Translations under genes and position numbers: made by a program
NCBI GenBank assembly: GCA_006503475.1
Contig: RSEH01000028.1
Coordinates: 148,714-212,713, forward strand
DNA length: 64,000 nucleotides
From: Stentor roeselii
Taxonomy: Eukaryota > Ciliophora > Heterotrichea > Heterotrichida > Stentoridae
Direction: 5' to 3'
The notes under the pieces: model-generated
Database searches by the model: none
Seen by the model: only the letters and a program-made list of their open reading frames with translations
What the model was told of the DNA's origin: nothing
In this document: piece after piece, positions 1 through 64,000 of the stretch
Layout: every line of letters begins with the position of its first letter
Position numbering within the stretch: the first letter of the stretch is position 1

Positions 1-639
1 AATGTTGTGAGTTTTCATGTAATCTCCGTACATGAGTCCTCCATATGTTGGGTTAACGTTTCCCATTCCGTAATTTCCGAAGATTGGCTTACCGAAGTAA
101 GTCTTGAAAGCTGAATTCGGAAGCCAACGAGTTGTTTGATTCAGTTTTTTTAGTCTTTCAGCTTGTCTTTGACTTGCTTTTTTCTCGGAATTTTCGCCTT
201 TTGGAGTTTTTGACTGGATTTCTCCTTGATTTGACTTTTTGTTGAATTTTGGACTTGAACTGTGATCTCCGGGTTTTGGCTTTCCTGTGATTTTTACCCC
301 CTTGGCACTGTTTTGAAGTTTTCCGGTCTTTGGACTGAGAGACTTTGGCGGCCTTTCATCTTCGGCGTCGATTGGCTTTGGTTGAAAAGATGAAAGTGGA
401 CGAGGATTGGTTAGAGAGGCTTGCATATAAGATTTAAAAGCATCACGAGCTTCACTAACCCATTCAGAGTTTCTATTCGCAGCTCGTGGAGGACGTGGGA
501 TGTTCTCAGGTTCATTCCAAGCAAGTAGCTCCTTGACAGAAGGTTGATTTTCCCTCTTAATGATTCCAAAAACATCTTCACTTTGAGACCCGACTCCTCT
601 GAAAGGGGCGACGTTGACATCAGAGTCAGCAGTTTTCAT
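1..639 (-). CDS. unknown basic, Pro/Lys/Ser-rich protein, 3' end outside window
   Basis: An open frame runs from the ATG at 639 down to the window edge, giving 213 codons without a stop; its C-terminus lies outside. The start sits in the A/T-rich context AATAAATG that many genes here share. The protein starts MKTADSDVNVAPFRGVG. It has a Trp-containing segment (ELLAWNEPENIPRPPRAA), then a low-complexity middle rich in Lys, Pro, Ser and Gln, and a Gly/Tyr-rich stretch (FGNYGMGNVNPTYGGLMYGD) near the edge. No signal peptide, membrane segment or known domain is visible. It lies downstream of the CCA-adding enzyme on the same strand with a 24-nt gap. The family is not recognised; it may be a cytoskeletal or cilium-associated low-complexity protein, but that is only a guess from composition. 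Confidence 0.7.
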   Translation of the reverse strand, partial: MKTADSDVNVAPFRGVGSQSEDVFGIIKRENQPSVKELLAWNEPENIPRPPRAANRNSEWVSEARDAFKSYMQASLTNPRPLSSFQPKPIDAEDERPPKSLSPKTGKLQNSAKGVKITGKPKPGDHSSSPKFNKKSNQGEIQSKTPKGENSEKKASQRQAERLKKLNQTTRWLPNSAFKTYFGKPIFGNYGMGNVNPTYGGLMYGDYMKTHNI

Positions 640-663
640 TTATTAATGAAAAATATTTGAAAT

Positions 664-2034
664 CTAATAAGGCTTGTAAGTCTTTAAATAAGCGATTAAG
701 TCGTCTCTTGTAGCTTCTCTGTGCAAGACCTGCCAATTCAAACAAGCCTGAATGTAATTCCCGACACTTTTTCCTTCAACGTTTAAAAGTTTCTTAATTT
801 CATCTCCCTGAATATGACTTACATTAATCAGAGGTTTTTCCAGCCAAAGAGCTCCAAGTCTATGAAATTCAACAAAAGCTTCCAGTTCTTGAATACTGTT
901 CAAAGGACTTTCAGAAGAAACATGCGCGGCGATGATTAGAGAAAGTCTCCAGTTTTCTTTTAGTTTACGAAGAAGCTCAGCTAAGAGAAGGATGTCGAAG
1001 TTTTGAAGGACTTGAATCATTTGTTTGCAGGTGGATACTATGTTTGAAATTGAAGCGATTTCTTGATTAGTCATCTTCAGTTCTTCGCAAACTAATTCTG
1101 AGACTTCTACGTCTCTTTTCTTACGTTTTACTTTAAAATCTCCGTCAAGAGAATAGAAAACTAGAAGAGCTGATGAGTAAAGAATCAGGTTTGAGTCACT
1201 TTTTGGACGAGAAATTTTGAACATTAATTCAGCTCCTTTTTCTAAAAGGTTCGGAAAGTCTTCTGGGACGTGGAAAACTATTTGAAGCAAGTTGAATTGG
1301 TGAAGGTATCGAAGACTTTGCATGTGGTTCACTCCTTTTATCATTAAGGAGAACTCTTTGTAAACTCTTTCTCGGCTGATCTTGTGTTTTAGCATTTGTT
1401 GCACTTGGTCGTTTGTTATTGCTGATGAGACTTCTTCTGTCATTGTTAGATTAAATCTTGAGGCGAAGCGAACTGTTCTTAGGACTCTTAGAGGGTCGTC
1501 TAAAAAGGTCGTCATTGGGTTGAGTGGGGTTCGAGCTATACGGTTTGTCAGATCTTGTCGGCCATGAGATGTTAGGTCTTCTATTTTACCTTCGTTTATG
1601 TTGAAGAACATGCTGTTTATTGTTAGGTCTCGTCTTAATGCGTCTTCTAGAGGGGTTCCTATTTTCTATATGGGGATTACTATTGATGGGATTCGAGAGT
1701 CTGCTGTATAGTCTTCAGCTCTCAAATTAACAAAATCAAGTTCAATTCCTTTAAACCTAACACAAGCAGTTTCCAGATGTTTGCTAGCATCCGGGTTAGC
1801 TTTAATCTTTCCAATAGAGCTCGCTCCAGCACTGGCACTAAACAAATTAGCAAAGCATTCCCCAGTCATATCATCCAAAGAAATATCAATATCATGACTT
1901 TCAAGTCCCAAAAGTTTATCCCTGACCCACCCTCCAGCAACTCTCAGAGTAGTCTTCAAAGAATGTTCATTTAAAGTTTTTTTCAATGTCTCAAAAAGTT
2001 CTATTTCCAACTCATTCAACTGAATTTCCTGCAT
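664..2034 (-). CDS. CCA-adding tRNA nucleotidyltransferase, two exons (2034..1681, 1665..664)
   Basis: Adds or repairs the 3' CCA of tRNAs using CTP and ATP. The spliced product is about 451 residues. The nucleotidyltransferase head shows the GG and RD of VAGGWVRDKLLG (residues 33-43) and the two metal-binding Asp in HDIDISLDD (48 and 50). After the intron come GTPLEDALRRDLTINSMFFN and LRTVRFASRFNLTM, which are the class II CCA/poly(A) polymerase signature blocks. The helical C-terminal body follows. The two halves appear as separate reading frames because a 15-nt intron (1666-1680) carries an in-frame TAG; removing it restores the conserved GTP-x-EDALRRD block exactly. The ATG at 2034 was chosen because the frame upstream has no ATG and would run into the neighbour. 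Only 8 nt separate this ATG from the divergent ATG at 2043. Family assignment is firm; homologues are TRNT1 and yeast CCA1. Confidence 0.95.
1666..1680 (-). other. 15-nt spliceosomal intron in the CCA-adding enzyme gene
   Basis: On the minus strand it reads GTAATCCCCATATAG: GT at the 5' end, TAG at the 3' end, A at position 10. It falls between codons and its TAG is in frame, so retention would end the protein after residue 122. Removing it joins RIPSI to KIGTPLEDALRRD, a conserved block of the family. The length matches the 15-16 nt introns reported for heterotrich ciliates. Confidence 0.95.
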
Positions 2035-2042
2035 TAATATAA

Positions 2043-3008
2043 ATGTCCCAACCTGCACTTTTTATAGAAGAGTCAGCCCATGAAGCCCTCATGCAACTTT
2101 TAAGACTTTTATCAAGCAACCAAGATATCAGGTCATTGACAAGCAACCACCAGTTGATTAAATACAAAGAAGACCTGGCAGATCCTTTGGAGACTTGTTT
2201 CGGAACATCAAGTGAAATTTATGATAATTTTACTAAAGAAGTGACTTGTGAGTGTTGTAAAAAGTACATATGTGACTGGGAACTACCTTGCAATCATCAT
2301 TTCTGCCTGGTATGCCTTAAAAAAGAGACAAAAATCCTAAAGGCTACAATCAGCGCGCTTTATGAAGACGCGCAATACTTTCCAAAGTGCCCGATATGCC
2401 AAAAGGTAATAACCCGTCAAGAATGTCAAAGAATATTCAAAGTTGCAAAGGAAAAAAGTCGATTAAAAGAAACAAATAATTTCAAACTTTGCCTTTTTTG
2501 CAAATTACGTCGTCCTCCTAATAAATTTTTCTACAGTTGTGATGAAATCTGTATATTTTGCGGTTTTCATTTAGTGAAGTTTAATGAAAGTTGTATTTTT
2601 TGTGGAGATAACAGTGTGAAAGAGACTTATGCGAATTATTCTCAGGGTGTTAAGTGCTCAGTTTGCAATCAACACAAGAATATCACGGAGGATCTTTGCA
2701 CGGAGATCTGCAAACAAGAGGTTCATTGTTATGAATGCCTGAGACAGGCATGGTCAGAGGGAAAATGTTTAAAATGCGGATTGGACCTTGACCAGGCAAC
2801 AATGAACTATCTTCAACAACTCATCTTCACTGAATGCAAAATTTGCCGAAATGCCAGTGAAAGAAATTTCATGATAAAAAAAAATTGTTGTCAAGAAAAC
2901 GTTTGTATTTTCTGTCAAAAACAGGAAAATACCTGCTTATACTGCAAACAGAATATTAATAGGTCTGGAATTCGCATGCTGGATAAGGTTAGGGGTAGTT
3001 ATAAATGA
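2043..3008 (+). CDS. RING-type, Cys-rich zinc-binding protein (possible E3 ubiquitin ligase)
   Basis: A 321-residue protein. A C3HC4-like RING can be read near residues 69-121: CECC, then CNHHFCLVC, then CPIC. Two more zinc-ligand clusters follow: CSVC with CYECL and CLKCG, and CKIC with CIFC and CLYC near the C-terminus. This array resembles RING/RING-between-RING proteins, so a ubiquitin ligase role is plausible, but substrates cannot be inferred. No membrane segment is visible. The ATG at 2043 is only 8 nt from the divergent ATG of the CCA-adding enzyme. The stop TGA (3006-3008) overlaps the next gene's ATG in the tetranucleotide ATGA. The ring count and exact ligand pairing are uncertain. 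Confidence 0.85.
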   Translation: MSQPALFIEESAHEALMQLLRLLSSNQDIRSLTSNHQLIKYKEDLADPLETCFGTSSEIYDNFTKEVTCECCKKYICDWELPCNHHFCLVCLKKETKILKATISALYEDAQYFPKCPICQKVITRQECQRIFKVAKEKSRLKETNNFKLCLFCKLRRPPNKFFYSCDEICIFCGFHLVKFNESCIFCGDNSVKETYANYSQGVKCSVCNQHKNITEDLCTEICKQEVHCYECLRQAWSEGKCLKCGLDLDQATMNYLQQLIFTECKICRNASERNFMIKKNCCQENVCIFCQKQENTCLYCKQNINRSGIRMLDKVRGSYK

Positions 3009-6000
3009 TTTTTTTTTGCCAAATTGTCCTGGCTTTAAAGATTTTTCCGAAATCAGGACCTGAGACTGGCGGTACTCTTGTCACACTCAGTGACGCGATT
3101 TTTATTCCTGAAAATGGCCTCAGCTGTATTTTTGGACTGGTTTCAACTACAGTGGTCTTTCTGAATCAAAGTGAAATTCAATGTGAAGCTCCTCCTGGTA
3201 CAGGGGAAACAAACTTAACAATTTCCGGTCTCTCTACAATTAAAGAAGACCTTTTTACTTACTACAAACCTTTAAAAATTCTTGAACTTTCTCCTCAGAA
3301 CGGCTCAGACCTGACCTTCCACGAAATTTCAATAAAACCATCAGAAACTTTAGAAACCGACGACTGGTCATTGAAGATTTCTGACTACTCCACGAAATGT
3401 TCAGGCCTTTCCTGCCATATCCCACCTCTTCCTCTTCTAATAGAAATTTTCAACACATCTTCCAATATTTTTCCTATTTTTCTATCAAGAAACTCTCAAA
3501 ACTTCGAAGATTCTGGTTTTTTCTTTGAATTTTTTCCTTCAAACCTTGATATTATCGGGTACTTCAAAGCGACTCCGACTCACGGGCCTTCTCGAGGCGG
3601 GTCTTTGGTTCACATTGTTTTCAATGAAAAGGCTGGGGTCTTGTTTCCGAAGTGCTTGTTCGGCAAGAAGGTCTCTGAAGGGTTTAATGCAAGTGACTCG
3701 GATTTTTGGTGTTATTCGCCTGAAGGTTTTGGAAAGGTTAACTTACGAGTTAGTGTGAATGGAGAAGATTTTTCACAGCAGGGAAGAGAATTCGTTTTTG
3801 ATAATTTTACATTTTTTTCGTATTACCCTGATCAAGGCACTGTGAATGGACAGACTTCTGTCGTGATTAAAGGAGTCTTCACTCCTTATAATACTATTAT
3901 TTGTCGCTTTGGAAATGTGAAGACTACTGGAAGTTTACTTTTAGGACAGTTTTTAACTTGTCCTAGTCCTTCGCAAAGTGCAGGGAAAGTGGAACTTTCA
4001 GTGAGTTACAACTCGCAGGACTTTTACGAGATTGGGGGGTATTTTTACAGGGCAAAAGAAGACATTTTAACTATTTCTCCTCCATCAGGGCCTAATAGTG
4101 GAGGGACTTTAGTGACTTTTACAATGTCTTTCATAAACAACACCCAAAACGCTTACTGTAGAGTTGGTCCTTCATTCAAAACAAAGCTTTTTGATAACTT
4201 GACATGCATGGTGCCTCCAATGTCATCAGTGGGATCACCAGTGAAAATTTGGGTATCAAGTAACGATGTGGACTACGAGTCTTCAATAACTTTTACTTAC
4301 TACTCTCAACTTACTCTTGCTTCAGTCGTCCCTGCCTTCATTCCTGACACTTTAATGAGCAGGTCTTACAACTTAACAGGAACAAGTTTCTCCAACACAG
4401 GACTCATCCGAGTAAGTCTTCAAGGAATTCTTTACACAGGGAATTTCGTTTCAGCAACTTTGATTAACTTCACAGTTTCTGATCAACTCACCCCCGGTAG
4501 GTTGAATATTTCAGTTGCTTTAAACGGGCAGAATTTTTCTCCAAGTCAGGTTTTTTTAGAAGTTTTTAAAGAGCCGAGGCTTTGGAGTGTCAATCCAAAC
4601 TTCGGGTTTTTGAAAGGAGGAGTAAAAGTTGCTTTAAGAGGAAGTGATTTTGTTTATTCGGAAACAGTTTTTTGTAGGTTTGATGCAAGTGATGTGCAGG
4701 GGACTTGGATTAATGAGACTGTTGTTTATTGTGTTAATCCTGCATCGACTGTTGTTAAGACTTCGAATGTTTCTGTGAGTTTTAATAACAGGATCAATTT
4801 TACGAATGCTGTTAGTTTTGATTATATTGGCACTCCTGTATTACCTGCATTGACTTTTTCGAGGTCTTTTAATCAGGAAAAAGTTATTCAGAATATCAAG
4901 TTTGTCACTGCTAAACCTCCTGTCATGGTTAAAGCTGGACAGGTATGGGTCAAAATTATTTCAATTGATGGAAATTTTCAGTTTGTTATGCCGCCCCACC
5001 CATCATCAACAATAACCCTAAACTTTACCTACAATTTCCTAGAATTCCAAACAGGTCCAACCTTTACCTACTCAAGCGAGTGTCTATCCGGTAAGTACTG
5101 TCCAATCCAAAGTTTCTACACCCAGCTGAACTGTCCCCCTGGTTACTCCTGCCAAGGAACTTCAACAAAATTTCCAGTTCCCTGCAGTCCAGGAACATTT
5201 TCTGCTGGAGGATCATCTTCATGCTCTCCATGCCCATTAAACTTCTACTGTCCATTAATCAGTCTCTCTTCGCCACTTCTCTGCCCAGCAGGTTACCTTT
5301 GCAATTCAACAGGCCAGAGTTACGAGGCAGTGATTTGCCCTTCAGGGTTTGCCTGCAGTTCAAGCACGCGTTCACAATGCCCTGTCAGTTTTTGGTGCGG
5401 TTTAAGAACAGTTTTCACGTCTCCAGTTCTGGTTGGTGACTTTCGGTTCCCTCAGCCATGCATGAACGGTTCTTATTGTGCCCTGCAATCAGTTAATTCA
5501 TATGGTTCTGACTGTCCAGAAGGGTACTTTTGTGTCTTGGGATCGAGAAAAACTTGCATTGAGTCTCACTTTTGTAGAACTGGAAGCAAAGAACCTGTTC
5601 TTTGCTTGCCTGGGTTTTATAGTGACTCTAATGGGCTTTCTGAGTGTAAGGCTTGTGATGTCGGGTTCATGTGTCCTGGAGCTGGGAATCGGGATCCGAC
5701 TGTTTGTCCGGCTGGGTATGTTTGCTCTATCAAGGCACGGCCTAGTCCTTTTGATGTCTGTCCTGGAGGAAGTTATTGTCTGGAAGGGGTCACTACTGAT
5801 CAGGCTGGCACTGGACAGGGTGTTCCTGTTAAGTGTTCTTCTGGATCTTATTGCCTGATGGGGGTCGTTGCTGGAGACATCGTCGATGGCAACGTTAAAT
5901 ATGCTCAGACTTGCATTCAGGGAACTTATTGTGAAGAAGGTACTGACTCACCTGAAGCTACGCCTTGCACTGAAGGACATTTTTGCCCTCCTGGATCTGC

Positions 6001-9000
6001 TGAACCCAATCAAACAACTCCTGGGTTTTACTCTAAGGGTAAGGGAAATGCATTGCCACAGCCATGTCCTGCCGGTAATTATTCGAATACATTTCAAGCG
6101 ACATTTTGCCTTCCATGTCCTGCAGGCTTTTACTGTCCTTTTGACCAGATGACAACTCCGATCATTTGCGAAGCGGGAAAGTACCGTGAGTTGATATCAG
6201 CGTCAATTTACTGTGAGCTCTGTCCTGAAGGTACCTATTCAGTCACCCCTGGCCTTACAAGTATCGATCAATGCATTCCTTGTGATGCTTCCATTATCTG
6301 TCTCAGCAGAGGCCTGAATAGTTTAAACAAAACTGCGATATGTCCTGAAGGCTACGTATGTGATGCAGGTACCACAAGTTCACTTCTCGAAAAATCTCCT
6401 TGTCCAGGTGGATTCTGGTGCCCAACAAAAACCAGTAAAATGGCAGATTACGGAATATGTGACCCTGGCTTCTACTGTCCAAAAGCAACAGGCATAAGTT
6501 CAAAGAACCAGTTCGTTTGCCTTGAAGGTTTTTACTGTCCTCCCGCGACATACGCTGAGTTAAACTCGAAAGGGCAATACGAGTTCATCAACTCTTCCAA
6601 CTACAAAGTCGTTTTAAAAGCAAAGGAAGACTACAACAAAAACTGCTCAGGAAGCTGTGAACCGAAAGAAATCCCAGTTTTCGAAATGTGTGAAGAAGAC
6701 AAAAGACTTTCAGATATCTTAAAAGACAACTACACAGTACTTCAATGTCCAAAAGGCACGAATAGTAAAAGTGGAGCAGTCTGTGTCGGGCAATGCATTC
6801 CTGATGGTCAACTGACAACTTTAATAAACCCTGAAAAAGGCTTCCGGGCACTTTCAGAGATAAACAATTCAATTTTACTTCCTCCTCTTTCGATGGCAAT
6901 TCTAACATTTGACTTCACAGCAGTCGACGTGAACTTTTACTACAACATCGACTTTTCCCTACAGGTCTGGAGTCCAAACAATGAATCTTTACCCCTTCCT
7001 GATTATTTTTCATCAGATGGTTTTTTTCACTTAAAGTTCAACCTGACCCTAACCAACATCGGAAGCGAGGAATATCTAATAACTCCAACTATTTACCTTC
7101 ACAACGACCTTTTCATTCCTTACATCTCTCAACTTGAATCAACATTAGAGACTTTTGTCTTAACTCCTTCAAGAGCAGTCTCAGAGAGTGAAGTCTTATT
7201 CGCAGCTTTCATCTGGGAAGGCAGCTTCGGCACTGTCGACATGCCTTTCAACATGATCGACTTGACGAAAAGTGACGGAAGCCCGATCGACCCGTGGCTT
7301 TTAGACACTGGAGTAAATGAAGAGTGGAACGGAACACAATACGACTCCCCGCCTTATGACAAGACCTTTTGGATAAACTTTGGAATAAGCAGCGTCGCTT
7401 TTCCATGGCTGCCGTTTTTTATGAATTGCGAGTACTTCGGTGACAGGATTTACATTCATCGGTTGACAGAAGCGATGGAAAATTGCACTTTTGTTGATGC
7501 GAACGGAGTTCGCATTGTACAGCCTCTGCCTGTGAGTGGAGTAAGTGCAGTCGCTGACTCTTGCAATATCGCGATTAAATGTTTTTATGCGGAAAGTGTC
7601 CAGGCCTCGACTAGCACCCGGTGGTTTGAGATTAACCAGGAAGAAGTTTTGTATTATATGTCGCGACATGCGATCAGTCCTTCTGACTTTGAAGCGACGA
7701 TGAGTTCTCAGGATTCAGGATTCACTCAGCATATAAAAGACCAGGACGATTATGTTGTTCTCGTAAAGTTTGTACCTTCTGGAGGAGGGTCTGGGGTACC
7801 CTCAATTGTGACTTTTGACCTTTCTTATTATCAAAAAGATGAGAAGACTAAGTTGTTAGTTTCTGCTGATGTGACTTTGTCAGCGTATGACCCTGCTTTG
7901 CTTAATTCACCGAATCCTTCTTACACCCTGGTCATTAATTACTTCCCACTTGGTTGGTTTGAACTGTTGAATAAGTTTCAGTTTGAAATGGCGATTTTTT
8001 TTCTGTTGTTTATTTTTATTAGTATTATTTTGCTTGTTTTGGGATATGCGGTTTATAGAGTTCATCTCTGCTGTGTCAAGGATCCACCTGTTCTGCATTT
8101 TAGATTTTATCTTTGGGTGTCTTCTTTGCCACCGACTGTTGGAGTCATTTGTGCTTCACTTCCTGTTATTATTATTGCTTATTGTATGGAACCTCTTACT
8201 GCTGCTTTTAGTAGCATTTCTGGAGACTGGGCTGTTGAACCTCCTTTGGATCCGGATACTGTTACTTTGTTTATGAGGGGGAGGATTGGAATGAATATGG
8301 GATTTTGTGCTTTTTGTTTTTTTGTTTATGGATCTCGTTTGCTTATTCCGAAACCTGACCCTCCTGAAGAAGAGGAAGAGGGCGAAGGAGAAGAAGAAGA
8401 AGGAGAAGGAGACCCACCTGAAGAATCAGGGAAAATATTAAACTCCAGCAATCAAATGTCCAAACAAGAGCCTGAAGAAAAACCAGAGAACCAAGATGAA
8501 AATACAGATGCACGTTTTGAAGACTCTGAATCAAGTCAAAGAGAAAAAAAATCGAATGAGTCACTTTCAGCAAGTGAAGAAAGCCCAGCACCTGAAAGCG
8601 AACCAGAAGAAGAGCCTGAAGAACTTCCTCTTTGGGATGGCTTAAAAATGAAAAGAAGGTATTTTATGGTCGCGTGTCTGGCGATATCAGTGTTCGCTTC
8701 GATAAAATTGGAGATCTCTTATTCGAAAGTCTTCTCTGATAATATCTTTATGTTTCAGGTGGGCTTCTGCACGGTTGATATTTTCCTTTATCAGCTCTTC
8801 TCGAGGATTATTCTTGATGAAGCTTTGTTGATAGTCCCAATCTTGACAAGTTTATTCATAAATCGAGCGATTCTAATGTTAGCCTCTCCAAACTTCACAA
8901 TTTTCATGGAATGTTACGTAGTAAACTTCGGGTTCATAATATTCGAACGTCTTTATTTAAACCCCTTCATCGAGGTAATCGAGCAAAAATTACAGCTTTA

Positions 9001-10636
9001 CACCGCATTACTAGTAACACGTTTTCGACTCTTCAACTATTTTTTCGGTGAAAGTTTGAAGCAGCAGCTTCTCTTAGAAAAAAGCTTAATGAGTAGAAAC
9101 GTGAAAGGAAAATTCGAAAGTGGAGAAACTCACAACCGAATGATGGGAACAATGGTTCAAATGTCAGCTCAGTCACAAGTGACTTTTATGTTGCCATTAG
9201 TTTACTTATTTATCAGTATTTTCGCAGAAGCGACACAGATCCCGAAGAACTACGGCATTCGAAAGACTGACGTGAATTACTACTTGCTTTTTACAATAAC
9301 CATCATAATTCCACAGCTGATCATTGATGTTCTGATGCTTCATCTCATCGAATGTCTTTACGGTTACAAGCTTTTTGACTACTTGACTTATTGTTCTCAT
9401 CGATTCAGCACTCGTGCGACTTGGTGGCGATATGTGCTAGGACTCAAGCTTGACAAGTCCCTGATGCCTGGTTGGAGGTCGATCGACAGCATGTGTTTTT
9501 CATCGCAGTTTTATTTTTCTGTTTCACTTGCAAGTTGGGGAGTCGTTTTGCTGACCCTGGGCTTTACAATCATGATCCGAAATGCTTTTAACCCTTGTGG
9601 AGACCCTTTGATTTTTGTTTATCTTTTCTTGACCCGTTATCTTAGTTTCTGCATTAAAAGGTTCTATCTGTTCATCCGACCTTATGTCAGACTCTGGGTG
9701 CCTAACTCACATCCGATATTTCAAGAAGAATTCCCGGAAAATGACTCAGATGACCAGATAGTTGACCTGGTTGAAGACTATGCAGAGGAAAATGAGTTAA
9801 TTGAAAAGATGAAGTCTGACCTGTTCCGAGTGCACTTCACGAAACTGAATATTCCTTTTTTAGTTGAGAATTTGATAGATATCGTTGAAAGTAACCAGCA
9901 GTGTCATAACTATTTGAGAAATAAGTATAAACAGCTGTTTGAAAGACACCTGGTTGATGAAAAGGAAAGAAATTATATTGATCATCGACTTGGACTGCTG
10001 AAATTGCTTCCAAATCATAAGTTCGACCCTGAATTTGAAGTTAGTTTTGATAGAGACCTCCAAGTCGTGCCCAAATGTGAAAAAATCTCAGAGTCAAGCA
10101 CGAAAATCATGAGAAAATGGCTCTCAACTGCCAAATTAAACATTGAATTAAAAAAAGCACTTGAAGATGAAAGGTTTCTTAAAGATTCCTGTGAAATCTG
10201 CCATGTAACCAGTCACTTAAAAATCATTCAAAAGCGCAGTTTTGATAGCATTCTTTTTGAATACCAGGAAAATTTCAAGGGGTACCCCTTGAAACTTAAT
10301 CATTGGAAAACTTTTTATTTCAGGAACCAAGTCATTAAAACTGTTTGCATTGACTGTGCTTATTTAGAACAACTCAAAGAAAATGGAGACCCTAGAGCTT
10401 TTAGTGATCTTACGAAAATCGCGTATGAAGAGTTCAATCTTTTTAAGGAAATTAAGCCTAAAGTCTCTACAAGAACTGCGGATATTGCGAGACTTTGGCT
10501 TGAAAGGGCTAGGTCAGTGCTGGGGGATGTAGAAGAGAACAGTGGGCTTTTTACAATTCAAAGTGTGAGTGAGCAGGACTTATCAGCTGTCGTTAGTGAA
10601 TTGCATGAACCTCATGATTCTTTTGAACAGTATTAA
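3005..10636 (+). CDS. giant IPT/TIG and Cys-rich repeat multi-pass membrane protein (2,543 aa)
   Basis: A short hydrophobic signal peptide (MIFFCQIVLAL) is followed by several IPT/TIG-like Ig folds (about residues 12-690), seen as repeated P-x-x-GP-x-x-GGT blocks such as FPKSGPETGGTLV and ISPPSGPNSGGTLV. Next is a long Cys-rich tract (about 693-1190) of ephrin-receptor-like/GCC2-GCC3 repeats of the CPAGYYC type, then an extracellular domain to about 1655. A membrane block starts near 1658. After three hydrophobic segments there is a very acidic cytosolic loop (about 1783-1880), then more segments to about 2236. The 300-residue tail holds CEIC (about 2397) and CIDC (about 2448), a possible zinc site. 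This architecture occurs in large ciliate surface proteins. A receptor or adhesion role is inference; the ligand is unknown. The start overlaps the upstream stop by 4 nt. Confidence 0.85.
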   Translation: MIFFCQIVLALKIFPKSGPETGGTLVTLSDAIFIPENGLSCIFGLVSTTVVFLNQSEIQCEAPPGTGETNLTISGLSTIKEDLFTYYKPLKILELSPQNGSDLTFHEISIKPSETLETDDWSLKISDYSTKCSGLSCHIPPLPLLIEIFNTSSNIFPIFLSRNSQNFEDSGFFFEFFPSNLDIIGYFKATPTHGPSRGGSLVHIVFNEKAGVLFPKCLFGKKVSEGFNASDSDFWCYSPEGFGKVNLRVSVNGEDFSQQGREFVFDNFTFFSYYPDQGTVNGQTSVVIKGVFTPYNTIICRFGNVKTTGSLLLGQFLTCPSPSQSAGKVELSVSYNSQDFYEIGGYFYRAKEDILTISPPSGPNSGGTLVTFTMSFINNTQNAYCRVGPSFKTKLFDNLTCMVPPMSSVGSPVKIWVSSNDVDYESSITFTYYSQLTLASVVPAFIPDTLMSRSYNLTGTSFSNTGLIRVSLQGILYTGNFVSATLINFTVSDQLTPGRLNISVALNGQNFSPSQVFLEVFKEPRLWSVNPNFGFLKGGVKVALRGSDFVYSETVFCRFDASDVQGTWINETVVYCVNPASTVVKTSNVSVSFNNRINFTNAVSFDYIGTPVLPALTFSRSFNQEKVIQNIKFVTAKPPVMVKAGQVWVKIISIDGNFQFVMPPHPSSTITLNFTYNFLEFQTGPTFTYSSECLSGKYCPIQSFYTQLNCPPGYSCQGTSTKFPVPCSPGTFSAGGSSSCSPCPLNFYCPLISLSSPLLCPAGYLCNSTGQSYEAVICPSGFACSSSTRSQCPVSFWCGLRTVFTSPVLVGDFRFPQPCMNGSYCALQSVNSYGSDCPEGYFCVLGSRKTCIESHFCRTGSKEPVLCLPGFYSDSNGLSECKACDVGFMCPGAGNRDPTVCPAGYVCSIKARPSPFDVCPGGSYCLEGVTTDQAGTGQGVPVKCSSGSYCLMGVVAGDIVDGNVKYAQTCIQGTYCEEGTDSPEATPCTEGHFCPPGSAEPNQTTPGFYSKGKGNALPQPCPAGNYSNTFQATFCLPCPAGFYCPFDQMTTPIICEAGKYRELISASIYCELCPEGTYSVTPGLTSIDQCIPCDASIICLSRGLNSLNKTAICPEGYVCDAGTTSSLLEKSPCPGGFWCPTKTSKMADYGICDPGFYCPKATGISSKNQFVCLEGFYCPPATYAELNSKGQYEFINSSNYKVVLKAKEDYNKNCSGSCEPKEIPVFEMCEEDKRLSDILKDNYTVLQCPKGTNSKSGAVCVGQCIPDGQLTTLINPEKGFRALSEINNSILLPPLSMAILTFDFTAVDVNFYYNIDFSLQVWSPNNESLPLPDYFSSDGFFHLKFNLTLTNIGSEEYLITPTIYLHNDLFIPYISQLESTLETFVLTPSRAVSESEVLFAAFIWEGSFGTVDMPFNMIDLTKSDGSPIDPWLLDTGVNEEWNGTQYDSPPYDKTFWINFGISSVAFPWLPFFMNCEYFGDRIYIHRLTEAMENCTFVDANGVRIVQPLPVSGVSAVADSCNIAIKCFYAESVQASTSTRWFEINQEEVLYYMSRHAISPSDFEATMSSQDSGFTQHIKDQDDYVVLVKFVPSGGGSGVPSIVTFDLSYYQKDEKTKLLVSADVTLSAYDPALLNSPNPSYTLVINYFPLGWFELLNKFQFEMAIFFLLFIFISIILLVLGYAVYRVHLCCVKDPPVLHFRFYLWVSSLPPTVGVICASLPVIIIAYCMEPLTAAFSSISGDWAVEPPLDPDTVTLFMRGRIGMNMGFCAFCFFVYGSRLLIPKPDPPEEEEEGEGEEEEGEGDPPEESGKILNSSNQMSKQEPEEKPENQDENTDARFEDSESSQREKKSNESLSASEESPAPESEPEEEPEELPLWDGLKMKRRYFMVACLAISVFASIKLEISYSKVFSDNIFMFQVGFCTVDIFLYQLFSRIILDEALLIVPILTSLFINRAILMLASPNFTIFMECYVVNFGFIIFERLYLNPFIEVIEQKLQLYTALLVTRFRLFNYFFGESLKQQLLLEKSLMSRNVKGKFESGETHNRMMGTMVQMSAQSQVTFMLPLVYLFISIFAEATQIPKNYGIRKTDVNYYLLFTITIIIPQLIIDVLMLHLIECLYGYKLFDYLTYCSHRFSTRATWWRYVLGLKLDKSLMPGWRSIDSMCFSSQFYFSVSLASWGVVLLTLGFTIMIRNAFNPCGDPLIFVYLFLTRYLSFCIKRFYLFIRPYVRLWVPNSHPIFQEEFPENDSDDQIVDLVEDYAEENELIEKMKSDLFRVHFTKLNIPFLVENLIDIVESNQQCHNYLRNKYKQLFERHLVDEKERNYIDHRLGLLKLLPNHKFDPEFEVSFDRDLQVVPKCEKISESSTKIMRKWLSTAKLNIELKKALEDERFLKDSCEICHVTSHLKIIQKRSFDSILFEYQENFKGYPLKLNHWKTFYFRNQVIKTVCIDCAYLEQLKENGDPRAFSDLTKIAYEEFNLFKEIKPKVSTRTADIARLWLERARSVLGDVEENSGLFTIQSVSEQDLSAVVSELHEPHDSFEQY

Positions 10637-10773
10637 TGAGTTTAATGTGGAATTATAAGAGATTAGGAATGATTGTTTCTTGAATCATGTTTTTATTGAA
10701 AATTATGAAGAATTTATAAAGTTTATTGAGATAGTCACTACTCAATTATCTAATCTATTCAATATCAACAAAG

Positions 10774-11679
10774 TTATTCGTAATCTTCGTCATTTGATGC
10801 TAAGATTATCCAGTCATATACATAATCGAGACGATGCTTATCAGCAGTCATTCTATCTTTAAATAATTTCTTGATGTAAGCATAATCCGGCCTTTCATCA
10901 AACCTAAGTGAACGGGCATAGTTTAGGAAAGTTGAGAATTCTACTGGAAGATTTACACAGAGTTGCTCAGGCTGGGCTGCGATTTTACATTCTTTGATCC
11001 TGTCGTATTTTTCTTTTTTGTTTTCTAAGGCGAAGCCCTGCCAAGGTAGACTTCCATTCAAAAAATAAAGCAAAACATAAGCAATCCCCTCCAAGTCATC
11101 CCTCCTACTCTGTTCAATTCCCATATGAGTATTAATAGAAGCATACCTAGCAGTTCCAGTTAAATTCTTCCCTTCAATATACGGAATATGCACATTACTT
11201 TTCGGATCCTTATACTTCTTAGCAAGTCCATAGTCAATAACATGCAAAATCGTATGTTTCCTTCCTAACCCCATCAAAAAGTTCTCAGGTTTCACATCTC
11301 GATGAATCAAATTCTTCGCATGAATATATTCAACCCTTCCAATCATCTGCTCCGCAATCATCAAAACAGTCTTAACTGAAAATTTCCGATCACAAAAGTT
11401 AAACAAGTCCTCTAAAGACGGACCCAGCAGCTCAGTGACTAAAACATTAAAATTTCCTTCAGTCCCAAACCAGAAAAACTCAGGAATTCCAGGCCCGCCT
11501 TGCAAAATCTGATAAATTCTTGACTCATGCAGTAGTTGTGCATGTTTCGTTGATAAATTTTCAAGTTTTATGCTGACTTCTAAATCATTTTGCAAGTCTT
11601 TTCCAAGGAAAATCTCTCCAAAAGACCCTGAACCTATTCTTCTTCCAAGAGAATATTTTCCTGAAATTCTGATTTCCAT
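10774..11679 (-). CDS. casein kinase 1 family Ser/Thr protein kinase
   Basis: A 301-residue protein that is almost only a kinase domain. Visible are the Gly loop IGSGSFGE (15-22), the ATP-binding Lys in VSIK (K38), the catalytic loop [12 protein letters not shown] (126-137), and the CK1-type segment [25 protein letters not shown], which replaces the APE motif of other kinases. The metal-binding motif is DYG (149-151) instead of DFG; the Asp is kept, so the enzyme is probably active. It lacks the long C-terminal tail of CK1 delta/epsilon. CK1 enzymes phosphorylate acidic or pre-phosphorylated targets; this one's targets cannot be inferred. It lies 27 nt downstream of the kinase gene at 11707-12861 on the same strand. 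Its ATG follows TTTTTATTA. Ciliates carry many CK1 paralogues. Confidence 0.95.
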
Positions 11680-11706
11680 TAATAAAAACTACAAGAATTA
11701 CTTACA

Positions 11707-12861
11707 CTAAAGGACCTCGCCTCTGAGTTTTTTAAGGCAAAGTCGATCATAAATGACTGACAAATACGAGCTTTTATCAAGAACAGCTTCATCGATTCCT
11801 TTAGGATCGTGTCCGAGTTTCACCATATATCTGATCACGTTTCTATCAACAGTCTCTTCCACGAACCACTTATGAGAAAGGACTTCAGAACTAGAAGGTC
11901 TTGCTTCAACATTGACACAAAGCATGAAATTGATGATGTCCTTTGCATTATCACTTAAATGTGAAGGCCAGTCGAATTTTCCAGTTTTTATCGAAGCGTA
12001 CAAAGAACTTTCTACCTTTTCTGCAAATGGAAACCTTCCACAGAGCATCGCGTAGAGCAGGACTCCTAATGCCCAGATATCAACAGCGAAAGGAGAATAC
12101 TCTTCACGGTTGACAAGCTCTGGAGCCATGTAACTTGGAGTGCCACAGAAAGTCCTGCATTTTACTTGATTGACAGTCGCGAATCCGAAGTCAATTAATT
12201 TGATTTGATTATTATAAATGAGGATGTTTTCTAGTTTCACATCTCGATGAGCGATTTTTAAGTTATGACAATAGTCAACTGCTTGAAGAACTTGTTTGAA
12301 AAGTCCTTTGCAAATACTTTCAGAGATTTTCTTACCAGAGTGCTTTGTCAAGTACGTGAAAAGACTAGTGCCAGGTACGAATTCTGTGAAAAGATAAACA
12401 TTTTCACTATTTTCAATCATTTTCCCGAAACTGATGATATTTGAATGACTTACTCTTTTCAAGATGCTTATTTCTCGGTTTACATTAGCACGCTTTGAAG
12501 GGTCGATAAGTCTTGACTTTTCGTAGATTTTCACTGCGAATTTTTCTCCTGTTCTTTTATAAGTCGCGAGTTTGACAAGTCCATAAGCGCCTTTTCCGAG
12601 AGTCTCAGTGATTTCATAATGACTCAGGTCGTCAGAGACCGGCGCTGGGGAAATCGACCTGCAATTCTCTCGAAGGCCTTTTTGGACGATTGACTTCGTC
12701 AAGTTGATACTTTTCACTATTCCCGAATTTTCGTTTCGAGTTGATATGGTCCTGTTGTTCGGAGTCTTGAAGCCGCTCGATGTGATGCCTAAACGATTCA
12801 AAGCTCTTGAAATCGGACTTTTACTCGCGATGTATTCTTTCGCTTTTAACGGTCGGTACAT
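11707..12861 (-). CDS. CAMK-group Ser/Thr protein kinase, MARK/AMPK-related type
   Basis: A 384-residue protein with a basic, Ser/Asn-rich N-terminal extension of about 80 residues. The kinase domain (about 82-337) is complete: LGKGAYGLV (88-96), catalytic Lys in AVKIYEK (K111), HRDVKLEN (205-212), DFG (224-226), and the activation segment RTFCGTPSYMAPE (236-248), whose Thr is the usual upstream-kinase site. After HKWF comes a helical tail (IRYMVKLGHDPKGIDEAVL) that resembles the UBA-like segment of MARK/AMPK-related kinases. All catalytic residues are present. Substrates are unknown; MARK-type kinases often act on microtubule-associated proteins. Its ATG lies 114 nt from the divergent helicase ATG. 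Confidence 0.92.
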   Translation of the reverse strand: MYRPLKAKEYIASKSPISRALNRLGITSSGFKTPNNRTISTRNENSGIVKSINLTKSIVQKGLRENCRSISPAPVSDDLSHYEITETLGKGAYGLVKLATYKRTGEKFAVKIYEKSRLIDPSKRANVNREISILKRVSHSNIISFGKMIENSENVYLFTEFVPGTSLFTYLTKHSGKKISESICKGLFKQVLQAVDYCHNLKIAHRDVKLENILIYNNQIKLIDFGFATVNQVKCRTFCGTPSYMAPELVNREEYSPFAVDIWALGVLLYAMLCGRFPFAEKVESSLYASIKTGKFDWPSHLSDNAKDIINFMLCVNVEARPSSSEVLSHKWFVEETVDRNVIRYMVKLGHDPKGIDEAVLDKSSYLSVIYDRLCLKKLRGEVL

Positions 12862-12975
12862 TTAATTTCTTACATTTTTATCGGTCAGGGACTTTAAGCA
12901 GTTAAAGATGAGGTCTGCAGAAGTTTTTAGAATTAAAAGATTCCTGTCACTTCATCGTTAAAGATTTTTGTAATT

Positions 12976-15930
12976 ATGGATGATCTGCTTAAACTCAGTC
13001 AACTTTCTGTATTGTCTAATGTGATGAAAATCATTTCTGAACAATTTGGAATTTCAGATAAAGTTGTCTCTGAGTTCATTATTCACCTTGCAAGGGCTTC
13101 TGGAGATTTGGAAGAGTTTAGGAAAAAATTGAGGGAAGGTGAACTGGACTGTCCTGAAGTGACTGCTGAGAAGCTTTTTAGTTTGATATTGGGAGATAAA
13201 CAGAGAAGTAGAAGTCGCTCTCTTCACAGGCTTCGGAAAAATGAGATAATTGAAGGGAAGGTCAAGTTGTCTACGCTTGACTCTTTGGTTGTCATACTTG
13301 ATACTGGACATGAAGTTGAAGTTGAAGATGTTGATGAAGAGTACCAAAGGAATTCTAAGGTTAAACTCAGGGTGTTGAAGGAAGATCCTCTTAGATTGGA
13401 AGTTTTGAAAACTAAAATGAAAGCTTCGAATCCTTACTTTTCTGCACCGAAAACTTATGGAAAACTCACTGGGATTAAACTTGAGACTGAAACTTCTAAA
13501 CCTAGGATTTCTTCACCTGAATTATGGGAAACTTCTAAACTTATACAGGCTAAGGTTTATAACCCGAAAGTGCATCCTGATATTAGTGCACTTTATGAAG
13601 AGGATTTGAATGATTTTGATGTGCAGTTGAATAATGAAGAGCCTGCTTTTCTTACCTGCAAAACAGACCCAGACGAAGAAAACATAAAAATAATGAGAAA
13701 CCTAGACGGCAGTCTAGCCAAAAGCGCTTTACTCCAAGCCTCTCTATCAAAAGAGCGTCGAGAAACACGTGACTTCCTTCACAAGCAAATAACCCCAGCA
13801 GTTCCAAAAGACATAATAAACGCTTGGGAGGACCCAACAGCAGCTCCAGGTAGTCGAACCTTGATAAGTTCCTTAAAATCTTCAAGTTCTCAAGACACAA
13901 GTTCTCGCGGTAAGAAATTCATAAGTATTCCGAAGCCTTCAAGTCTTCAAGACCAGCGTAAAACTCTTCCAATATTTAAGCACAAAGAACAATTAATATC
14001 TCTGATAAAGCAATACAAAGCTCTGGTAGTTATCGGCGAGACAGGCTCAGGAAAAACTACTCAAATCACTCAATACTTAGTAGAAGCGGGCTTCGCCCGC
14101 TTGGGTCGAATTGCTTGCACCCAGCCTCGTCGAATGGCAGCTGTGAGTGTCTGTAAAAGAGTTTGTGAAGAATTCGGATGTCGACTTGGGAGTAAAGTCG
14201 GGTATTCAATTCGCTTTGAAGACAGAACTAGCGCAGAGACTATCATCAAGTACATGACTGATGGAATGTTGTTACGAGAAGCATTGCTTGACAGAGACTT
14301 AACTGCTTATTCAGTCATTATCCTTGATGAAGCTCATGAAAGAAACATTCACACTGATGTCCTTTTCGGTTTATTAAAAAAAACTTTAGAAGTTCGAAAA
14401 GATCTGCATTTAATCGTCACAAGTGCAACTTTAGAATCAGAAAAATTCAGTGCTTATTTCAATGACTGTCCAATATTCACTATTCCTGGAAGGTCTTTTC
14501 ATGTAGAAGTTTTTTTCAGTTCACAGCCAGAAGCTGATTACCTTGAAGCAGCACTTGACACTGTGATGCAGATTCATTTAACAGAGCCAGCTGGAGACGT
14601 GCTTGTATTTTTAACAGGTCAAGAAGAAATCGACACTGCTTGTCAGATCCTAAATGAAAGAATGTCTGTATTAGGCAAAGCTGCGCCACCACTGATAGTT
14701 CTTCCAGTATATTCAGCTCAACCAACAGAAGTTCAAAGCCGTATCTTCGAAGCGGCTCCTTTAGGAAGCCGTAAATGTGTCGTCGCTACAAACATCGCAG
14801 AGGCCAGTTTAACAATAGACGGGATTTACTACGTCGTCGACCCGGGCTTCGCGAAGATCAAAACATTTAACGCGAAACTCGGAATGGACTCATTGATCGT
14901 CTCTCCAATATCTCAAGCTTCAGCAAAACAAAGAGCAGGCCGTGCAGGAAGGACAGGTCCAGGGAAGTGTTTTCGTCTTTACACTGAAAACGCTTTTAAA
15001 TACGAGATGCTTCCGTCATCGATCCCTGAGATCCAAAGAACTAACTTGGCTAATACTGTGCTTAACTTAAAAGCCATGGGCATCAGCGACTTGTTTTCCT
15101 TTGATTTCATGGACCGCCCACCCACCCAGAGCTTGATCAACGCCATGTCGACCTTGTACGCCTTGGGCGCTCTTGATGATGAAGGGCTTCTGACACAACT
15201 CGGAAAGAAAATGGCTGAATTTCCTTTAGAACCTCAATTGTCTAAAATGCTTTTAACTGCTGTTGACCTGGAATGTGTCGATGAAGCCATCACAGTCGTC
15301 GCAATGCTCACCGCGAATAACGTGTTTTACAGACCGAAGGAAAAACAGACCCTCGCTGACCAGAAAAAAGCAAAATTTCATCAACCTGAAGGCGATCATC
15401 TTACATTGTTGCAGGTCTTCGAGGCTTGGAAAGCTCAGAAGTTTTCAAATCCTTGGTGTTATGATAACTTCATCCAATCCCGCAGTATGAAAAGAGCTCA
15501 AGACATCAGGGCTCAATTATTAGAAATCATTCAAAAACACGGCTTGTCAGTTAAGTCCTGTGGAAAAAATACTGCAAAAGTAAGAAAAGCGATTTGTTCA
15601 GGTTTTTTTGCACATGCAGCGAAAAAGGACCCGAAAGAAGGTTATCGGACTTTAGTTGATGGGCATCAAGTTTTTATTCACCCGGCAAGTGCATTGTTTA
15701 ACAGGGCGCCTGAATGGGTTATTTATCATGAAATGGTGATTACGACGAAAGAGTACATGAGAGACGTTTGTGTCATTGAGCCTAAATGGCTTGTAGACGT
15801 CGCGCCTCACTTTTTCAAGAAGGTTGACCCGAGTTCTTATAAACTTTTCAAGAAAGATAATAAAATCCAGCCCTTGACTAACAGACCTGAAGAGAAAAAC
15901 GCTTGGAGACTAACACAGAGAAAGGGTTAA
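12976..15930 (+). CDS. DEAH-box RNA helicase, Prp22/DHX8 type
   Basis: A 984-residue pre-mRNA splicing helicase that, in the known family, releases spliced mRNA from the spliceosome. The N-terminal helical segment ([19 protein letters not shown]) matches the start of DHX8/Prp22. The S1 RNA-binding domain typical of the family appears shortened and divergent (about residues 96-150). Core motifs are intact: [10 protein letters not shown] (about 354), [12 protein letters not shown] (451-454), SAT (483-485), [20 protein letters not shown] and [14 protein letters not shown] (652 onward). The HA2 and OB-fold regions follow. It is divergent from the MARK-like kinase (114 nt) and convergent with the next gene: the two stop codons are 9 nt apart, so their 3' UTRs must be tiny or overlap. 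Splicing machinery fits a genome with 15-nt introns. Confidence 0.95.
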
Positions 15931-15939
15931 TTAGTGTAA

Positions 15940-18900
15940 TTAAGGCGTTTCTAGTTGAGGGGAAAGTCCTGGGTGAGGGTAGAGTGAACGTGATAGAATT
16001 CCTTTTGGAGGACTTCCTGAACGGAAGAGAGTTGTTATTGAGACTTTTGATGTTGATTTCAGTGAAGAGTCGTTTATGTTCAGGTTTGGTGAGTTTTCTT
16101 GCGGACTTATTAAAATCGGATTTTTTATTGTTGGGTCAGAATCAGGGTCAGGAAGTTGAAATGACTCAATCGCTGAACCTGAAAAATCTCTCACGAGACG
16201 CACTCGGGTGTTGAAGGCCTTGTGACGGAATTCACCGATTTTTGGGTTTTCTGGGTCTATTCCTATCAATTCGTAGTCCGAGAGATTCAGGTCTGCCTCG
16301 ATCACTTGACCATCGGCGTCGATTATTAATGGAGGGTAAAAATCTTTTACTACTGGAAGCTTTGACTGGTATCCGTGAAGTTTTAGGTATACCCTGCGAA
16401 GGTCGTCGAGGTCTATTTGAAAATCGTCGAAATCGATCATTTCTTCAGAGATTATGTGCGATGGGGCTATGTTTGCTAGACTGAAGCTAAAGTGCTTCTT
16501 GCTGAGCACTGGTTTTTTTATCCTGATTCCTGAAATAATTCCAGGATAGTTAACCACTGTACCTTCAGAAGAAGGAGGAGTCGACACTTGCTCAGACTCT
16601 TCAACTTCAGGTTCTTCTTTAAACGAGCCCTGATTCCTCTTAGTAAAATCAACAATCGACTCAGTAACAACAACAGTATTCGAAGACTCTTCAACAGTTT
16701 TCTTACTTTCCAAGTACTTAACAACCGAAGATTCCGAGTCACTACAAAAAGCAAAAAAAGTAAATCCCTGACTAAAAATTTCAAGTAAAGCACAATCAAC
16801 ACAAATGCTAAAAGTAAGAGATCCAGGTGAAAAACTCACAAGAATAACAGCACAAAGTGCAAGAAACGGCACAAAAACCACAAAAAACTGTAAAATTCCA
16901 AAAAATCTAAAAACTTTTCGAAATGATAAATTCGACTCAAACTTGGCATCAAACAATTCAACCCTCGGTATTTTCGCAACAAGTAACAAGACAGTTTTAA
17001 AAGAAAAACAGGTCATAAGGCAAGTCAACAAAACAATTCCCCAGCAATGAAGTCTGGTCCAAGTTTTATGCAAATAATCAGTTCTTCTCAAGTAAACCCA
17101 GTAAAAAATAACAAAGCAAAAGTTGATCAAATAATGCAAAGTAAAGACCCCGACCATCCCTCCAAGAATCAAATCAAATTTCTGAGATTGAGATAAAAGG
17201 ACCCTGCCTTTAAACCCATCAGCTTCATTGATACTTCCCAACAGGCAGATCTTTGTAATAGCCTCTAAACAAGCGACAAAGGGACAGGCAATCATAGAAA
17301 ACTGTCCTCCTACAAACAAACTAACAGCAGCAGAAACTCCTGCAATAACAGCAGAAATAGCAGAAATAATAAAAGGATTCTGTTGAACTTCAAATTCATC
17401 TGACCTTCTGACAGATTCTTCTTGGTAGTCATCAGAGCACATTGCATTATCAAACTTGCACTGTTCATTATTACAGGAACTATCACAGACACTGTTATTA
17501 AACAACTCAAAAGGACATCCATCAGCACAGAAGCCAGTTTCATTCAAGACACAAGAAGAGTTTTCACTGGAATAGCCCTGAGGACAGCTTTTCAAGCAAA
17601 TTCCTTCAAATAAAACCATTCCTTCTTCACAGCTGGAACAATTCGTTGGACTTCCGAGGCAGTCCAGGCATCCTTGACAAGAAATACAAACTGATTCAAC
17701 TTCCACTGTTCGATTTGGGCACTTCTCAAGGCAGGTCCCGTTGAGGTAAACTTTTCCTTCTGAACAGCTTGACAAGCACCCGTCTTCACTGCAAACTTCG
17801 CAGTTGAGACAATCAAGGCAAAGCCCTCCAGATGCGAAGAAGCCTGAAGGACATTCAGATACGCAAGACGTGTGAAAAAGATTCAGTCTCGAAAGGCAAC
17901 TGGTGCAGAGACTACTGCTCAAACAACTTGAACAAGAAACTGGACAAGGCTCACAAAGGCTTCCTGATGCGAAAAAACCTGAATCGCATTTGTTAACGCA
18001 GGACTTGCCTTGAAGAAGAAGACCTTCGAAGCAGGTTAAGCATGATGTGGAAGATTCACATGTTTTGCAGGGATATTCGCAGAGGATGCAGGAGGCTTTG
18101 GACGAGTAAAAACCTTCTGAACATTCAGATATGCATGATGAGGACTCTAACACCCAACCTGAGGGGCAGGATGAACATGATGAACTGGAAAATTCGCAGG
18201 TTAAACAGTTGGAGGAACATGATTCGCAGATTGAGTTCTTTGGGAAGGAACCTGATGGGCAGATCGATACGCAGGAGGACTTGAATAAATTTAAATTTGG
18301 TGAACAGGAGGTGCAGGAATTTGGACTTGTTTTACATGTTAGACAGTTTTCACATGATACGCAGGCTCCTGAGAATGAGATCTGTGGGTCAGGGCAGGAT
18401 ATTATGCATGTGGATGATGAGAGGGTGTAGGGGGCACTGCATTCGAGACATTTTTCTTTTGATTCACAATTTTTGCAAGGTAAGATGCAGCTTAAACATA
18501 TCTTTCCTGAGGGATAATATCCAACAGAGCACTTCTCCAAGCACTCAAACCCAAGCAAGTACCCTTCAAGACATTCAACACATCGAGTAGAAGACCCTTC
18601 ACATTGTTGACAAGGATATGAGCAAGACTCACATGTTTTCAAACTAGTAGCATAAAACCCTGACTTGCATTTAGAGTGACAAGTCTCATCATAAAGATAA
18701 GGAAAATTTTCTCCACAAGAAGTGCAAAAACTCGCGACTCCAGCACAAGTCTTACAGGGTGACTTGCAAGTTATTGTTAAAAATACCTGTTGCTGTTCAA
18801 CCAAATAATCAAGGCTAGTCTTTGAGGTAACTGTTACAGGAAAAGTCCCGGCCTCTGAAGGGTTGATCAGGTTTTTTAAGGTTATCTCTCCTGTATTACT

Positions 18901-21450
18901 TAAAATGCTTTTAATAATCACTAGTCCTTCAGATGCTGAACTAGTCATCTCTTGACCTCCTGAATAACATTTAACTGCACTTGTGATGAATGAAAAACTT
19001 ATCTCTAAAGACCCTGATGATGGAAACTGAGTTGAAAATGAATAAGCTAGTGTTTGGGTTGATTGCTCTGATATATATGATGAGCTCAAAGATGATCTTA
19101 AGGATTTTAATACTGCTGGAGTTGTTACTTGTAATGAAATGTTTGAAGAATCCATGTTGTATTGATCTTTACTTGTTGTTACCTTGAATGAGACTGGCTC
19201 TGTTGATGGAGGGTTTTTTAAATTGGAAATTTTTAGGGTTATTTGAGATGATTTTTGATCTGAAAACTCGGTTTTAAGTACACCGTTTATAACTGTGCAA
19301 AACATCAGCACTGATTCACTCAAAGTACATGTGATACTTTTACTAAAAACAACACTAGCAGGGGGAACTATATGAATAACTGAAGGAAACGAGTTGAAAG
19401 TAACAATTCTAAACGTCAAACTAGTTTGAGCCGAAACCACATTGGAACTAGAAAAAACACTTAAATCATCCAATCGATGACTCTCATTCATCTTGACAGT
19501 AACACCACTAGTCACCAAATCCACAAGAACCGAATCCTCAAAAGTGCTAACCAAAAACGAAGAACTTTCCTTAAAACTCACAGGATTCTTAAAACTCTTA
19601 ACAATAAACTCCAACCGTCCTGAAAACTCTTCAACAAAAACCTTCTCAAACCGTATCTGTTTAGTCCCAATCAAAATAAACTTAAATCCCAAGTTCATTC
19701 CTTCAGAAACTAAAACACTTTCAACAGAATTTTCTATTTCTTGAGGAACTTCAATTAAAAAAGTCCCATTTTCCGATAAAGGATTTTCAATAAAAATCTC
19801 AAAAAGGTACTCTGTCACATTCCCAGTGACAAAAGACGCAGGTTCAACCCTAACCTGGCACAATCCAGGCAAAGCTTGAAAGCTAAAGATACTATTATTA
19901 GCAACTTGATATAAAAACTCATTTCCAGTGAAAATCTGAATCAAAAAGCAGCACCTTGACTTAGTAGTTCCTGGATTTTTCACATTAGTGACGTAAAAAG
20001 CGAAAGTACCAGTCCCTACATCTGAACTAAACAAATTTTGAATGAAAATTGAATTCTTGATCACTTGTGAAACAGCTGCTGAACTAGTCGATGTTGATGC
20101 AACAAATAACGAGGACTGCAGGGAAAGGCCTTCAGGGAACTGAACAACTAAAGAAAATCCTTTTGAAATAGGCTCTGATGATGAAAGTTTGAACTGCATT
20201 GAACTGATTTGATTAACTGATTCTAAAGCTGATGAAATTTGATGAACTTGAAGAGACCCTGGGTATGCTGCAGAAATAAATGAACTTGAAGAGTCTGATT
20301 GAAAATTCGAGTAACCTGTGGAGATTTGGATGTTGAAGGCTGAGGAAGATCCAGGGTTCGTGCAGTTGTTGAGAGAAAAGAAGAATTTTAAACCTCCTGC
20401 CTTGTAACTTGAGAGAATTGATGAAAGAGTAAGTTTTTTCCCTGACTGCGTCGATGTGAAGGAAAGGTTGTTAATGCCGGAGATTGGAGTCACTGATGAG
20501 CCGGTCAAAGCTACTGATGATGGAAGTTGAATAGTTATAAAAGCATTCACTGGTAAAGGATTCGTTGTGATGAAAGACACTTGATACCTGCTTGGACTGT
20601 TCACTTTATACTCAGTTAAAACCAGTTCTGTACTTTTTAATGAATTCACCTCTGAACAAGAGATCGGGACTTCCAAGTCAAAAGAGTCAAAAAAGGTTCC
20701 GTTGTTATAAACTATAGAGAAATTGAAACCAGTTACTGCTTCAGTACTTGGAGGATTTTTTATTAGGTAAATAGTCATTGAGTAGTTCCCCACAGTCCCT
20801 TTCTCCAAATCAACAACTAGTACTCTTTCTCTCTTCTCACAAAACGGTTGACAGTAAGTCTCATCCTCCCAAAACTCTTCAACCAATTCGCCTGGATTCA
20901 AGTTCTTATTCCAAAAAGGAAAACCTATCAAAAGACTAGAATTTTCAGGTAATTCTTTCACTAAAGTCAAATTTACAGTCCAATTGCTAAGTTCTCCACA
21001 AACCTGAGAACTACTTAAAAGACTTGCAGATTCTAAAGGAAGTGCCAAGTACTTAACAGTTATTTTAGATGAATCTGACAATCCAAGAGTCTCATTCAAA
21101 GCATTTATCCTTAAATCGTAAACCTTTCCCGGTGCCGGGTTGATGACTCCATCAATTTCTACAGTAACCGAGTCATTAAGCGACACTTTACCTTTAAGCT
21201 CTAAAGAAACATCATTGCCATTCCTGCTACATGAAAACAGAACATTAGGTCCAAGGACAGTGCATTGAAAACTGCTAAACTGTACATTTGAAGGAAAAAA
21301 AATCAAAACCAAGACACCTTCAACTTCTTGATTGAAAGCAAAAGAAAACTTATACCAAGTTTCATTTAAAATCAAGTAACTTCCTAACTGCACCCTGAAG
21401 TTGTTGAGTTCCGCAGCAAGTGCGAGATAGAGAATGATTATGAAAATCAT
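15940..21450 (-). CDS. giant Cys-rich multi-pass membrane protein with a Notch-type LNR (1,836 aa)
   Basis: Starts with a signal peptide (MIFIIILYLALAAELN). Residues about 15-890 form a Ser/Thr/Asn-rich, probably beta-rich ectodomain of repeated modules with many N-glycosylation sequons. Residues about 893-1297 are furin/GPI-type Cys repeats (CPSGFF, CSSCPSGW, CLECLEGY). A Lin-12/Notch repeat follows near 1307-1345 (FNNSVCDSSCNNEQCKFDNA). Five or six hydrophobic segments lie at about 1357-1570. The cytosolic tail of about 265 residues is acidic and Ser/Pro-rich. The layout resembles the protein at 3005-10636: signal, ectodomain, Cys repeats, membrane block, tail. Its ATG lies only 2 nt after the importin beta stop on the same strand. 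A surface receptor or adhesion role is inference. Confidence 0.85.
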   Translation of the reverse strand: MIFIIILYLALAAELNNFRVQLGSYLILNETWYKFSFAFNQEVEGVLVLIFFPSNVQFSSFQCTVLGPNVLFSCSRNGNDVSLELKGKVSLNDSVTVEIDGVINPAPGKVYDLRINALNETLGLSDSSKITVKYLALPLESASLLSSSQVCGELSNWTVNLTLVKELPENSSLLIGFPFWNKNLNPGELVEEFWEDETYCQPFCEKRERVLVVDLEKGTVGNYSMTIYLIKNPPSTEAVTGFNFSIVYNNGTFFDSFDLEVPISCSEVNSLKSTELVLTEYKVNSPSRYQVSFITTNPLPVNAFITIQLPSSVALTGSSVTPISGINNLSFTSTQSGKKLTLSSILSSYKAGGLKFFFSLNNCTNPGSSSAFNIQISTGYSNFQSDSSSSFISAAYPGSLQVHQISSALESVNQISSMQFKLSSSEPISKGFSLVVQFPEGLSLQSSLFVASTSTSSAAVSQVIKNSIFIQNLFSSDVGTGTFAFYVTNVKNPGTTKSRCCFLIQIFTGNEFLYQVANNSIFSFQALPGLCQVRVEPASFVTGNVTEYLFEIFIENPLSENGTFLIEVPQEIENSVESVLVSEGMNLGFKFILIGTKQIRFEKVFVEEFSGRLEFIVKSFKNPVSFKESSSFLVSTFEDSVLVDLVTSGVTVKMNESHRLDDLSVFSSSNVVSAQTSLTFRIVTFNSFPSVIHIVPPASVVFSKSITCTLSESVLMFCTVINGVLKTEFSDQKSSQITLKISNLKNPPSTEPVSFKVTTSKDQYNMDSSNISLQVTTPAVLKSLRSSLSSSYISEQSTQTLAYSFSTQFPSSGSLEISFSFITSAVKCYSGGQEMTSSASEGLVIIKSILSNTGEITLKNLINPSEAGTFPVTVTSKTSLDYLVEQQQVFLTITCKSPCKTCAGVASFCTSCGENFPYLYDETCHSKCKSGFYATSLKTCESCSYPCQQCEGSSTRCVECLEGYLLGFECLEKCSVGYYPSGKICLSCILPCKNCESKEKCLECSAPYTLSSSTCIISCPDPQISFSGACVSCENCLTCKTSPNSCTSCSPNLNLFKSSCVSICPSGSFPKNSICESCSSNCLTCEFSSSSCSSCPSGWVLESSSCISECSEGFYSSKASCILCEYPCKTCESSTSCLTCFEGLLLQGKSCVNKCDSGFFASGSLCEPCPVSCSSCLSSSLCTSCLSRLNLFHTSCVSECPSGFFASGGLCLDCLNCEVCSEDGCLSSCSEGKVYLNGTCLEKCPNRTVEVESVCISCQGCLDCLGSPTNCSSCEEGMVLFEGICLKSCPQGYSSENSSCVLNETGFCADGCPFELFNNSVCDSSCNNEQCKFDNAMCSDDYQEESVRRSDEFEVQQNPFIISAISAVIAGVSAAVSLFVGGQFSMIACPFVACLEAITKICLLGSINEADGFKGRVLLSQSQKFDLILGGMVGVFTLHYLINFCFVIFYWVYLRRTDYLHKTWTRLHCWGIVLLTCLMTCFSFKTVLLLVAKIPRVELFDAKFESNLSFRKVFRFFGILQFFVVFVPFLALCAVILVSFSPGSLTFSICVDCALLEIFSQGFTFFAFCSDSESSVVKYLESKKTVEESSNTVVVTESIVDFTKRNQGSFKEEPEVEESEQVSTPPSSEGTVVNYPGIISGIRIKKPVLSKKHFSFSLANIAPSHIISEEMIDFDDFQIDLDDLRRVYLKLHGYQSKLPVVKDFYPPLIIDADGQVIEADLNLSDYELIGIDPENPKIGEFRHKAFNTRVRLVRDFSGSAIESFQLPDPDSDPTIKNPILISPQENSPNLNINDSSLKSTSKVSITTLFRSGSPPKGILSRSLYPHPGLSPQLETP

Positions 21451-21452
21451 GA

Positions 21453-23924
21453 CTACAAATTATTTATTCTAAGATACGAGTTATGTGCAATTTCTTTCAC
21501 TTCTTTTGAAGGGTGACTTCTAGCCATGACTAAAAATTGATGAACTTTCTGAGTTTTTAACAAATAAGCAGATGACTCACGGAAGGTCGTCGCGATGTCT
21601 CCGACTAGTCCAGAAGCGTAAAGCCATGTGTCGGGTGAGGACTTGTAATTGGGCTGAGTGAGGACTACGCATAAGTCGACTACTTCTTCAATTCTTCCAA
21701 TCATCATCGCTTGACTGTTCGCTTCCTTCAAGCCGTAGACTAGGTTGACGTAAAAGCATAAAACACTTGAGCGAAGAAGGTTTATTGCATCGAAAACGTC
21801 AGGGTTTTCTTCTTCTATAACGTTTTTCTTGCATAGGGTTGAAGCACTGTCGATGTATTGAATTATTGTTTGGTGGTAATTTGCGTAAACACCTGGAATA
21901 CCGCATATGTCGCCTAGGGTGTTAATTGTCTCGATTTTCACTTGGAGATTCACGGATTCGTTTGAAAGAATTAGAGAAAAACGAGGAATGAAATGGCTTA
22001 GGTAGGGCTCGAATTTCAAGTAAAGAGAACGGGCTAAGTCACCGATGCACATCACTGATGACTTGCACTTCTCCAGCGCCAAGATATCCTCAAGTCCCCA
22101 AATCAACAAAGGTGCCACATGTTTCATATATTTTTCAAACCTATTCTCCATTTTATCCGCAATAGCTCCAAAAACATCCAAACCCGCCTCAAAGGCCATT
22201 TTATTATTTTCCACAACTTTCAAAACAATTTCCATAGCTCTATCACAAATCGTTTCTTTCAGACTAGCCGTGGAACTGATTTCAAAGATCGCTTCAACAA
22301 CAATTAAAATAGGAGCTTGCAGGGTGTTAGAAGCCTGTTGCAAGAATTCCAAGTACCAGCTGAGTTTATTTTCAAAGAAAGGTCCACATGTCTTCGGAGA
22401 CTTTCTAATAATGGCTGGAATGACCGTGATTGCATTGATATGCGCATTATTGCTTTGAGTCTCATTAAGTACTGAGGTTGTAACTTTGTAAAGACTTTCA
22501 ACAGTTTCTCTTGCCATGTTCTGCACGAGTTCCGGGCAGTTCAACACGAAATTAAGACAAGTGCATCCATGTCCAGAGACCTCGTCTTTGTCGTTGATCA
22601 TGGCGATGATGATCTCGAACAGGTCGATTTTGTTGAAGTAAAGTGGAAGTTCCTCGATGTTCGAGATGATGTTTGACAAGCACCAGGCAACTGCGAGTCT
22701 GACGGAGTAACTTGGGTTGTTCAGTAGTTTTTTCAAGGTGCCTATTGAAGAACGTACCAGGTGGCCAAGGGAATCCGCACTGGGACCTTTCATGATGCTT
22801 CCGAAGACTAGCGCTGCTGATTTCATCATTTTCAGGTTTGGACTGGAGAGGTTTGTGGAGATGTAAGTGTAAACGATGTCAACTACCGGGTCTTTAAAGA
22901 CCTCAGCAATGCTTTTTAAGGTGTAACAACAGGACTTTTGAAGACTTATTTCGTCGTCTTCTTCAAATATATGCATTTTTGATAGTAATATCGGAGTCAA
23001 AGAAGCAGCTGCTGTGATCAGGTAACCCTTGTGTCGCTGAAGACCTTCTGACCTTTCAGCTTCGATTTGACCTAAAGTGTTCCAAAACTCAACAGCTAAG
23101 ATAGCAACTTGCAAGTCATCATTATTAATCGCAGAATAAGTCAAATTTCCCAAGTCAATCAAGTTATTTTCAAGAAAATCATAAAAAATCCCTGCTATTT
23201 CCACTATAGTCTGCATTGACTCTCTACGAATCTCAACACGAGGATGCACTGCAAGTCGATATAAAGTAGATAAAATAATTCCACGTTCTTCATCATTCAT
23301 GAAGTTCTGCTTAAAAAACCTTAAACTGTTCTTCAATCCATTGATAGACGCTTTGGTTATACTTGTGTTTTTTTCCTCTTCAGAGAGACCTGCGATAAAA
23401 GCTGTTAAAATCGAATTCGCTTCGTCTTTCGAGAAGAAGTCTTCTGTGGCCACCTCGCAAATGTACCCTAAAGCCATTAAAGCTGCTTCTTTAAATGTTG
23501 GGTTCACATTCATGCTGTTCATTATCAAGATATTTAAAAGTTCCGGCCATTGTCGTGATGGCAACTCGAATCTACTAATTTCTGAAATGATTTGTGCGGA
23601 GACTTGCCGCAAGTCACGTGATTCATCAGCGAGCATTGCGAGAATTGTTGATTTTAAGCTTTGTTTAGTTTGACCTGGGAGAAAAAGCCATAAATCTTGA
23701 AGACTTGGGTCATTTGTTGAGTTTTTTATTAGGTTTTTTAAGTATATTCCTGATATTTGCCGCGGTAAATGTAATTTCATTCGGTTTGATAGTGTCTCGC
23801 TTAGAACTATGAATAAGTTTCCTGGGTTCATCCGGAGTTCTTGGTTTAGGTACTCCAGAGAACGCTGTTGTAGTTCTTGACTTCCTGATTGGGCTGAGAT
23901 TAAGATATCTTCGATAGAAGACAT
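21453..23924 (-). CDS. importin beta / karyopherin beta-1
   Basis: An 823-residue all-helical HEAT-repeat protein, near the usual 860-880 residues of importin beta-1. The N-terminal importin-beta domain is clear (SLEYLNQELRMNPGNLFIVL, then RQISGIYLKNLIKN). Typical blocks follow, such as DLRQVSAQIISEIS, ALMALGYICEV and VRLAVAWCLSNIISNIEEL. It carries importin-alpha-bound cargo through nuclear pores and is released by RanGTP. The stop TAG (21453-21455) is separated by 2 nt from the ATG of the giant membrane protein downstream, so no room is left for a terminator or promoter between them. Upstream, 252 nt of AT-rich sequence separate it from the divergent kinesin gene. A close paralogue such as transportin is less likely, given the acidic EEDDEIS segment in the middle. 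Confidence 0.93.
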   Translation of the reverse strand: MSSIEDILISAQSGSQELQQRSLEYLNQELRMNPGNLFIVLSETLSNRMKLHLPRQISGIYLKNLIKNSTNDPSLQDLWLFLPGQTKQSLKSTILAMLADESRDLRQVSAQIISEISRFELPSRQWPELLNILIMNSMNVNPTFKEAALMALGYICEVATEDFFSKDEANSILTAFIAGLSEEEKNTSITKASINGLKNSLRFFKQNFMNDEERGIILSTLYRLAVHPRVEIRRESMQTIVEIAGIFYDFLENNLIDLGNLTYSAINNDDLQVAILAVEFWNTLGQIEAERSEGLQRHKGYLITAAASLTPILLSKMHIFEEDDEISLQKSCCYTLKSIAEVFKDPVVDIVYTYISTNLSSPNLKMMKSAALVFGSIMKGPSADSLGHLVRSSIGTLKKLLNNPSYSVRLAVAWCLSNIISNIEELPLYFNKIDLFEIIIAMINDKDEVSGHGCTCLNFVLNCPELVQNMARETVESLYKVTTSVLNETQSNNAHINAITVIPAIIRKSPKTCGPFFENKLSWYLEFLQQASNTLQAPILIVVEAIFEISSTASLKETICDRAMEIVLKVVENNKMAFEAGLDVFGAIADKMENRFEKYMKHVAPLLIWGLEDILALEKCKSSVMCIGDLARSLYLKFEPYLSHFIPRFSLILSNESVNLQVKIETINTLGDICGIPGVYANYHQTIIQYIDSASTLCKKNVIEEENPDVFDAINLLRSSVLCFYVNLVYGLKEANSQAMMIGRIEEVVDLCVVLTQPNYKSSPDTWLYASGLVGDIATTFRESSAYLLKTQKVHQFLVMARSHPSKEVKEIAHNSYLRINNL

Positions 23925-24176
23925 TTTTATTTAGTGGGTGGAAGAAAGTTTAGTTTAGGAAGAAGGGCTCTGAGAAAGAAGATGAGAATAATAAAGATTC
24001 TTAAAATTAAAGATATTTTTATTTAACATAAAAATGATTACAGTGAATCAAAGTGATAACTAATCTTTTTAGTAATATCTTAAAAACCACTAAAAAAAAT
24101 CAATCATTTAAATCAAGAACAAATCTCCTTCAACATTAAATCTCTAAAACTTGAATCCTCATTAAATCCAGTCAAA

Positions 24177-27100
24177 ATGGTTGAAAGCAAAGACAACGTA
24201 AAAGTGGCAGTTCGAATCCGTCCCTTGAACGACCGAGAGCTTCAAGAAACAAGTAAAAAATGTGTGACAATAACAGAAGAATGTCGAAAACTTACCTTAG
24301 CAGACCACAAGTCCTTCACATACGACTACATAGCAGACGAGTCCACTTCACAAGAAAAGTTATTCGAGATGGTAGGTCGTCCAATCGCAGGTTCTTGCAT
24401 GAGCGGGTACAACGGGACCATCTTCGCTTACGGCCAGACCGGTTCAGGCAAGACCTTCACAATTCAAGGGCAAGGCCTGGAAGAATCTTCCTCAGAAGCG
24501 TTTCAACACCCTTTACGAGGGATCCTTCCTCGTTGTTTTGAATATATTTTCGGTGCCGTGAGTTCCGCTTTGAAAGCAGGTAATTCTGAGTTCCTGATAA
24601 AATGTTCTTACCTTGAAATCTACCAAGAACAAATAAATGACCTTCTCGACCCAAACCCTCACAACCTGCTTCTTCGAGAAGATATGAAAAAAGGTCCTTA
24701 TGTTGAAGGGTTAATTGAGGAAAAAGTCTCGAATTTGATTCAAACTTATGCACTTCTCAAGACTGGAGCACGAAATCGACATGTAAGTTCCACGTCGATG
24801 AACAAGGAAAGTTCTCGTAGTCATTCAGTCTTTACTTTGCATGTTGAAAGTAAAAATACTTTTGATGGACTCACGAATTTCAAGTCAAGCAGGTTTAACT
24901 TGATTGACTTGGCGGGAAGTGAAAGGCAGAAGTTCACTGCTTGTGTTGGAGAAAGACTCAAGGAAGCTGGAATGATTAACAAAAGTCTCTCTGCACTTGG
25001 AAATGTGATTAATTCTTTAGTTGAAGTCAGTGAAGGCAAACAACGTCATATTCCTTATCGCGACTCGAAACTCACCTTTTTGCTAAAAGACTCTTTAGGA
25101 GGAAATTCAAAAACTTTCATCATCGCAAACATCAGCCCCTCGATTTCTTCATTGTCTGAAACGCTTTCTACTTTAAAATTCGCCCAAAGGGCGAAACTGA
25201 TCAGAAACTCTGCAGTGATCAATGAAGATACCTCAGGAACTGTCATGACTCTCAAGGCAGAAATTAAAAGACTTAAAGCAGAACTTGAAGCTATTCAACA
25301 AGTCGCTCAAGTCGCAATCACCACTTGTCCTAAATGCGCAGGTCTTAGTCAAGTCGACCTTCCTGGTCTTCTCAGTTCTTTTGAAAAAAACACGGAATCT
25401 GAAGTACTTTTAGAGCAAAACCTTAGACTTAGACTTGAACATGAAAGAAAATGGGATAAAAGTCTTGCGGATAAGGACTTGGCAATTGAAAATTTGAGGA
25501 ATGTTGTGCAGAAATTGGAAAATAAAGTGAATCATGATAAAATGATTATTAAATTTAGAGATGCTACTATTGTTAAGTTGCAGAATGGCCTGGAGGATAA
25601 GGATGTTGAAGCACTTAGGAAAGAAAATGAAGGACTTAGAAGTGAAATTGAAAATAATCCAATCACTGCTCGACTTACTGCGGAAAATAAGATTTTAAAT
25701 GAAGAAATTGCTGAAATGAGACTTGAGTTGGAAAATGGGTATGGAAGTTTAAGGCAACAAAATGCGGAATTAAAGGATTTTACTGAAAAGTTGTGTGAGA
25801 GTCTTAGGGTTAGTGCTTTGGAAAGAGAAAAAATTAAAATGGTGGTTAAGGAAATTACTGCAGGGGTTGATTTAAACTTGGTTTTTCAGAATTTTGAAGA
25901 AAATTATGAAAAAAAAATTGGGGAACTGTCAATGACCCTAAAAGACCTTCAAAAAGAGCATTCTCAAGTTCTCGCCGAGAACCAAATGATCCACCTAAAC
26001 TACATGGAGCACTTTGAAGGAGACGACAACCTTCTCGACAGTCGAATCGAAGAAATATCTCCAAGAATATCCCTTCGAACAGAAGACGAGTACCGAAGAC
26101 TCGAAAAGGAAATGGAAGAATTAAAGCTGAAACTTTTAAACGAATGTCAACTAACCGAAAAGCTAACAATAGAAAAAAGAAACCTAGAAAAAACCTGTTC
26201 AGAAGCCCTTCAAGAAAACCATTATCTAAAAGACTCCAAAGACAAACTAACAATCCTCGAAGGGCAAATCGAAGTGCTTCAATCACAAGTCGAAGAAAAA
26301 TACGCTGCTTTGATGCAGTCATCACAAGACGTTGACAACTTGACTGAATCAAACGACTTCCTCAAAGGAGAGATTTCAAGACTCACCTCTTCAGTTCACC
26401 TTCACAAAGAAAAAAATCAAAGCCTTGAAATTTTTATTTTAAATCTAGAAAAACAAATCTCTGAACAGAACTCGCTCATTGTCGCTCTTCATGAACCGAC
26501 TGGAAATAAGACTCTTGCTCTTGCTTTGAATGAAGTCGACTCTTATAAGCAAAAATGTCAGGAATTAGAAGCTGAAATTAATTGTCTTAAAAAATCTTTA
26601 CTTGAAAATCAGAACAACTTTCAAAATTTAGTTAAAATTAAAGAAGCTGCTGTTGTTGACTTGCAGGCTGCTAATGAAATCTTAACGGAACTCAAACTGA
26701 AACTTGCTGAAAATAGTAAAAAATTTGAAAATTTGCAGGATAAGAACTTGCAACTTGAAGAAGAACTTGAAAACTTGAAAGAAATTGCGGAAAGAGATAA
26801 AAATCATGCGAATATCTTGAAAGAAAGAACTTTGGTTAAGCATAACGAAGCTTTGATGAAAGTTAACAATGAAAAAAATGAATTGGAAAAAGAAATTGAC
26901 TTGTTGAAAAATAAACTTGTTAACAACTCTTATGACTTGAATGAAGTCAAGAAAACTGAAAATGACTTAAAAGCGAGACTTTCAAAGGAAATAAAAAAAA
27001 GTGAAATCTTGTGTCATGATTTAATCGACTTAAGAGTTGATTATGAAAGTCAGTTAAAAGTTTCTAATGATCGAATTTTTAGCTTGAAAGATGAACTCGA

Positions 27101-30100
27101 AAAAGTTGAAGAACAAAAAAATGTCTTTGGAGAGCAGGTCAAAGAACTGCAGGGAAAAATTGAAGAAAGAGGAAAGGAAATCGAAAAAACTATTAGTCAG
27201 TTTGAAACTACTATCAGGATTCTTGGAGAAGAAAGTGTGAAAAAAGAAAAAAGTTTAAAAGATGAAATCTCGAATCTTCTTTTAGAATCAAATATTTTAA
27301 TAGTTGAGAAAAAAAAGTTAGAAGAAGAAAAAAATCAACTTGAATTAGATTTTTCAGAGATTCAAAAAGATTTAACTGAAAAAGATAAAAAAATTAAAGA
27401 AATTTTTCAAGAAAATAAAGAAGTCAATGAAATTTTAAACAAAGTAAAGGATGAATATCAACAGAAAACCTTGGAAATAGAAAAAGTTCGATTGGAGCTT
27501 GATTCAGTTTCTTCAGAAAAAGAGCTTTTTTCGTTAGAAAACCAAAAATTGCTTTATCAAAATGAAGAGTCTCAGGTGGAACTGAACTTGCTGAGAATCG
27601 AGAAGAGTAATTTTGAGTTCGAGTTGAAATTATTGACACAGGAAAAGGAGAAGTCAAAAAATGACCTGGATGTTTTGAGAGTTGAACACAAAAAAATACT
27701 TGAAAAATTTAATCAGACTAAAGAAGATTTTAACTTAATAAAAGAAGAGAAAAGGAACTTGACTACAAGTTTCGAAAATTTAAGAGTTAAAAATTTGGAA
27801 ATTACTGAAAATATCGAAAAGTTGTCAAAAATACTGGAAAATGAAAAGGTTAATAAAGAAGAACTGGAAAATTTAAATAAAAACTTGAAAATTTCGATAG
27901 AGTCTAGTTTTAAAGAAATTCAAGATAAAGAAATGATGAAAAATCGCTTGGAAGAAGAATTAATGAGTCTTAGTAAACAAAATGAAAACCTTTTAAAGCA
28001 AAATAATGAAATATTGATCATAAAAAATGACTTTGAAAGAAAGGTCAGTCATTTAGTTAAAGAAAATGAGGATCTAGCTGTGAAAATATCAGAAAACATC
28101 AAACTCACTCAAACTCTTCAAGAAAATTTAACAATTTATTCAAACGAAAAACAAAGATTAAATGATTTACTCTTTCAGAAGTCTCAAGAAATTCAAGAAA
28201 ACCACAAAGAAATAGAAAAAACAAACAAAAGACTAGAAGAAAGCACTTTGATTATAAAAAATCTTGAAGAAAGTCTTAAATCTGCTGAAGGTGAACATAG
28301 AGCAGAAGTCATTCAAATTACTCAAAAAAATCAACTTAAACTTGAAGAAACAAGTGAAAATTTCGAAAAACAGTTAAAGACTCTACATCAATCAAAAAAT
28401 GATGCAATTCAAGAAATTCAGACGAAAATTGACCAAATTTCTTCTCAGTTTCAATTAAAATCTTCAGAATTACAAGAAAAAAACAAGAATCTCGAATTGG
28501 CCTATTCGAAAACTGAAAAACTTGAAAAAGAATTAAATGTTTTAATGTCTGATTATCAAGAAAAGTCATCACAAATTGAGAAAATAAAAGATGAAAACGA
28601 GTCTCTTTCAACTGAAATCGCAGTTCTAACAGAAACAAATAAAGAAAAGATAAGCTTGATCAAAGACCTTGAACAAGAAGCTCTTGATTTAAAAGAAGAA
28701 CTTAAAAAATTAAGAAGTGTTGTTGAAGACTTGACCTTTAAACACAATAAGGTAAATAGTCAACTTGAGGCAAAAGAGTCTCTTTTAAATGAGCAAGTCA
28801 AACAAAATCAGGCTTTTGAGTTGATCGTCAATGAAAAAGATGAAAAGATTAAATCTTTCCTGGCAAAAATTAAAGAAATAGAAGAAAAATCTGAAGAAAT
28901 AAAAAAACTTAACTTTTCACTTGAGGAAGAAAAAAAAGTTTCTATTGAATCAATTGAGACTTTCCAAAAAACTCTAAAGAAACTAAATGAAACTGTTACC
29001 AGTCAAGATCTTATCCTGAAAGAAACCATAACGTCCAAATCAACTCTCGAAATAAAAAGTGAAGAACAAAATTTAGAAATAAATAAAAAATCTGAAAAAA
29101 TCAATGAAATGACTGAAACTATTCTGATGTTAAAAAAAATTCAGGAAACTCTTAATAATGACTTAGAAACAATCAACGGAGAAAAAAAGTTGATTCAGCA
29201 AGAACTCAAAATAAAAGACGACCTGTTAATTGGAAAAGCTTCAGAATTGGAACATTTGAAAGAAGTTCACCAGAAATATGAAGAAAAAATAAGTTGTCAA
29301 GAAAATCTGCTGGAAAGTCGCATTCAAACAATCAAAACACAAGAAAACGAAATAAAAACTTCTGCAGATGAACTAATTCTCTTAAAAAACAAACTTGAAG
29401 ATAATGAAAAAGAACTTTCTAAAGTTTTAAACGAAATACAAGAAACTTCTGCGAAGATAGAAAAAATTGAAAGAGAAAATCTTTGTTTAAATGAAGTTCA
29501 TGAAAAAGAGCAAGGAGAAATTCTTTTGTTGAAAGAAGAAGCAGAAAACAGCAAAAAATCAATACAAGACTTGCAAATAACAAAAGAAAAACAAGAAGAG
29601 ACCATTAAGAAACTCACCTTTTCTTATGAAGAAAAAGAAAAAAAATGTGAAAATTTTTCAAATTTGATAGAATCCCAAAAAGTCCAAATCGAAGAAAAAA
29701 TCACTGAACTTCATCTAAAATTTGAAGAAAACAAAGAAATTAATAAAGAAATCGAAAAAGTCACAACTGAACAACAAGAGACTAACAAAAAGTTAATTGA
29801 AGCCAAAGCAGAGAACCAAAATCTCAGAGAAAAAATTCAAGTTTTGAACAAGAAAATAAACGATTTAGAACTGAGCTTAGAGTCAAAAACAACTGAAAAC
29901 TCTTTTATTTCAACTAGAATCATAGAAAACGAAAAAATCATTGAAGAGTTCAAGCAAGAGTTCGAAAAATCCCTAAAAACCATTGAAACCAAAGAAAAAA
30001 ACATTCAAGACTCAAATGAAAAAATCCAAGATTTATTAAAAAAACTCGAAAATTCAACTCAAAATCTCGAATCAAACAATAAAAACCTTGCAGAAAAAAC

Positions 30101-32006
30101 TGAAAAAATCCAAGTTTTAACCAAAAAACTTGAAGAATTCCAGAAACAAGCAGATTCAAAAGATCAAAAACTCAAAGAATCCGTTGAAAAAGTTTCAGAA
30201 CTTTTCAATATAATCGATGAAAAAACCAAGAAAAGCAAAGACCAAGAACATCTCTGCATCGACTTAATAAACGAAAAAGAAACAACAAAAATTCAAATCG
30301 AATCACTCGAGTCTCAAATCGCTTCCTTAAAAGAAACCTTAAACAAGGTCCAAAACAACCTGGAAGAATCAAAGATCCTTTCATTAAAACTCGAAAACGA
30401 AAGAAACGACCTGAAATTTTCATTTGATCAGTTATCCGAGGAAAAATCTCGAAATATTTCTGAAATCGAAGAAAAAACAACTCAAATCATTCACCTCGAG
30501 CTAGAAAATGACAGAAAAACAGAAGAATTTTCTCAAATTCAGAAAAAAAACGAGTCAATTGAGGAAGACCTTTCAAAATTCAAGTTACTTAAACAAGCAG
30601 CTGATGAAGAAATTTTTAAACTCAAACTTTTTCTGAATCAAGAAACTCAAACATTAAAAGACTTCCAACAACAAAGTGAAAAATCATTGACTGAGACTTT
30701 ACGGAAACTGGAAAACTTGAAATCAGAAAACGAGTCTTATCAAGTCACTTTAAGTTCAAAAGACAAGGAAATCTCTTCAATCACTGAAAAAATGGCAGAG
30801 GTTCTTCATGAAAATTCTTCAATGTCTCAAACTCTCCTCACCCTTCAACACGAAAAAAAACTCACAGAAAACCTGATCCTTTCCCTAAAAGTCCAACTTT
30901 CTGAAAAATGCGAAAATGAGGCAAACTTTCAAAACACTTTAACTAAAAAAGAAGAAGAATTCAAATCTCTAATCGAAAAATTACAAAAAATTGAAGAATC
31001 CTCCAAATCTCAAATAAAAGAACTAGAAAAAAATCAAGAAACCCTTGAAAATCTTTTAAACCAAAACAAAGAACAACTAAATCAAACCTCTTCAAAGCTG
31101 TTATCAGAACAAGAGTCTAAGACCATTCTTTCTTCACTAAACCAGGAACAATCTTCTCAAATTCAAACCTTTTTAAAGCAAATCAACGACTTGAACCACC
31201 TGATTCGAACCCTTCAAAACCAAATCAAAAACTTACAAAACGACCTGGACTCCAAAGAAGACGAAGTCCTCGACTTAAAAGGAAAAAATTCAAACGAATT
31301 TCAAGAAACTTTTTTAAAATCCAAACAAGAAGTCGAACTCGCTCAAAAGTTGCAAGAAGCTGCACAGTCAGAACTTAAATCAGTCAAGTCAGACCTGGTG
31401 GAAAGTTTAAATGCACGAGAAGGGCTCATGAGTGAATTGAGGACTATTCGAGAAGATGAACTTAGAGGAAAACGCGATTTGAATGACTTGAAAAGACTTT
31501 TTGAGCAGTTGAAAGAAGATAAAAAAAGACTTATTCACCAACTTGCGAAGGTCAATGAAGAAAATGAAAAAAATGGAATTGGAGTTGAAAGTGACGGGTT
31601 GGTTCAAATGAAAGTCAGGAAATTAGAAGAACTTGTTAGTTCTTTGGAAAAACAACTTAAGGTTAAAACTTTTGAACTGGAAAAATGCAATAAAAAAATC
31701 GCTGAGGCACAGAAAAAGTCTTTTGAAGATGCTGGGTTTAGGAAAGAAGTTGAAAGTCAGGCTATTGAAATACAGAATTTAACTGATGGACTTAGTCAAA
31801 TCACTGATGCTGTTTTTAACCTTCCGTTGTTTAAGGGCGAACACCCGGAAAGTCAGATTATTGAAAATACTGTCAAGGCTATTAGAAACTTGTATGCTCA
31901 GTTTGTGATGAAGGAAAAGGAAGTTGGAGAGTTGAAAGGAAAGAAAAGGGCTGATAGTATTAGTAAAGTTTCTCCTGTTGTAAGGGGAATACCGAGGGGT
32001 AAATAA
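24177..32006 (+). CDS. kinesin-12 (KIF15-like) with a giant coiled coil (2,609 aa)
   Basis: The N-terminal motor (about residues 1-345) has P-loop GQTGSGKT (86-93), switch I NKESSRSH (209-216), switch II DLAGSE (244-249) and the C-terminal FAQRAKLIRNSAVINEDT block. That neck sequence, together with LRGILPRCFEYIF, is typical of kinesin-12/KIF15 rather than CENP-E. From about residue 355 to 2560 the protein is nearly unbroken coiled coil rich in Glu, Lys, Leu, Ser and Asn, far longer than KIF15 (about 1,390). The motor should be plus-end directed; kinesin-12 proteins act on spindle or cortical microtubules, and here a cortical or mitotic role is possible. Shortly after the motor there is a CPKC pair. 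The whole 7.8-kb frame is uninterrupted. The ATG at 24177 fits the start of the motor (DNVKVAVRIRPLN). Confidence 0.95.
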   Translation: MVESKDNVKVAVRIRPLNDRELQETSKKCVTITEECRKLTLADHKSFTYDYIADESTSQEKLFEMVGRPIAGSCMSGYNGTIFAYGQTGSGKTFTIQGQGLEESSSEAFQHPLRGILPRCFEYIFGAVSSALKAGNSEFLIKCSYLEIYQEQINDLLDPNPHNLLLREDMKKGPYVEGLIEEKVSNLIQTYALLKTGARNRHVSSTSMNKESSRSHSVFTLHVESKNTFDGLTNFKSSRFNLIDLAGSERQKFTACVGERLKEAGMINKSLSALGNVINSLVEVSEGKQRHIPYRDSKLTFLLKDSLGGNSKTFIIANISPSISSLSETLSTLKFAQRAKLIRNSAVINEDTSGTVMTLKAEIKRLKAELEAIQQVAQVAITTCPKCAGLSQVDLPGLLSSFEKNTESEVLLEQNLRLRLEHERKWDKSLADKDLAIENLRNVVQKLENKVNHDKMIIKFRDATIVKLQNGLEDKDVEALRKENEGLRSEIENNPITARLTAENKILNEEIAEMRLELENGYGSLRQQNAELKDFTEKLCESLRVSALEREKIKMVVKEITAGVDLNLVFQNFEENYEKKIGELSMTLKDLQKEHSQVLAENQMIHLNYMEHFEGDDNLLDSRIEEISPRISLRTEDEYRRLEKEMEELKLKLLNECQLTEKLTIEKRNLEKTCSEALQENHYLKDSKDKLTILEGQIEVLQSQVEEKYAALMQSSQDVDNLTESNDFLKGEISRLTSSVHLHKEKNQSLEIFILNLEKQISEQNSLIVALHEPTGNKTLALALNEVDSYKQKCQELEAEINCLKKSLLENQNNFQNLVKIKEAAVVDLQAANEILTELKLKLAENSKKFENLQDKNLQLEEELENLKEIAERDKNHANILKERTLVKHNEALMKVNNEKNELEKEIDLLKNKLVNNSYDLNEVKKTENDLKARLSKEIKKSEILCHDLIDLRVDYESQLKVSNDRIFSLKDELEKVEEQKNVFGEQVKELQGKIEERGKEIEKTISQFETTIRILGEESVKKEKSLKDEISNLLLESNILIVEKKKLEEEKNQLELDFSEIQKDLTEKDKKIKEIFQENKEVNEILNKVKDEYQQKTLEIEKVRLELDSVSSEKELFSLENQKLLYQNEESQVELNLLRIEKSNFEFELKLLTQEKEKSKNDLDVLRVEHKKILEKFNQTKEDFNLIKEEKRNLTTSFENLRVKNLEITENIEKLSKILENEKVNKEELENLNKNLKISIESSFKEIQDKEMMKNRLEEELMSLSKQNENLLKQNNEILIIKNDFERKVSHLVKENEDLAVKISENIKLTQTLQENLTIYSNEKQRLNDLLFQKSQEIQENHKEIEKTNKRLEESTLIIKNLEESLKSAEGEHRAEVIQITQKNQLKLEETSENFEKQLKTLHQSKNDAIQEIQTKIDQISSQFQLKSSELQEKNKNLELAYSKTEKLEKELNVLMSDYQEKSSQIEKIKDENESLSTEIAVLTETNKEKISLIKDLEQEALDLKEELKKLRSVVEDLTFKHNKVNSQLEAKESLLNEQVKQNQAFELIVNEKDEKIKSFLAKIKEIEEKSEEIKKLNFSLEEEKKVSIESIETFQKTLKKLNETVTSQDLILKETITSKSTLEIKSEEQNLEINKKSEKINEMTETILMLKKIQETLNNDLETINGEKKLIQQELKIKDDLLIGKASELEHLKEVHQKYEEKISCQENLLESRIQTIKTQENEIKTSADELILLKNKLEDNEKELSKVLNEIQETSAKIEKIERENLCLNEVHEKEQGEILLLKEEAENSKKSIQDLQITKEKQEETIKKLTFSYEEKEKKCENFSNLIESQKVQIEEKITELHLKFEENKEINKEIEKVTTEQQETNKKLIEAKAENQNLREKIQVLNKKINDLELSLESKTTENSFISTRIIENEKIIEEFKQEFEKSLKTIETKEKNIQDSNEKIQDLLKKLENSTQNLESNNKNLAEKTEKIQVLTKKLEEFQKQADSKDQKLKESVEKVSELFNIIDEKTKKSKDQEHLCIDLINEKETTKIQIESLESQIASLKETLNKVQNNLEESKILSLKLENERNDLKFSFDQLSEEKSRNISEIEEKTTQIIHLELENDRKTEEFSQIQKKNESIEEDLSKFKLLKQAADEEIFKLKLFLNQETQTLKDFQQQSEKSLTETLRKLENLKSENESYQVTLSSKDKEISSITEKMAEVLHENSSMSQTLLTLQHEKKLTENLILSLKVQLSEKCENEANFQNTLTKKEEEFKSLIEKLQKIEESSKSQIKELEKNQETLENLLNQNKEQLNQTSSKLLSEQESKTILSSLNQEQSSQIQTFLKQINDLNHLIRTLQNQIKNLQNDLDSKEDEVLDLKGKNSNEFQETFLKSKQEVELAQKLQEAAQSELKSVKSDLVESLNAREGLMSELRTIREDELRGKRDLNDLKRLFEQLKEDKKRLIHQLAKVNEENEKNGIGVESDGLVQMKVRKLEELVSSLEKQLKVKTFELEKCNKKIAEAQKKSFEDAGFRKEVESQAIEIQNLTDGLSQITDAVFNLPLFKGEHPESQIIENTVKAIRNLYAQFVMKEKEVGELKGKKRADSISKVSPVVRGIPRGK

Positions 32007-33303
32007 GAATGTATTATTATTAGAGTATTTTTTATTAATTGATATTTGGTATTTTATCATTATGAGAATTTATTGAAATTTGGTTTGGGTTTATTAAGGA
32101 TAAATTAATTCTTTTATGTTTACAGTTGCCTTGCTTCAATTGTCTGAACTTGATGGATTAAGGATAGTATTTATGCTTAGTATTTTAAGAATTCCAAATT
32201 ATATTTAGAGATAACCTATAACCATTAGTTTAAAGGAAAACAGGTATTTTTATTCGAATATTTTATAATTATAGCACAATTCATAAATATATTTATAAAA
32301 AATCCTTAATTAATACTCTTCAACGTAAATAGCTAATAACATTTTTTTATTACATATAGATCATAACAATAGTCAATCTTATTATAAAATTTGAGTGTCT
32401 CATAAGTTTACAATAAATAAAGAGTTCAAGTCATACATCTTTATAGAAATGAAGTGTAAGGCCCTGAAGAAACTTATTTTCATTTGAGCTATGAAAATAA
32501 AAACAAGAAATTTAATTAATCCTCAGAAAGACATATATATTGTAATTATCAAGATCAAATAAATTTTAAGATATTGAGTAAAGGTTTGAACAGTATAGTA
32601 TATCATTATTCCTATAATTCAAGGAGAAATGAGCAAACATAAATTTTTCGAAGTACAAGCCGATAGACTCCTGCAAAGACCATTCATCACTCAGCTGATA
32701 GTCGTCACAATCGTAAGAAATGAGTAAATATTTCAAAAATCTTTAAGTTTTATAAGGTTTTTGGCTGTATTTATTTAATTTGAGTATCTTTACTAGATTG
32801 ACCTATATCGATTGATGATTATTTAATTCAGCATCTGGGGCTAATTCAATACTATAATATCAATTAATTAATTATAAAAATAATAGCTTTATAAAATTCA
32901 TACAAAACAAAACGATAATGATCAACGTAACTAAAAATTCAAAAGAAAGTAAACTTTATATAGTTATAGATTATAAGATCCATTTTTTAAAATTTATTTC
33001 ATAAGATAACTTATATTATCAATCAAAACACTGAACTCATTTTTAATAAACATATCATAAGTTTTTATTCAAGTATTCCATATCTAGAAACCAAAAACAA
33101 AGACCCAAGAACAGACCAAAAAATCCCTGAAACAAGATCTTGATAATCTGCAGAAATTATAAAAATCTTCATAAAAATTAAAGTGTCTAGCATAATGATT
33201 GTCCCAAAATAAATAAATCAAATAAAAGACTCAATCTAAAAAAACTAAAATTTTCTAATTCCATCAAATAACGATTACTCTATTCATCTATAAAAGTAAA
33301 ACT
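32007..33303. other. 1.3-kb AT-rich intergenic region with coding-like scraps
   Basis: Between the kinesin and the MFS transporter. Most is very AT-rich with no gene. Two patches look like protein remains. At 32629-32727 the minus strand reads SYDCDDYQLSDEWSLQESIG in an open stretch, and the plus strand also carries a 32-codon ATG ORF. At 33065-33264 the minus strand has hydrophobic sequence with one frame change. Neither could be assigned to a family. Confidence 0.6.
33065..33264 (-). pseudogene. probable remnant or tiny gene for a hydrophobic membrane protein
   Basis: An ATG at 33264 opens MELENFSFFRLSLLFDLFIL. After a frame change a second stretch from an ATG at 33193 reads on (MLDTLIFMKIFIISADYQDL), followed by a strongly hydrophobic segment ending GILE and a TAA at 33065-33067. 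The two pieces together look like two to four membrane segments. No 15-nt GT...AG intron joins the frames, so either this is a decayed gene or the 42-codon second part is an independent small ORF. The family is not recognised. Confidence 0.35.
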
Positions 33304-34881
33304 CTATCTCTTATTTTGAAAAAAAGAGATAATTACCAAAGCCAAGGCAGCAAGTCCTCCAATCACATAAAAAATCTTATTTCTATCCAAATAAAGCGTA
33401 ACATACGTTTGAATGAAATAAACCGTAATACTCGCAAAGCCATTCGACAAAAACAACAGAGCATAAACCTTAAACCCAACATCTTTCCCATAAAGTTTAA
33501 CAGAAATCGGTGCAAGTTGAGTAATAGTTCCACCTGAGCAAGAGTACAAAATGCAAAGCCAGATGAGAAAAGGTGCCTGATATTTACTTATAGTTGGAAA
33601 TGTGAAGCAAATAATAACTTCAATGATACAAAGAACAATATAAGTCAATCGATAAGATTTTTTATCAAACATCAGGCCCCACAAAGGTCGATTTGACCCG
33701 TTCATGACAGAGCCGAGTGATCCGACAACAGTGAGAAAAGTGTCGTTGTAACCGTATTGAAGTCCTATCACTTTGAAACTTGCAATAGAGAACATCCCAG
33801 CAGTTCCAGCAAGCATCGTAGTTAAAAAAATCAGGTAAAAATTACGAGTTTTTAAAGCATCACAGAATGTTCCTTTAAAGGTCTCTTCAACTGTTGATTC
33901 TTTTTTACCTTGAGTATCAGGACGGTCCTTGATTTCACGAGAAGAATGTTTAACACTATCAAATTTCTCATTTTCTTTAAATTCTTCTTTTTTCTCCTCA
34001 TTTTCCTCGTTTTCTACATCATTTTTCATGTTTTCTTCATAATTTTTCATGTTTTCTTCATCATTTTTCATGTTTTCTTCATCAAGTTCAATTGAATTTT
34101 TCTCTAATCTAACCAATTCAGATTCTCTTTTTGTTTCATCATCTTGAGTCCTCGAACTTAAATTTTGTTTCAAGTCAACATCTTGAATCATAATCAATGC
34201 ACAAACAACAATAAACGAATAGACACAAGCTAAAACAATAAACATCTTCGGAACATTTTCAGCGATTTTCTCTTCAAAGTACTTATCAGTGACGCCTCCA
34301 AACGATTTTTCAATTCTCGGTTTTAAGTTGTCAGGATTCGCGACATAAGTTGCGACAAAGTTGAAAATAAAAGACCCAAAAGCAAAGCAGCCAACAATAA
34401 TCCCAGTGACAAGGCCTTTATGTGCCGGGTAGCATTGAATAGCGATCATAAGTGAAGGGACATACTGATTAAAACTTACAGCGAGGCCTGACCCTACCCC
34501 GAGCATGACTCCATAGATGATGATGACTGGAATTCTTGTTGTTAGACCTGCCATGATGAAAACAACTGCCACATATATAAAAACTCCGACGTACATAAGT
34601 CTGAATTTAAATCACTTCTTGGGAGTAAAGCGCTTTTGCAAGTAAGTCGCTGGTTGGAATACGAAACTCCAGGAAAACACGCAGATGTAGAAGACTATTG
34701 AAAATGATGACATTGAAACGTACCCCGTTTTCATACCGATGTATGAAGCTATGTAAGGCATTATGTTCCCTGTGCAATAAATTGTGCCTACCACCTGATT
34801 AGTCATTACTAGGTGGATTAGACCGCAACCGATGAATGTTATAACTTTTCGATTACTTTGACTACATCGTGAGTTTGACAT
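33304..34881 (-). CDS. MFS transporter, oxalate/formate antiporter or monocarboxylate-like, two exons (34881..34616, 34600..33304)
   Basis: The spliced product is about 520 residues with about 12 membrane segments. N-terminal features such as GNIMPYIASYIG and the cytosolic PATYLQKRFTPKK loop resemble the OFA/MCT branch of the major facilitator superfamily. A hydrophilic central loop separates the two six-helix halves and contains a Glu/Asn/Lys repeat encoded by a 21-nt tandem repeat. The second half has a conserved SGGTITQLAPISVKLYG segment. It probably moves small organic anions such as carboxylates across a membrane; the substrate cannot be read from sequence. The frame is broken by an in-frame TGA that lies inside a 15-nt intron (34601-34615). 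The ATG at 34881 precedes the first helix. A decayed copy of the same gene lies upstream at about 35240-35660. Confidence 0.88.
34021..34083 (-). repeat. three tandem copies of a 21-nt unit coding E-E-N-M-K-N-x
   Basis: Three consecutive 21-nt units begin at 34021, 34042 and 34063 and differ by very few bases. Read on the minus strand they encode the repeated heptad EENMKND/Y in the central cytosolic loop of the MFS transporter. The unit length is a multiple of 3, so copy-number change would not break the frame. Confidence 0.9.
34601..34615 (-). other. 15-nt intron in the MFS transporter gene
   Basis: On the minus strand it reads GTGATTTAAATTCAG. It carries an in-frame TGA that splits the gene. 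Removal joins FTPKK to LMYVGVF in the same frame. The 5' GTG and 3' CAG differ slightly from the GTA...TAG of the other three introns, so readthrough or a true break is the alternative; splicing is favoured because length and frame fit exactly. Confidence 0.8.
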
Positions 34882-36254
34882 TTTAAGGATGTGGAATTTA
34901 GTTTTTTGAATTGGGAGATTATTTTAAATTTGGAATATTTTTGGGATATTTTAGAAATTAGGTGAAATTTTAAGGGTTTTTTAGGGGTTTTAATAAATTT
35001 AGGTTGATTGCTTGGAAATATTTTGGTATGTTTTGGTTTTAGAGGAAATGTGATATTATTAGGAGTAATTAAATTTTAGTGTAGGATGACATTTTAAATT
35101 GTATATTTTAGTTCAAATTATTATTTATAATTGGAATTCACAAACTCTTATTAGATTTCGATATAAAGTAACCCTGACTATCTATAAACTATAATTTAAA
35201 AAGTATTAGTATAAATCTCATTTTTAACTCAAAATATACAGTGATACTTACCTATAGATAAAAAATCACAAGCATAATTTAATTTGAAATATTTAACAAA
35301 TCCATTATCCAAGAACAAAAATTTATAAACTCTACAATTTTTACATAGAGTTTGATATAACTTGAAGTGAGTTGAGTAATTGTTCCACTTGGCACATATA
35401 CTTGACAGCAATCTAGATCAGAAAAGGTGCTTGATATATTCTAAATGGTTAGAAATGTGAAACATAAAACTATTTTAATAAATTAGAGGAAAAATAAGTC
35501 TAATGGTATCGTTTTTTAACAATCAAACCCCACTGTGGCTTTCCGCATTCATTCATCACCGAGTCAACTAAATCAACAGTGAAAAAAGAGTCGTTGTATC
35601 GAAGGCCAAGGATTTTAAATTTGGTCTCCTGCGATTTCCAGTAGTAATTCAAACATCTTAACTAAATATGAGATAGAATTTTTGAATTTAAGACAAACAT
35701 ATTAGGTTCTCTCAGGGGCTTCATTTTTTTTTTTCTTCAATATCATCTTCTATAGAAAACTTGATTTTATGAGATGAAGTGATATCAGATTGGTATCTAA
35801 ATAATTTTTCTTTCCTCAACTATCTTCCTCATCTTCACTAGTATTCATAGTCAGTTTAATTTAAAATTTCCGACTGAAGTCGAAATTTCAAAATAAAGCA
35901 CTCATTACTAGCAACTAGCAATTATTCCAGAAGGTAAACCTTATGATCAGGGCAGCATTATTGCTATCCTAAAGCGGTTAGATACTATGAAAAGCTTACC
36001 CCAAGCCTTAGCCTATTCCAAAAGTATTTCAATAGATGATGATTCCTGAACTTAATTTTAATCTTACATTGATGAAGCCTTAACCAATATATAAAAAATC
36101 TCTAACATATTTTCTAGGCCATTTATTATACATAATCTTTTCCAGGTAACCTTAAAAGATATTCTTTTTCCACAACCCAGAAATTCCACCCAATCCAAAT
36201 TCATCAAATCTGATCTTAACCCAAATCCAACTAAAACATTATCAAAATTTATAA
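34882..36254. other. 1.4-kb gene-poor region holding an MFS relic
   Basis: Upstream of the MFS transporter. Besides the relic at about 35240-35660 it is AT-rich. A short coding-like plus-strand stretch at about 35926-36049 reads IIPEGKPYDQGSIIAILKRL and continues to a stop, with a TAG shortly upstream; it has no ATG and no recognised family. The last 200 nt form the leader of the SF-assemblin gene. Confidence 0.6.
35240..35660 (-). pseudogene. decayed copy of the neighbouring MFS transporter gene
   Basis: Direct comparison with the intact gene shows matching stretches in the same order on the same strand. For example, gtgagttgagtaattgttcc (near 35366) corresponds to gcaagttgagtaatagttcc (near 33511), and gaaaaaagagtcgttgtatc (near 35580) corresponds to gagaaaagtgtcgttgtaac (near 33738). 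The matching part covers the second half of the protein. Frames are broken by indels and stops and no long ORF remains. Weaker similarity may extend to about 35830. This is a tandem duplicate that died. Confidence 0.85.
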
Positions 36255-37010
36255 ATGAATAAGAATCGTCTTGACAATGGCTACAACGACCGAGTAAGAA
36301 GACTCTCCGAACGTTTATCCTCAATGCAGATAACTCTTGACTCAGAAAGAACCTCGCGTTACACCGACATAGAAAAAAGACTAGACAACTTAGAAAAAGA
36401 ATTCTCAGACCTATCCGAACAATCCAACAAAAAATTCACTTTTCTCAAAGACAACATCTTAAAAATCGAAAAAAGAGTCGACGAAGAGTTCCAGTTACGT
36501 GACCAGTTTTTCCAGTCAAAATCAGCGGAAATCAACTCTTTTCAAGACGAAATGCAAGAAAGTCTTTCAAAGTACTTAAAAGGCAAAAAGGAAAACGAGT
36601 CAAAAATTTACAAAATCATTGAAGATAAGTTCGAAGGACTTAAATTGAAGTTGATTGAAGAAAGCAAAAATTTCAAGGAAAGTGAAGCTGAAGCGAAAAG
36701 TTGCATTGAACAAGATGTGCCGAAGTTGATTGAATTTGTTCAAAATTCTGTCGCTGAAAGGGTTGAAGTTGAAGCAGGACTTAATAAAAAACTTGATCAT
36801 GTCATTGGAAATATTGAAAATGACTTGGTTGTTGAAACTAAAACAAGGGAAGAAACTGAAGAAGCTATGCTTGCTATGCTTCGTGATGTCGTTAGTCGCA
36901 TTAAGAATGATCTGGATATTGAAAGGAAGGAAAGGGAAGGAAGTGAGGAGACACTTTTGGGACTTTTAGAAGAAACTTGCGCGAAAATCTCGAATATAAC
37001 TAAATATTAG
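36255..37010 (+). CDS. SF-assemblin / beta-giardin family coiled-coil protein
   Basis: A 251-residue, almost fully coiled-coil protein with a short basic, non-helical head (MNKNRLDNGYNDRVRRLSER). The rod shows regular heptads, and the C-terminal pattern ERKEREGSEETLLGLLEETC is a hallmark of SF-assemblin. These proteins form striated fibres attached to basal bodies in algae, apicomplexans and ciliates, so this one probably belongs to a cortical or basal-body-linked fibre. Length is close to the usual 280-300 residues. It stands alone, with an AT-rich leader upstream and about 200 nt before the next gene on the same strand. Confidence 0.88.
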   Translation: MNKNRLDNGYNDRVRRLSERLSSMQITLDSERTSRYTDIEKRLDNLEKEFSDLSEQSNKKFTFLKDNILKIEKRVDEEFQLRDQFFQSKSAEINSFQDEMQESLSKYLKGKKENESKIYKIIEDKFEGLKLKLIEESKNFKESEAEAKSCIEQDVPKLIEFVQNSVAERVEVEAGLNKKLDHVIGNIENDLVVETKTREETEEAMLAMLRDVVSRIKNDLDIERKEREGSEETLLGLLEETCAKISNITKY

Positions 37011-37213
37011 AGTTTAGTTAATGGTTTAGAGAAATACTTGAAATATATAAAATTCTCTTCATTCAAAAAAATCATTCTTGATCTAGAATTATTTTTTCAT
37101 AAGATTTTACTTATCCTAAAGTAAACAAATCCAAAACAATTCCTCACCCAAAATAAACATCTTCAACTATAAACATTAAAAGTTCCCCATAACCCAGTTA
37201 TAATTTTTTTCAA

Positions 37214-38533
37214 ATGAATTTACCATCAAAAAGACAAAGATTCACAGAGGAAGAACTAAAAATAATCCAAGAATTTTACAAAAGAGCTCCACCCCAGATG
37301 AGCCCTTCAAGTCAATTTAATTATTTCTTCCCTCAGCCGATGCAGCCCTGGCCGACTCCAGCAGTGGTTCAAGAACGGAAGCCAGCATCGACATCAGAAA
37401 ACCTGAAAAATTACATCACTAGAGCCTTTTCGAAGTGCCAAAGCGATGTAGAAAGGGACCTGATGGAGAAGCTCATTAAGGATGTTATTACTCAGAAGAA
37501 AAGCACAGGTTTGTTTAATTTACAGGATTGGGATAGAACTGAACTCCCGTTATTGCCTCGTGAGCAGGTGGTAGTGGTTCAAACCCCGCTAATCGCTGTA
37601 AAAGAGGTGTCAAGTTCAAGTAATGATCAAATACAGAAACGTAAATCCCGGTTCAAGCAATGCGAGATCGAAGAAGACTCAAAACCGAAGACGAAGTCAG
37701 ACCCGAAAGAAGAGATTCCATGTGACTGGAAGTTAGTCGGAACCTGCACCGACTATGAAAAGCCATATTTTCGACTTACTTCAAAGCCTGACCCGAAGAC
37801 AATCCGCCCGGAAGGAGTTTTGAAGAAGGCTTTGGCGTATTTTAAGGAAAAGTGGAGGAAGGGAGAGATAAAATATGAGTACTTCTCAGAACAGCTCAGG
37901 TCCATCAGGCAAGACCTGACAGTCCAGGGCATAAGGAATAAGTTTTCTGTTGAAATTTATCAGGTTCACACTCGACTTGCACTTGAAGCTCAGGACATGG
38001 ATCAGTATAACAGCTGCATGAGTCGACTCTTCGAACTTTATAAGGAAGGACTGCCTGGACGAGTACCTGTAAGAAAGATTTAGGAATTTAAGGCTTATCA
38101 GATCATTTACTTCACTCTGCAGCATCTTTACATACAGCTTGAAAAATGTTTGAAGACTCTTACGGAAGATGAAAAAAAATCAAGTGAAATTAAACAAGCC
38201 ATGAGTTTAAAAGCTGCTTTGATCCAAGGTAATTATCATCAGGTTTTTCAGTTACGACCAACCCTCCTCCATTGCGGTACATTTTTAATCGAAATATTCG
38301 TGCCAAAGTTAAGAGCCTTATCCTTAATAAAGATCTGTAAAGCGTAACATAAAATTAGTTACATGCCAAGCATTCCAGTTGACAGTATAAACATAGAACT
38401 GGGTTTCACAAGCTTCAAAGACGCTCAAACTTTCATAGTACAAAACGGTGGAGTGATAGAAGACGGTAACTTAATATGCAAAAGTTCCTTAGTAGGTTTG
38501 CGAAACTGCAAAATCCTTGAGTCCAAAAGCTAG
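37214..38533 (+). CDS. SAC3/GANP-PCI domain protein, LENG8/Thp3 type, three exons (37214..38068, 38084..38343, 38359..38533)
   Basis: The spliced product is 429 residues. The N-terminal half is disordered, with Pro-rich (PQPMQPWPTPAVV) and basic parts. The C-terminal half is the SAC3/PCI module: RPEGVLKKALAYFKEKW, then SEQLRSIRQDLTVQGIRNKF, YQVHTRLALEAQDMDQYNSC and LKAALIQGNYHQVFQL, ending with a winged-helix-like tail (SIPVDSINIELGFTSFKDAQ). This matches human LENG8 and yeast Thp3, which pair with a DSS1-type/PCI partner in mRNA elongation and export. Two 15-nt introns with in-frame stops hide the last third: a simple ORF call would end at residue 289 with a wrong tail. The three exons join in frame and rebuild the conserved block in order. 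The stop is TAG at 38531-38533. Confidence 0.93.
38069..38083 (+). other. 15-nt intron 1 of the LENG8/Thp3-like gene
   Basis: Reads GTAAGAAAGATTTAG, with A at position 10 and a TAG that is in frame. It lies between codons after residue 285. Removal joins GLPGRVP to EFKAYQIIYFTLQ, the conserved LPG...EF-x-AY-x-I-x-Y block of the family. Confidence 0.95.
38344..38358 (+). other. 15-nt intron 2 of the LENG8/Thp3-like gene
   Basis: Reads GTAACATAAAATTAG and contains in-frame TAA. It interrupts a codon after its second base (GC|T). Removal joins LIKICKA to YMPSIPVDSINIELGF, the conserved join seen in LENG8. Confidence 0.95.
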
Positions 38534-38623
38534 TTAGTCATTAGTTAATTAGAGATAAACCATTCTAAACACTCAAAATCATTCTCCATCTTATCCTCTT
38601 CCATCTTTAACCCCTAAATAAAT

Positions 38624-39574
38624 ATGAGTTCAGACACTCAACCCATCCCAGATTATGGCTTCGACGTCCGTAAAAACTTTAACCATTTCTACGACCTTAA
38701 ACAAAAACTCTTAAAACTCTCCCAAAAACTCTTAACTGAAATAAAACAATCCACCAGCAAGCACCTTAAGTACTTAGAAGATCTTTACAACTCTAACATT
38801 CCTCTTAAAGACCCTGCTGAATTACCACTTGACTTATCTGAACTTTCTCTATCTGTTCAAAAGTTCTTCGATGACTTTGGCTCAAGAGTGCGTCAAGAAG
38901 AGGAAGACCCTAGACGAAAAGAAGACTTAAGAAATAGTGAACTTCCAAAGATGGGCAAAGAAACTAGACCTGTGAATGAAACACAAATTTTCATCAGTGG
39001 CTTGCCACCTATGTGCACGAATGAAGACCTTCATAAACTTTTTCAGCACTGTGGAGATATTGTAACAACTAGCGTACCGCCAGGCGAAGGACAGTCCCGC
39101 GGGTTTGGTTTTGTGACTTTTACTACCCCGGAGTCGACTCAGGAAGCTTTGAAGATGAATGGTTCAACTTTTTTGAACAAGTCGCTGAAGGTGCAGCTGT
39201 CGAGGCAAAAGACTGATAACTCTCGAAAGGTGGACAACAGGACTACAGTCTTTGTAGGTAACCTGAGTTTTTACACGAATGAAAACACCTTAATCGATTT
39301 CTTCAAAGGTATCGGCGAGCCTAAAACAGTGCGTATCGCAAGAGATCCAGCAGGTAACGTTCGAGGTTTCGCCCACGTGGAGTTTTACTTCCCTCACCAC
39401 GCCTACGCGGCGCTGAAGTTAAACGACACAGTTCTAAACGGTCGTCCAATCCGAATTGAACTAGCAGGAGGAGGTAAGAAGATGCAGGAGCAGAACCCTT
39501 ACTACCAAGGGCGTCCAGGCAGTGGAGGAAACATGATGATGTACGGACAGTACGCTTATAACCCTTATGTCTAA
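38624..39574 (+). CDS. RNA-binding protein with two RRM domains
   Basis: A 316-residue protein. The N-terminal 115 residues are helical and basic/acidic with no known fold. RRM1 spans about 120-195 (RNP2 IFISGL, RNP1 RGFGFVTF) and RRM2 about 207-284 (RNP2 VFVGNL, RNP1 RGFAHVEF). The Gly/Tyr/Asn-rich tail (GNMMMYGQYAYNPYV) is typical of nucleolin- or PABP-like RNA-binding proteins. A nuclear or cytoplasmic mRNA-binding role is likely; the target is unknown. The upstream SAC3/PCI gene, also an mRNA factor, ends about 90 nt before it on the same strand. Its stop lies 13 nt from the stop of the convergent kinase gene. Confidence 0.92.
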   Translation: MSSDTQPIPDYGFDVRKNFNHFYDLKQKLLKLSQKLLTEIKQSTSKHLKYLEDLYNSNIPLKDPAELPLDLSELSLSVQKFFDDFGSRVRQEEEDPRRKEDLRNSELPKMGKETRPVNETQIFISGLPPMCTNEDLHKLFQHCGDIVTTSVPPGEGQSRGFGFVTFTTPESTQEALKMNGSTFLNKSLKVQLSRQKTDNSRKVDNRTTVFVGNLSFYTNENTLIDFFKGIGEPKTVRIARDPAGNVRGFAHVEFYFPHHAYAALKLNDTVLNGRPIRIELAGGGKKMQEQNPYYQGRPGSGGNMMMYGQYAYNPYV

Positions 39575-39587
39575 CTTTTTGCATTAA

Positions 39588-40604
39588 TCAAGTTCGTAAC
39601 CATTCATGTGCCAAGATCTCTTCAAGGCCCACTCGACGATCAGGGTCTTTTTCCAACATCTTTTCAAGTAAGTCTCTCAGAACAGGGGACATCGAGTCAG
39701 GGTAATTCACTGAGTTGCTTTGAATCGCCATTTGTGTTAAAATTTCACTTTCCGGGCTCCAAAACGGCAAAGAACCGTCAGTCATAAAGCAAAAAATACA
39801 AACACCTAAAGCCCAGATGTCTGACTTCTCAGGAATAAAGCCAACACCTGATAACATACTTTCAGGAGCTTGGAAAGGAATAGTCCCTGGTGGGTTGTAG
39901 GTAAGTCCACTTCTTTCTGATAGTTTTTCTGATATGCTGAAATCTGTGATCTTGCATTTTAGGTCTTTTGAGGAAAAAAGGATGTTGTCAGGTTTCATGT
40001 CTTTGTGAACTATGCACTTGCTGTGTAGGTATTGAAGACCTTGACAAATTTGAGAAAAAATTAATTTTCCGGCTGCTTCTTTAGTTGAGAAGATTTCGAA
40101 GGGCTTCGGGTTTGATGTTTGAAGAAGAGGGAAAATCTCTGAGTTTATTTTGTATTTTTGATCAGTTCTGTCCCAGTTCATGATTTGTCCCTTGTCACAG
40201 AATTCAATCACCAGGTAGAGATGTTCAAATCCTGCAACGTTGATAATTTCGTAAAGTCGCGCCACGTTCACATGGCATAAAGATCGCCAGATTTCAATTT
40301 CAGTCTCGATTTTTTCCCAGTTTGTCGTCATTTTCATCACGTTGTTCTGGTCGTAAAGGACACATCGTTGACGCTTTAAGATTCCTTTGTGCATTATTTT
40401 CATCGCATATTCGGATTTTAGGACTTCATTGTCCTCGCTTTTCCAGATACGCTCGACACGCTTTACTTTGGAAAAAGAACCTTTTCCGAGAGTTTCGAAG
40501 AAGATGAACTGAGAACTGTCATCTGAACATTCGATTACTTTTTTCTTGTCCACCAGGAAAATTTCAGCTGAAGTGGTTTCGTAGACGATGAAATCTTCTG
40601 ACAT
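39588..40604 (-). CDS. CaMKK/SAK1-like Ser/Thr protein kinase
   Basis: 338 residues from the ATG at 40604. The frame stays open upstream to about 40808, but those codons are AT-rich, non-kinase sequence, so the internal start MSEDFIVYETTS was chosen. The kinase domain has GKGSFSKVKRV, the ATP-binding Lys in YAMKIMHKG, VHKDMKPDNILF (HKD in place of HRD) and GTIPFQAPESM. The metal-binding motif is DFS rather than DFG. The insert after strand 3 and the GTIPFQAPE segment resemble CaMKK/LKB1-partner kinases that activate AMPK- and CAMK-group kinases. Because the Asp of both loops is kept, activity is likely. It could act upstream of kinases like the one at 11707-12861, but that is inference only. 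Confidence 0.9.
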   Translation of the reverse strand: MSEDFIVYETTSAEIFLVDKKKVIECSDDSSQFIFFETLGKGSFSKVKRVERIWKSEDNEVLKSEYAMKIMHKGILKRQRCVLYDQNNVMKMTTNWEKIETEIEIWRSLCHVNVARLYEIINVAGFEHLYLVIEFCDKGQIMNWDRTDQKYKINSEIFPLLQTSNPKPFEIFSTKEAAGKLIFSQICQGLQYLHSKCIVHKDMKPDNILFSSKDLKCKITDFSISEKLSERSGLTYNPPGTIPFQAPESMLSGVGFIPEKSDIWALGVCIFCFMTDGSLPFWSPESEILTQMAIQSNSVNYPDSMSPVLRDLLEKMLEKDPDRRVGLEEILAHEWLRT

Positions 40605-42381
40605 TGTGATTATTTTTAGAGTTATTTTGATGGGTGATTTAGAGATGATGAGGAAAGTTTGTAAAATTATTGTGAAGATTGAGGTGATGTTAAGTGAGAA
40701 GAAGGTTTTAGAGATCTCGTTGATTTTGAAAGGATTGAGAAGATGATGATTGCTGTTGGGCAAGAATAATAATTTAAAGAACGTAGGCATGTACCTTGTT
40801 ACTATCAAAAACTCCAGATTTCCATAAGCCGTAAACGATTTCTAAACAAATAGCAGGCAAAAGCATTACCTTTGCGAATGTCATTACAAAAATTTGTTTA
40901 GTCTTCAACTGAGACTTCTTTCCTATCATCATAAAATATTCGACCCCATCATCATCTGTCCCCTGACAATTCCTACCAAACTCACATTCTTCAACAAACT
41001 TCCTAATACATAAAAAACTCCAGATTCCCGAAAGAAAATCTGTTTAAATTCAGGAATCATTGCAAAAATCATTCTAATCAAAACAACTGAGCGGGTTAGG
41101 CATTTTCAGAATATTTCAAATGTTTTTCAAGAGACTTGGGCGAGTTGAAGGTTCTTCAGTGATCAGGTCTTCAGCTTCTGCGACTTTTAAAATGTTTATC
41201 TCTTTCAAAGAACAGGTACCCGATAATCCAAAAGATGAGAGTTTCAGCGATTACGAAGATTGAAATGTATGAAAAAGCGTCGGGGCAGATGATGTCTTGT
41301 CTCAGAGGACCGTAAGGAGAGAATTCCTTTTGATAAGTGAAGGCCAGGCCGTAGCTAGGAAAGGCAAAAAATACTGAAAAAGTGAATCGCATGGTTTTAG
41401 GGAAGTTTTAAAATGATGCGATCATGTAGCCTAGGGGATGAAGAGAAGACTGAATAGAATGGGACTTTTTAGAACTGGCCAAATCAAGCCTAACTCGTGT
41501 AGATCCAGTGATGAGCTGATGTAAACGAAATTTAAGATTGGAAAGAAAAATTCGCTACTGATCTTGAGAGTGATTCGTTTGTTTTTGTGTCTATTATCTT
41601 AGGAATGTTAGAATAGCTCCTGTGAATGCTATTGAAAGCATTGGGAACATCGCTGTTATGGATGTTTTTAGAAGCACCAAGACGTCCATTTTTTTAATGA
41701 GGAGGTTTATCGTTTATTGATTTTTTTTAAGGGTTTATTAAGGTGATGAGATTGAGTGGGTTTGAAGATTAGGTGGATTTATTTATGAGATTTTGTAGTG
41801 TGTTGATGGGTTAATTAGGATATTTTTTTTTAATTTGAAATTTAAACTTAATTCATTATAATATTGATGGAAAAGGTCCTATTTCGGTCAGTTATATGTT
41901 ACTTGAAATGATTGTGTTGTTATATTATTTTTAATATTGTTTTATATTCTAATAACAGTAGGGATAATAAGGGATCATCATCAAATGATGACTGATTTGA
42001 CTTGTGGATAAAATATTATTCTGGGTGGAAAATTGATATTAAGGTTTTAAATAGTTGATATTTGATGTAAGTAAAAAACCGTATGGTTATTAACCGTCAA
42101 AAATATATTTTTAATTGAATATATATTAACATTTATATGAATTAGTTGTTGAAGTAATCTTAATAAGAAAATTATGGCTACGCCTACTAATAGTTGGCTT
42201 TTGTAAATAAGTTTTAAAAATGTAATTCTACATAATAGTCTCTAGACTCTATCATTTTTTTTATAAATTCCACGATTCAGTGAGATTCAATTATTTAAAA
42301 TTATTGTATTCATATTCTAATGATTATTATTTACACTCTTATTATAATTATTAACCTTAAAGGATAAATCATTATTCATAT
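40605..42381. other. 1.8-kb region: AEC pseudogene plus AT-rich spacer
   Basis: The part from 40803 to 41689 is a decayed transporter gene (see separate entry). From 41690 to 42381 the sequence is AT-rich with no ORF, no recognised RNA gene and no clear repeat. Confidence 0.7.
40803..41689 (-). pseudogene. decayed auxin-efflux-carrier-type transporter, paralogue of 44505..45587
   Basis: Minus-strand pieces match the intact paralogue from the start codon to within about 60 residues of its end. AMFPMLSIAFTGAILTF corresponds to AMFPLFSISIVGASLTF, PDAFSYISIF to PNAFSYIAIY, GQMMMGSNI to GQVLMGSNI, and LWKSGVF to LWKAGVF. The ATG (41689) is still present. The frame is broken many times; after GQMMMGSNI two TGA and one TAG follow where the paralogue has FMMIGKK. 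A 73-codon piece at 41171-41392 is the longest still open. The C-terminal end is missing. Confidence 0.93.
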
Positions 42382-44049
42382 CTACTTAAAATAATTATTT
42401 TCCCACCAAGGAATTTCTTCTAATCTTTTCCTAATACTCTCGGCCAAATCCTGAAAAGATGGTCTATTATCAATATCAGGCATAATCATTTGCCTCAATA
42501 GAAATTTTAAATCTTCGTTATTAAAACTATCAATCAAATTCTCAGCAATCTGTCTTTGAAGACCATTTGTTTCTGTATTAATTTCTTCAATATTTATATC
42601 TGGTCTTGCACATTTAATAAGGACTAATCCTAATGAAAATACATCAGCTCTATTATGATTGAATGCATACTCTGTAGGAATTGTATATTCTTTATTAAGT
42701 TTTAATAGAAAATGATCGATATAGTTTTCTTCACCATTATGAATTCTAGCATTTATTTTAACTGACCTATCTCTCATGTCAGAATTTGTTTCTTTTGAAA
42801 ATTCTAACCCAGTGATTTTAGGTAAATACTCAAAGTTTCTTTCACAGATCAAAATGCTTTCGGTGTTGATATTCAGGTGGCTGATCCTCTGATTATATAG
42901 TCTTTCAAAAGCTTGAATAAGTTTGATTCCGATTTTAACTGTAAAATTTTCCCAATCGAATTCTCTAATTCCTCTCTTATTATTCAGAAAATTTCCGAGA
43001 CTTATAATATTTTCAATAATCAAACAATAATAATTCTTGTACAAACATCCTAATTTATCTTTTATCTCTTGATTCATATTGATAAAAAAGCTTCCATAGA
43101 TCTGAATAAATTCATTGTCTCCTCTCATTTTTTCCATAATATTTTTCTGTTGATTAAAAGATTGCATATTATTTTCATTGAACATCCTCATGATGCAAGG
43201 TTTCTTTATTTTGGTAGTTGCTTCGTAGTATAGCGTCTCTTTGTGATGGAAATTTTCTAGTTCATCAAAAGATGCGATATTTATTTGGGTGAATTCAATC
43301 AAAATTTCCTTTGTTTCATCTTTCAAGAAATTAGTTTCATCTTCCCGGTTTTTAAACTTAAGAATTTCTCTGAAATTTTCTATGATTTCATCACTGAGTT
43401 TAATATCTTCAAGGTTATTATCATAAGATTTCTTCAGTCTCTTTAAAAGTCTAGAAAACAATTCAGTGAAATTTCCAATTATTTGATGATCCAAAGCACC
43501 TAGATGCTTTAACCACGAAGAGATTCTAGGTAAATCATTATTCACTTTAAGGAACTGGATAAAGATTTCAGATTCGAGAGTTTCCTTTAAAAATTTTTTA
43601 GCTTCTTGATTTTGCATCAGTTTGACACACTCTAAAAACTTTTTGAAATCTTCAGGATTATCTGTGTTTCCCAAACAATTAAAAGCGAAGGATTTAGCGA
43701 ATATAGACTCAAGTTTATTTGCAAAAGTTCTGTCGCTGATGTTTTGGATGTCTTCAATTATTCTTTTTAGCTCTGATGGCTTGTTGTTTAGAGTCCAGAA
43801 GATTTTTCCTAAGAGAAGCAGGTCACTTAAGTAGTCTCTTGTCGTTGAGAAATTTGGACTTTGGATTATTTCAATGAGATCTTTGTAATGTTGAGGATGG
43901 ACTTCAACTTCGAGGCTTTGTAATAAATTGACGTCAATATTTTGGGTATTGAGGAGATTAGCTTCGTTGTTAGAGAATTCTTGAATGTTTCTTGAGTATT
44001 CAACCAGGAATAGTGTGCGGATTTGGTCAACAAATTCATTCTTTGACAT
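42382..44049 (-). CDS. pseudokinase with a novel helical N-terminal domain (555 aa)
   Basis: Residues 1 to about 265 are helical, Glu/Asn/Leu-rich and match no family I recognise. From about 270 a protein-kinase-like fold follows. The order of elements is kept: KKPCIMRMF in the strand-3 position, a helix C region, a hinge (CLIIENIISLGNFL), a catalytic-loop-like SHLNINTESILI, a late helix F-like ADVFSLGLVLIKCARP and a DNRPSFQDLAESIRK end. The catalytic HRD is HLN, and the DFG motif is absent (ITGLEFS), so ATP hydrolysis is very unlikely. A scaffold or allosteric role is inference. It lies between an AEC pseudogene and the intact AEC gene, all on the minus strand. The ATG at 44049 fits the start of the helical domain. 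Confidence 0.85.
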   Translation of the reverse strand: MSKNEFVDQIRTLFLVEYSRNIQEFSNNEANLLNTQNIDVNLLQSLEVEVHPQHYKDLIEIIQSPNFSTTRDYLSDLLLLGKIFWTLNNKPSELKRIIEDIQNISDRTFANKLESIFAKSFAFNCLGNTDNPEDFKKFLECVKLMQNQEAKKFLKETLESEIFIQFLKVNNDLPRISSWLKHLGALDHQIIGNFTELFSRLLKRLKKSYDNNLEDIKLSDEIIENFREILKFKNREDETNFLKDETKEILIEFTQINIASFDELENFHHKETLYYEATTKIKKPCIMRMFNENNMQSFNQQKNIMEKMRGDNEFIQIYGSFFINMNQEIKDKLGCLYKNYYCLIIENIISLGNFLNNKRGIREFDWENFTVKIGIKLIQAFERLYNQRISHLNINTESILICERNFEYLPKITGLEFSKETNSDMRDRSVKINARIHNGEENYIDHFLLKLNKEYTIPTEYAFNHNRADVFSLGLVLIKCARPDINIEEINTETNGLQRQIAENLIDSFNNEDLKFLLRQMIMPDIDNRPSFQDLAESIRKRLEEIPWWENNYFK

Positions 44050-44504
44050 CTTTAATTATAGAAGATTTTAGGGAAGTTTGATATCTTATTAGGTGATTGG
44101 AAAGATATTTATTTAAGTTTTGTTTTTTTGTTAGATTAATGTTGGATATAAACTTGATTTGATTAGAATTGTGATTATTTTGAATATTTTTATGATTCAA
44201 ATACAATTTAGATTAGATTAAAGCATATTAGAGAATAAGCCCAGAAAATGCTAGCATTAACAATTCTTAATCAAGAAATCTATGGTTTAACCATCTGAAA
44301 AACTAATAATGAAATATGTTTTAAAATTTTTAACTATACTTGAATTGATACAATTATCTTATTATACTACAACAATTCTAAACTTTCCAATTACAAACTT
44401 CAAAATTTTCTTAAAAACTTAAAATATATAAAGATTTACCTTAAAACCAACTATTTTTTCCATTCATCCCCTAAAATTATCAATAATTCCTTAACCTAAA
44501 AACT
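44050..44504. other. 455-nt AT-rich spacer
   Basis: Between the pseudokinase start and the AEC stop. Very AT-rich; no ORF, repeat or RNA gene recognised. It should hold the promoter of the pseudokinase gene and the 3' end of the AEC gene. Confidence 0.6.
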
Positions 44505-45587
44505 TTAAATGATTATCAATAAGAATAAAAACGTCCACATAACCAAGGTAAAAATCGAAGCCAAGTAAACACTAAAGATACATTGCGAGATCTCATCAAC
44601 ATTAATCTTCAAAACGACAGCAAATAAAACCACAACAATACTAGTAGGACAAGTAGTACACATAAATAAAACATAAGCTTGTACTCGATCATCTCCAAAA
44701 ACTCCAGCTTTCCACAAAATAAAACTAATTCCTAAAGTAACAGCAGGAAATACTAAAACTTTCGAACACGTAATAAAAAAAATCTGTTTATTCTTCAACC
44801 TTGACTTTTTCCCAATCATCATAAAAATATTCGACCCCATCAAGACCTGTCCCCAAATAATTCCAATCAATCCAATATTTTTCAAAGCAGATCCCAAAGC
44901 TAAAAAAGTCCCACCAGGGTAAAAGAAAAATTCTTTAAACCCTGGAATAAGAGCTAAAATAATTGAAAATAAACAGCTGATTGGATTCGGCATTTTTAGA
45001 GTATTCAGAGTATTCCTCCACAAACTACTGCGATTTGTGACTTGTTGATTAAGACCCTCATCTATTCCAAAAACTTTAGAAGAAGTTTTGTCCATTTCGA
45101 CCAAAGAGTACCCAATAGTCCAGACGATGAGACTTTGGCTTAGTCCATAAATCGCGATATAAGAAAAAGCATTTGGACAATAAGGGTTGTTTGAAAGTGG
45201 TCCATATGAAGAGCAGATTCCTTGGGTAAGGGTGAAAACCAGGGTGTAGTTTGGAGCTGCCAGAAAAATCGTTAAAGTGTTTTTCATGGTTTTTGGAATT
45301 TTTGATAAGTTTGTTATCAGGTAGCCCATTGGAATGAAGATCAGGTTGAATAGAAGAGGACTGATTAGAACTGGCCAGATTAAGGAAAACTCACTTAGGT
45401 CGAGTGAGGAACTTATGTAGGCTAGATTTAGAATTGGCGTGAAAAAATTCACTCCTGATATGGAAAGTGAACTGTTTGTACGTGAGTCTAGGGTCTTCAT
45501 GAAGGTTAGGGATGCTCCTACGATTGATATTGAAAATAATGGAAACATCGCTGTTAGAGTGGTTTTCAACAAGATCAATATATTCAT
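44505..45587 (-). CDS. auxin efflux carrier (AEC)-family membrane transport protein
   Basis: A 360-residue protein with about ten hydrophobic segments in two five-helix blocks split by a hydrophilic loop (about 165-200), as in AEC/PIN-like carriers. Characteristic features are the Asn/Pro-rich helix breaks (FFTPILNLAYISSSL, LAAPNYTLVFTL) and the late LVFPAVTLGISF and TTCPTSIVVVLF segments. Members export organic acids, auxin or similar anions; the substrate here is unknown. The start ATG at 45587 precedes the first helix. A broken paralogue lies at 40803-41689. Confidence 0.85.
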   Translation of the reverse strand: MNILILLKTTLTAMFPLFSISIVGASLTFMKTLDSRTNSSLSISGVNFFTPILNLAYISSSLDLSEFSLIWPVLISPLLFNLIFIPMGYLITNLSKIPKTMKNTLTIFLAAPNYTLVFTLTQGICSSYGPLSNNPYCPNAFSYIAIYGLSQSLIVWTIGYSLVEMDKTSSKVFGIDEGLNQQVTNRSSLWRNTLNTLKMPNPISCLFSIILALIPGFKEFFFYPGGTFLALGSALKNIGLIGIIWGQVLMGSNIFMMIGKKSRLKNKQIFFITCSKVLVFPAVTLGISFILWKAGVFGDDRVQAYVLFMCTTCPTSIVVVLFAVVLKINVDEISQCIFSVYLASIFTLVMWTFLFLLIII

Positions 45588-46673
45588 TTATTAGGATGAT
45601 GATTGAGTTTATGAACGTGGATTGGAAGTAGTTATTTAGGAGGATTTTTTGGGATTTAATTAGGTTTTGTTAGAGGTTGCTTTTATTAATTGGATTTTCA
45701 AGAGATTAGCATGAATTAAAGCCTCGTTTGTTAAATGATTAGATTTTATTTTTTTAATTTCTGTAAATTTTTAAAGGTTTTATTACTTAACAATTGCTGA
45801 TATGATAGTAATTACTAAGTAAATAGAAATATAATTTTTTATGCACTAGTTCTAAGATATTGAATATAGTGATCTATACTGATTTGTTAAACTTACTAAA
45901 CTTTATTTGAATCTTTCAAATTGATTTATATAAATTTAAAGGATTTTGAAGAGTCTTTATCCCAAATCGTAATTCCTTACATTAAATAGAAATTTGCTTT
46001 GAATAAATAGTTGATCTAAATCTGGATGATTACTTGGCAAGTACTTTTTGAATTTTTTCAAAATTTGTAAGTTTTAATATTTCTTTAGTATATTTATCTT
46101 AGCCTTAAAAGTGAATCCAAACTCTTAAAAATTATTACTGTATCTGAGTGATTGTTCACAGGACTTACTGCTATATTTGAAGGTTTTTTCTTTTTTTATT
46201 CATTTTCTCTAATATTTTATGCCTATCATTTATCCTATTTATCAAAATATTCAACAAATTTAATCAAATAATGCATTCCTTTAGATCTCAAGAAAATATT
46301 TTTTATCTAAATTTTCATATATTCATTTTCCATTTATTCTATATTTTGCAAGATAATATGGAATCAATTCTAGCTTAATTCCAATGTCATTCTATCAACA
46401 AGTAAAATTCAAAATTGATAATCTGATGGTCTTGAATCTAAAATATATTGAAGATGATGTTATCGAGATTGTTTCATCAAGTTATTCAAAATATTTCTAA
46501 CTAGTGAAAGATTTTATGATTTAAATGAACTAAAATAAGAAGATCCATAACTATTGAGCTCTGGGACCAAAATAAAGTAAATAAAAGCATTATTTTACTA
46601 GAAAGTCATTCATAAAAATAGAGTTTTCATCAAATTTTTGAATTTAACTATTAAAATTAAATTGTGATTATAA
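45588..46673. other. 1.1-kb AT-rich divergent intergenic region
   Basis: Separates the divergent AEC and PI-PLC genes. AT-rich throughout, with short A and T runs. I see no ORF with coding character, no repeat array and no RNA gene. It must hold both promoters. Confidence 0.6.
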
Positions 46674-48395
46674 ATGGCTGATTCTCAAGGCATAGCTATA
46701 GAGTTGCATGACTCCTTATTACTCCCAAGTGATACTTACTCAACAGCAACGCCTTCAAACACTTCATCTTATTTCTCAAATCTTTCAACATTCCCTGCCA
46801 CCAAGACATCAAAAAAACTTAAAACCCAAAAAACTCTCTCAAAATTCTCGAAATTCCTTCAATCCTCTACATTTCCACCAATCTCAAAGCCTCTTCTCAT
46901 TCTAATCCTGACAACCCTTCTCCTCTCCATCTCAATCTTTCTCTCAATCAACTCCTTCTCATCTCCCTTGAAAGTCCTTCCAAAATCTTCCTTAAATTTC
47001 ATGAACGATTTAACTTCCGATACAAATACAAAAGACTGGATGTCTAAAGTTCACGACGACGTAACTTTATGTCAAATGACGATTCCTGGAACTCACGACA
47101 GTGCATCATTCGCCCGTTTATCAGGTAACAACATGAACCCATTAAACGATTACTACAAATGTCAAGACAGAGACTTCAGACAACAGCTCGAAGACGGAAT
47201 CCGTTTTTTTGACTTTCGCGGATATGCCGGGACTTTCGCGACGGGAGGTCCGAGACTCGGCTTCTGTCATGGAGACATGCTTGACCCTCGATTTGATTAC
47301 TGGTTCGATGAAGCCTTAGATATTTTCACAGAGTTCTTGAAAGAGCATGATAAAGAGACTATTATCATTATTCCTAAAAGGGATTATAGAGATGGGAAAG
47401 AATTTCAAAATGCTTGGAATCGAGCTTATGGGATTAATGGAGTCTTGATTGACGATTATAATAGTAGAAAAGTTTATCCTTGGTTTAAAGGAAAGGAACT
47501 TTGCCCTAGGCTTGGAGATGTTAGGAGACATTTAGTGTTTTTTTCTAGGCAAAGCCCGGATATTGAACTTGAAGTGCCAGGACCTAACTCAGTCATTCCC
47601 GTATGGAGGGATAATACTGATAATGCTGGTCAATTTCCTTTTCAGATTCAGGACTGGTATCGAGTCGTCGCTGACGGGGACAGTAAAAGTCACGTGATTG
47701 ACCTGACTATTGATAAAGCTTTAAAGGACTCAGGGCAAAACCAGTATTGGATCAACTTTTTAAGTTGTATTGGAAATGTCAATGGATTAGATGGACCTCC
47801 TCGGGATATGGCTGTTAAGATCAATCATGGACATATGCAAACTTTACTTAGAAGACCTTTTGGAAGACTAGGGATTCTTGTGATGGATTTTTATAAACAT
47901 GGTAATGAAGTTGAACATAATGTCATGGCACAGATCAGTTCTAATCTCAGAAAAGAAGGAACTGTGATTGGATGGTATTCTTTGCATAATCGAGCACGAA
48001 ATGATGCAGTTCTTGATGCAAGTTCTCGTAGTTCTGATAGGATTTATATTAGTAGAAGCAATAATGATTGTACCACTTGGAAGATCACTCATAGGGATAA
48101 GGATGGATGGTTTTCTCTTTATAATAGAGAACAGAAAGGGTTCTTGGATGGAGGCGGAAACTTGTACATCAGGCAGTCTAGTGATTGGGATGTTAGTGAT
48201 TATGCTAGATGGAAACTTGTACCTGTTCAGGATAGTATTTATTTTTTGATTCAGAATCGTGCGAGGTTCTTAGCTGGAGATCCTAATCAGTATTTGGATG
48301 CTAATGGTGATATACCTGGAGCTTATCCTTATTTAGGTAGCTTTACTGGAAGTACTTATGCACATTGGAGGTTTCAAAGAACTATTTGGGATTAG
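46674..48395 (+). CDS. PI-PLC X-domain phosphodiesterase with a C-terminal beta-trefoil-like region
   Basis: A 573-residue protein. A Ser/Thr/Lys-rich head is followed by one membrane segment near residues 72-95 (LLILILTTLLLSISIFLSI) that would act as a signal anchor. The catalytic domain resembles bacterial-type phosphatidylinositol-specific phospholipase C: PGTHDSASF with the first His (H141), GIRFFDFRGYAG, FCHGD with the second His (H199), and KETIIIIPKRDYRDG. The C-terminal region (about 430-573) repeats a W-x-x-x-NR and FLDGGGNLYI pattern, like ricin-type or fascin-like beta-trefoils that bind sugars or actin. It lacks the EF-hands, C2 and Y domains of eukaryotic PLCs. It probably cleaves phosphoinositides or GPI anchors outside the cytosol; this is inference. 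Confidence 0.88.
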   Translation: MADSQGIAIELHDSLLLPSDTYSTATPSNTSSYFSNLSTFPATKTSKKLKTQKTLSKFSKFLQSSTFPPISKPLLILILTTLLLSISIFLSINSFSSPLKVLPKSSLNFMNDLTSDTNTKDWMSKVHDDVTLCQMTIPGTHDSASFARLSGNNMNPLNDYYKCQDRDFRQQLEDGIRFFDFRGYAGTFATGGPRLGFCHGDMLDPRFDYWFDEALDIFTEFLKEHDKETIIIIPKRDYRDGKEFQNAWNRAYGINGVLIDDYNSRKVYPWFKGKELCPRLGDVRRHLVFFSRQSPDIELEVPGPNSVIPVWRDNTDNAGQFPFQIQDWYRVVADGDSKSHVIDLTIDKALKDSGQNQYWINFLSCIGNVNGLDGPPRDMAVKINHGHMQTLLRRPFGRLGILVMDFYKHGNEVEHNVMAQISSNLRKEGTVIGWYSLHNRARNDAVLDASSRSSDRIYISRSNNDCTTWKITHRDKDGWFSLYNREQKGFLDGGGNLYIRQSSDWDVSDYARWKLVPVQDSIYFLIQNRARFLAGDPNQYLDANGDIPGAYPYLGSFTGSTYAHWRFQRTIWD

Positions 48396-48932
48396 GTTAG
48401 GATTAAAGAAATTTAGGTTTTATTTGAGTGATTTTTAAGTATGAGATGAATATCTGGGTTGACTTGGTGAAGTTTTATTTGGTTGATGTATTCATATATT
48501 GATGAGGTATAAATGAATTCTATATATGCTAAATATTATAGAACTGAAGATTTTAAAAGCAGAGAAGTTTTCATTTATATTAGAAAGGAATCAAAGGCTC
48601 TGTGTCCAGTTTATTAATTAATAGTTAAATTTCTTGTAATTTATTTGAGAATAAAAAATAATGGTGTTTAATCAAGTATATTTATAAAATGCTCTTGTCA
48701 TTAAGATAGCTCAAATGCATTGCTTTTAATATCATAAGTTAATTGTCTTTTAGTTCAGAGAAAAGTGAGTTATTCAGATCACTAACATTACGGAGAATCC
48801 GACGATATATATTTAATATATTGGTTTATATATATACAAATTTAAATTTTGTATTAAAGAAAGATAACTAATCCATAAAATCATTGAAATATTCCGCCTT
48901 CTATTTAGAAAACTAAGAATATTTTCTATCTC
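48396..48932. other. 537-nt AT-rich convergent spacer
   Basis: Between the stops of the PI-PLC gene and the B-box/propeller gene. It has TATA-type alternating stretches near 48810-48840. No gene, repeat array or structured RNA was recognised. Confidence 0.6.
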
Positions 48933-50264
48933 TTAGCTAATGTTAACTAATTTAATTGATCTTTCAATGGTGTCCAATTTGTATAATCTTCCCTCTTGAG
49001 TAATAAAAAATATAAAGTTACCCCTTCTAAATCCTGAATAATTCGCCAAGCATTTACTAGAATCATTGAATCTTCCATAATTAATCAAACTATCATCTTT
49101 CAATTCATAAAAGCTATCACCCATTGAAATAAGCCAATTATCAAAAAGATACCTAAATGTTCCATTTTGAAAAACAATTGCATTAGTAAATTGATTTGTG
49201 GAGTGATTAAATTTATAAATATATGATGTACAATAACCAGTAACATAAATATTATCTCGAATTAATGATGCAGATATAAATGAGCATTTTTCAGGTAAAT
49301 TTGTGATTTTTGTCAGTAATTTCTTTTTTATATCGAATTTAAAAGTTATCTGATTACAAGAAAACATAAATATTAAATCACTATACAAAACTATACCACC
49401 TTCTGAAATAGGCACATCAGGTTTATAAAGAGTTTTGATTGAGTTTTTATTGAAATCTATCTTCTGGAAGTATAAATTCTTATCAATTATTTTTTTAACA
49501 GGTATCCTAGTTTTCGATAAGTTTTTTGAGGTTGATATTGCAAAGTAAATATTTTTTTTCAGTTGAATAGTAGATATTATGTAACTTTGGACAATATCTG
49601 AACTAAATTTTTTTGATTCCCATTTAAATGTCATTGTATCAATGCAGGATAAAACAGTCTCATTATAATTACCTTGAGAAACAAAACTAATAGTCGAAAA
49701 ACCTTGTGATCTCTGATTATAATTGTCAAACAATTCTTGATTATTGTTCGAATAGAAAACAAAGTCATCAGTCATTCTTTTATTCATCAAACGCTTTAAA
49801 TGATTTTCAAACTCTTGCTCGATAAAACTTCTCAGAGCAGAGAAATTGAATTCCACTGAAGAAATCTCCTTAACTTCAATTTTTTTAATAGAACTCAAAT
49901 CTTCAGTGTAAATCGGAGTATCTCTAATAAAGCATCCCATAATCCTCTTCGCTGTCAAGGCTATTTTATCGATTTCTTGTTGAAACTTTTTAGAATTTTC
50001 TAAAACTATTTCAATTAAATTTTTGCAGAACATTTGAGCCTTTTCGAGGATCTTCGGGTAGACTTCAAGGACTTGAACACATTTTTGTTTGATCAAAATT
50101 TCATCAGAATCTTCAAGTCTAGCTAAAAGAGGAGAAATATTGTGATTTTTTTGGATTAGCATGTGATCGCCCATATGTTTTTTGCAGAAGTAAATACCTG
50201 ATTTGCAATCGCATGAAAAAGCTGGATTTTTTAGGCAACCTTTTTTGAAGCAGGTCTTGTTCAT
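48933..50264 (-). CDS. B-box-type zinc finger, coiled-coil and kelch-like propeller protein
   Basis: A 443-residue protein. The N-terminus has a small zinc finger of B-box type (CFKKGCLKNPAFSCDCKSGI then FCKKHMGDH). A helical coiled region follows (about 50-165). The rest (about 190-443) is repeated beta-sheet sequence with FISASLIRDNIYVTGY-like blades, consistent with a kelch-type propeller; blade count cannot be fixed by eye. This domain order resembles TRIM-like proteins without the RING. The partner is unknown. The ATG at 50264 lies just before the finger. A short decayed copy of its propeller lies at about 50690-50905. Confidence 0.82.
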   Translation of the reverse strand: MNKTCFKKGCLKNPAFSCDCKSGIYFCKKHMGDHMLIQKNHNISPLLARLEDSDEILIKQKCVQVLEVYPKILEKAQMFCKNLIEIVLENSKKFQQEIDKIALTAKRIMGCFIRDTPIYTEDLSSIKKIEVKEISSVEFNFSALRSFIEQEFENHLKRLMNKRMTDDFVFYSNNNQELFDNYNQRSQGFSTISFVSQGNYNETVLSCIDTMTFKWESKKFSSDIVQSYIISTIQLKKNIYFAISTSKNLSKTRIPVKKIIDKNLYFQKIDFNKNSIKTLYKPDVPISEGGIVLYSDLIFMFSCNQITFKFDIKKKLLTKITNLPEKCSFISASLIRDNIYVTGYCTSYIYKFNHSTNQFTNAIVFQNGTFRYLFDNWLISMGDSFYELKDDSLINYGRFNDSSKCLANYSGFRRGNFIFFITQEGRLYKLDTIERSIKLVNIS

Positions 50265-50689
50265 ATTTATTTATATAAATGAATTAGATTTATAATAAAG
50301 GAACTTGCCCATGGATTAGATTATTTGTGATTAAATCTTGGGTTTGAATAATTTATGTTTATGAATATTATTGTTTGGAATTTAAGGAATGGAAGAATTA
50401 AATCTTTTGGGGTTATTGTTTTAAGAGATTTGATTAAGCCAGCTTCAATGTATTAAGCTTTACCAGATTAAGATTAAATGCACAATAGATGAATAAGAAT
50501 TATAACTACTATTTTAAATAGTCTAACTAAGGTAATCGTTTCTTCACAGCATGAATTCTGAACAATGTACTAGTTTTGGTTAATAGTATATAATATTGCC
50601 ACTATCAAACTTTGGATAATTAATCAATTTTTAAGTTTATTCATTAAAAATTCTATGATTTATAATTTATCATCTTTTACTTATTAAAA

Positions 50690-50905
50690 ACTATCTTCCA
50701 TAGAAACAAGCCAATTATCGAATAGGTATCTAAATGCATCATTATTAAATCCCGCAGTATATCAACTTTATAAATATAAGGCAAGTGTGCCCAGTTACAT
50801 AAATTGCACCATTAATAATAGATGCAGAAGTACAATAAAAGTTTTGTGGTAACCCTTTTAAGTTTTTTATTGATTTCTTATCTATATCGAATCACTGGGT
50901 TTGCT
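50690..50905 (-). pseudogene. fragment of a B-box/kelch-like propeller gene, paralogue of 48933..50264
   Basis: Minus-strand pieces match the intact neighbour in order: a SASIINGAIYVTGH stretch corresponds to SASLIRDNIYVTGY, and FRYLFDNWL to FRYLFDNWL. At DNA level, aagccaattatcgaataggt (near 50710) corresponds to aagccaattatcaaaaagat (near 49131). The frame shifts several times and only part of the propeller remains. Confidence 0.9.
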
Positions 50906-50919
50906 GAATACCAGTGATA

Positions 50920-51300
50920 TACTTTTAAATATATTGATTCTCTTTTGGCTGATTCGAGTTAAGCTATGAATTCTGAGTCTTTAAGAACCATTTTCATTCC
51001 TTGCCCCGCCACGATCACTGCCTTGATAAGGACTGGATAGCTGATTTTCAAGCTTCTATTGAAGATGGCCAGGGTCCTGGTTTTCTTCTTGGTACCCTGG
51101 AACTATTGGGACCCTGCTGTGATCATCAGCTTTTTGATTCACTTTTAGAGTCCAATAAAGAATTGGTGAAACTGGAGGCCCTATGAACTTTATTGAGTTT
51201 TTTAGGTATGTCTGAGGGTTCTTTGATGTAGTAGGTCTGCACTTTTAAGTGGAGGGATTCACGGTCTGCAGAGATTTTGACGATGGGGTACTGTTGTTTT
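50920..51300 (-). pseudogene. relic of a biotin carboxylase, methylcrotonyl-CoA carboxylase alpha type
   Basis: In shifting minus-strand frames, consecutive pieces match the biotin-carboxylase domain of acyl-CoA carboxylase alpha subunits: SADRESLHLK with TYYIKEPSD, FIGPPVSPI, VPIVPGYQEENQDPGHL, YPVLIKAVIVAGQGMKMVLK, and EFIA-stop-LESAKRES. The order is that of 3-methylcrotonyl-CoA carboxylase, but about 35 residues between the first and second pieces are missing. The Gly-rich ATP-grasp loop is degraded to IVAGQGM, and stops and frame changes lie throughout. A plus-strand frame at 51001-51186 is only the shadow of this relic. Confidence 0.88.
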
Positions 51301-52272
51301 TTTATTTGAAATATTGGAAAATTTTAAAATTTTAGTGAAAGTTTATGGTTTTATTAGAGAATTGGGTTTATTATTTGTTAGGGATTAAAGTATGGAGAAT
51401 TTTTATTAGATGGCATATTTTCTGCATGTTTTTAATACTCGATAGGGTATTTCACCTCTGCTTGCAAGAAGGAGTTTTTTATCAGTCTTCCGGCTTTATT
51501 TTTTTAAGAATTGTTGTGAATCGTTTGGGTGCTGAATAAACTTTAAATTAAAACAATATTGAAGAGTTACATTTCAAAGTGAATGAGGTGTTCAATAAAA
51601 ACATGAATAATAATACCTTTAAAGTGAAATAAACAAATTATTAATTAGAATAGATGAATATCTATTTTGTTAAAAGATAAAATTTTTTAATAAAGTATCT
51701 TATCATGCCTATACAAACATTTTCCCAATAAAGCAATCCTCTACTCAAAAAAATCTTAAAATTTGAGCCATTATATCTTTAAAACGAATAATAATCAATT
51801 TAAATTTTTATTACTTGGTCAAACTTAATACAATTCAATAAAATTTCGAATTTTAGGTAAATCTGAAGTACTTAATTCACGGATAAATAAAATGGCCCTC
51901 TAAAGTCTTCAAGCATTACCAATATAAATAGTTTCTTGAAGTACTCTAAAAATTTAGAAATTTTAAAAAATTCTCGGAATAAATGACAGTGATTCGAGAG
52001 CCCATGCATAAATTACACAATTTTTTTAAATATTTTCGACTATAAGAAATTTAAAAAATAAGCACGTTGATTATTGAAAAAGGATTAGAAAATAGGCTTC
52101 TAATTCACTTTTCCCCAAAATATTCACTTCATTTAAAAGTAATCTCAAAATCAGTATTTGCCTTGAAAATTAAAAATTTATATAATATTCATTTTCTTCA
52201 TGCTAAAAATTAAAAGTATATAACCTATATCAAATATATTATAATCCCAGGCCATTATTAAATGTTTATAAA

Positions 52273-52446
52273 ATGGGATGCGCAGCAATAAGCAATCATT
52301 GCAAAGTACAAAGGTCAACAGCTGTTGAGATCTTCAATGAAGAGCAAGCTAAAAGCATCATAGGGGCAAAAGTGGTGAATTTTAAACACGATGGTCGACC
52401 TGCCAAGCTTTACTATAAACAGCTTTCTGGTTGTACCAAGAAGTAA
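52273..52446 (+). CDS. 57-codon ORF with N-terminal MGC acylation signal
   Basis: Starts at an ATG preceded by A-rich leader sequence and runs 57 codons to TAA at 52444-52446. The product begins MGCAAISNHCKVQRSTAVEI and ends KLYYKQLSGCTKK. Gly2 followed by Cys3 is the classic signal for N-myristoylation plus palmitoylation, which would anchor it to a membrane face. The ORF is clearly richer in G and C than the flanking AT-rich DNA and has balanced amino-acid use, both coding-like. It is intact although all its neighbours are broken genes. The family is not recognised; it could also be the first exon of a lost gene, but no 15-nt intron exits it. Confidence 0.5.
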   Translation: MGCAAISNHCKVQRSTAVEIFNEEQAKSIIGAKVVNFKHDGRPAKLYYKQLSGCTKK

Positions 52447-52689
52447 ATGTAATAAATAACCATCTAATCTCCAAGTTACCGTTCATATGTCAAAGTCTAA
52501 GAACCAAGATTTTACCTAAAAATATGAAAAAACTAAATAGTTTAAGACCATACTAATGGATTTACAAAGATGAAATTATAAAAACAAGTAATTCCCTAAT
52601 AAGTCTCCAACATCTCCAAATGATTAAGCCTAACTTTTCCTTTAGACTAATCCAGAAGCGCTTTGCTCAGACCTTCACAAACAATTTTC

Positions 52690-53495
52690 ACTCTTCAAGA
52701 CTTTCGAGGTCCACCCTTAGGAGTCAAGGGTGTTGAAAGCTGAACGATTATATTAGAGATGATGTTCATTAGGTCTTAATTGAAGAAGAGTCTAATATGC
52801 AAGAGTCTTCATGAACCCTGATTTAATTGAATTGACACATTCGATGAGTTTTCTTTGAGTCGAGTACTTCTCGTCTAAAGTTTGAGAGACGGAAGGTTTA
52901 AACTGATTTCGACCCTTGCTTGTCCAAAAGTCTTTCGCCGGTGAGACTGAACCTGGACTGTTTCTTGCATCACGTCTTTGATCATCTTTTTTCTGCTGAA
53001 GATGTTGTCTTTGAGGCAAAAGGTGAAGAATTGAGAGGCCACTCCTGATATTTGCAAATTTTACTAGAGTTGTTAACCTTGGGACAAATGATGCGATTGG
53101 CTTGAGTTTATATGTCTTGAGGGATGAGACAATTATTTTCAGGTGACTTGATTAAAAAACATCAGGTTCGTAGTTTAGCAGATTTGGTTAAGGATCATCG
53201 CGTCAATCAAACCTTCTTTGAGTGAAAAGACCCTGGGAAAATTTTCAGGTAATCTAAAAGAAACCGAAAGACTGTACTGCCCGACCATCACTGCAATAGG
53301 CCAAACAAAAAGGTCTTGAAAAGTTAACAATCTTTCCCTTATAATCATCTGTAACAGTTCTGCAATTCGTTTAAACAAACAGTTCCCATAAGTTTCTATT
53401 CTTATTCCGTCCAAGAAGTTTTCCCCTTTCCTCGAAATAGAAGGTGTAAAGTTGAACAGTTCATCTGAAATTGGAAGAAATATGAACATCTCTTG
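52690..53495 (-). pseudogene. decayed arrestin-like gene, copy B
   Basis: Minus-strand pieces keep the order of an arrestin. VGQYSLSVSFRLPENFPRVF matches the end of the arrestin N domain. Further on, VEISLNLPSLKL followed after a frame change by LDEKYSTQRKLIECVNSIKS matches the C-domain pieces of copy A (VKINLNLPLEMKRLEDMYST and GNMIECMYFNKISVNF). Stops and shifts lie between them. The longest surviving open piece is 53175-53489. Confidence 0.82.
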
Positions 53496-53778
53496 TAATT
53501 TCTTGTACGTTGAAAGAAGTGTTGTTTCCAGCTAAATGGCTAGATCCCCTAAGCATTTCTAGTTCTCATATTGAATAAATGTTGAGAAAATAAATTACTG
53601 GCTTTTTATTGAGCTATGTCTAGAAACTATTCATTGGAAATATAATGAATGACTCTTTCAGTTAAAATGACAAATAAATATTATAACCTAAGTTAGATCT
53701 AAATAATTGTTGAAAGGTGATTAAATCACTGATTTTTTAAATATAAATTATCTTACTAAATCACTATAAGAATGAAGC

Positions 53779-54811
53779 TTAATCAATTTTGACTTGATCA
53801 TAAACAATAGTGTTACAATCAACAAGCTTCGAAAGTGCAGAAAGACTAATAAGAGTATTCGGAATGATAGTCATTCTCCTTGTAACAGTAGGTCTATCTC
53901 CAAAACACATAAAATTCCCATCAAAATTCACAGAAATTTTATTGAAATACATACATTCAATCATATTCCCACTAGTACTGTACATATCTTCAAGCCTCTT
54001 CATTTCCAACGGAAGATTCAAATTAATTTTCACTCTTGACTCTAAACATTCTCCAGCATTTATTCTTACTGAACTGTTTCTTTAATGATTGTACTTTTCT
54101 CAGTGTGCATTATTGAAGATTTATTTTAAATATCAATTTCTGATAAAGTGAACAAGTAAGTTCTCGGACAGAAAGAACTGACTCTGAATTATCGACTTCC
54201 ACAATAAAACTTGCGACTTGGGAAGGACTGTAAGTGTCTTGAGGATAAAAAACTCTTAACTTGCATGGCCCATATTAAAACAGCACCAGCTTCGAAGACG
54301 TGCTACTCTGTCTACAGAAAGATTTAAACTGGAAAAATCGCATGGGTACCTTAAAAAAATTTTGAATTTACCTTTCAGGATTTCTTTATTTGAGTTGTTT
54401 AGGAGGATTGCTTCGAATTTGTAGGAAATTCTAGCTCTTATAATAAATATGCCGTATTTGAATGAACCTTTCTTCTACTATACCTGGTACTTTAATAGGG
54501 AGGAATAAGCAAATGGTATACTGTAATGTCCAGGTTTCAAGCCATCCTTCCACGAGTAGAGTTCTTTCCTGATTGATAAAACTGGGCACTTTTTCGTAAC
54601 TGTTTTAACTTGAGAAGAAGGTATGTCAGAGTCATCCCCACAAGAGCCTGATTCAGTCCATTGAGCTTTTTCCTCTCCCTTAAAACCTAGCATCAACACA
54701 GGTCGATCCAAAAATTCCTCAATTTTGAGATGGACAATGCCAGTGACTTCCTCACCACAGAAGAAGCAGTTTTTTTCAATCTCGAAAGAGTTCTCCAATC
54801 TTATTTCCCAT
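53779..54811 (-). pseudogene. decayed arrestin-like gene, copy A
   Basis: An ATG at 54811 opens MGNKI; one base later the frame changes and the arrestin N domain continues: CGEEVTGIVHLKIEEFLDRP, then a WTESGS block and PGHYSIPFAYSSL. After another shift, RISYKFEAILLNNSNKEILK follows, then several stops. Last comes the C domain, INAGECLESRVKINLNLPLE, GNMIECMYFNKISVNF and IIPNTLISLSAL, to TAA at 53779-53781. At least three frame changes and several stops make the gene nonfunctional. Arrestin-fold proteins are membrane-trafficking adaptors. Confidence 0.88.
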
Positions 54812-54849
54812 TTTATAACTTAAATACTTTTTATTTAAAGCCATCAGAA

Positions 54850-55990
54850 ACTTTACCCAAAAATGCAACTGATTCACATCAGGAGGCATGTTAGTGAGAG
54901 GCACAACTAAAATCATTTTATTAAATTTCAGGGCTTTCACCACCTAATTTTTCATGCAGAACTGCAGTTCACCTTTCTTAATCTCCATATTTCATTCAGC
55001 AGGACTACCGAAGAGTTAATCACAGCAAAACCTACTGCGAAAAAGTATTTCTTTCTCTTAAATCTTGAAGCCTGCAGCAGTGAGTTACCTTTGAGTCATC
55101 AAAAACAAACGGGTACTTTTTCTTGATTTTTGATGAAGAAATTTTAGAACCATTAAAAATGTTGTTTTGACTGAACTCGACGGTTACCTGAACAAGCCTT
55201 TTGTATAACCAGCGAGACTCTCAGTACTTTGCATCTTTTCTGAAAGAAACATAAAAAATGCGCACCTGATGATTCCGCAATTTTTCCATGATCGGATCGA
55301 GCATCTTATTGACGAGGAGTCACAGGGACTTGTTAAATCTTTGAAGGACTTTTATTGAGTCGACTGTTTAAAAATCCGAACTGCTACAAAAAAACTCAAC
55401 ATGTGGGAATCAGAAACCTTCTTCTGCACTTGTCCTCTGCGAACTCATCATCAGAGCCAGAGGGTGGCTCGGGTTCTTCTTAGAGCAGAAAAGATGAGAG
55501 TTTTGAATGATGGACTTTAAAGAGAAAATCGTCATTTTAAGCAAGGTGTAACTTTTCATCGCTTGACTTGAAATCAAATCAGAGTCGCGAAGGAAGTCAA
55601 GTGCAGGACTGAGGCTTTGTCAGTGTTGAGAAACACAAAAAGCTCAATTTAAATATTCTTCCTTTAGCTTTATCTTCAGAACTTTTTCCCTTCTTCTCGC
55701 CTTCTGTATTTTTCCAGTTCCACTCATGACTGTCTAGACTGATTTCGCGGATTTTCTGTTGTTCGAACTTGTTTTTCTTTTTCTAGGATTTTTTGTATAT
55801 TAATTATATCTGCCGGATTAAGAAGCTGTTCCAGGTGTCTTTCTTGAAGTAGTCTGAAATGACTGCACCTGGTATAATTCAGGGCTTTTCGCAAATGTCG
55901 ACGTTGATTGGTTTTTAGTCCTCGCCTTTGTACTTTTAAACATTTTTCTTCGACTCCATCCATTTTTCTAGTAAAAATTCGTTGTGTCTT
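54850..55990 (-). pseudogene. decayed gene of unknown family
   Basis: Richer in G and C than true spacers here and full of short minus-strand open pieces that change frame. Examples are RKALNYTRCSHFRLLQERHL (55724-55963 frame), ISLDSHEWNWKNTEGEKKGK, MLDPIMEKLRNHQVRIFYVS, RLVQVTVEFSQNNIFNGSKI, and a hydrophobic KKYFFAVGFAVINSSVVLLN. Their order suggests one gene of about 1.1 kb or more broken many times. I could not match it to a family. Confidence 0.65.
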
Positions 55991-56033
55991 CCCAAAAGAT
56001 CTTCATCTCAGTATCTTCTTCATCTTAATTCAT

Positions 56034-57011
56034 TTATATATCGAAGTTTATTTGTGTCAGAGGTCCTAAGCTAGCGTTTATTAAATACAAAGGACGCTCA
56101 TTCGCAAAGTTTCCTGGCCAATACTCGCTTGCATTTACATCTTTAGGTAATAGACCTGCTGATTGGTAGGCTAAGGCGACAAGTTCTGAGCAAAAGACTC
56201 CTTTGCCAACATCAGTTTCCAGTTTCCTAAAAATCTTAAAAAGACTTGCATTAAACTTAGATCCTTGAGTCTCACTAACAAAATTCTTAAAAACCTGATC
56301 AACCTGAAAATGATTCGAAACTTTAAGTTTTCTAAACACGAGTCTCGAGTACAACAAATGCCACTGCCTTTCACAAAACTCAGTCCAAAACAAAAGATTT
56401 ACGCCTGTGACCCGAGTCGCTTCAAGCAAGGCGACATATCCCATATGATTGATAAGAACAGCGACATGGTCATAACTGCTTCGAGTCACAACTCTTTGCG
56501 CCTTGCTTATCAAATTTTTACTTCGAAATAAAAGAACATCACCCGTTTGGCATTGATTTACAAACTCGAAGACTGAAATTTGAGGAAAAAGCCAAAACTT
56601 CGGAATTTTCACTAAAGAGTCGATTTTGTAGATTTTTGATAAAGAACTTGAAGACTCTCTTAAAAGAATGTTGAACCAAGAGTCAACTTCTTCGATTTCT
56701 GTTGATTTGAATACAAAAACTCGCCTTAGACCTACCAGGGATAAAGAAAATGTTGAAGGACTGTTACGGATCAGATCGACTTGCACTTGGTCGAAGTTTA
56801 AACAAGCTGCTGGTTGTTTTATGCTTTTTTTTGTGTAGAAACTGAAAACCTTTTGACGTAAAATGCAGAATTTTGATTGCCAGGTCTTTATTAGTTTCGA
56901 GGTTAGCTTTTCTAACCAACCTGATTTTGTTATTGAGGATTGAGTTTCCTCGGCTAGGGTTTCGAATTTGAATCGCTGCTCGAAATCGAGAATGGATTCA
57001 GAATTTTTCAT
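56034..57011 (-). CDS. PH domain fused to an NlpC/P60-like (permuted papain-fold) hydrolase
   Basis: A 325-residue protein. Residues about 26-119 form a PH domain (GWLEKLTSKLIKTWQSKFCI, ending in the Trp of DSWFNILL). Residues about 150-310 resemble the permuted NlpC/P60 group (YiiX/LRAT-like): TGDVLLFRS, a catalytic-type His in YDHVAVL (H182), an acidic residue in ALLEATR (E197) and the Cys in VFCSELVALAY (C274). This order (His before Cys) is typical of the permuted fold. The PH domain could target the enzyme to phosphoinositide membranes, where it may act on lipids or acyl bonds; this is inference. The gene borders the pseudogene cluster and is itself intact. Confidence 0.85.
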   Translation of the reverse strand: MKNSESILDFEQRFKFETLAEETQSSITKSGWLEKLTSKLIKTWQSKFCILRQKVFSFYTKKSIKQPAACLNFDQVQVDLIRNSPSTFSLSLVGLRRVFVFKSTEIEEVDSWFNILLRESSSSLSKIYKIDSLVKIPKFWLFPQISVFEFVNQCQTGDVLLFRSKNLISKAQRVVTRSSYDHVAVLINHMGYVALLEATRVTGVNLLFWTEFCERQWHLLYSRLVFRKLKVSNHFQVDQVFKNFVSETQGSKFNASLFKIFRKLETDVGKGVFCSELVALAYQSAGLLPKDVNASEYWPGNFANERPLYLINASLGPLTQINFDI

Positions 57012-57547
57012 TTTGATTTATTAGAAGGTTGATTAGTGATTGAATTTTCATAATGGATTTGAATGATATTATAGAGTTGATTTTTTTTGGTTATTTATCG
57101 TAGTGGCTTTATTTTTATTTGGAAAAATTTCATACTGATATCTGATAATATTGATAAATAAGGGAATTAAACTGAATATCTTCTTTAATCTTAGGATTAT
57201 GGGTTGAATATTCAATATAGCTAGATAGGGCTTGGATTTGATGGAAACAAAATCTAATTTCAAAACTTACAATGTGAAGAATCAGGATTCTTTCAAGCTT
57301 TAATATATAGCTACCTTGTTTTATTATACTAAATAAAATCACTAGTTATGAGCTACTTAAATATACTTTTTCATACGTACTCTAGTAGGTATGACCAAGC
57401 CTTAATTTAGATGAGCTTAATTAGTGCTTCAAATATAGAATTAATCGAGGATTTTTTGATCTGATGATAAAAGTTATAATATATTAAATCAATTAATATT
57501 TTGGTTGAAGATAAATTTTACTTGATCATAATTCAATTATCCTAGAA
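57012..57547. other. 536-nt AT-rich divergent intergenic region
   Basis: Between two divergent starts. Very AT-rich, with no coding-like stretch, repeat or RNA gene recognised. It must hold the promoters of the PH-hydrolase and the surface-protein genes. Confidence 0.6.
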
Positions 57548-60500
57548 ATGTTTATGCTTGTGATTCTAATACCCATTAGAGCTCAAGAAATTATTCAAAA
57601 TTTCGGAGAAATCAGTCTTCCTTTAAACAACTCTCTATGTCTCCACTTTTTGGAATACTTTTCAGGTAATTTTTTGGAGTACTCAGTCGACTGCCTTCCG
57701 AAGAATTCAGCTGCCGTTGATATTACTCAAAGTCAAAGAAAAAACAAAATCCTGAATTCATTCAACAATTCTTTATCATTTAACAATTTTATTCCAAGAT
57801 ATCGAATGCCTTCTTTATTGAACAATTCCGATTACTATTCATTTTACTTTGATAAGTCTAAAGTGTTCATGATAAAGGCAGGCTTCAGTAGCAATATTAT
57901 TAATTTGTTCAAAATATTTGATTTCAGTCAATACGAAGACTTTATTGTTTCAGGACTGAGTTTAGTAAAAATCGAAGACATACAACATTTGTTTGTTTTT
58001 GGAAAATCTCAATTCTTACAAAAGAACTTGTTTTTCACTGTGGACTTGGAATATTTTAATATAAATCCTTTCACAATCGAGATATTAGAAGAAGTAGAAG
58101 ATCTTCATATAGACAGTAACATCAACTCTAGTTTATTGTGTCTAAATGGAACTTTAGAGCAAATAGTAACTTTATTCATTCTTAGTTTCTCTGAAATTAA
58201 CGAACCTCCTGTACTTCTGTTTAATATCACTGAATTCCTGACAATTCCTGGGTTTTCAAGTAAAGAAGTTTCAGTCACTTCTTACTTGATAATCGATTCA
58301 AGTCCTTCTTCTGACCCAATCACATTAATTGTAATTGACAATAGTTCAAATTTCATATACTTTACATTGAGTAGTACCAATTATACTGAACAGTACACAC
58401 TTCCTTTAGGTCTTTACGGTGAACCATTTGCGATTGAATTGATCACCAGTTTTAACATAGAGGTAAAGTTACTTTCTGTGATAACAAATAAAGGAATAGT
58501 ATCAATCAACTTCGATACTCGTTCAATTCTTGATTTTTGGCCTTTTCCCATCAAAGTAAATCAATTAATTGGAATTTTCCTGAGGGATAAATTCTTGAAT
58601 TATTTTTACCTTGATGATAATTCTAATTTAGTTGTTACTGTTTCTTCTGTAAACAACACTAATGACATCCTATATACAGATACTCTTCGGTTCAACCCTC
58701 TGAATACAGAAGGACCTTGGAATTTTATAGAGTCTCTTGGAGGAGTCAGTTTTTTGCATTTGGACTACACGAATATAAATGTCGTTTTTATAAAAACCTT
58801 CAACCCGATGATGAAAATTGAGATGAAAAAGGGTTCAGTTGAATGCATGGTCATGGCCACTGATCAACTCACTGAAAGAGTAACAAGTAATTCGATTAAA
58901 CTGGTGAATCTTAATTCAAGTAATTTTGAAATTTCGAATATTTATCAAGGTAGGAAATATTTACAGAAGTTGAAGAGAAGTATACATATGAGCGATGTGA
59001 TAGTTTCTCAGGATCTTCCAATTTTTATGGTCTCTGGTTGGAATATTTCATGTACTTTTGATCAGATTGTCACTGAAAATTTAAGGATTTCAGATATCAG
59101 CTTACAAAAAGTTACTAAAATGATATCACTGAATTTTATTCATTGTTCTCAAGTCTTTGTTCAAAACAGGTACCTCTTCTGTATTGATGACAGTAAAATC
59201 ATTATTACAAATGTCACTGAAGAAAATGGACCTTATTTTGATATTGATGATGTAATTCAGGTTCAAGTTTCAAACCTCAATCAAACAGCATATTTTTTCG
59301 TTGTGTTATGCGAAAATCAAGGCAATTTTTCATTGAAAATTTTAGTTGTTAATGAATATAATTACAATCAAACATTTGAAGACTATGAAGTCAATAAAAC
59401 ATTATCAGGAACTGTAGCAATTAATTTATTCAACTCTTTAATTTTTATTTATGACCAGAGTAAAATATTTGTGCTTAAATATAACTACATGTCAATGAAA
59501 TTCGAATACTTTTACCTGATCCAATCAACTTCAACAGTAAACCCTATAAATAACATTGCGATTATAAATAATCAGAACTTCGAAAACTTAATCAGCATTT
59601 ACATAATGTTTCCAAGTGCAATAAAAATCTTAACTTTTAGTACTCAAAATAATGGAATTTCAACAATTGATAATTCGATAATGTTAAATATTTCAAATTA
59701 CTCTCAAATATTTGTGAACAATATGGAGGTATATGTGGTAATGCCAGGAAAAATCTTGGTTTATGACAATGTCATTACCGAAGTATTAAGAGAAATAAAC
59801 ATTGAACTTTTCGATGTACTGATGTTAGAGTCTTTCTTGGTCGGAAAAAGCCTTGACTCACAATTATTTGTAATAAACGGAACTGAAACTTTTATGATTG
59901 AGTCAGTTTACTTTTACGAGAAAACAACAGATAAAATAATTGGATTTACCTTTGACTTATACTCTCAGACAACCCTGGTTCTTCAAGGTCCTGAAAGTCT
60001 CTCCTTTTACACTCTCCTATGCCCATCTTCGATTGGTCTATGTAATAAAAACCTGATATTGAAAGTAGAGTTAATAAATGAAAAGGAAATAAAAAATTCG
60101 ATACAAAAGACTCAATTAAACTTGAAATGCAATAATTTTTATTACTCTCAAAACTTTTCATATTTTTTAACTATTTACTTATTAGGTCTTAATATTGATT
60201 CACAAACAAAAAATATTACATTAAGTTATAACTATGATACTCTAGCATATTTTAACTTTTCTGATAAGTTTAGAGGGTATGACCTTGATTATTCAATTCA
60301 TTTCTTGAATCAAAACTTTAATTCAACTAAGTTGAAACCTGTTTCAGTTATTAATTCGATTTCTTTAGTGAGAAGTTTTCACCTTAATGCAAAGATTACT
60401 GGATTTACTCTTATAAAAAACTCTTCTTTAATAGTAGTGACTTCTTCAGATAATCGAGCTGTTATTTTCGATATGTTTGATGAATCAGAAAATATACAAT

Positions 60501-61771
60501 TAAATTATTCTTTTACAGAAAACATGACCTGCACTCTTATTGAATATGTAACAACTCGATTTGATGAAATACTTTTTATTGGAGTTTGTTATAACTATAC
60601 AGAAGACTTAATAAGTAAGTATTACTTAAATGTCGTATTATTTGATAGAATTACATGTGATGTAAACAAAAGTGCTCATATTCCGTTGAACTTCAGCTAT
60701 AGCATCCTTAGAATAATTCCAGCAAGTGAAAATTTATTTTTGATAGCTATTGTTGAAGTTCAACCATCATTAGCGTATAATAATCATATTGAGATATTCA
60801 AAGGAACATGGAAAAATGAAGTAAATATAGAGTACTTCGAAATCATTAATTTTTTCACATTAAACATTGATAGCGCTATATTTACTTCGATTGAAGGTGA
60901 ATATACATATACTGGATCAATAACTCTGTATATTGTGGATATATTATACGGAGTGCGGATAGTGAAGTACTTAAACAATTCTTTTGAATTATTTGATGGG
61001 ATTCCTATCTCCTGCACTTTCACATCAATGGCATTATGTGGTCATCAATTATATGTAGGCTGTTTGGACACTTCAGTGATTCTTTATAAGCAATCTAACG
61101 GAAATTTTTCATACCTTAATTATTTTTACCCTTACAACAACAACCATCCATTCACAGCAACGACAGGATATATAGACTGCAATAACTACTACCATAGTGA
61201 TTACGTTATCATGCCAATAAAAAGATCTCGAGACTTTTCCATTCGAGTTTTGAGTATTTTCAATAACCTTGATTCTCAAATATTAAAAGATGTTCCTATT
61301 TCAAAAAATTCTTCTCAAGAAGACTACAACGCAAAAGCAAAATTTTTTAATGAGTCGATATTTGTTACATTTGACTTAGAGGGTTTAAAATTAATGATTT
61401 TTAGCATTAATCGACCGTCTCTTGTTATCCCGAAACTTACGAAAGATCAATATAAAGAAATCTTGAAAGTGACTCATGGAAAACCTGCAAGTTTTTACCT
61501 GAATGTTAGTAATAAAATTACTTCGATTGTTTATCAGAATTGCTTTATTGATAGAGGAAAACTTGATTCTAGTAGTGATGATGATGATTTTCAAGTTCCT
61601 TTTTATGTCTTTATTGTTGGAGTTATTGGAATATTAATTATTATGGGAGGCTGCACTTATGCTGGGTATAAAATCTTTAAACGCTATGAGAAGAAACAAG
61701 ATGTGAATTTTAATTATGAAAAAAATGAAAATGTTAAGTTCATGTTTTCAGCAATGAGCATAAACACTTGA
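57548..61771 (+). CDS. large single-pass surface protein with a beta-rich ectodomain (1,407 aa)
   Basis: Begins with a short signal peptide (MFMLVILIPIRAQ). The ectodomain of about 1,330 residues is rich in Asn, Ser, Ile, Phe and Tyr with many N-x-S/T sequons, and is made of alternating beta strands that may form propellers; no named domain could be assigned. A membrane helix lies near 1348-1372 (FYVFIVGVIGILIIMGGCTY) with a short cytosolic tail of about 32 residues (KRYEKKQD). Unlike the two other giant surface proteins it has few Cys and only one membrane segment. The function is unknown; a receptor or cell-coat role is inferred from layout only. The frame is continuous from the ATG at 57548 to TGA. 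Confidence 0.85.
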   Translation: MFMLVILIPIRAQEIIQNFGEISLPLNNSLCLHFLEYFSGNFLEYSVDCLPKNSAAVDITQSQRKNKILNSFNNSLSFNNFIPRYRMPSLLNNSDYYSFYFDKSKVFMIKAGFSSNIINLFKIFDFSQYEDFIVSGLSLVKIEDIQHLFVFGKSQFLQKNLFFTVDLEYFNINPFTIEILEEVEDLHIDSNINSSLLCLNGTLEQIVTLFILSFSEINEPPVLLFNITEFLTIPGFSSKEVSVTSYLIIDSSPSSDPITLIVIDNSSNFIYFTLSSTNYTEQYTLPLGLYGEPFAIELITSFNIEVKLLSVITNKGIVSINFDTRSILDFWPFPIKVNQLIGIFLRDKFLNYFYLDDNSNLVVTVSSVNNTNDILYTDTLRFNPLNTEGPWNFIESLGGVSFLHLDYTNINVVFIKTFNPMMKIEMKKGSVECMVMATDQLTERVTSNSIKLVNLNSSNFEISNIYQGRKYLQKLKRSIHMSDVIVSQDLPIFMVSGWNISCTFDQIVTENLRISDISLQKVTKMISLNFIHCSQVFVQNRYLFCIDDSKIIITNVTEENGPYFDIDDVIQVQVSNLNQTAYFFVVLCENQGNFSLKILVVNEYNYNQTFEDYEVNKTLSGTVAINLFNSLIFIYDQSKIFVLKYNYMSMKFEYFYLIQSTSTVNPINNIAIINNQNFENLISIYIMFPSAIKILTFSTQNNGISTIDNSIMLNISNYSQIFVNNMEVYVVMPGKILVYDNVITEVLREINIELFDVLMLESFLVGKSLDSQLFVINGTETFMIESVYFYEKTTDKIIGFTFDLYSQTTLVLQGPESLSFYTLLCPSSIGLCNKNLILKVELINEKEIKNSIQKTQLNLKCNNFYYSQNFSYFLTIYLLGLNIDSQTKNITLSYNYDTLAYFNFSDKFRGYDLDYSIHFLNQNFNSTKLKPVSVINSISLVRSFHLNAKITGFTLIKNSSLIVVTSSDNRAVIFDMFDESENIQLNYSFTENMTCTLIEYVTTRFDEILFIGVCYNYTEDLISKYYLNVVLFDRITCDVNKSAHIPLNFSYSILRIIPASENLFLIAIVEVQPSLAYNNHIEIFKGTWKNEVNIEYFEIINFFTLNIDSAIFTSIEGEYTYTGSITLYIVDILYGVRIVKYLNNSFELFDGIPISCTFTSMALCGHQLYVGCLDTSVILYKQSNGNFSYLNYFYPYNNNHPFTATTGYIDCNNYYHSDYVIMPIKRSRDFSIRVLSIFNNLDSQILKDVPISKNSSQEDYNAKAKFFNESIFVTFDLEGLKLMIFSINRPSLVIPKLTKDQYKEILKVTHGKPASFYLNVSNKITSIVYQNCFIDRGKLDSSSDDDDFQVPFYVFIVGVIGILIIMGGCTYAGYKIFKRYEKKQDVNFNYEKNENVKFMFSAMSINT

Positions 61772-63529
61772 ATATAGATTAGGAAATAATAGATAAAATT
61801 ATGAGATTTAATTGTTTATCATCATAAATCATGTTCTTTCATTCACAAATGTTTGGTTATGTTATATTAAGTTTAGTAGATTAATTTTAATAGATTAATT
61901 TAAAGAATTTATTAAAATTTATAGCATACCTTGATAGATAATTTCAATAAATCTAAAAATCTTGCTAATTTTTATAGTTTTAGGCGTTTGTAAAGGCTTA
62001 AGCAAATTTCAATCTCATTAATCACTCTTAGCCTATTTCTAGATATTCAAGATGATGGCATGGAAACTAGTGTCCTTTTTTGTTCGGAGAGCGAAAAAGA
62101 GAGGTTCCTCAATGCTTGAGGATTAATTTAGAGAAAAATGAAAATATTAGAATAGAAGAAAATTATTAGTGAGGTTAGATCTTTTTCTATTTATTTCCTT
62201 ATCCAATTATAAATGTACTCATTATTCACCTGAAATTGAGGTGTGTGATGGACAATCTGCATATTGACTGAAGATAGGAAACAGCACATAAGTTAGATTA
62301 CTATTTTTTTATACATATCTATTTTTTACTCATTATTTTTCTATCCGTTGCCTGCTGACCTACTCGGAGATAGGTCAAGAGTTTTATATTAATTTCAAGA
62401 ATATCTTTTACATTAATTATTATTAAAAAGTTATACTTCACTTTTCTTTAACTGGTAAATACTTGATATCTTGAGTGAGACTCATAATTTTTTTAAGCAT
62501 ATTCTCTGCATAAAAACAGATATCATGAAAACCTCATTATTTTAAAGAAGAATATGCAAATAAAAATTATTAAGATTCATATTGATTCTGATAGTTTAAA
62601 AACTAAAAATAAGAAAGAATCTAGATAAAATAATCCTGCTTTGAAATATTGGAATGAAAATCTTTCTAGAACTCCTTTGAGCATAAAGAATTTACCATAA
62701 GAACTCTTAAGACAATATATGTAAAATGATTCAAGGTATTGCTATTCTTAACTAGTTTATTCTTTCTTTACAATTTAAGGAATTTAAAGATGAATTGAAA
62801 AGAGGATCTTTTATTAGAATAGGAGAAAGAACTAAAATCAATCTTGATTTGGATTCTGGTCATTTCGCTAGATTAAAACTTTTTGTGTCTTGAAGATTAT
62901 TATTTCTAATAGCCTAAGATTTAACCTACATGAAATTCAAAGACTATTGCCTAGAAAACTTTAAAATTTTAAAATTTATTCATAAGCTCTAATCTTTATT
63001 TTTTAGAAAGAGTTGCTATTCTTTAAATTTTTTAATATTATGAAGAGTTTATTAATGTTAAGTATTTATTGATGAAGGCGTCGTTTTATTAATGTGAGAT
63101 TATGAATAATTTATTTTGATTCAGTTTTAGGAAGTTTAATTGAAAGAAATGAGGTTTGCTTCAGCTTGATATTACCTGAACTCATATTATATTAATTTAT
63201 GGTTATTTATAACCTCAGAATATTCTCTTTGAATTTTCACAGTTTTTAGTTGTTCAATCTGAGGATTCAGTCTTATAAATGCATTCATTTAATTACTTTG
63301 ATGTGTTTCTATTATGACTCAAACATTATGAAATACTTCTAAACAATTAAATCTGTTCAATATTCGGTATAAAATTAAATTGAAATTTGATTATATTATC
63401 ACAATGAATTTCAACGTCGTTTGGATAAAAAACTTAATATCAAAACTACGTTTTTTGCTTGAGAGTATACTTATGAAATTCTAAAATAAACAATCATTTA
63501 TAAAATTGCTTAATCTAAATAACTTACTC
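61772..63529. other. 1.8-kb AT-rich region with no intact gene
   Basis: Mostly AT-rich. A patch at about 62050-62135 has coding-like composition in both strands (minus strand reads ALRNLSFSLSEQKRTLVSM) but is short and unassigned. A perfect 6-bp inverted repeat (GACCTA...TAGGTC, loop 8 nt) lies at 62357-62376. No tRNA, repeat array or mobile element is visible. Confidence 0.55.
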
Positions 63530-64000
63530 TTAGTTAAGAAACCCTACTCTAAAATTAAGTGATGATAAAATCGCACTTTCGAAACTCAAACAATATTCTC
63601 TTTTTTTTTTCATGAAGTATTTTAGTCCTTTCAAACTTTCTAATTTCGTTTCGTTCTCTTCTCTCTTTATATTCATTATAATAAAACCTGAATCATCATT
63701 TTTTAAAAGAATATAATCCTCAGATCTGCACCAAAACAATTGATAACAAAAAACATTACTGATTTTTCTGATACTTCTAAAGTTAATTGAAACATACACA
63801 TCATGAACCAAATCCACAAAAACAAAAATCTTTTTTCGAAACTTTCCAACCTTTATTCTTTGATTATGGGTTAATAAAATCTTTGAATTTCTTAAATCTT
63901 GAACAAATGATTTATTTTCATTCGAATAACTTATCACTTCCCAAGTTTTTGTTGCTCTTACAAATAGAATTGGACAAACTCCAAAGAAATACTTTTTCTT
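63530..64000 (-). CDS. unknown protein, 5' end outside window
   Basis: The frame is open from the window edge at 64000 down to TAA at 63530-63532, giving 156 codons. No ATG in frame was needed; the true start lies outside. The visible part is basic and rich in Phe, Ser and Lys, with strands such as KKIFVFVDLVHDVYVS and a Trp/Cys pair (FWCRSEDYILL). It ends SSLNFRVGFLN. No family was recognised; a beta-propeller C-terminus like that of the B-box protein at 48933-50264 is possible but not shown. Confidence 0.55.
   Translation of the reverse strand, partial: KKKYFFGVCPILFVRATKTWEVISYSNENKSFVQDLRNSKILLTHNQRIKVGKFRKKIFVFVDLVHDVYVSINFRSIRKISNVFCYQLFWCRSEDYILLKNDDSGFIIMNIKREENETKLESLKGLKYFMKKKREYCLSFESAILSSLNFRVGFLN

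Follow-up and report, generated by a model that had tools for sequence, protein, structure and literature searches.

In-frame stop codons in the 15-nt introns of Stentor roeselii look like by-products of splice signals and intron phase

Four 15-nt introns in three genes

Why should four tiny introns of identical length each carry an in-frame stop codon? The question is raised by the window analysed here, a stretch of 64,000 nt of the heterotrich ciliate Stentor roeselii (contig RSEH01000028.1, positions 148,714 to 212,713; genome of 44.4 Mb). A first-pass annotation had flagged four introns whose removal restores conserved protein blocks, and had proposed that their stops let retained transcripts be recognised by decay. 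All four 15-mers are present, are bounded by GT and AG, hold an in-frame stop and have A at position 10, including the one that begins with GTG. They look like spliceosomal introns of the heterotrich type as judged from sequence, and homology supports the excision of each.

The first, GTAATCCCCATATAG (1666–1680, minus strand), is a phase-0 intron with an in-frame TAG from its 3′ splice site. It interrupts a gene of the tRNA CCA-adding/poly(A) polymerase family (664–2034, minus strand; PF01743, 85.6 bits) that has at least two introns and matches 9kma, a relative of CCA enzymes, with an E-value of 4.2e-73, or 3.9e-76 once both introns are removed. After splicing at 1666–1680 the join is gap-free in the alignment to 9kma, and the PolyA_pol score rises from 84.7 to 85.6 bits. 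The second, GTGATTTAAATTCAG (34601–34615, minus strand), is a phase-2 intron with an in-frame TGA from its 5′ splice site, in an MFS transporter gene with at least three introns (33304–34881, minus strand; PF07690, 72.3 bits). Its removal raises the MFS_1 score from 43.7 to 51.9 bits, and the lactate transporter 6g9x then aligns over the join without a gap.

The other two, GTAAGAAAGATTTAG (38069–38083, plus strand; phase 0, in-frame TAG from the 3′ splice site) and GTAACATAAAATTAG (38344–38358, plus strand; phase 2, in-frame TAA from the 5′ splice site), belong to a SAC3/GANP-family, LENG8-like gene with at least two introns (37214–38533, plus strand; PF03399, 79.0 bits). In the alignment to the LENG8 structure 9dlr (E-value of 2.7e-45), each site stands out as exactly five residues without a counterpart. 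Pfam responds to intron removal in a mixed way: MFS_1 and PolyA_pol scores rise, whereas SAC3_GANP drops from 81.8 to 79.0 bits, which counts against excision. Taken together, the four 15-nt introns are very likely real.

Stop-free introns in the same genes

A stop in each intron does not hold as a rule. Two of the three genes contain three further 15-nt introns, all in phase 0, ending in CAG and free of in-frame stops, so that 3 of the 7 introns found in the three genes lack one. The caution attached to the original observation, that introns without stops would have been invisible to the search, was thus correct and proved decisive. Nor was it improbable that all four flagged introns should hold a stop: if each carries one with a probability of 0.63 to 0.79, the chance is 0.16 to 0.39.

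In the CCA/poly(A) polymerase-like gene, a motif scan revealed GTAAGTCATATTCAG (808–822, minus strand). Its removal lifts the scores against 9kma (250.0 to 260.0), 9ns4 (231.3 to 238.2) and 9ns2 (205.9 to 211.4), and each of the three printed alignments then runs across the join without a gap. Before splicing, it shows as an exact five-residue gap in the printed alignment to 9kma alone of the three, within a second domain that scores a weak 9.1 bits.

The MFS gene contributes GTAAGTTTTAATCAG (34465–34479, minus strand) and GTAATGACTAATCAG (34795–34809, minus strand). The former coincides with an exact five-residue gap relative to 6g9x, and likewise to 8hpj, there within a 4.2-bit domain; its removal takes MFS_1 from 51.9 to 72.3 bits. 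Removing the latter is neutral for Pfam (72.3 versus 72.2 bits), and here the evidence comes from paralogs of the gene (C85, 88% identity over 220 aa; C349, 60%). Paralog L092 lacks exactly five residues at the equivalent place, indicating that the intron is absent, while L091 keeps it, likewise stop-free, as GTACTCTTCAATCAG. The paralogs also differ from the window gene in the stops themselves: the intron at 34465–34479 ends in CAG in the window and in TAG, a stop, in L091 and L092, and the TGA at 34601–34615 is replaced by TAA in both.

Many spliced stop-free introns had been named in advance as an observation that would refute the original reading. Several stop-free introns now emerge by homology; that these and the other introns are spliced, that retained transcripts decay and that stops are under no strong selection is inferred from the sequence.

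Intron length and consensus beyond the window

The introns conform to the consensus GTRA-N5-A-N2-YAG. Across 29 introns, A+T amounts to 69% and A occupies position 10 in 28, two of the 29 having been found with a motif that contains this A. A coding-potential scan requiring only GT-AG ends and a stop recovered 16 candidates of 15 nt, as against none of 14, one of 16 and two of 17 nt; at a laxer threshold the numbers were 18, 1, 2 and 2, respectively.

Kinesin domains allowed a scan blind to both stop and phase, in which every deletion was scored against a profile. More than 3 bits were gained by 12 of 163 GT-N11-AG deletions (11 stop-bearing and one, L088:435, stop-free), compared with 0 of 143 GT-AG sites outside introns and 221 of 45,300 other deletions. 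Above 8 bits the contrast was 9 of 163 versus 0 of 45,300, and four kinesin introns gained merely 1.0 to 2.0 bits. The sample comprised 17 domains of consecutive rank among 122 matches, chosen after dense stops had been noticed there, beside the 30 top-ranked matches and the window's own kinesin. In these domains, 16 of 17 in-frame stops fall inside a 15-nt GT-AG segment, and A is at position 10 in 14 of 15 introns, as counted by eye. The remaining stop, a TAA at nt 24 of L086, is spanned by no 15- or 16-nt GT-AG segment and counts against the pattern.

These data bear on a reading without introns, in which TAA and TAG would be sense codons in the gene body. Context-dependent stops are found in other heterotrichs. 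Changed codes also occur among ciliates, Blepharisma with UGA as Trp being described in PMC9942806. We nevertheless regard this reading as extremely improbable here, given the exact five-residue gaps in homology, the paralog L092 without the 15 nt and the confinement of kinesin stops to 15-nt GT-AG segments in 16 of 17 cases.

Among the matches listed, at least 27 stops occur in 20 of 122 kinesin domains (14 TAG, 13 TAA, 0 TGA), at least 13 in 12 of 135 kinase domains (10 TAG, 3 TAA, 0 TGA) and at least two, both TAG, in 2 of 39 DEAD helicases; none was seen among the 19 ABC domain matches listed. The matches listed in the MFS search hold 14 TAG, 9 TAA and 2 TGA in 17 of 22, one TGA being that of the window's own intron. 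The absence of TGA from kinases, kinesins, DEAD helicases and ABC domains weighs little, because few frames end in TGA at all (11 of 117, with intron stops counted).

A match to the motif is not enough to call an intron. Both strands of the window contain 11 matches to GTRA-N5-A-N2-YAG, 7 of which are introns. The other four (9280–9294, 17872–17886, 32949–32963 and 37722–37736) are strong matches that were not accepted, and 37722–37736 aligns to LENG8 as coding sequence. Similarly, a dynein has GTAA-N5-A-N2-CAG at L011:1630, within the sequence that codes for Walker A. A further candidate, the stop-free GTAACCCTTACTCAG at L081:57, near the L077 intron, was rejected as its removal lowers both the profile score (by 2.9) and the Pfam score (322.7 to 319.2).

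A deletion scan of dynein frames, covering 91.5 kb in the 23 of 30 loci whose examined part is free of in-frame stops, gave no convincing hidden stop-free intron. Gains above 3 bits, summed by hand, were seen for 4 of 280 GT-N11-AG deletions, none of the form GTA...A..YAG, and for 9 of 990 other patterned and 88 of 10,132 grid deletions. L034 was set aside as a duplicate, and L032, L035, L036 and L038 for their many stops. L022 and L033 contain a single stop apiece and were also left out; in the coding-potential scan each yields one stop-bearing intron candidate.

Splice signals and phase probably account for the stops

Among 24 introns defined by homology, 19 contain a stop and 5 do not. It is the splice signals that spell these stops: the 5′ site of a phase-2 intron gives G|TAA or G|TGA, and the 3′ site of a phase-0 intron can give TAG. 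A stop is present in all 10 phase-2 introns, in all 9 phase-0 introns ending in TAG and in none of the 5 phase-0 introns ending in CAG, so that phase and 3′ site together account for the stop status of all 24. The origin of the stops is thereby located in the splice sites, and they appear to follow, as a side effect, from the spelling and placement of the introns rather than from a rule for each intron.

A rival view is that of selection for translation-stopping introns, as in Paramecium, with introns, their length here being fixed at a multiple of 3, kept only if they hold an in-frame stop, for the benefit of nonsense-mediated decay. Stop-rich 3n introns are described in other ciliates (PMC5014332, PMC2633312, PMC11334263), and the decay machinery appears to be encoded here, with matches to UPF1_Zn_bind (198.9 bits), Smg4_UPF3 (56.9 bits), Mago (213.8 bits) and Upf2 (34.1 bits, over 52 positions only). 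Moreover, the 19 of 24 exceeds the roughly 65% obtained when 18 homology-defined introns are set in each of the three phases. However, the sample is small and was partly picked by its stops, the window genes having been chosen for them and both fetched paralogs being stop-bearing, so that the stop share of 79% is likely too high. The choice between T and C at the 3′ site lends selection no support, being independent of phase within error: TAG ends 9 of 14 phase-0 and 5 of 10 phase-2 introns (Fisher P 0.68, not significant). Applying the phase-2 mix of 3′ endings to phase 0 predicts 17.0 stop-bearing introns; the observed 19 is slightly higher, a point against the by-product account. With stop-free introns in the window genes as well, and the intron at 34795–34809 stop-free in both paralogs that carry it (the window gene and L091), we consider such selection unlikely.

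In the explanation that we hold to be probable, a heterotrich-type ciliate with standard stops has 15-nt spliceosomal introns of an ordinary kind, whose in-frame stops arise as by-products of consensus and phase. In phase 2, a 5′ site of the form G|URA would bring UAA or UGA into frame; in phase 0, a 3′ UAG would be read as a stop and a 3′ CAG as a harmless codon. Because 15 is a multiple of three, a retained stop-bearing intron would end translation on the spot and might expose the transcript to UPF1-type decay, whereas a retained phase-0 CAG intron would add just five residues. The original proposal is right in that translation would halt at such an intron if retained, and machinery able to respond is encoded. 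That the stops exist for the sake of decay is unsupported, because the consensus spells the stops, the T/C choice does not depend on phase within error and the paralogs include stop-free copies. A tempting rule for tiny introns is thus corrected by counterexamples within the same genes.

Comparison with introns of other ciliates

Stentor coeruleus has introns of 15 and 16 nt, with A at position 10 in 8005 of 8806 (Nuadthaisong 2022, PMC9505925). The introns described here resemble them in length, GT-AG ends, the A at position 10, AU-richness and mostly one or a few per gene, and differ in A+T content, which is given there as 75.63%. In S. coeruleus, 8173 introns are annotated as 15 nt long. 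We saw nothing on intron phase or stop content in PMC9505925. More broadly, we recognised no treatment of stop content or phase in heterotrich introns in the openly licensed literature, preprints aside; one may already be in print. Introns of Blepharisma stoltei are reported as 15–16 nt long (PMC9942806, PMC9942856), alike in length, yet with UGA read as Trp in Blepharisma (PMC9942806) a phase-2 GTGA intron would be stop-free there, unlike here.

Paramecium, Nyctotherus, Tetrahymena, Oxytricha and Stylonychia also have short introns whose 3n members are often stop-bearing, and the accounts in PMC11334263, PMC2633312 and PMC5014332 take those stops as a guard acting through nonsense-mediated decay. 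Intron length is described there as variable, with 3n introns reported either as depleted themselves or as enriched in stops, whereas the introns found here are 15 nt long and the stop is a splice signal, at a frequency close to expectation. In Paramecium bursaria, in-frame retained introns are reported that may be translated (PMC12862383).

No intron position found in phase 1

The by-product account leaves one feature unexplained, the absence of phase 1. Of the 12 homology-defined intron positions, not one falls in phase 1 (P 0.008 under equal phases), in which neither splice signal gives a stop, and the same holds for the 16 candidates of the coding-potential scan. Stops might not be selected base by base; instead, phase-1 introns might be lost or never fixed. 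If nearly all introns of the genome are 15 nt long, so that retention cannot shift the frame, phase would take over from length as the filter, and introns would persist in phases 0 and 2 only, with a 3′ YAG or 5′ GURA that can itself give a stop, the splice signals doubling as terminators. Both the phase filter as such and this substitution of phase for length are tentative ideas, and we lean against them. In addition to the missing phase, only three stop-free phase-1 GTA-N6-A-N2-YAG sites occur in 310 kb of open frame, two of them coding for dynein Walker A. On the other side, phase-0 CAG introns would be equally translatable and yet are kept; 12 positions are few, and intron phases are unequal in most eukaryotes. 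The scan, moreover, sees stop-bearing introns only, and 8 of the 29 introns would hold a stop if placed in phase 1. A phase 1 that stayed empty over thousands of introns would suggest an unusual route by which selection on splicing errors shapes genes.

Avoidance of intron look-alikes in exons was considered and rejected. Codon shuffling predicts 16.3 of the stop-free phase-1 sites against the three found, and the deficit is general. Ten other 3n spacings (9 to 39) average 10.0 in phase 1, and 3 versus 10 has a Poisson probability of 0.010 for one of eleven spacings.

A separate observation is a phase-1 candidate at L005:2734, which lies outside the kinase domain.

Stop-bearing and stop-free introns in three genes

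The first-pass annotation had described four 15-nt introns, each bounded by GT and AG and containing an in-frame stop codon. The four 15-mers were indeed found with GT/AG ends, A at position 10 and an in-frame stop in every case, and are correctly seen, homology-supported candidates. On the minus strand, a CCA-adding/poly(A) polymerase relative (664-2034; Pfam PolyA_pol, alignment to structure 9kma) carries the putative intron 1666-1680 (phase 0; stop TAG, the last three intron bases), and an MFS transporter gene (33304-34881; MFS_1, alignment to 6g9x) carries 34601-34615 (phase 2; stop TGA, intron bases 2-4). On the plus strand, a SAC3/LENG8-like gene (37214-38533; SAC3_GANP, alignment to 9dlr) carries 38069-38083 (phase 0; TAG, last three bases) and 38344-38358 (phase 2; TAA, bases 2-4). 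The further claim that intron removal restores protein homology was borne out by structure alignments at all four sites: the spliced joins at 1666-1680 and 34601-34615 are gap-free against 9kma and 6g9x, respectively, and at each of the two SAC3-gene introns exactly five residues have no counterpart in human LENG8 (9dlr). Pfam scores agreed for MFS_1 (43.7 to 51.9 bits upon removal of 34601-34615) and, slightly, for PolyA_pol, but not for SAC3_GANP, which fell from 81.8 to 79.0 bits.

The annotation had also cautioned that its search could not see stop-free introns, and rightly so. A motif scan, covering open coding frames first and the whole window next, revealed three such 15-nt candidates in the very same genes, all minus-strand, phase 0 and ending in CAG; the three genes thus have seven identified introns, three of them stop-free. 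Removing 808-822 from the polymerase relative raised the scores of the three top-scoring relatives of known structure (from 250.0 to 260.0, 231.3 to 238.2 and 205.9 to 211.4 bits), with a gap-free join in all three. In the MFS gene, 34465-34479 matches a gap of exactly five residues in two transporters of known structure (one alignment is weak), and its removal raised MFS_1 from 51.9 to 72.3 bits. Removal of 34795-34809 left MFS_1 unaffected (72.3 to 72.2), and exactly this segment is absent from the MFS paralog L092.

Another paralog, L091, is 88% identical to the window MFS gene over 220 aa and has all three of its introns. Both versions of the first, GTAATGACTAATCAG and GTACTCTTCAATCAG, are stop-free. 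The second contains TGA in the window gene and TAA in the paralog; the third lacks a stop in the window, where it ends in CAG, but has one in L091, where it ends in TAG. The two copies differ at 13, 13 and 76 of 220 first, second and third codon positions, and at 9 of 45 intron bases. L092 (60% identity) has no first intron; the other two carry TAA and TAG. Directly upstream of the MFS gene lies a decayed partial copy (35326-35598; 68% over 283 columns), and within the gene a 21-nt tandem repeat (33990-34084; 4.6 copies) encodes EENMKND-like heptads.

A stop-blind scan of kinesin loci

Each 15-nt deletion was scored in 48 of the 122 listed kinesin matches (46.7 kb), using a profile that excluded the scored sequence whenever it was a reference. 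Gains above 3 bits occurred at 12 of 163 GT-N11-AG sites (11 stop-bearing, one stop-free) and above 8 bits at nine; among other deletions away from introns, the corresponding counts were 221 and 0 of 45,300. The sole stop-free gainer, at position 435 of kinesin locus L088, coincides with a stop-bearing intron in kinesin L082. Four more stop-bearing introns in the scanned domains gained just 1.0 to 2.0 bits, and the scan thus misses about a quarter. Inside 15-nt GT-AG introns lie 16 of the 17 in-frame stops of these domains; the remaining one, TAA at nt 24 of the L086 kinesin domain, is covered by no 15- or 16-nt GT-AG segment. In kinesins L082, L088 and L089, introns at common positions keep their splice signals and have diverged inner bases.

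Splice signals, phase and stops

Among 29 introns, 11 of them found via their stops and two via the motif, the consensus is GT (29), A or G at position 3 (26/3), A4 (28), A10 (28), T or C at position 13 (18/11) and AG (29). A phase 2 intron presents bases 2-4 as a single codon, either TAA or TGA, both of which are stops. A phase 0 intron presents its closing triplet as a codon, and here TAG is a stop and CAG is not. In phase 1 neither splice signal spells one. Hence it is the splice signals that supply the stops. The pattern that each intron has a stop is partly a detection effect, and the rest follows from the splice consensus.

Homology defines 24 introns (seven in window genes, five in MFS paralogs, 12 from the kinesin scan). 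A stop is present in 19 and absent from five (79%, Wilson 60 to 91%); the sample is skewed towards stop-bearing introns, and its members, at 12 positions, are not independent. All ten phase 2 introns have a stop; the 14 in phase 0 comprise nine TAG and five CAG. In phase 2, where the choice has no effect on the stop, T and C are equally frequent at the 3' site (5/5), and the TAG excess in phase 0 over phase 2 is not significant in these 24 stop-skewed introns (Fisher P 0.68). The phase 2 T/C share predicts 17.0 stop-bearing introns against 19 observed; in this stop-skewed sample of 24 introns at 12 positions, phase and 3'-site counts are compatible with selection for stops as well as with its absence.

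Phase 0 accounts for eight of the 12 positions and phase 2 for four, with none in phase 1 (P 0.008 under equal phases). This empty class could reflect a filter against phase-1 introns, a reading we regard as rather unlikely; the presence of phase-0 CAG introns argues that translatable introns are tolerated. A coding-potential scan gave 11 introns in phase 0 and five in phase 2; phase 1 was allowed, but only stop-bearing introns were detectable. Across 185 open coding frames (310.5 kb) there are only three stop-free phase-1 matches to GTA-N6-A-N2-YAG; dynein Walker A coding sequence accounts for two.

The window introns resemble those of S. coeruleus, of which 8173 of 8806 annotated are 15 nt long and 8005 have the branch A at position 10 (PMC9505925). 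Introns of 3n length are described as rich in stops in Paramecium, Nyctotherus and others (PMC11334263, PMC2633312 and PMC5014332). In the literature searched, as far as accessible and with the main Stentor genome paper outside it, we came across nothing about the phase of heterotrich introns or the stops they contain.

Genetic code, decay genes and dyneins

In the genome assembly (44.39 Mb, 522 contigs), some frames run for thousands of codons when read with the standard code, and frame ends comprise TAA (61), TAG (45) and TGA (11), intron stops included; together these indicate standard stop codons. Combined with the 15-nt introns, such a code suggests a heterotrich ciliate. Matches to UPF1, UPF3 and Mago, plus a short Upf2 match, make decay of retained stop-bearing transcripts plausible, judging from gene content. 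The UPF1 zinc domain (PF09416) has eight matches, some adjoining one another. One is strong, at 198.9 bits, and the other seven score lower, at 52 to 83 bits; they perhaps represent an enlarged UPF1-like family.

No convincing stop-free intron was found in 23 dynein loci (91.5 kb). Among the best 22 dynein heavy chain matches, 21 have unbroken frames of 4026 to 4658 codons, and the remaining one, L022, has one stop-bearing intron candidate. Two dyneins carry an intron-like GTA-N6-A-N2-YAG in the region coding for Walker A (L011:1630 and L015:1624), possibly as cryptic splice sites.
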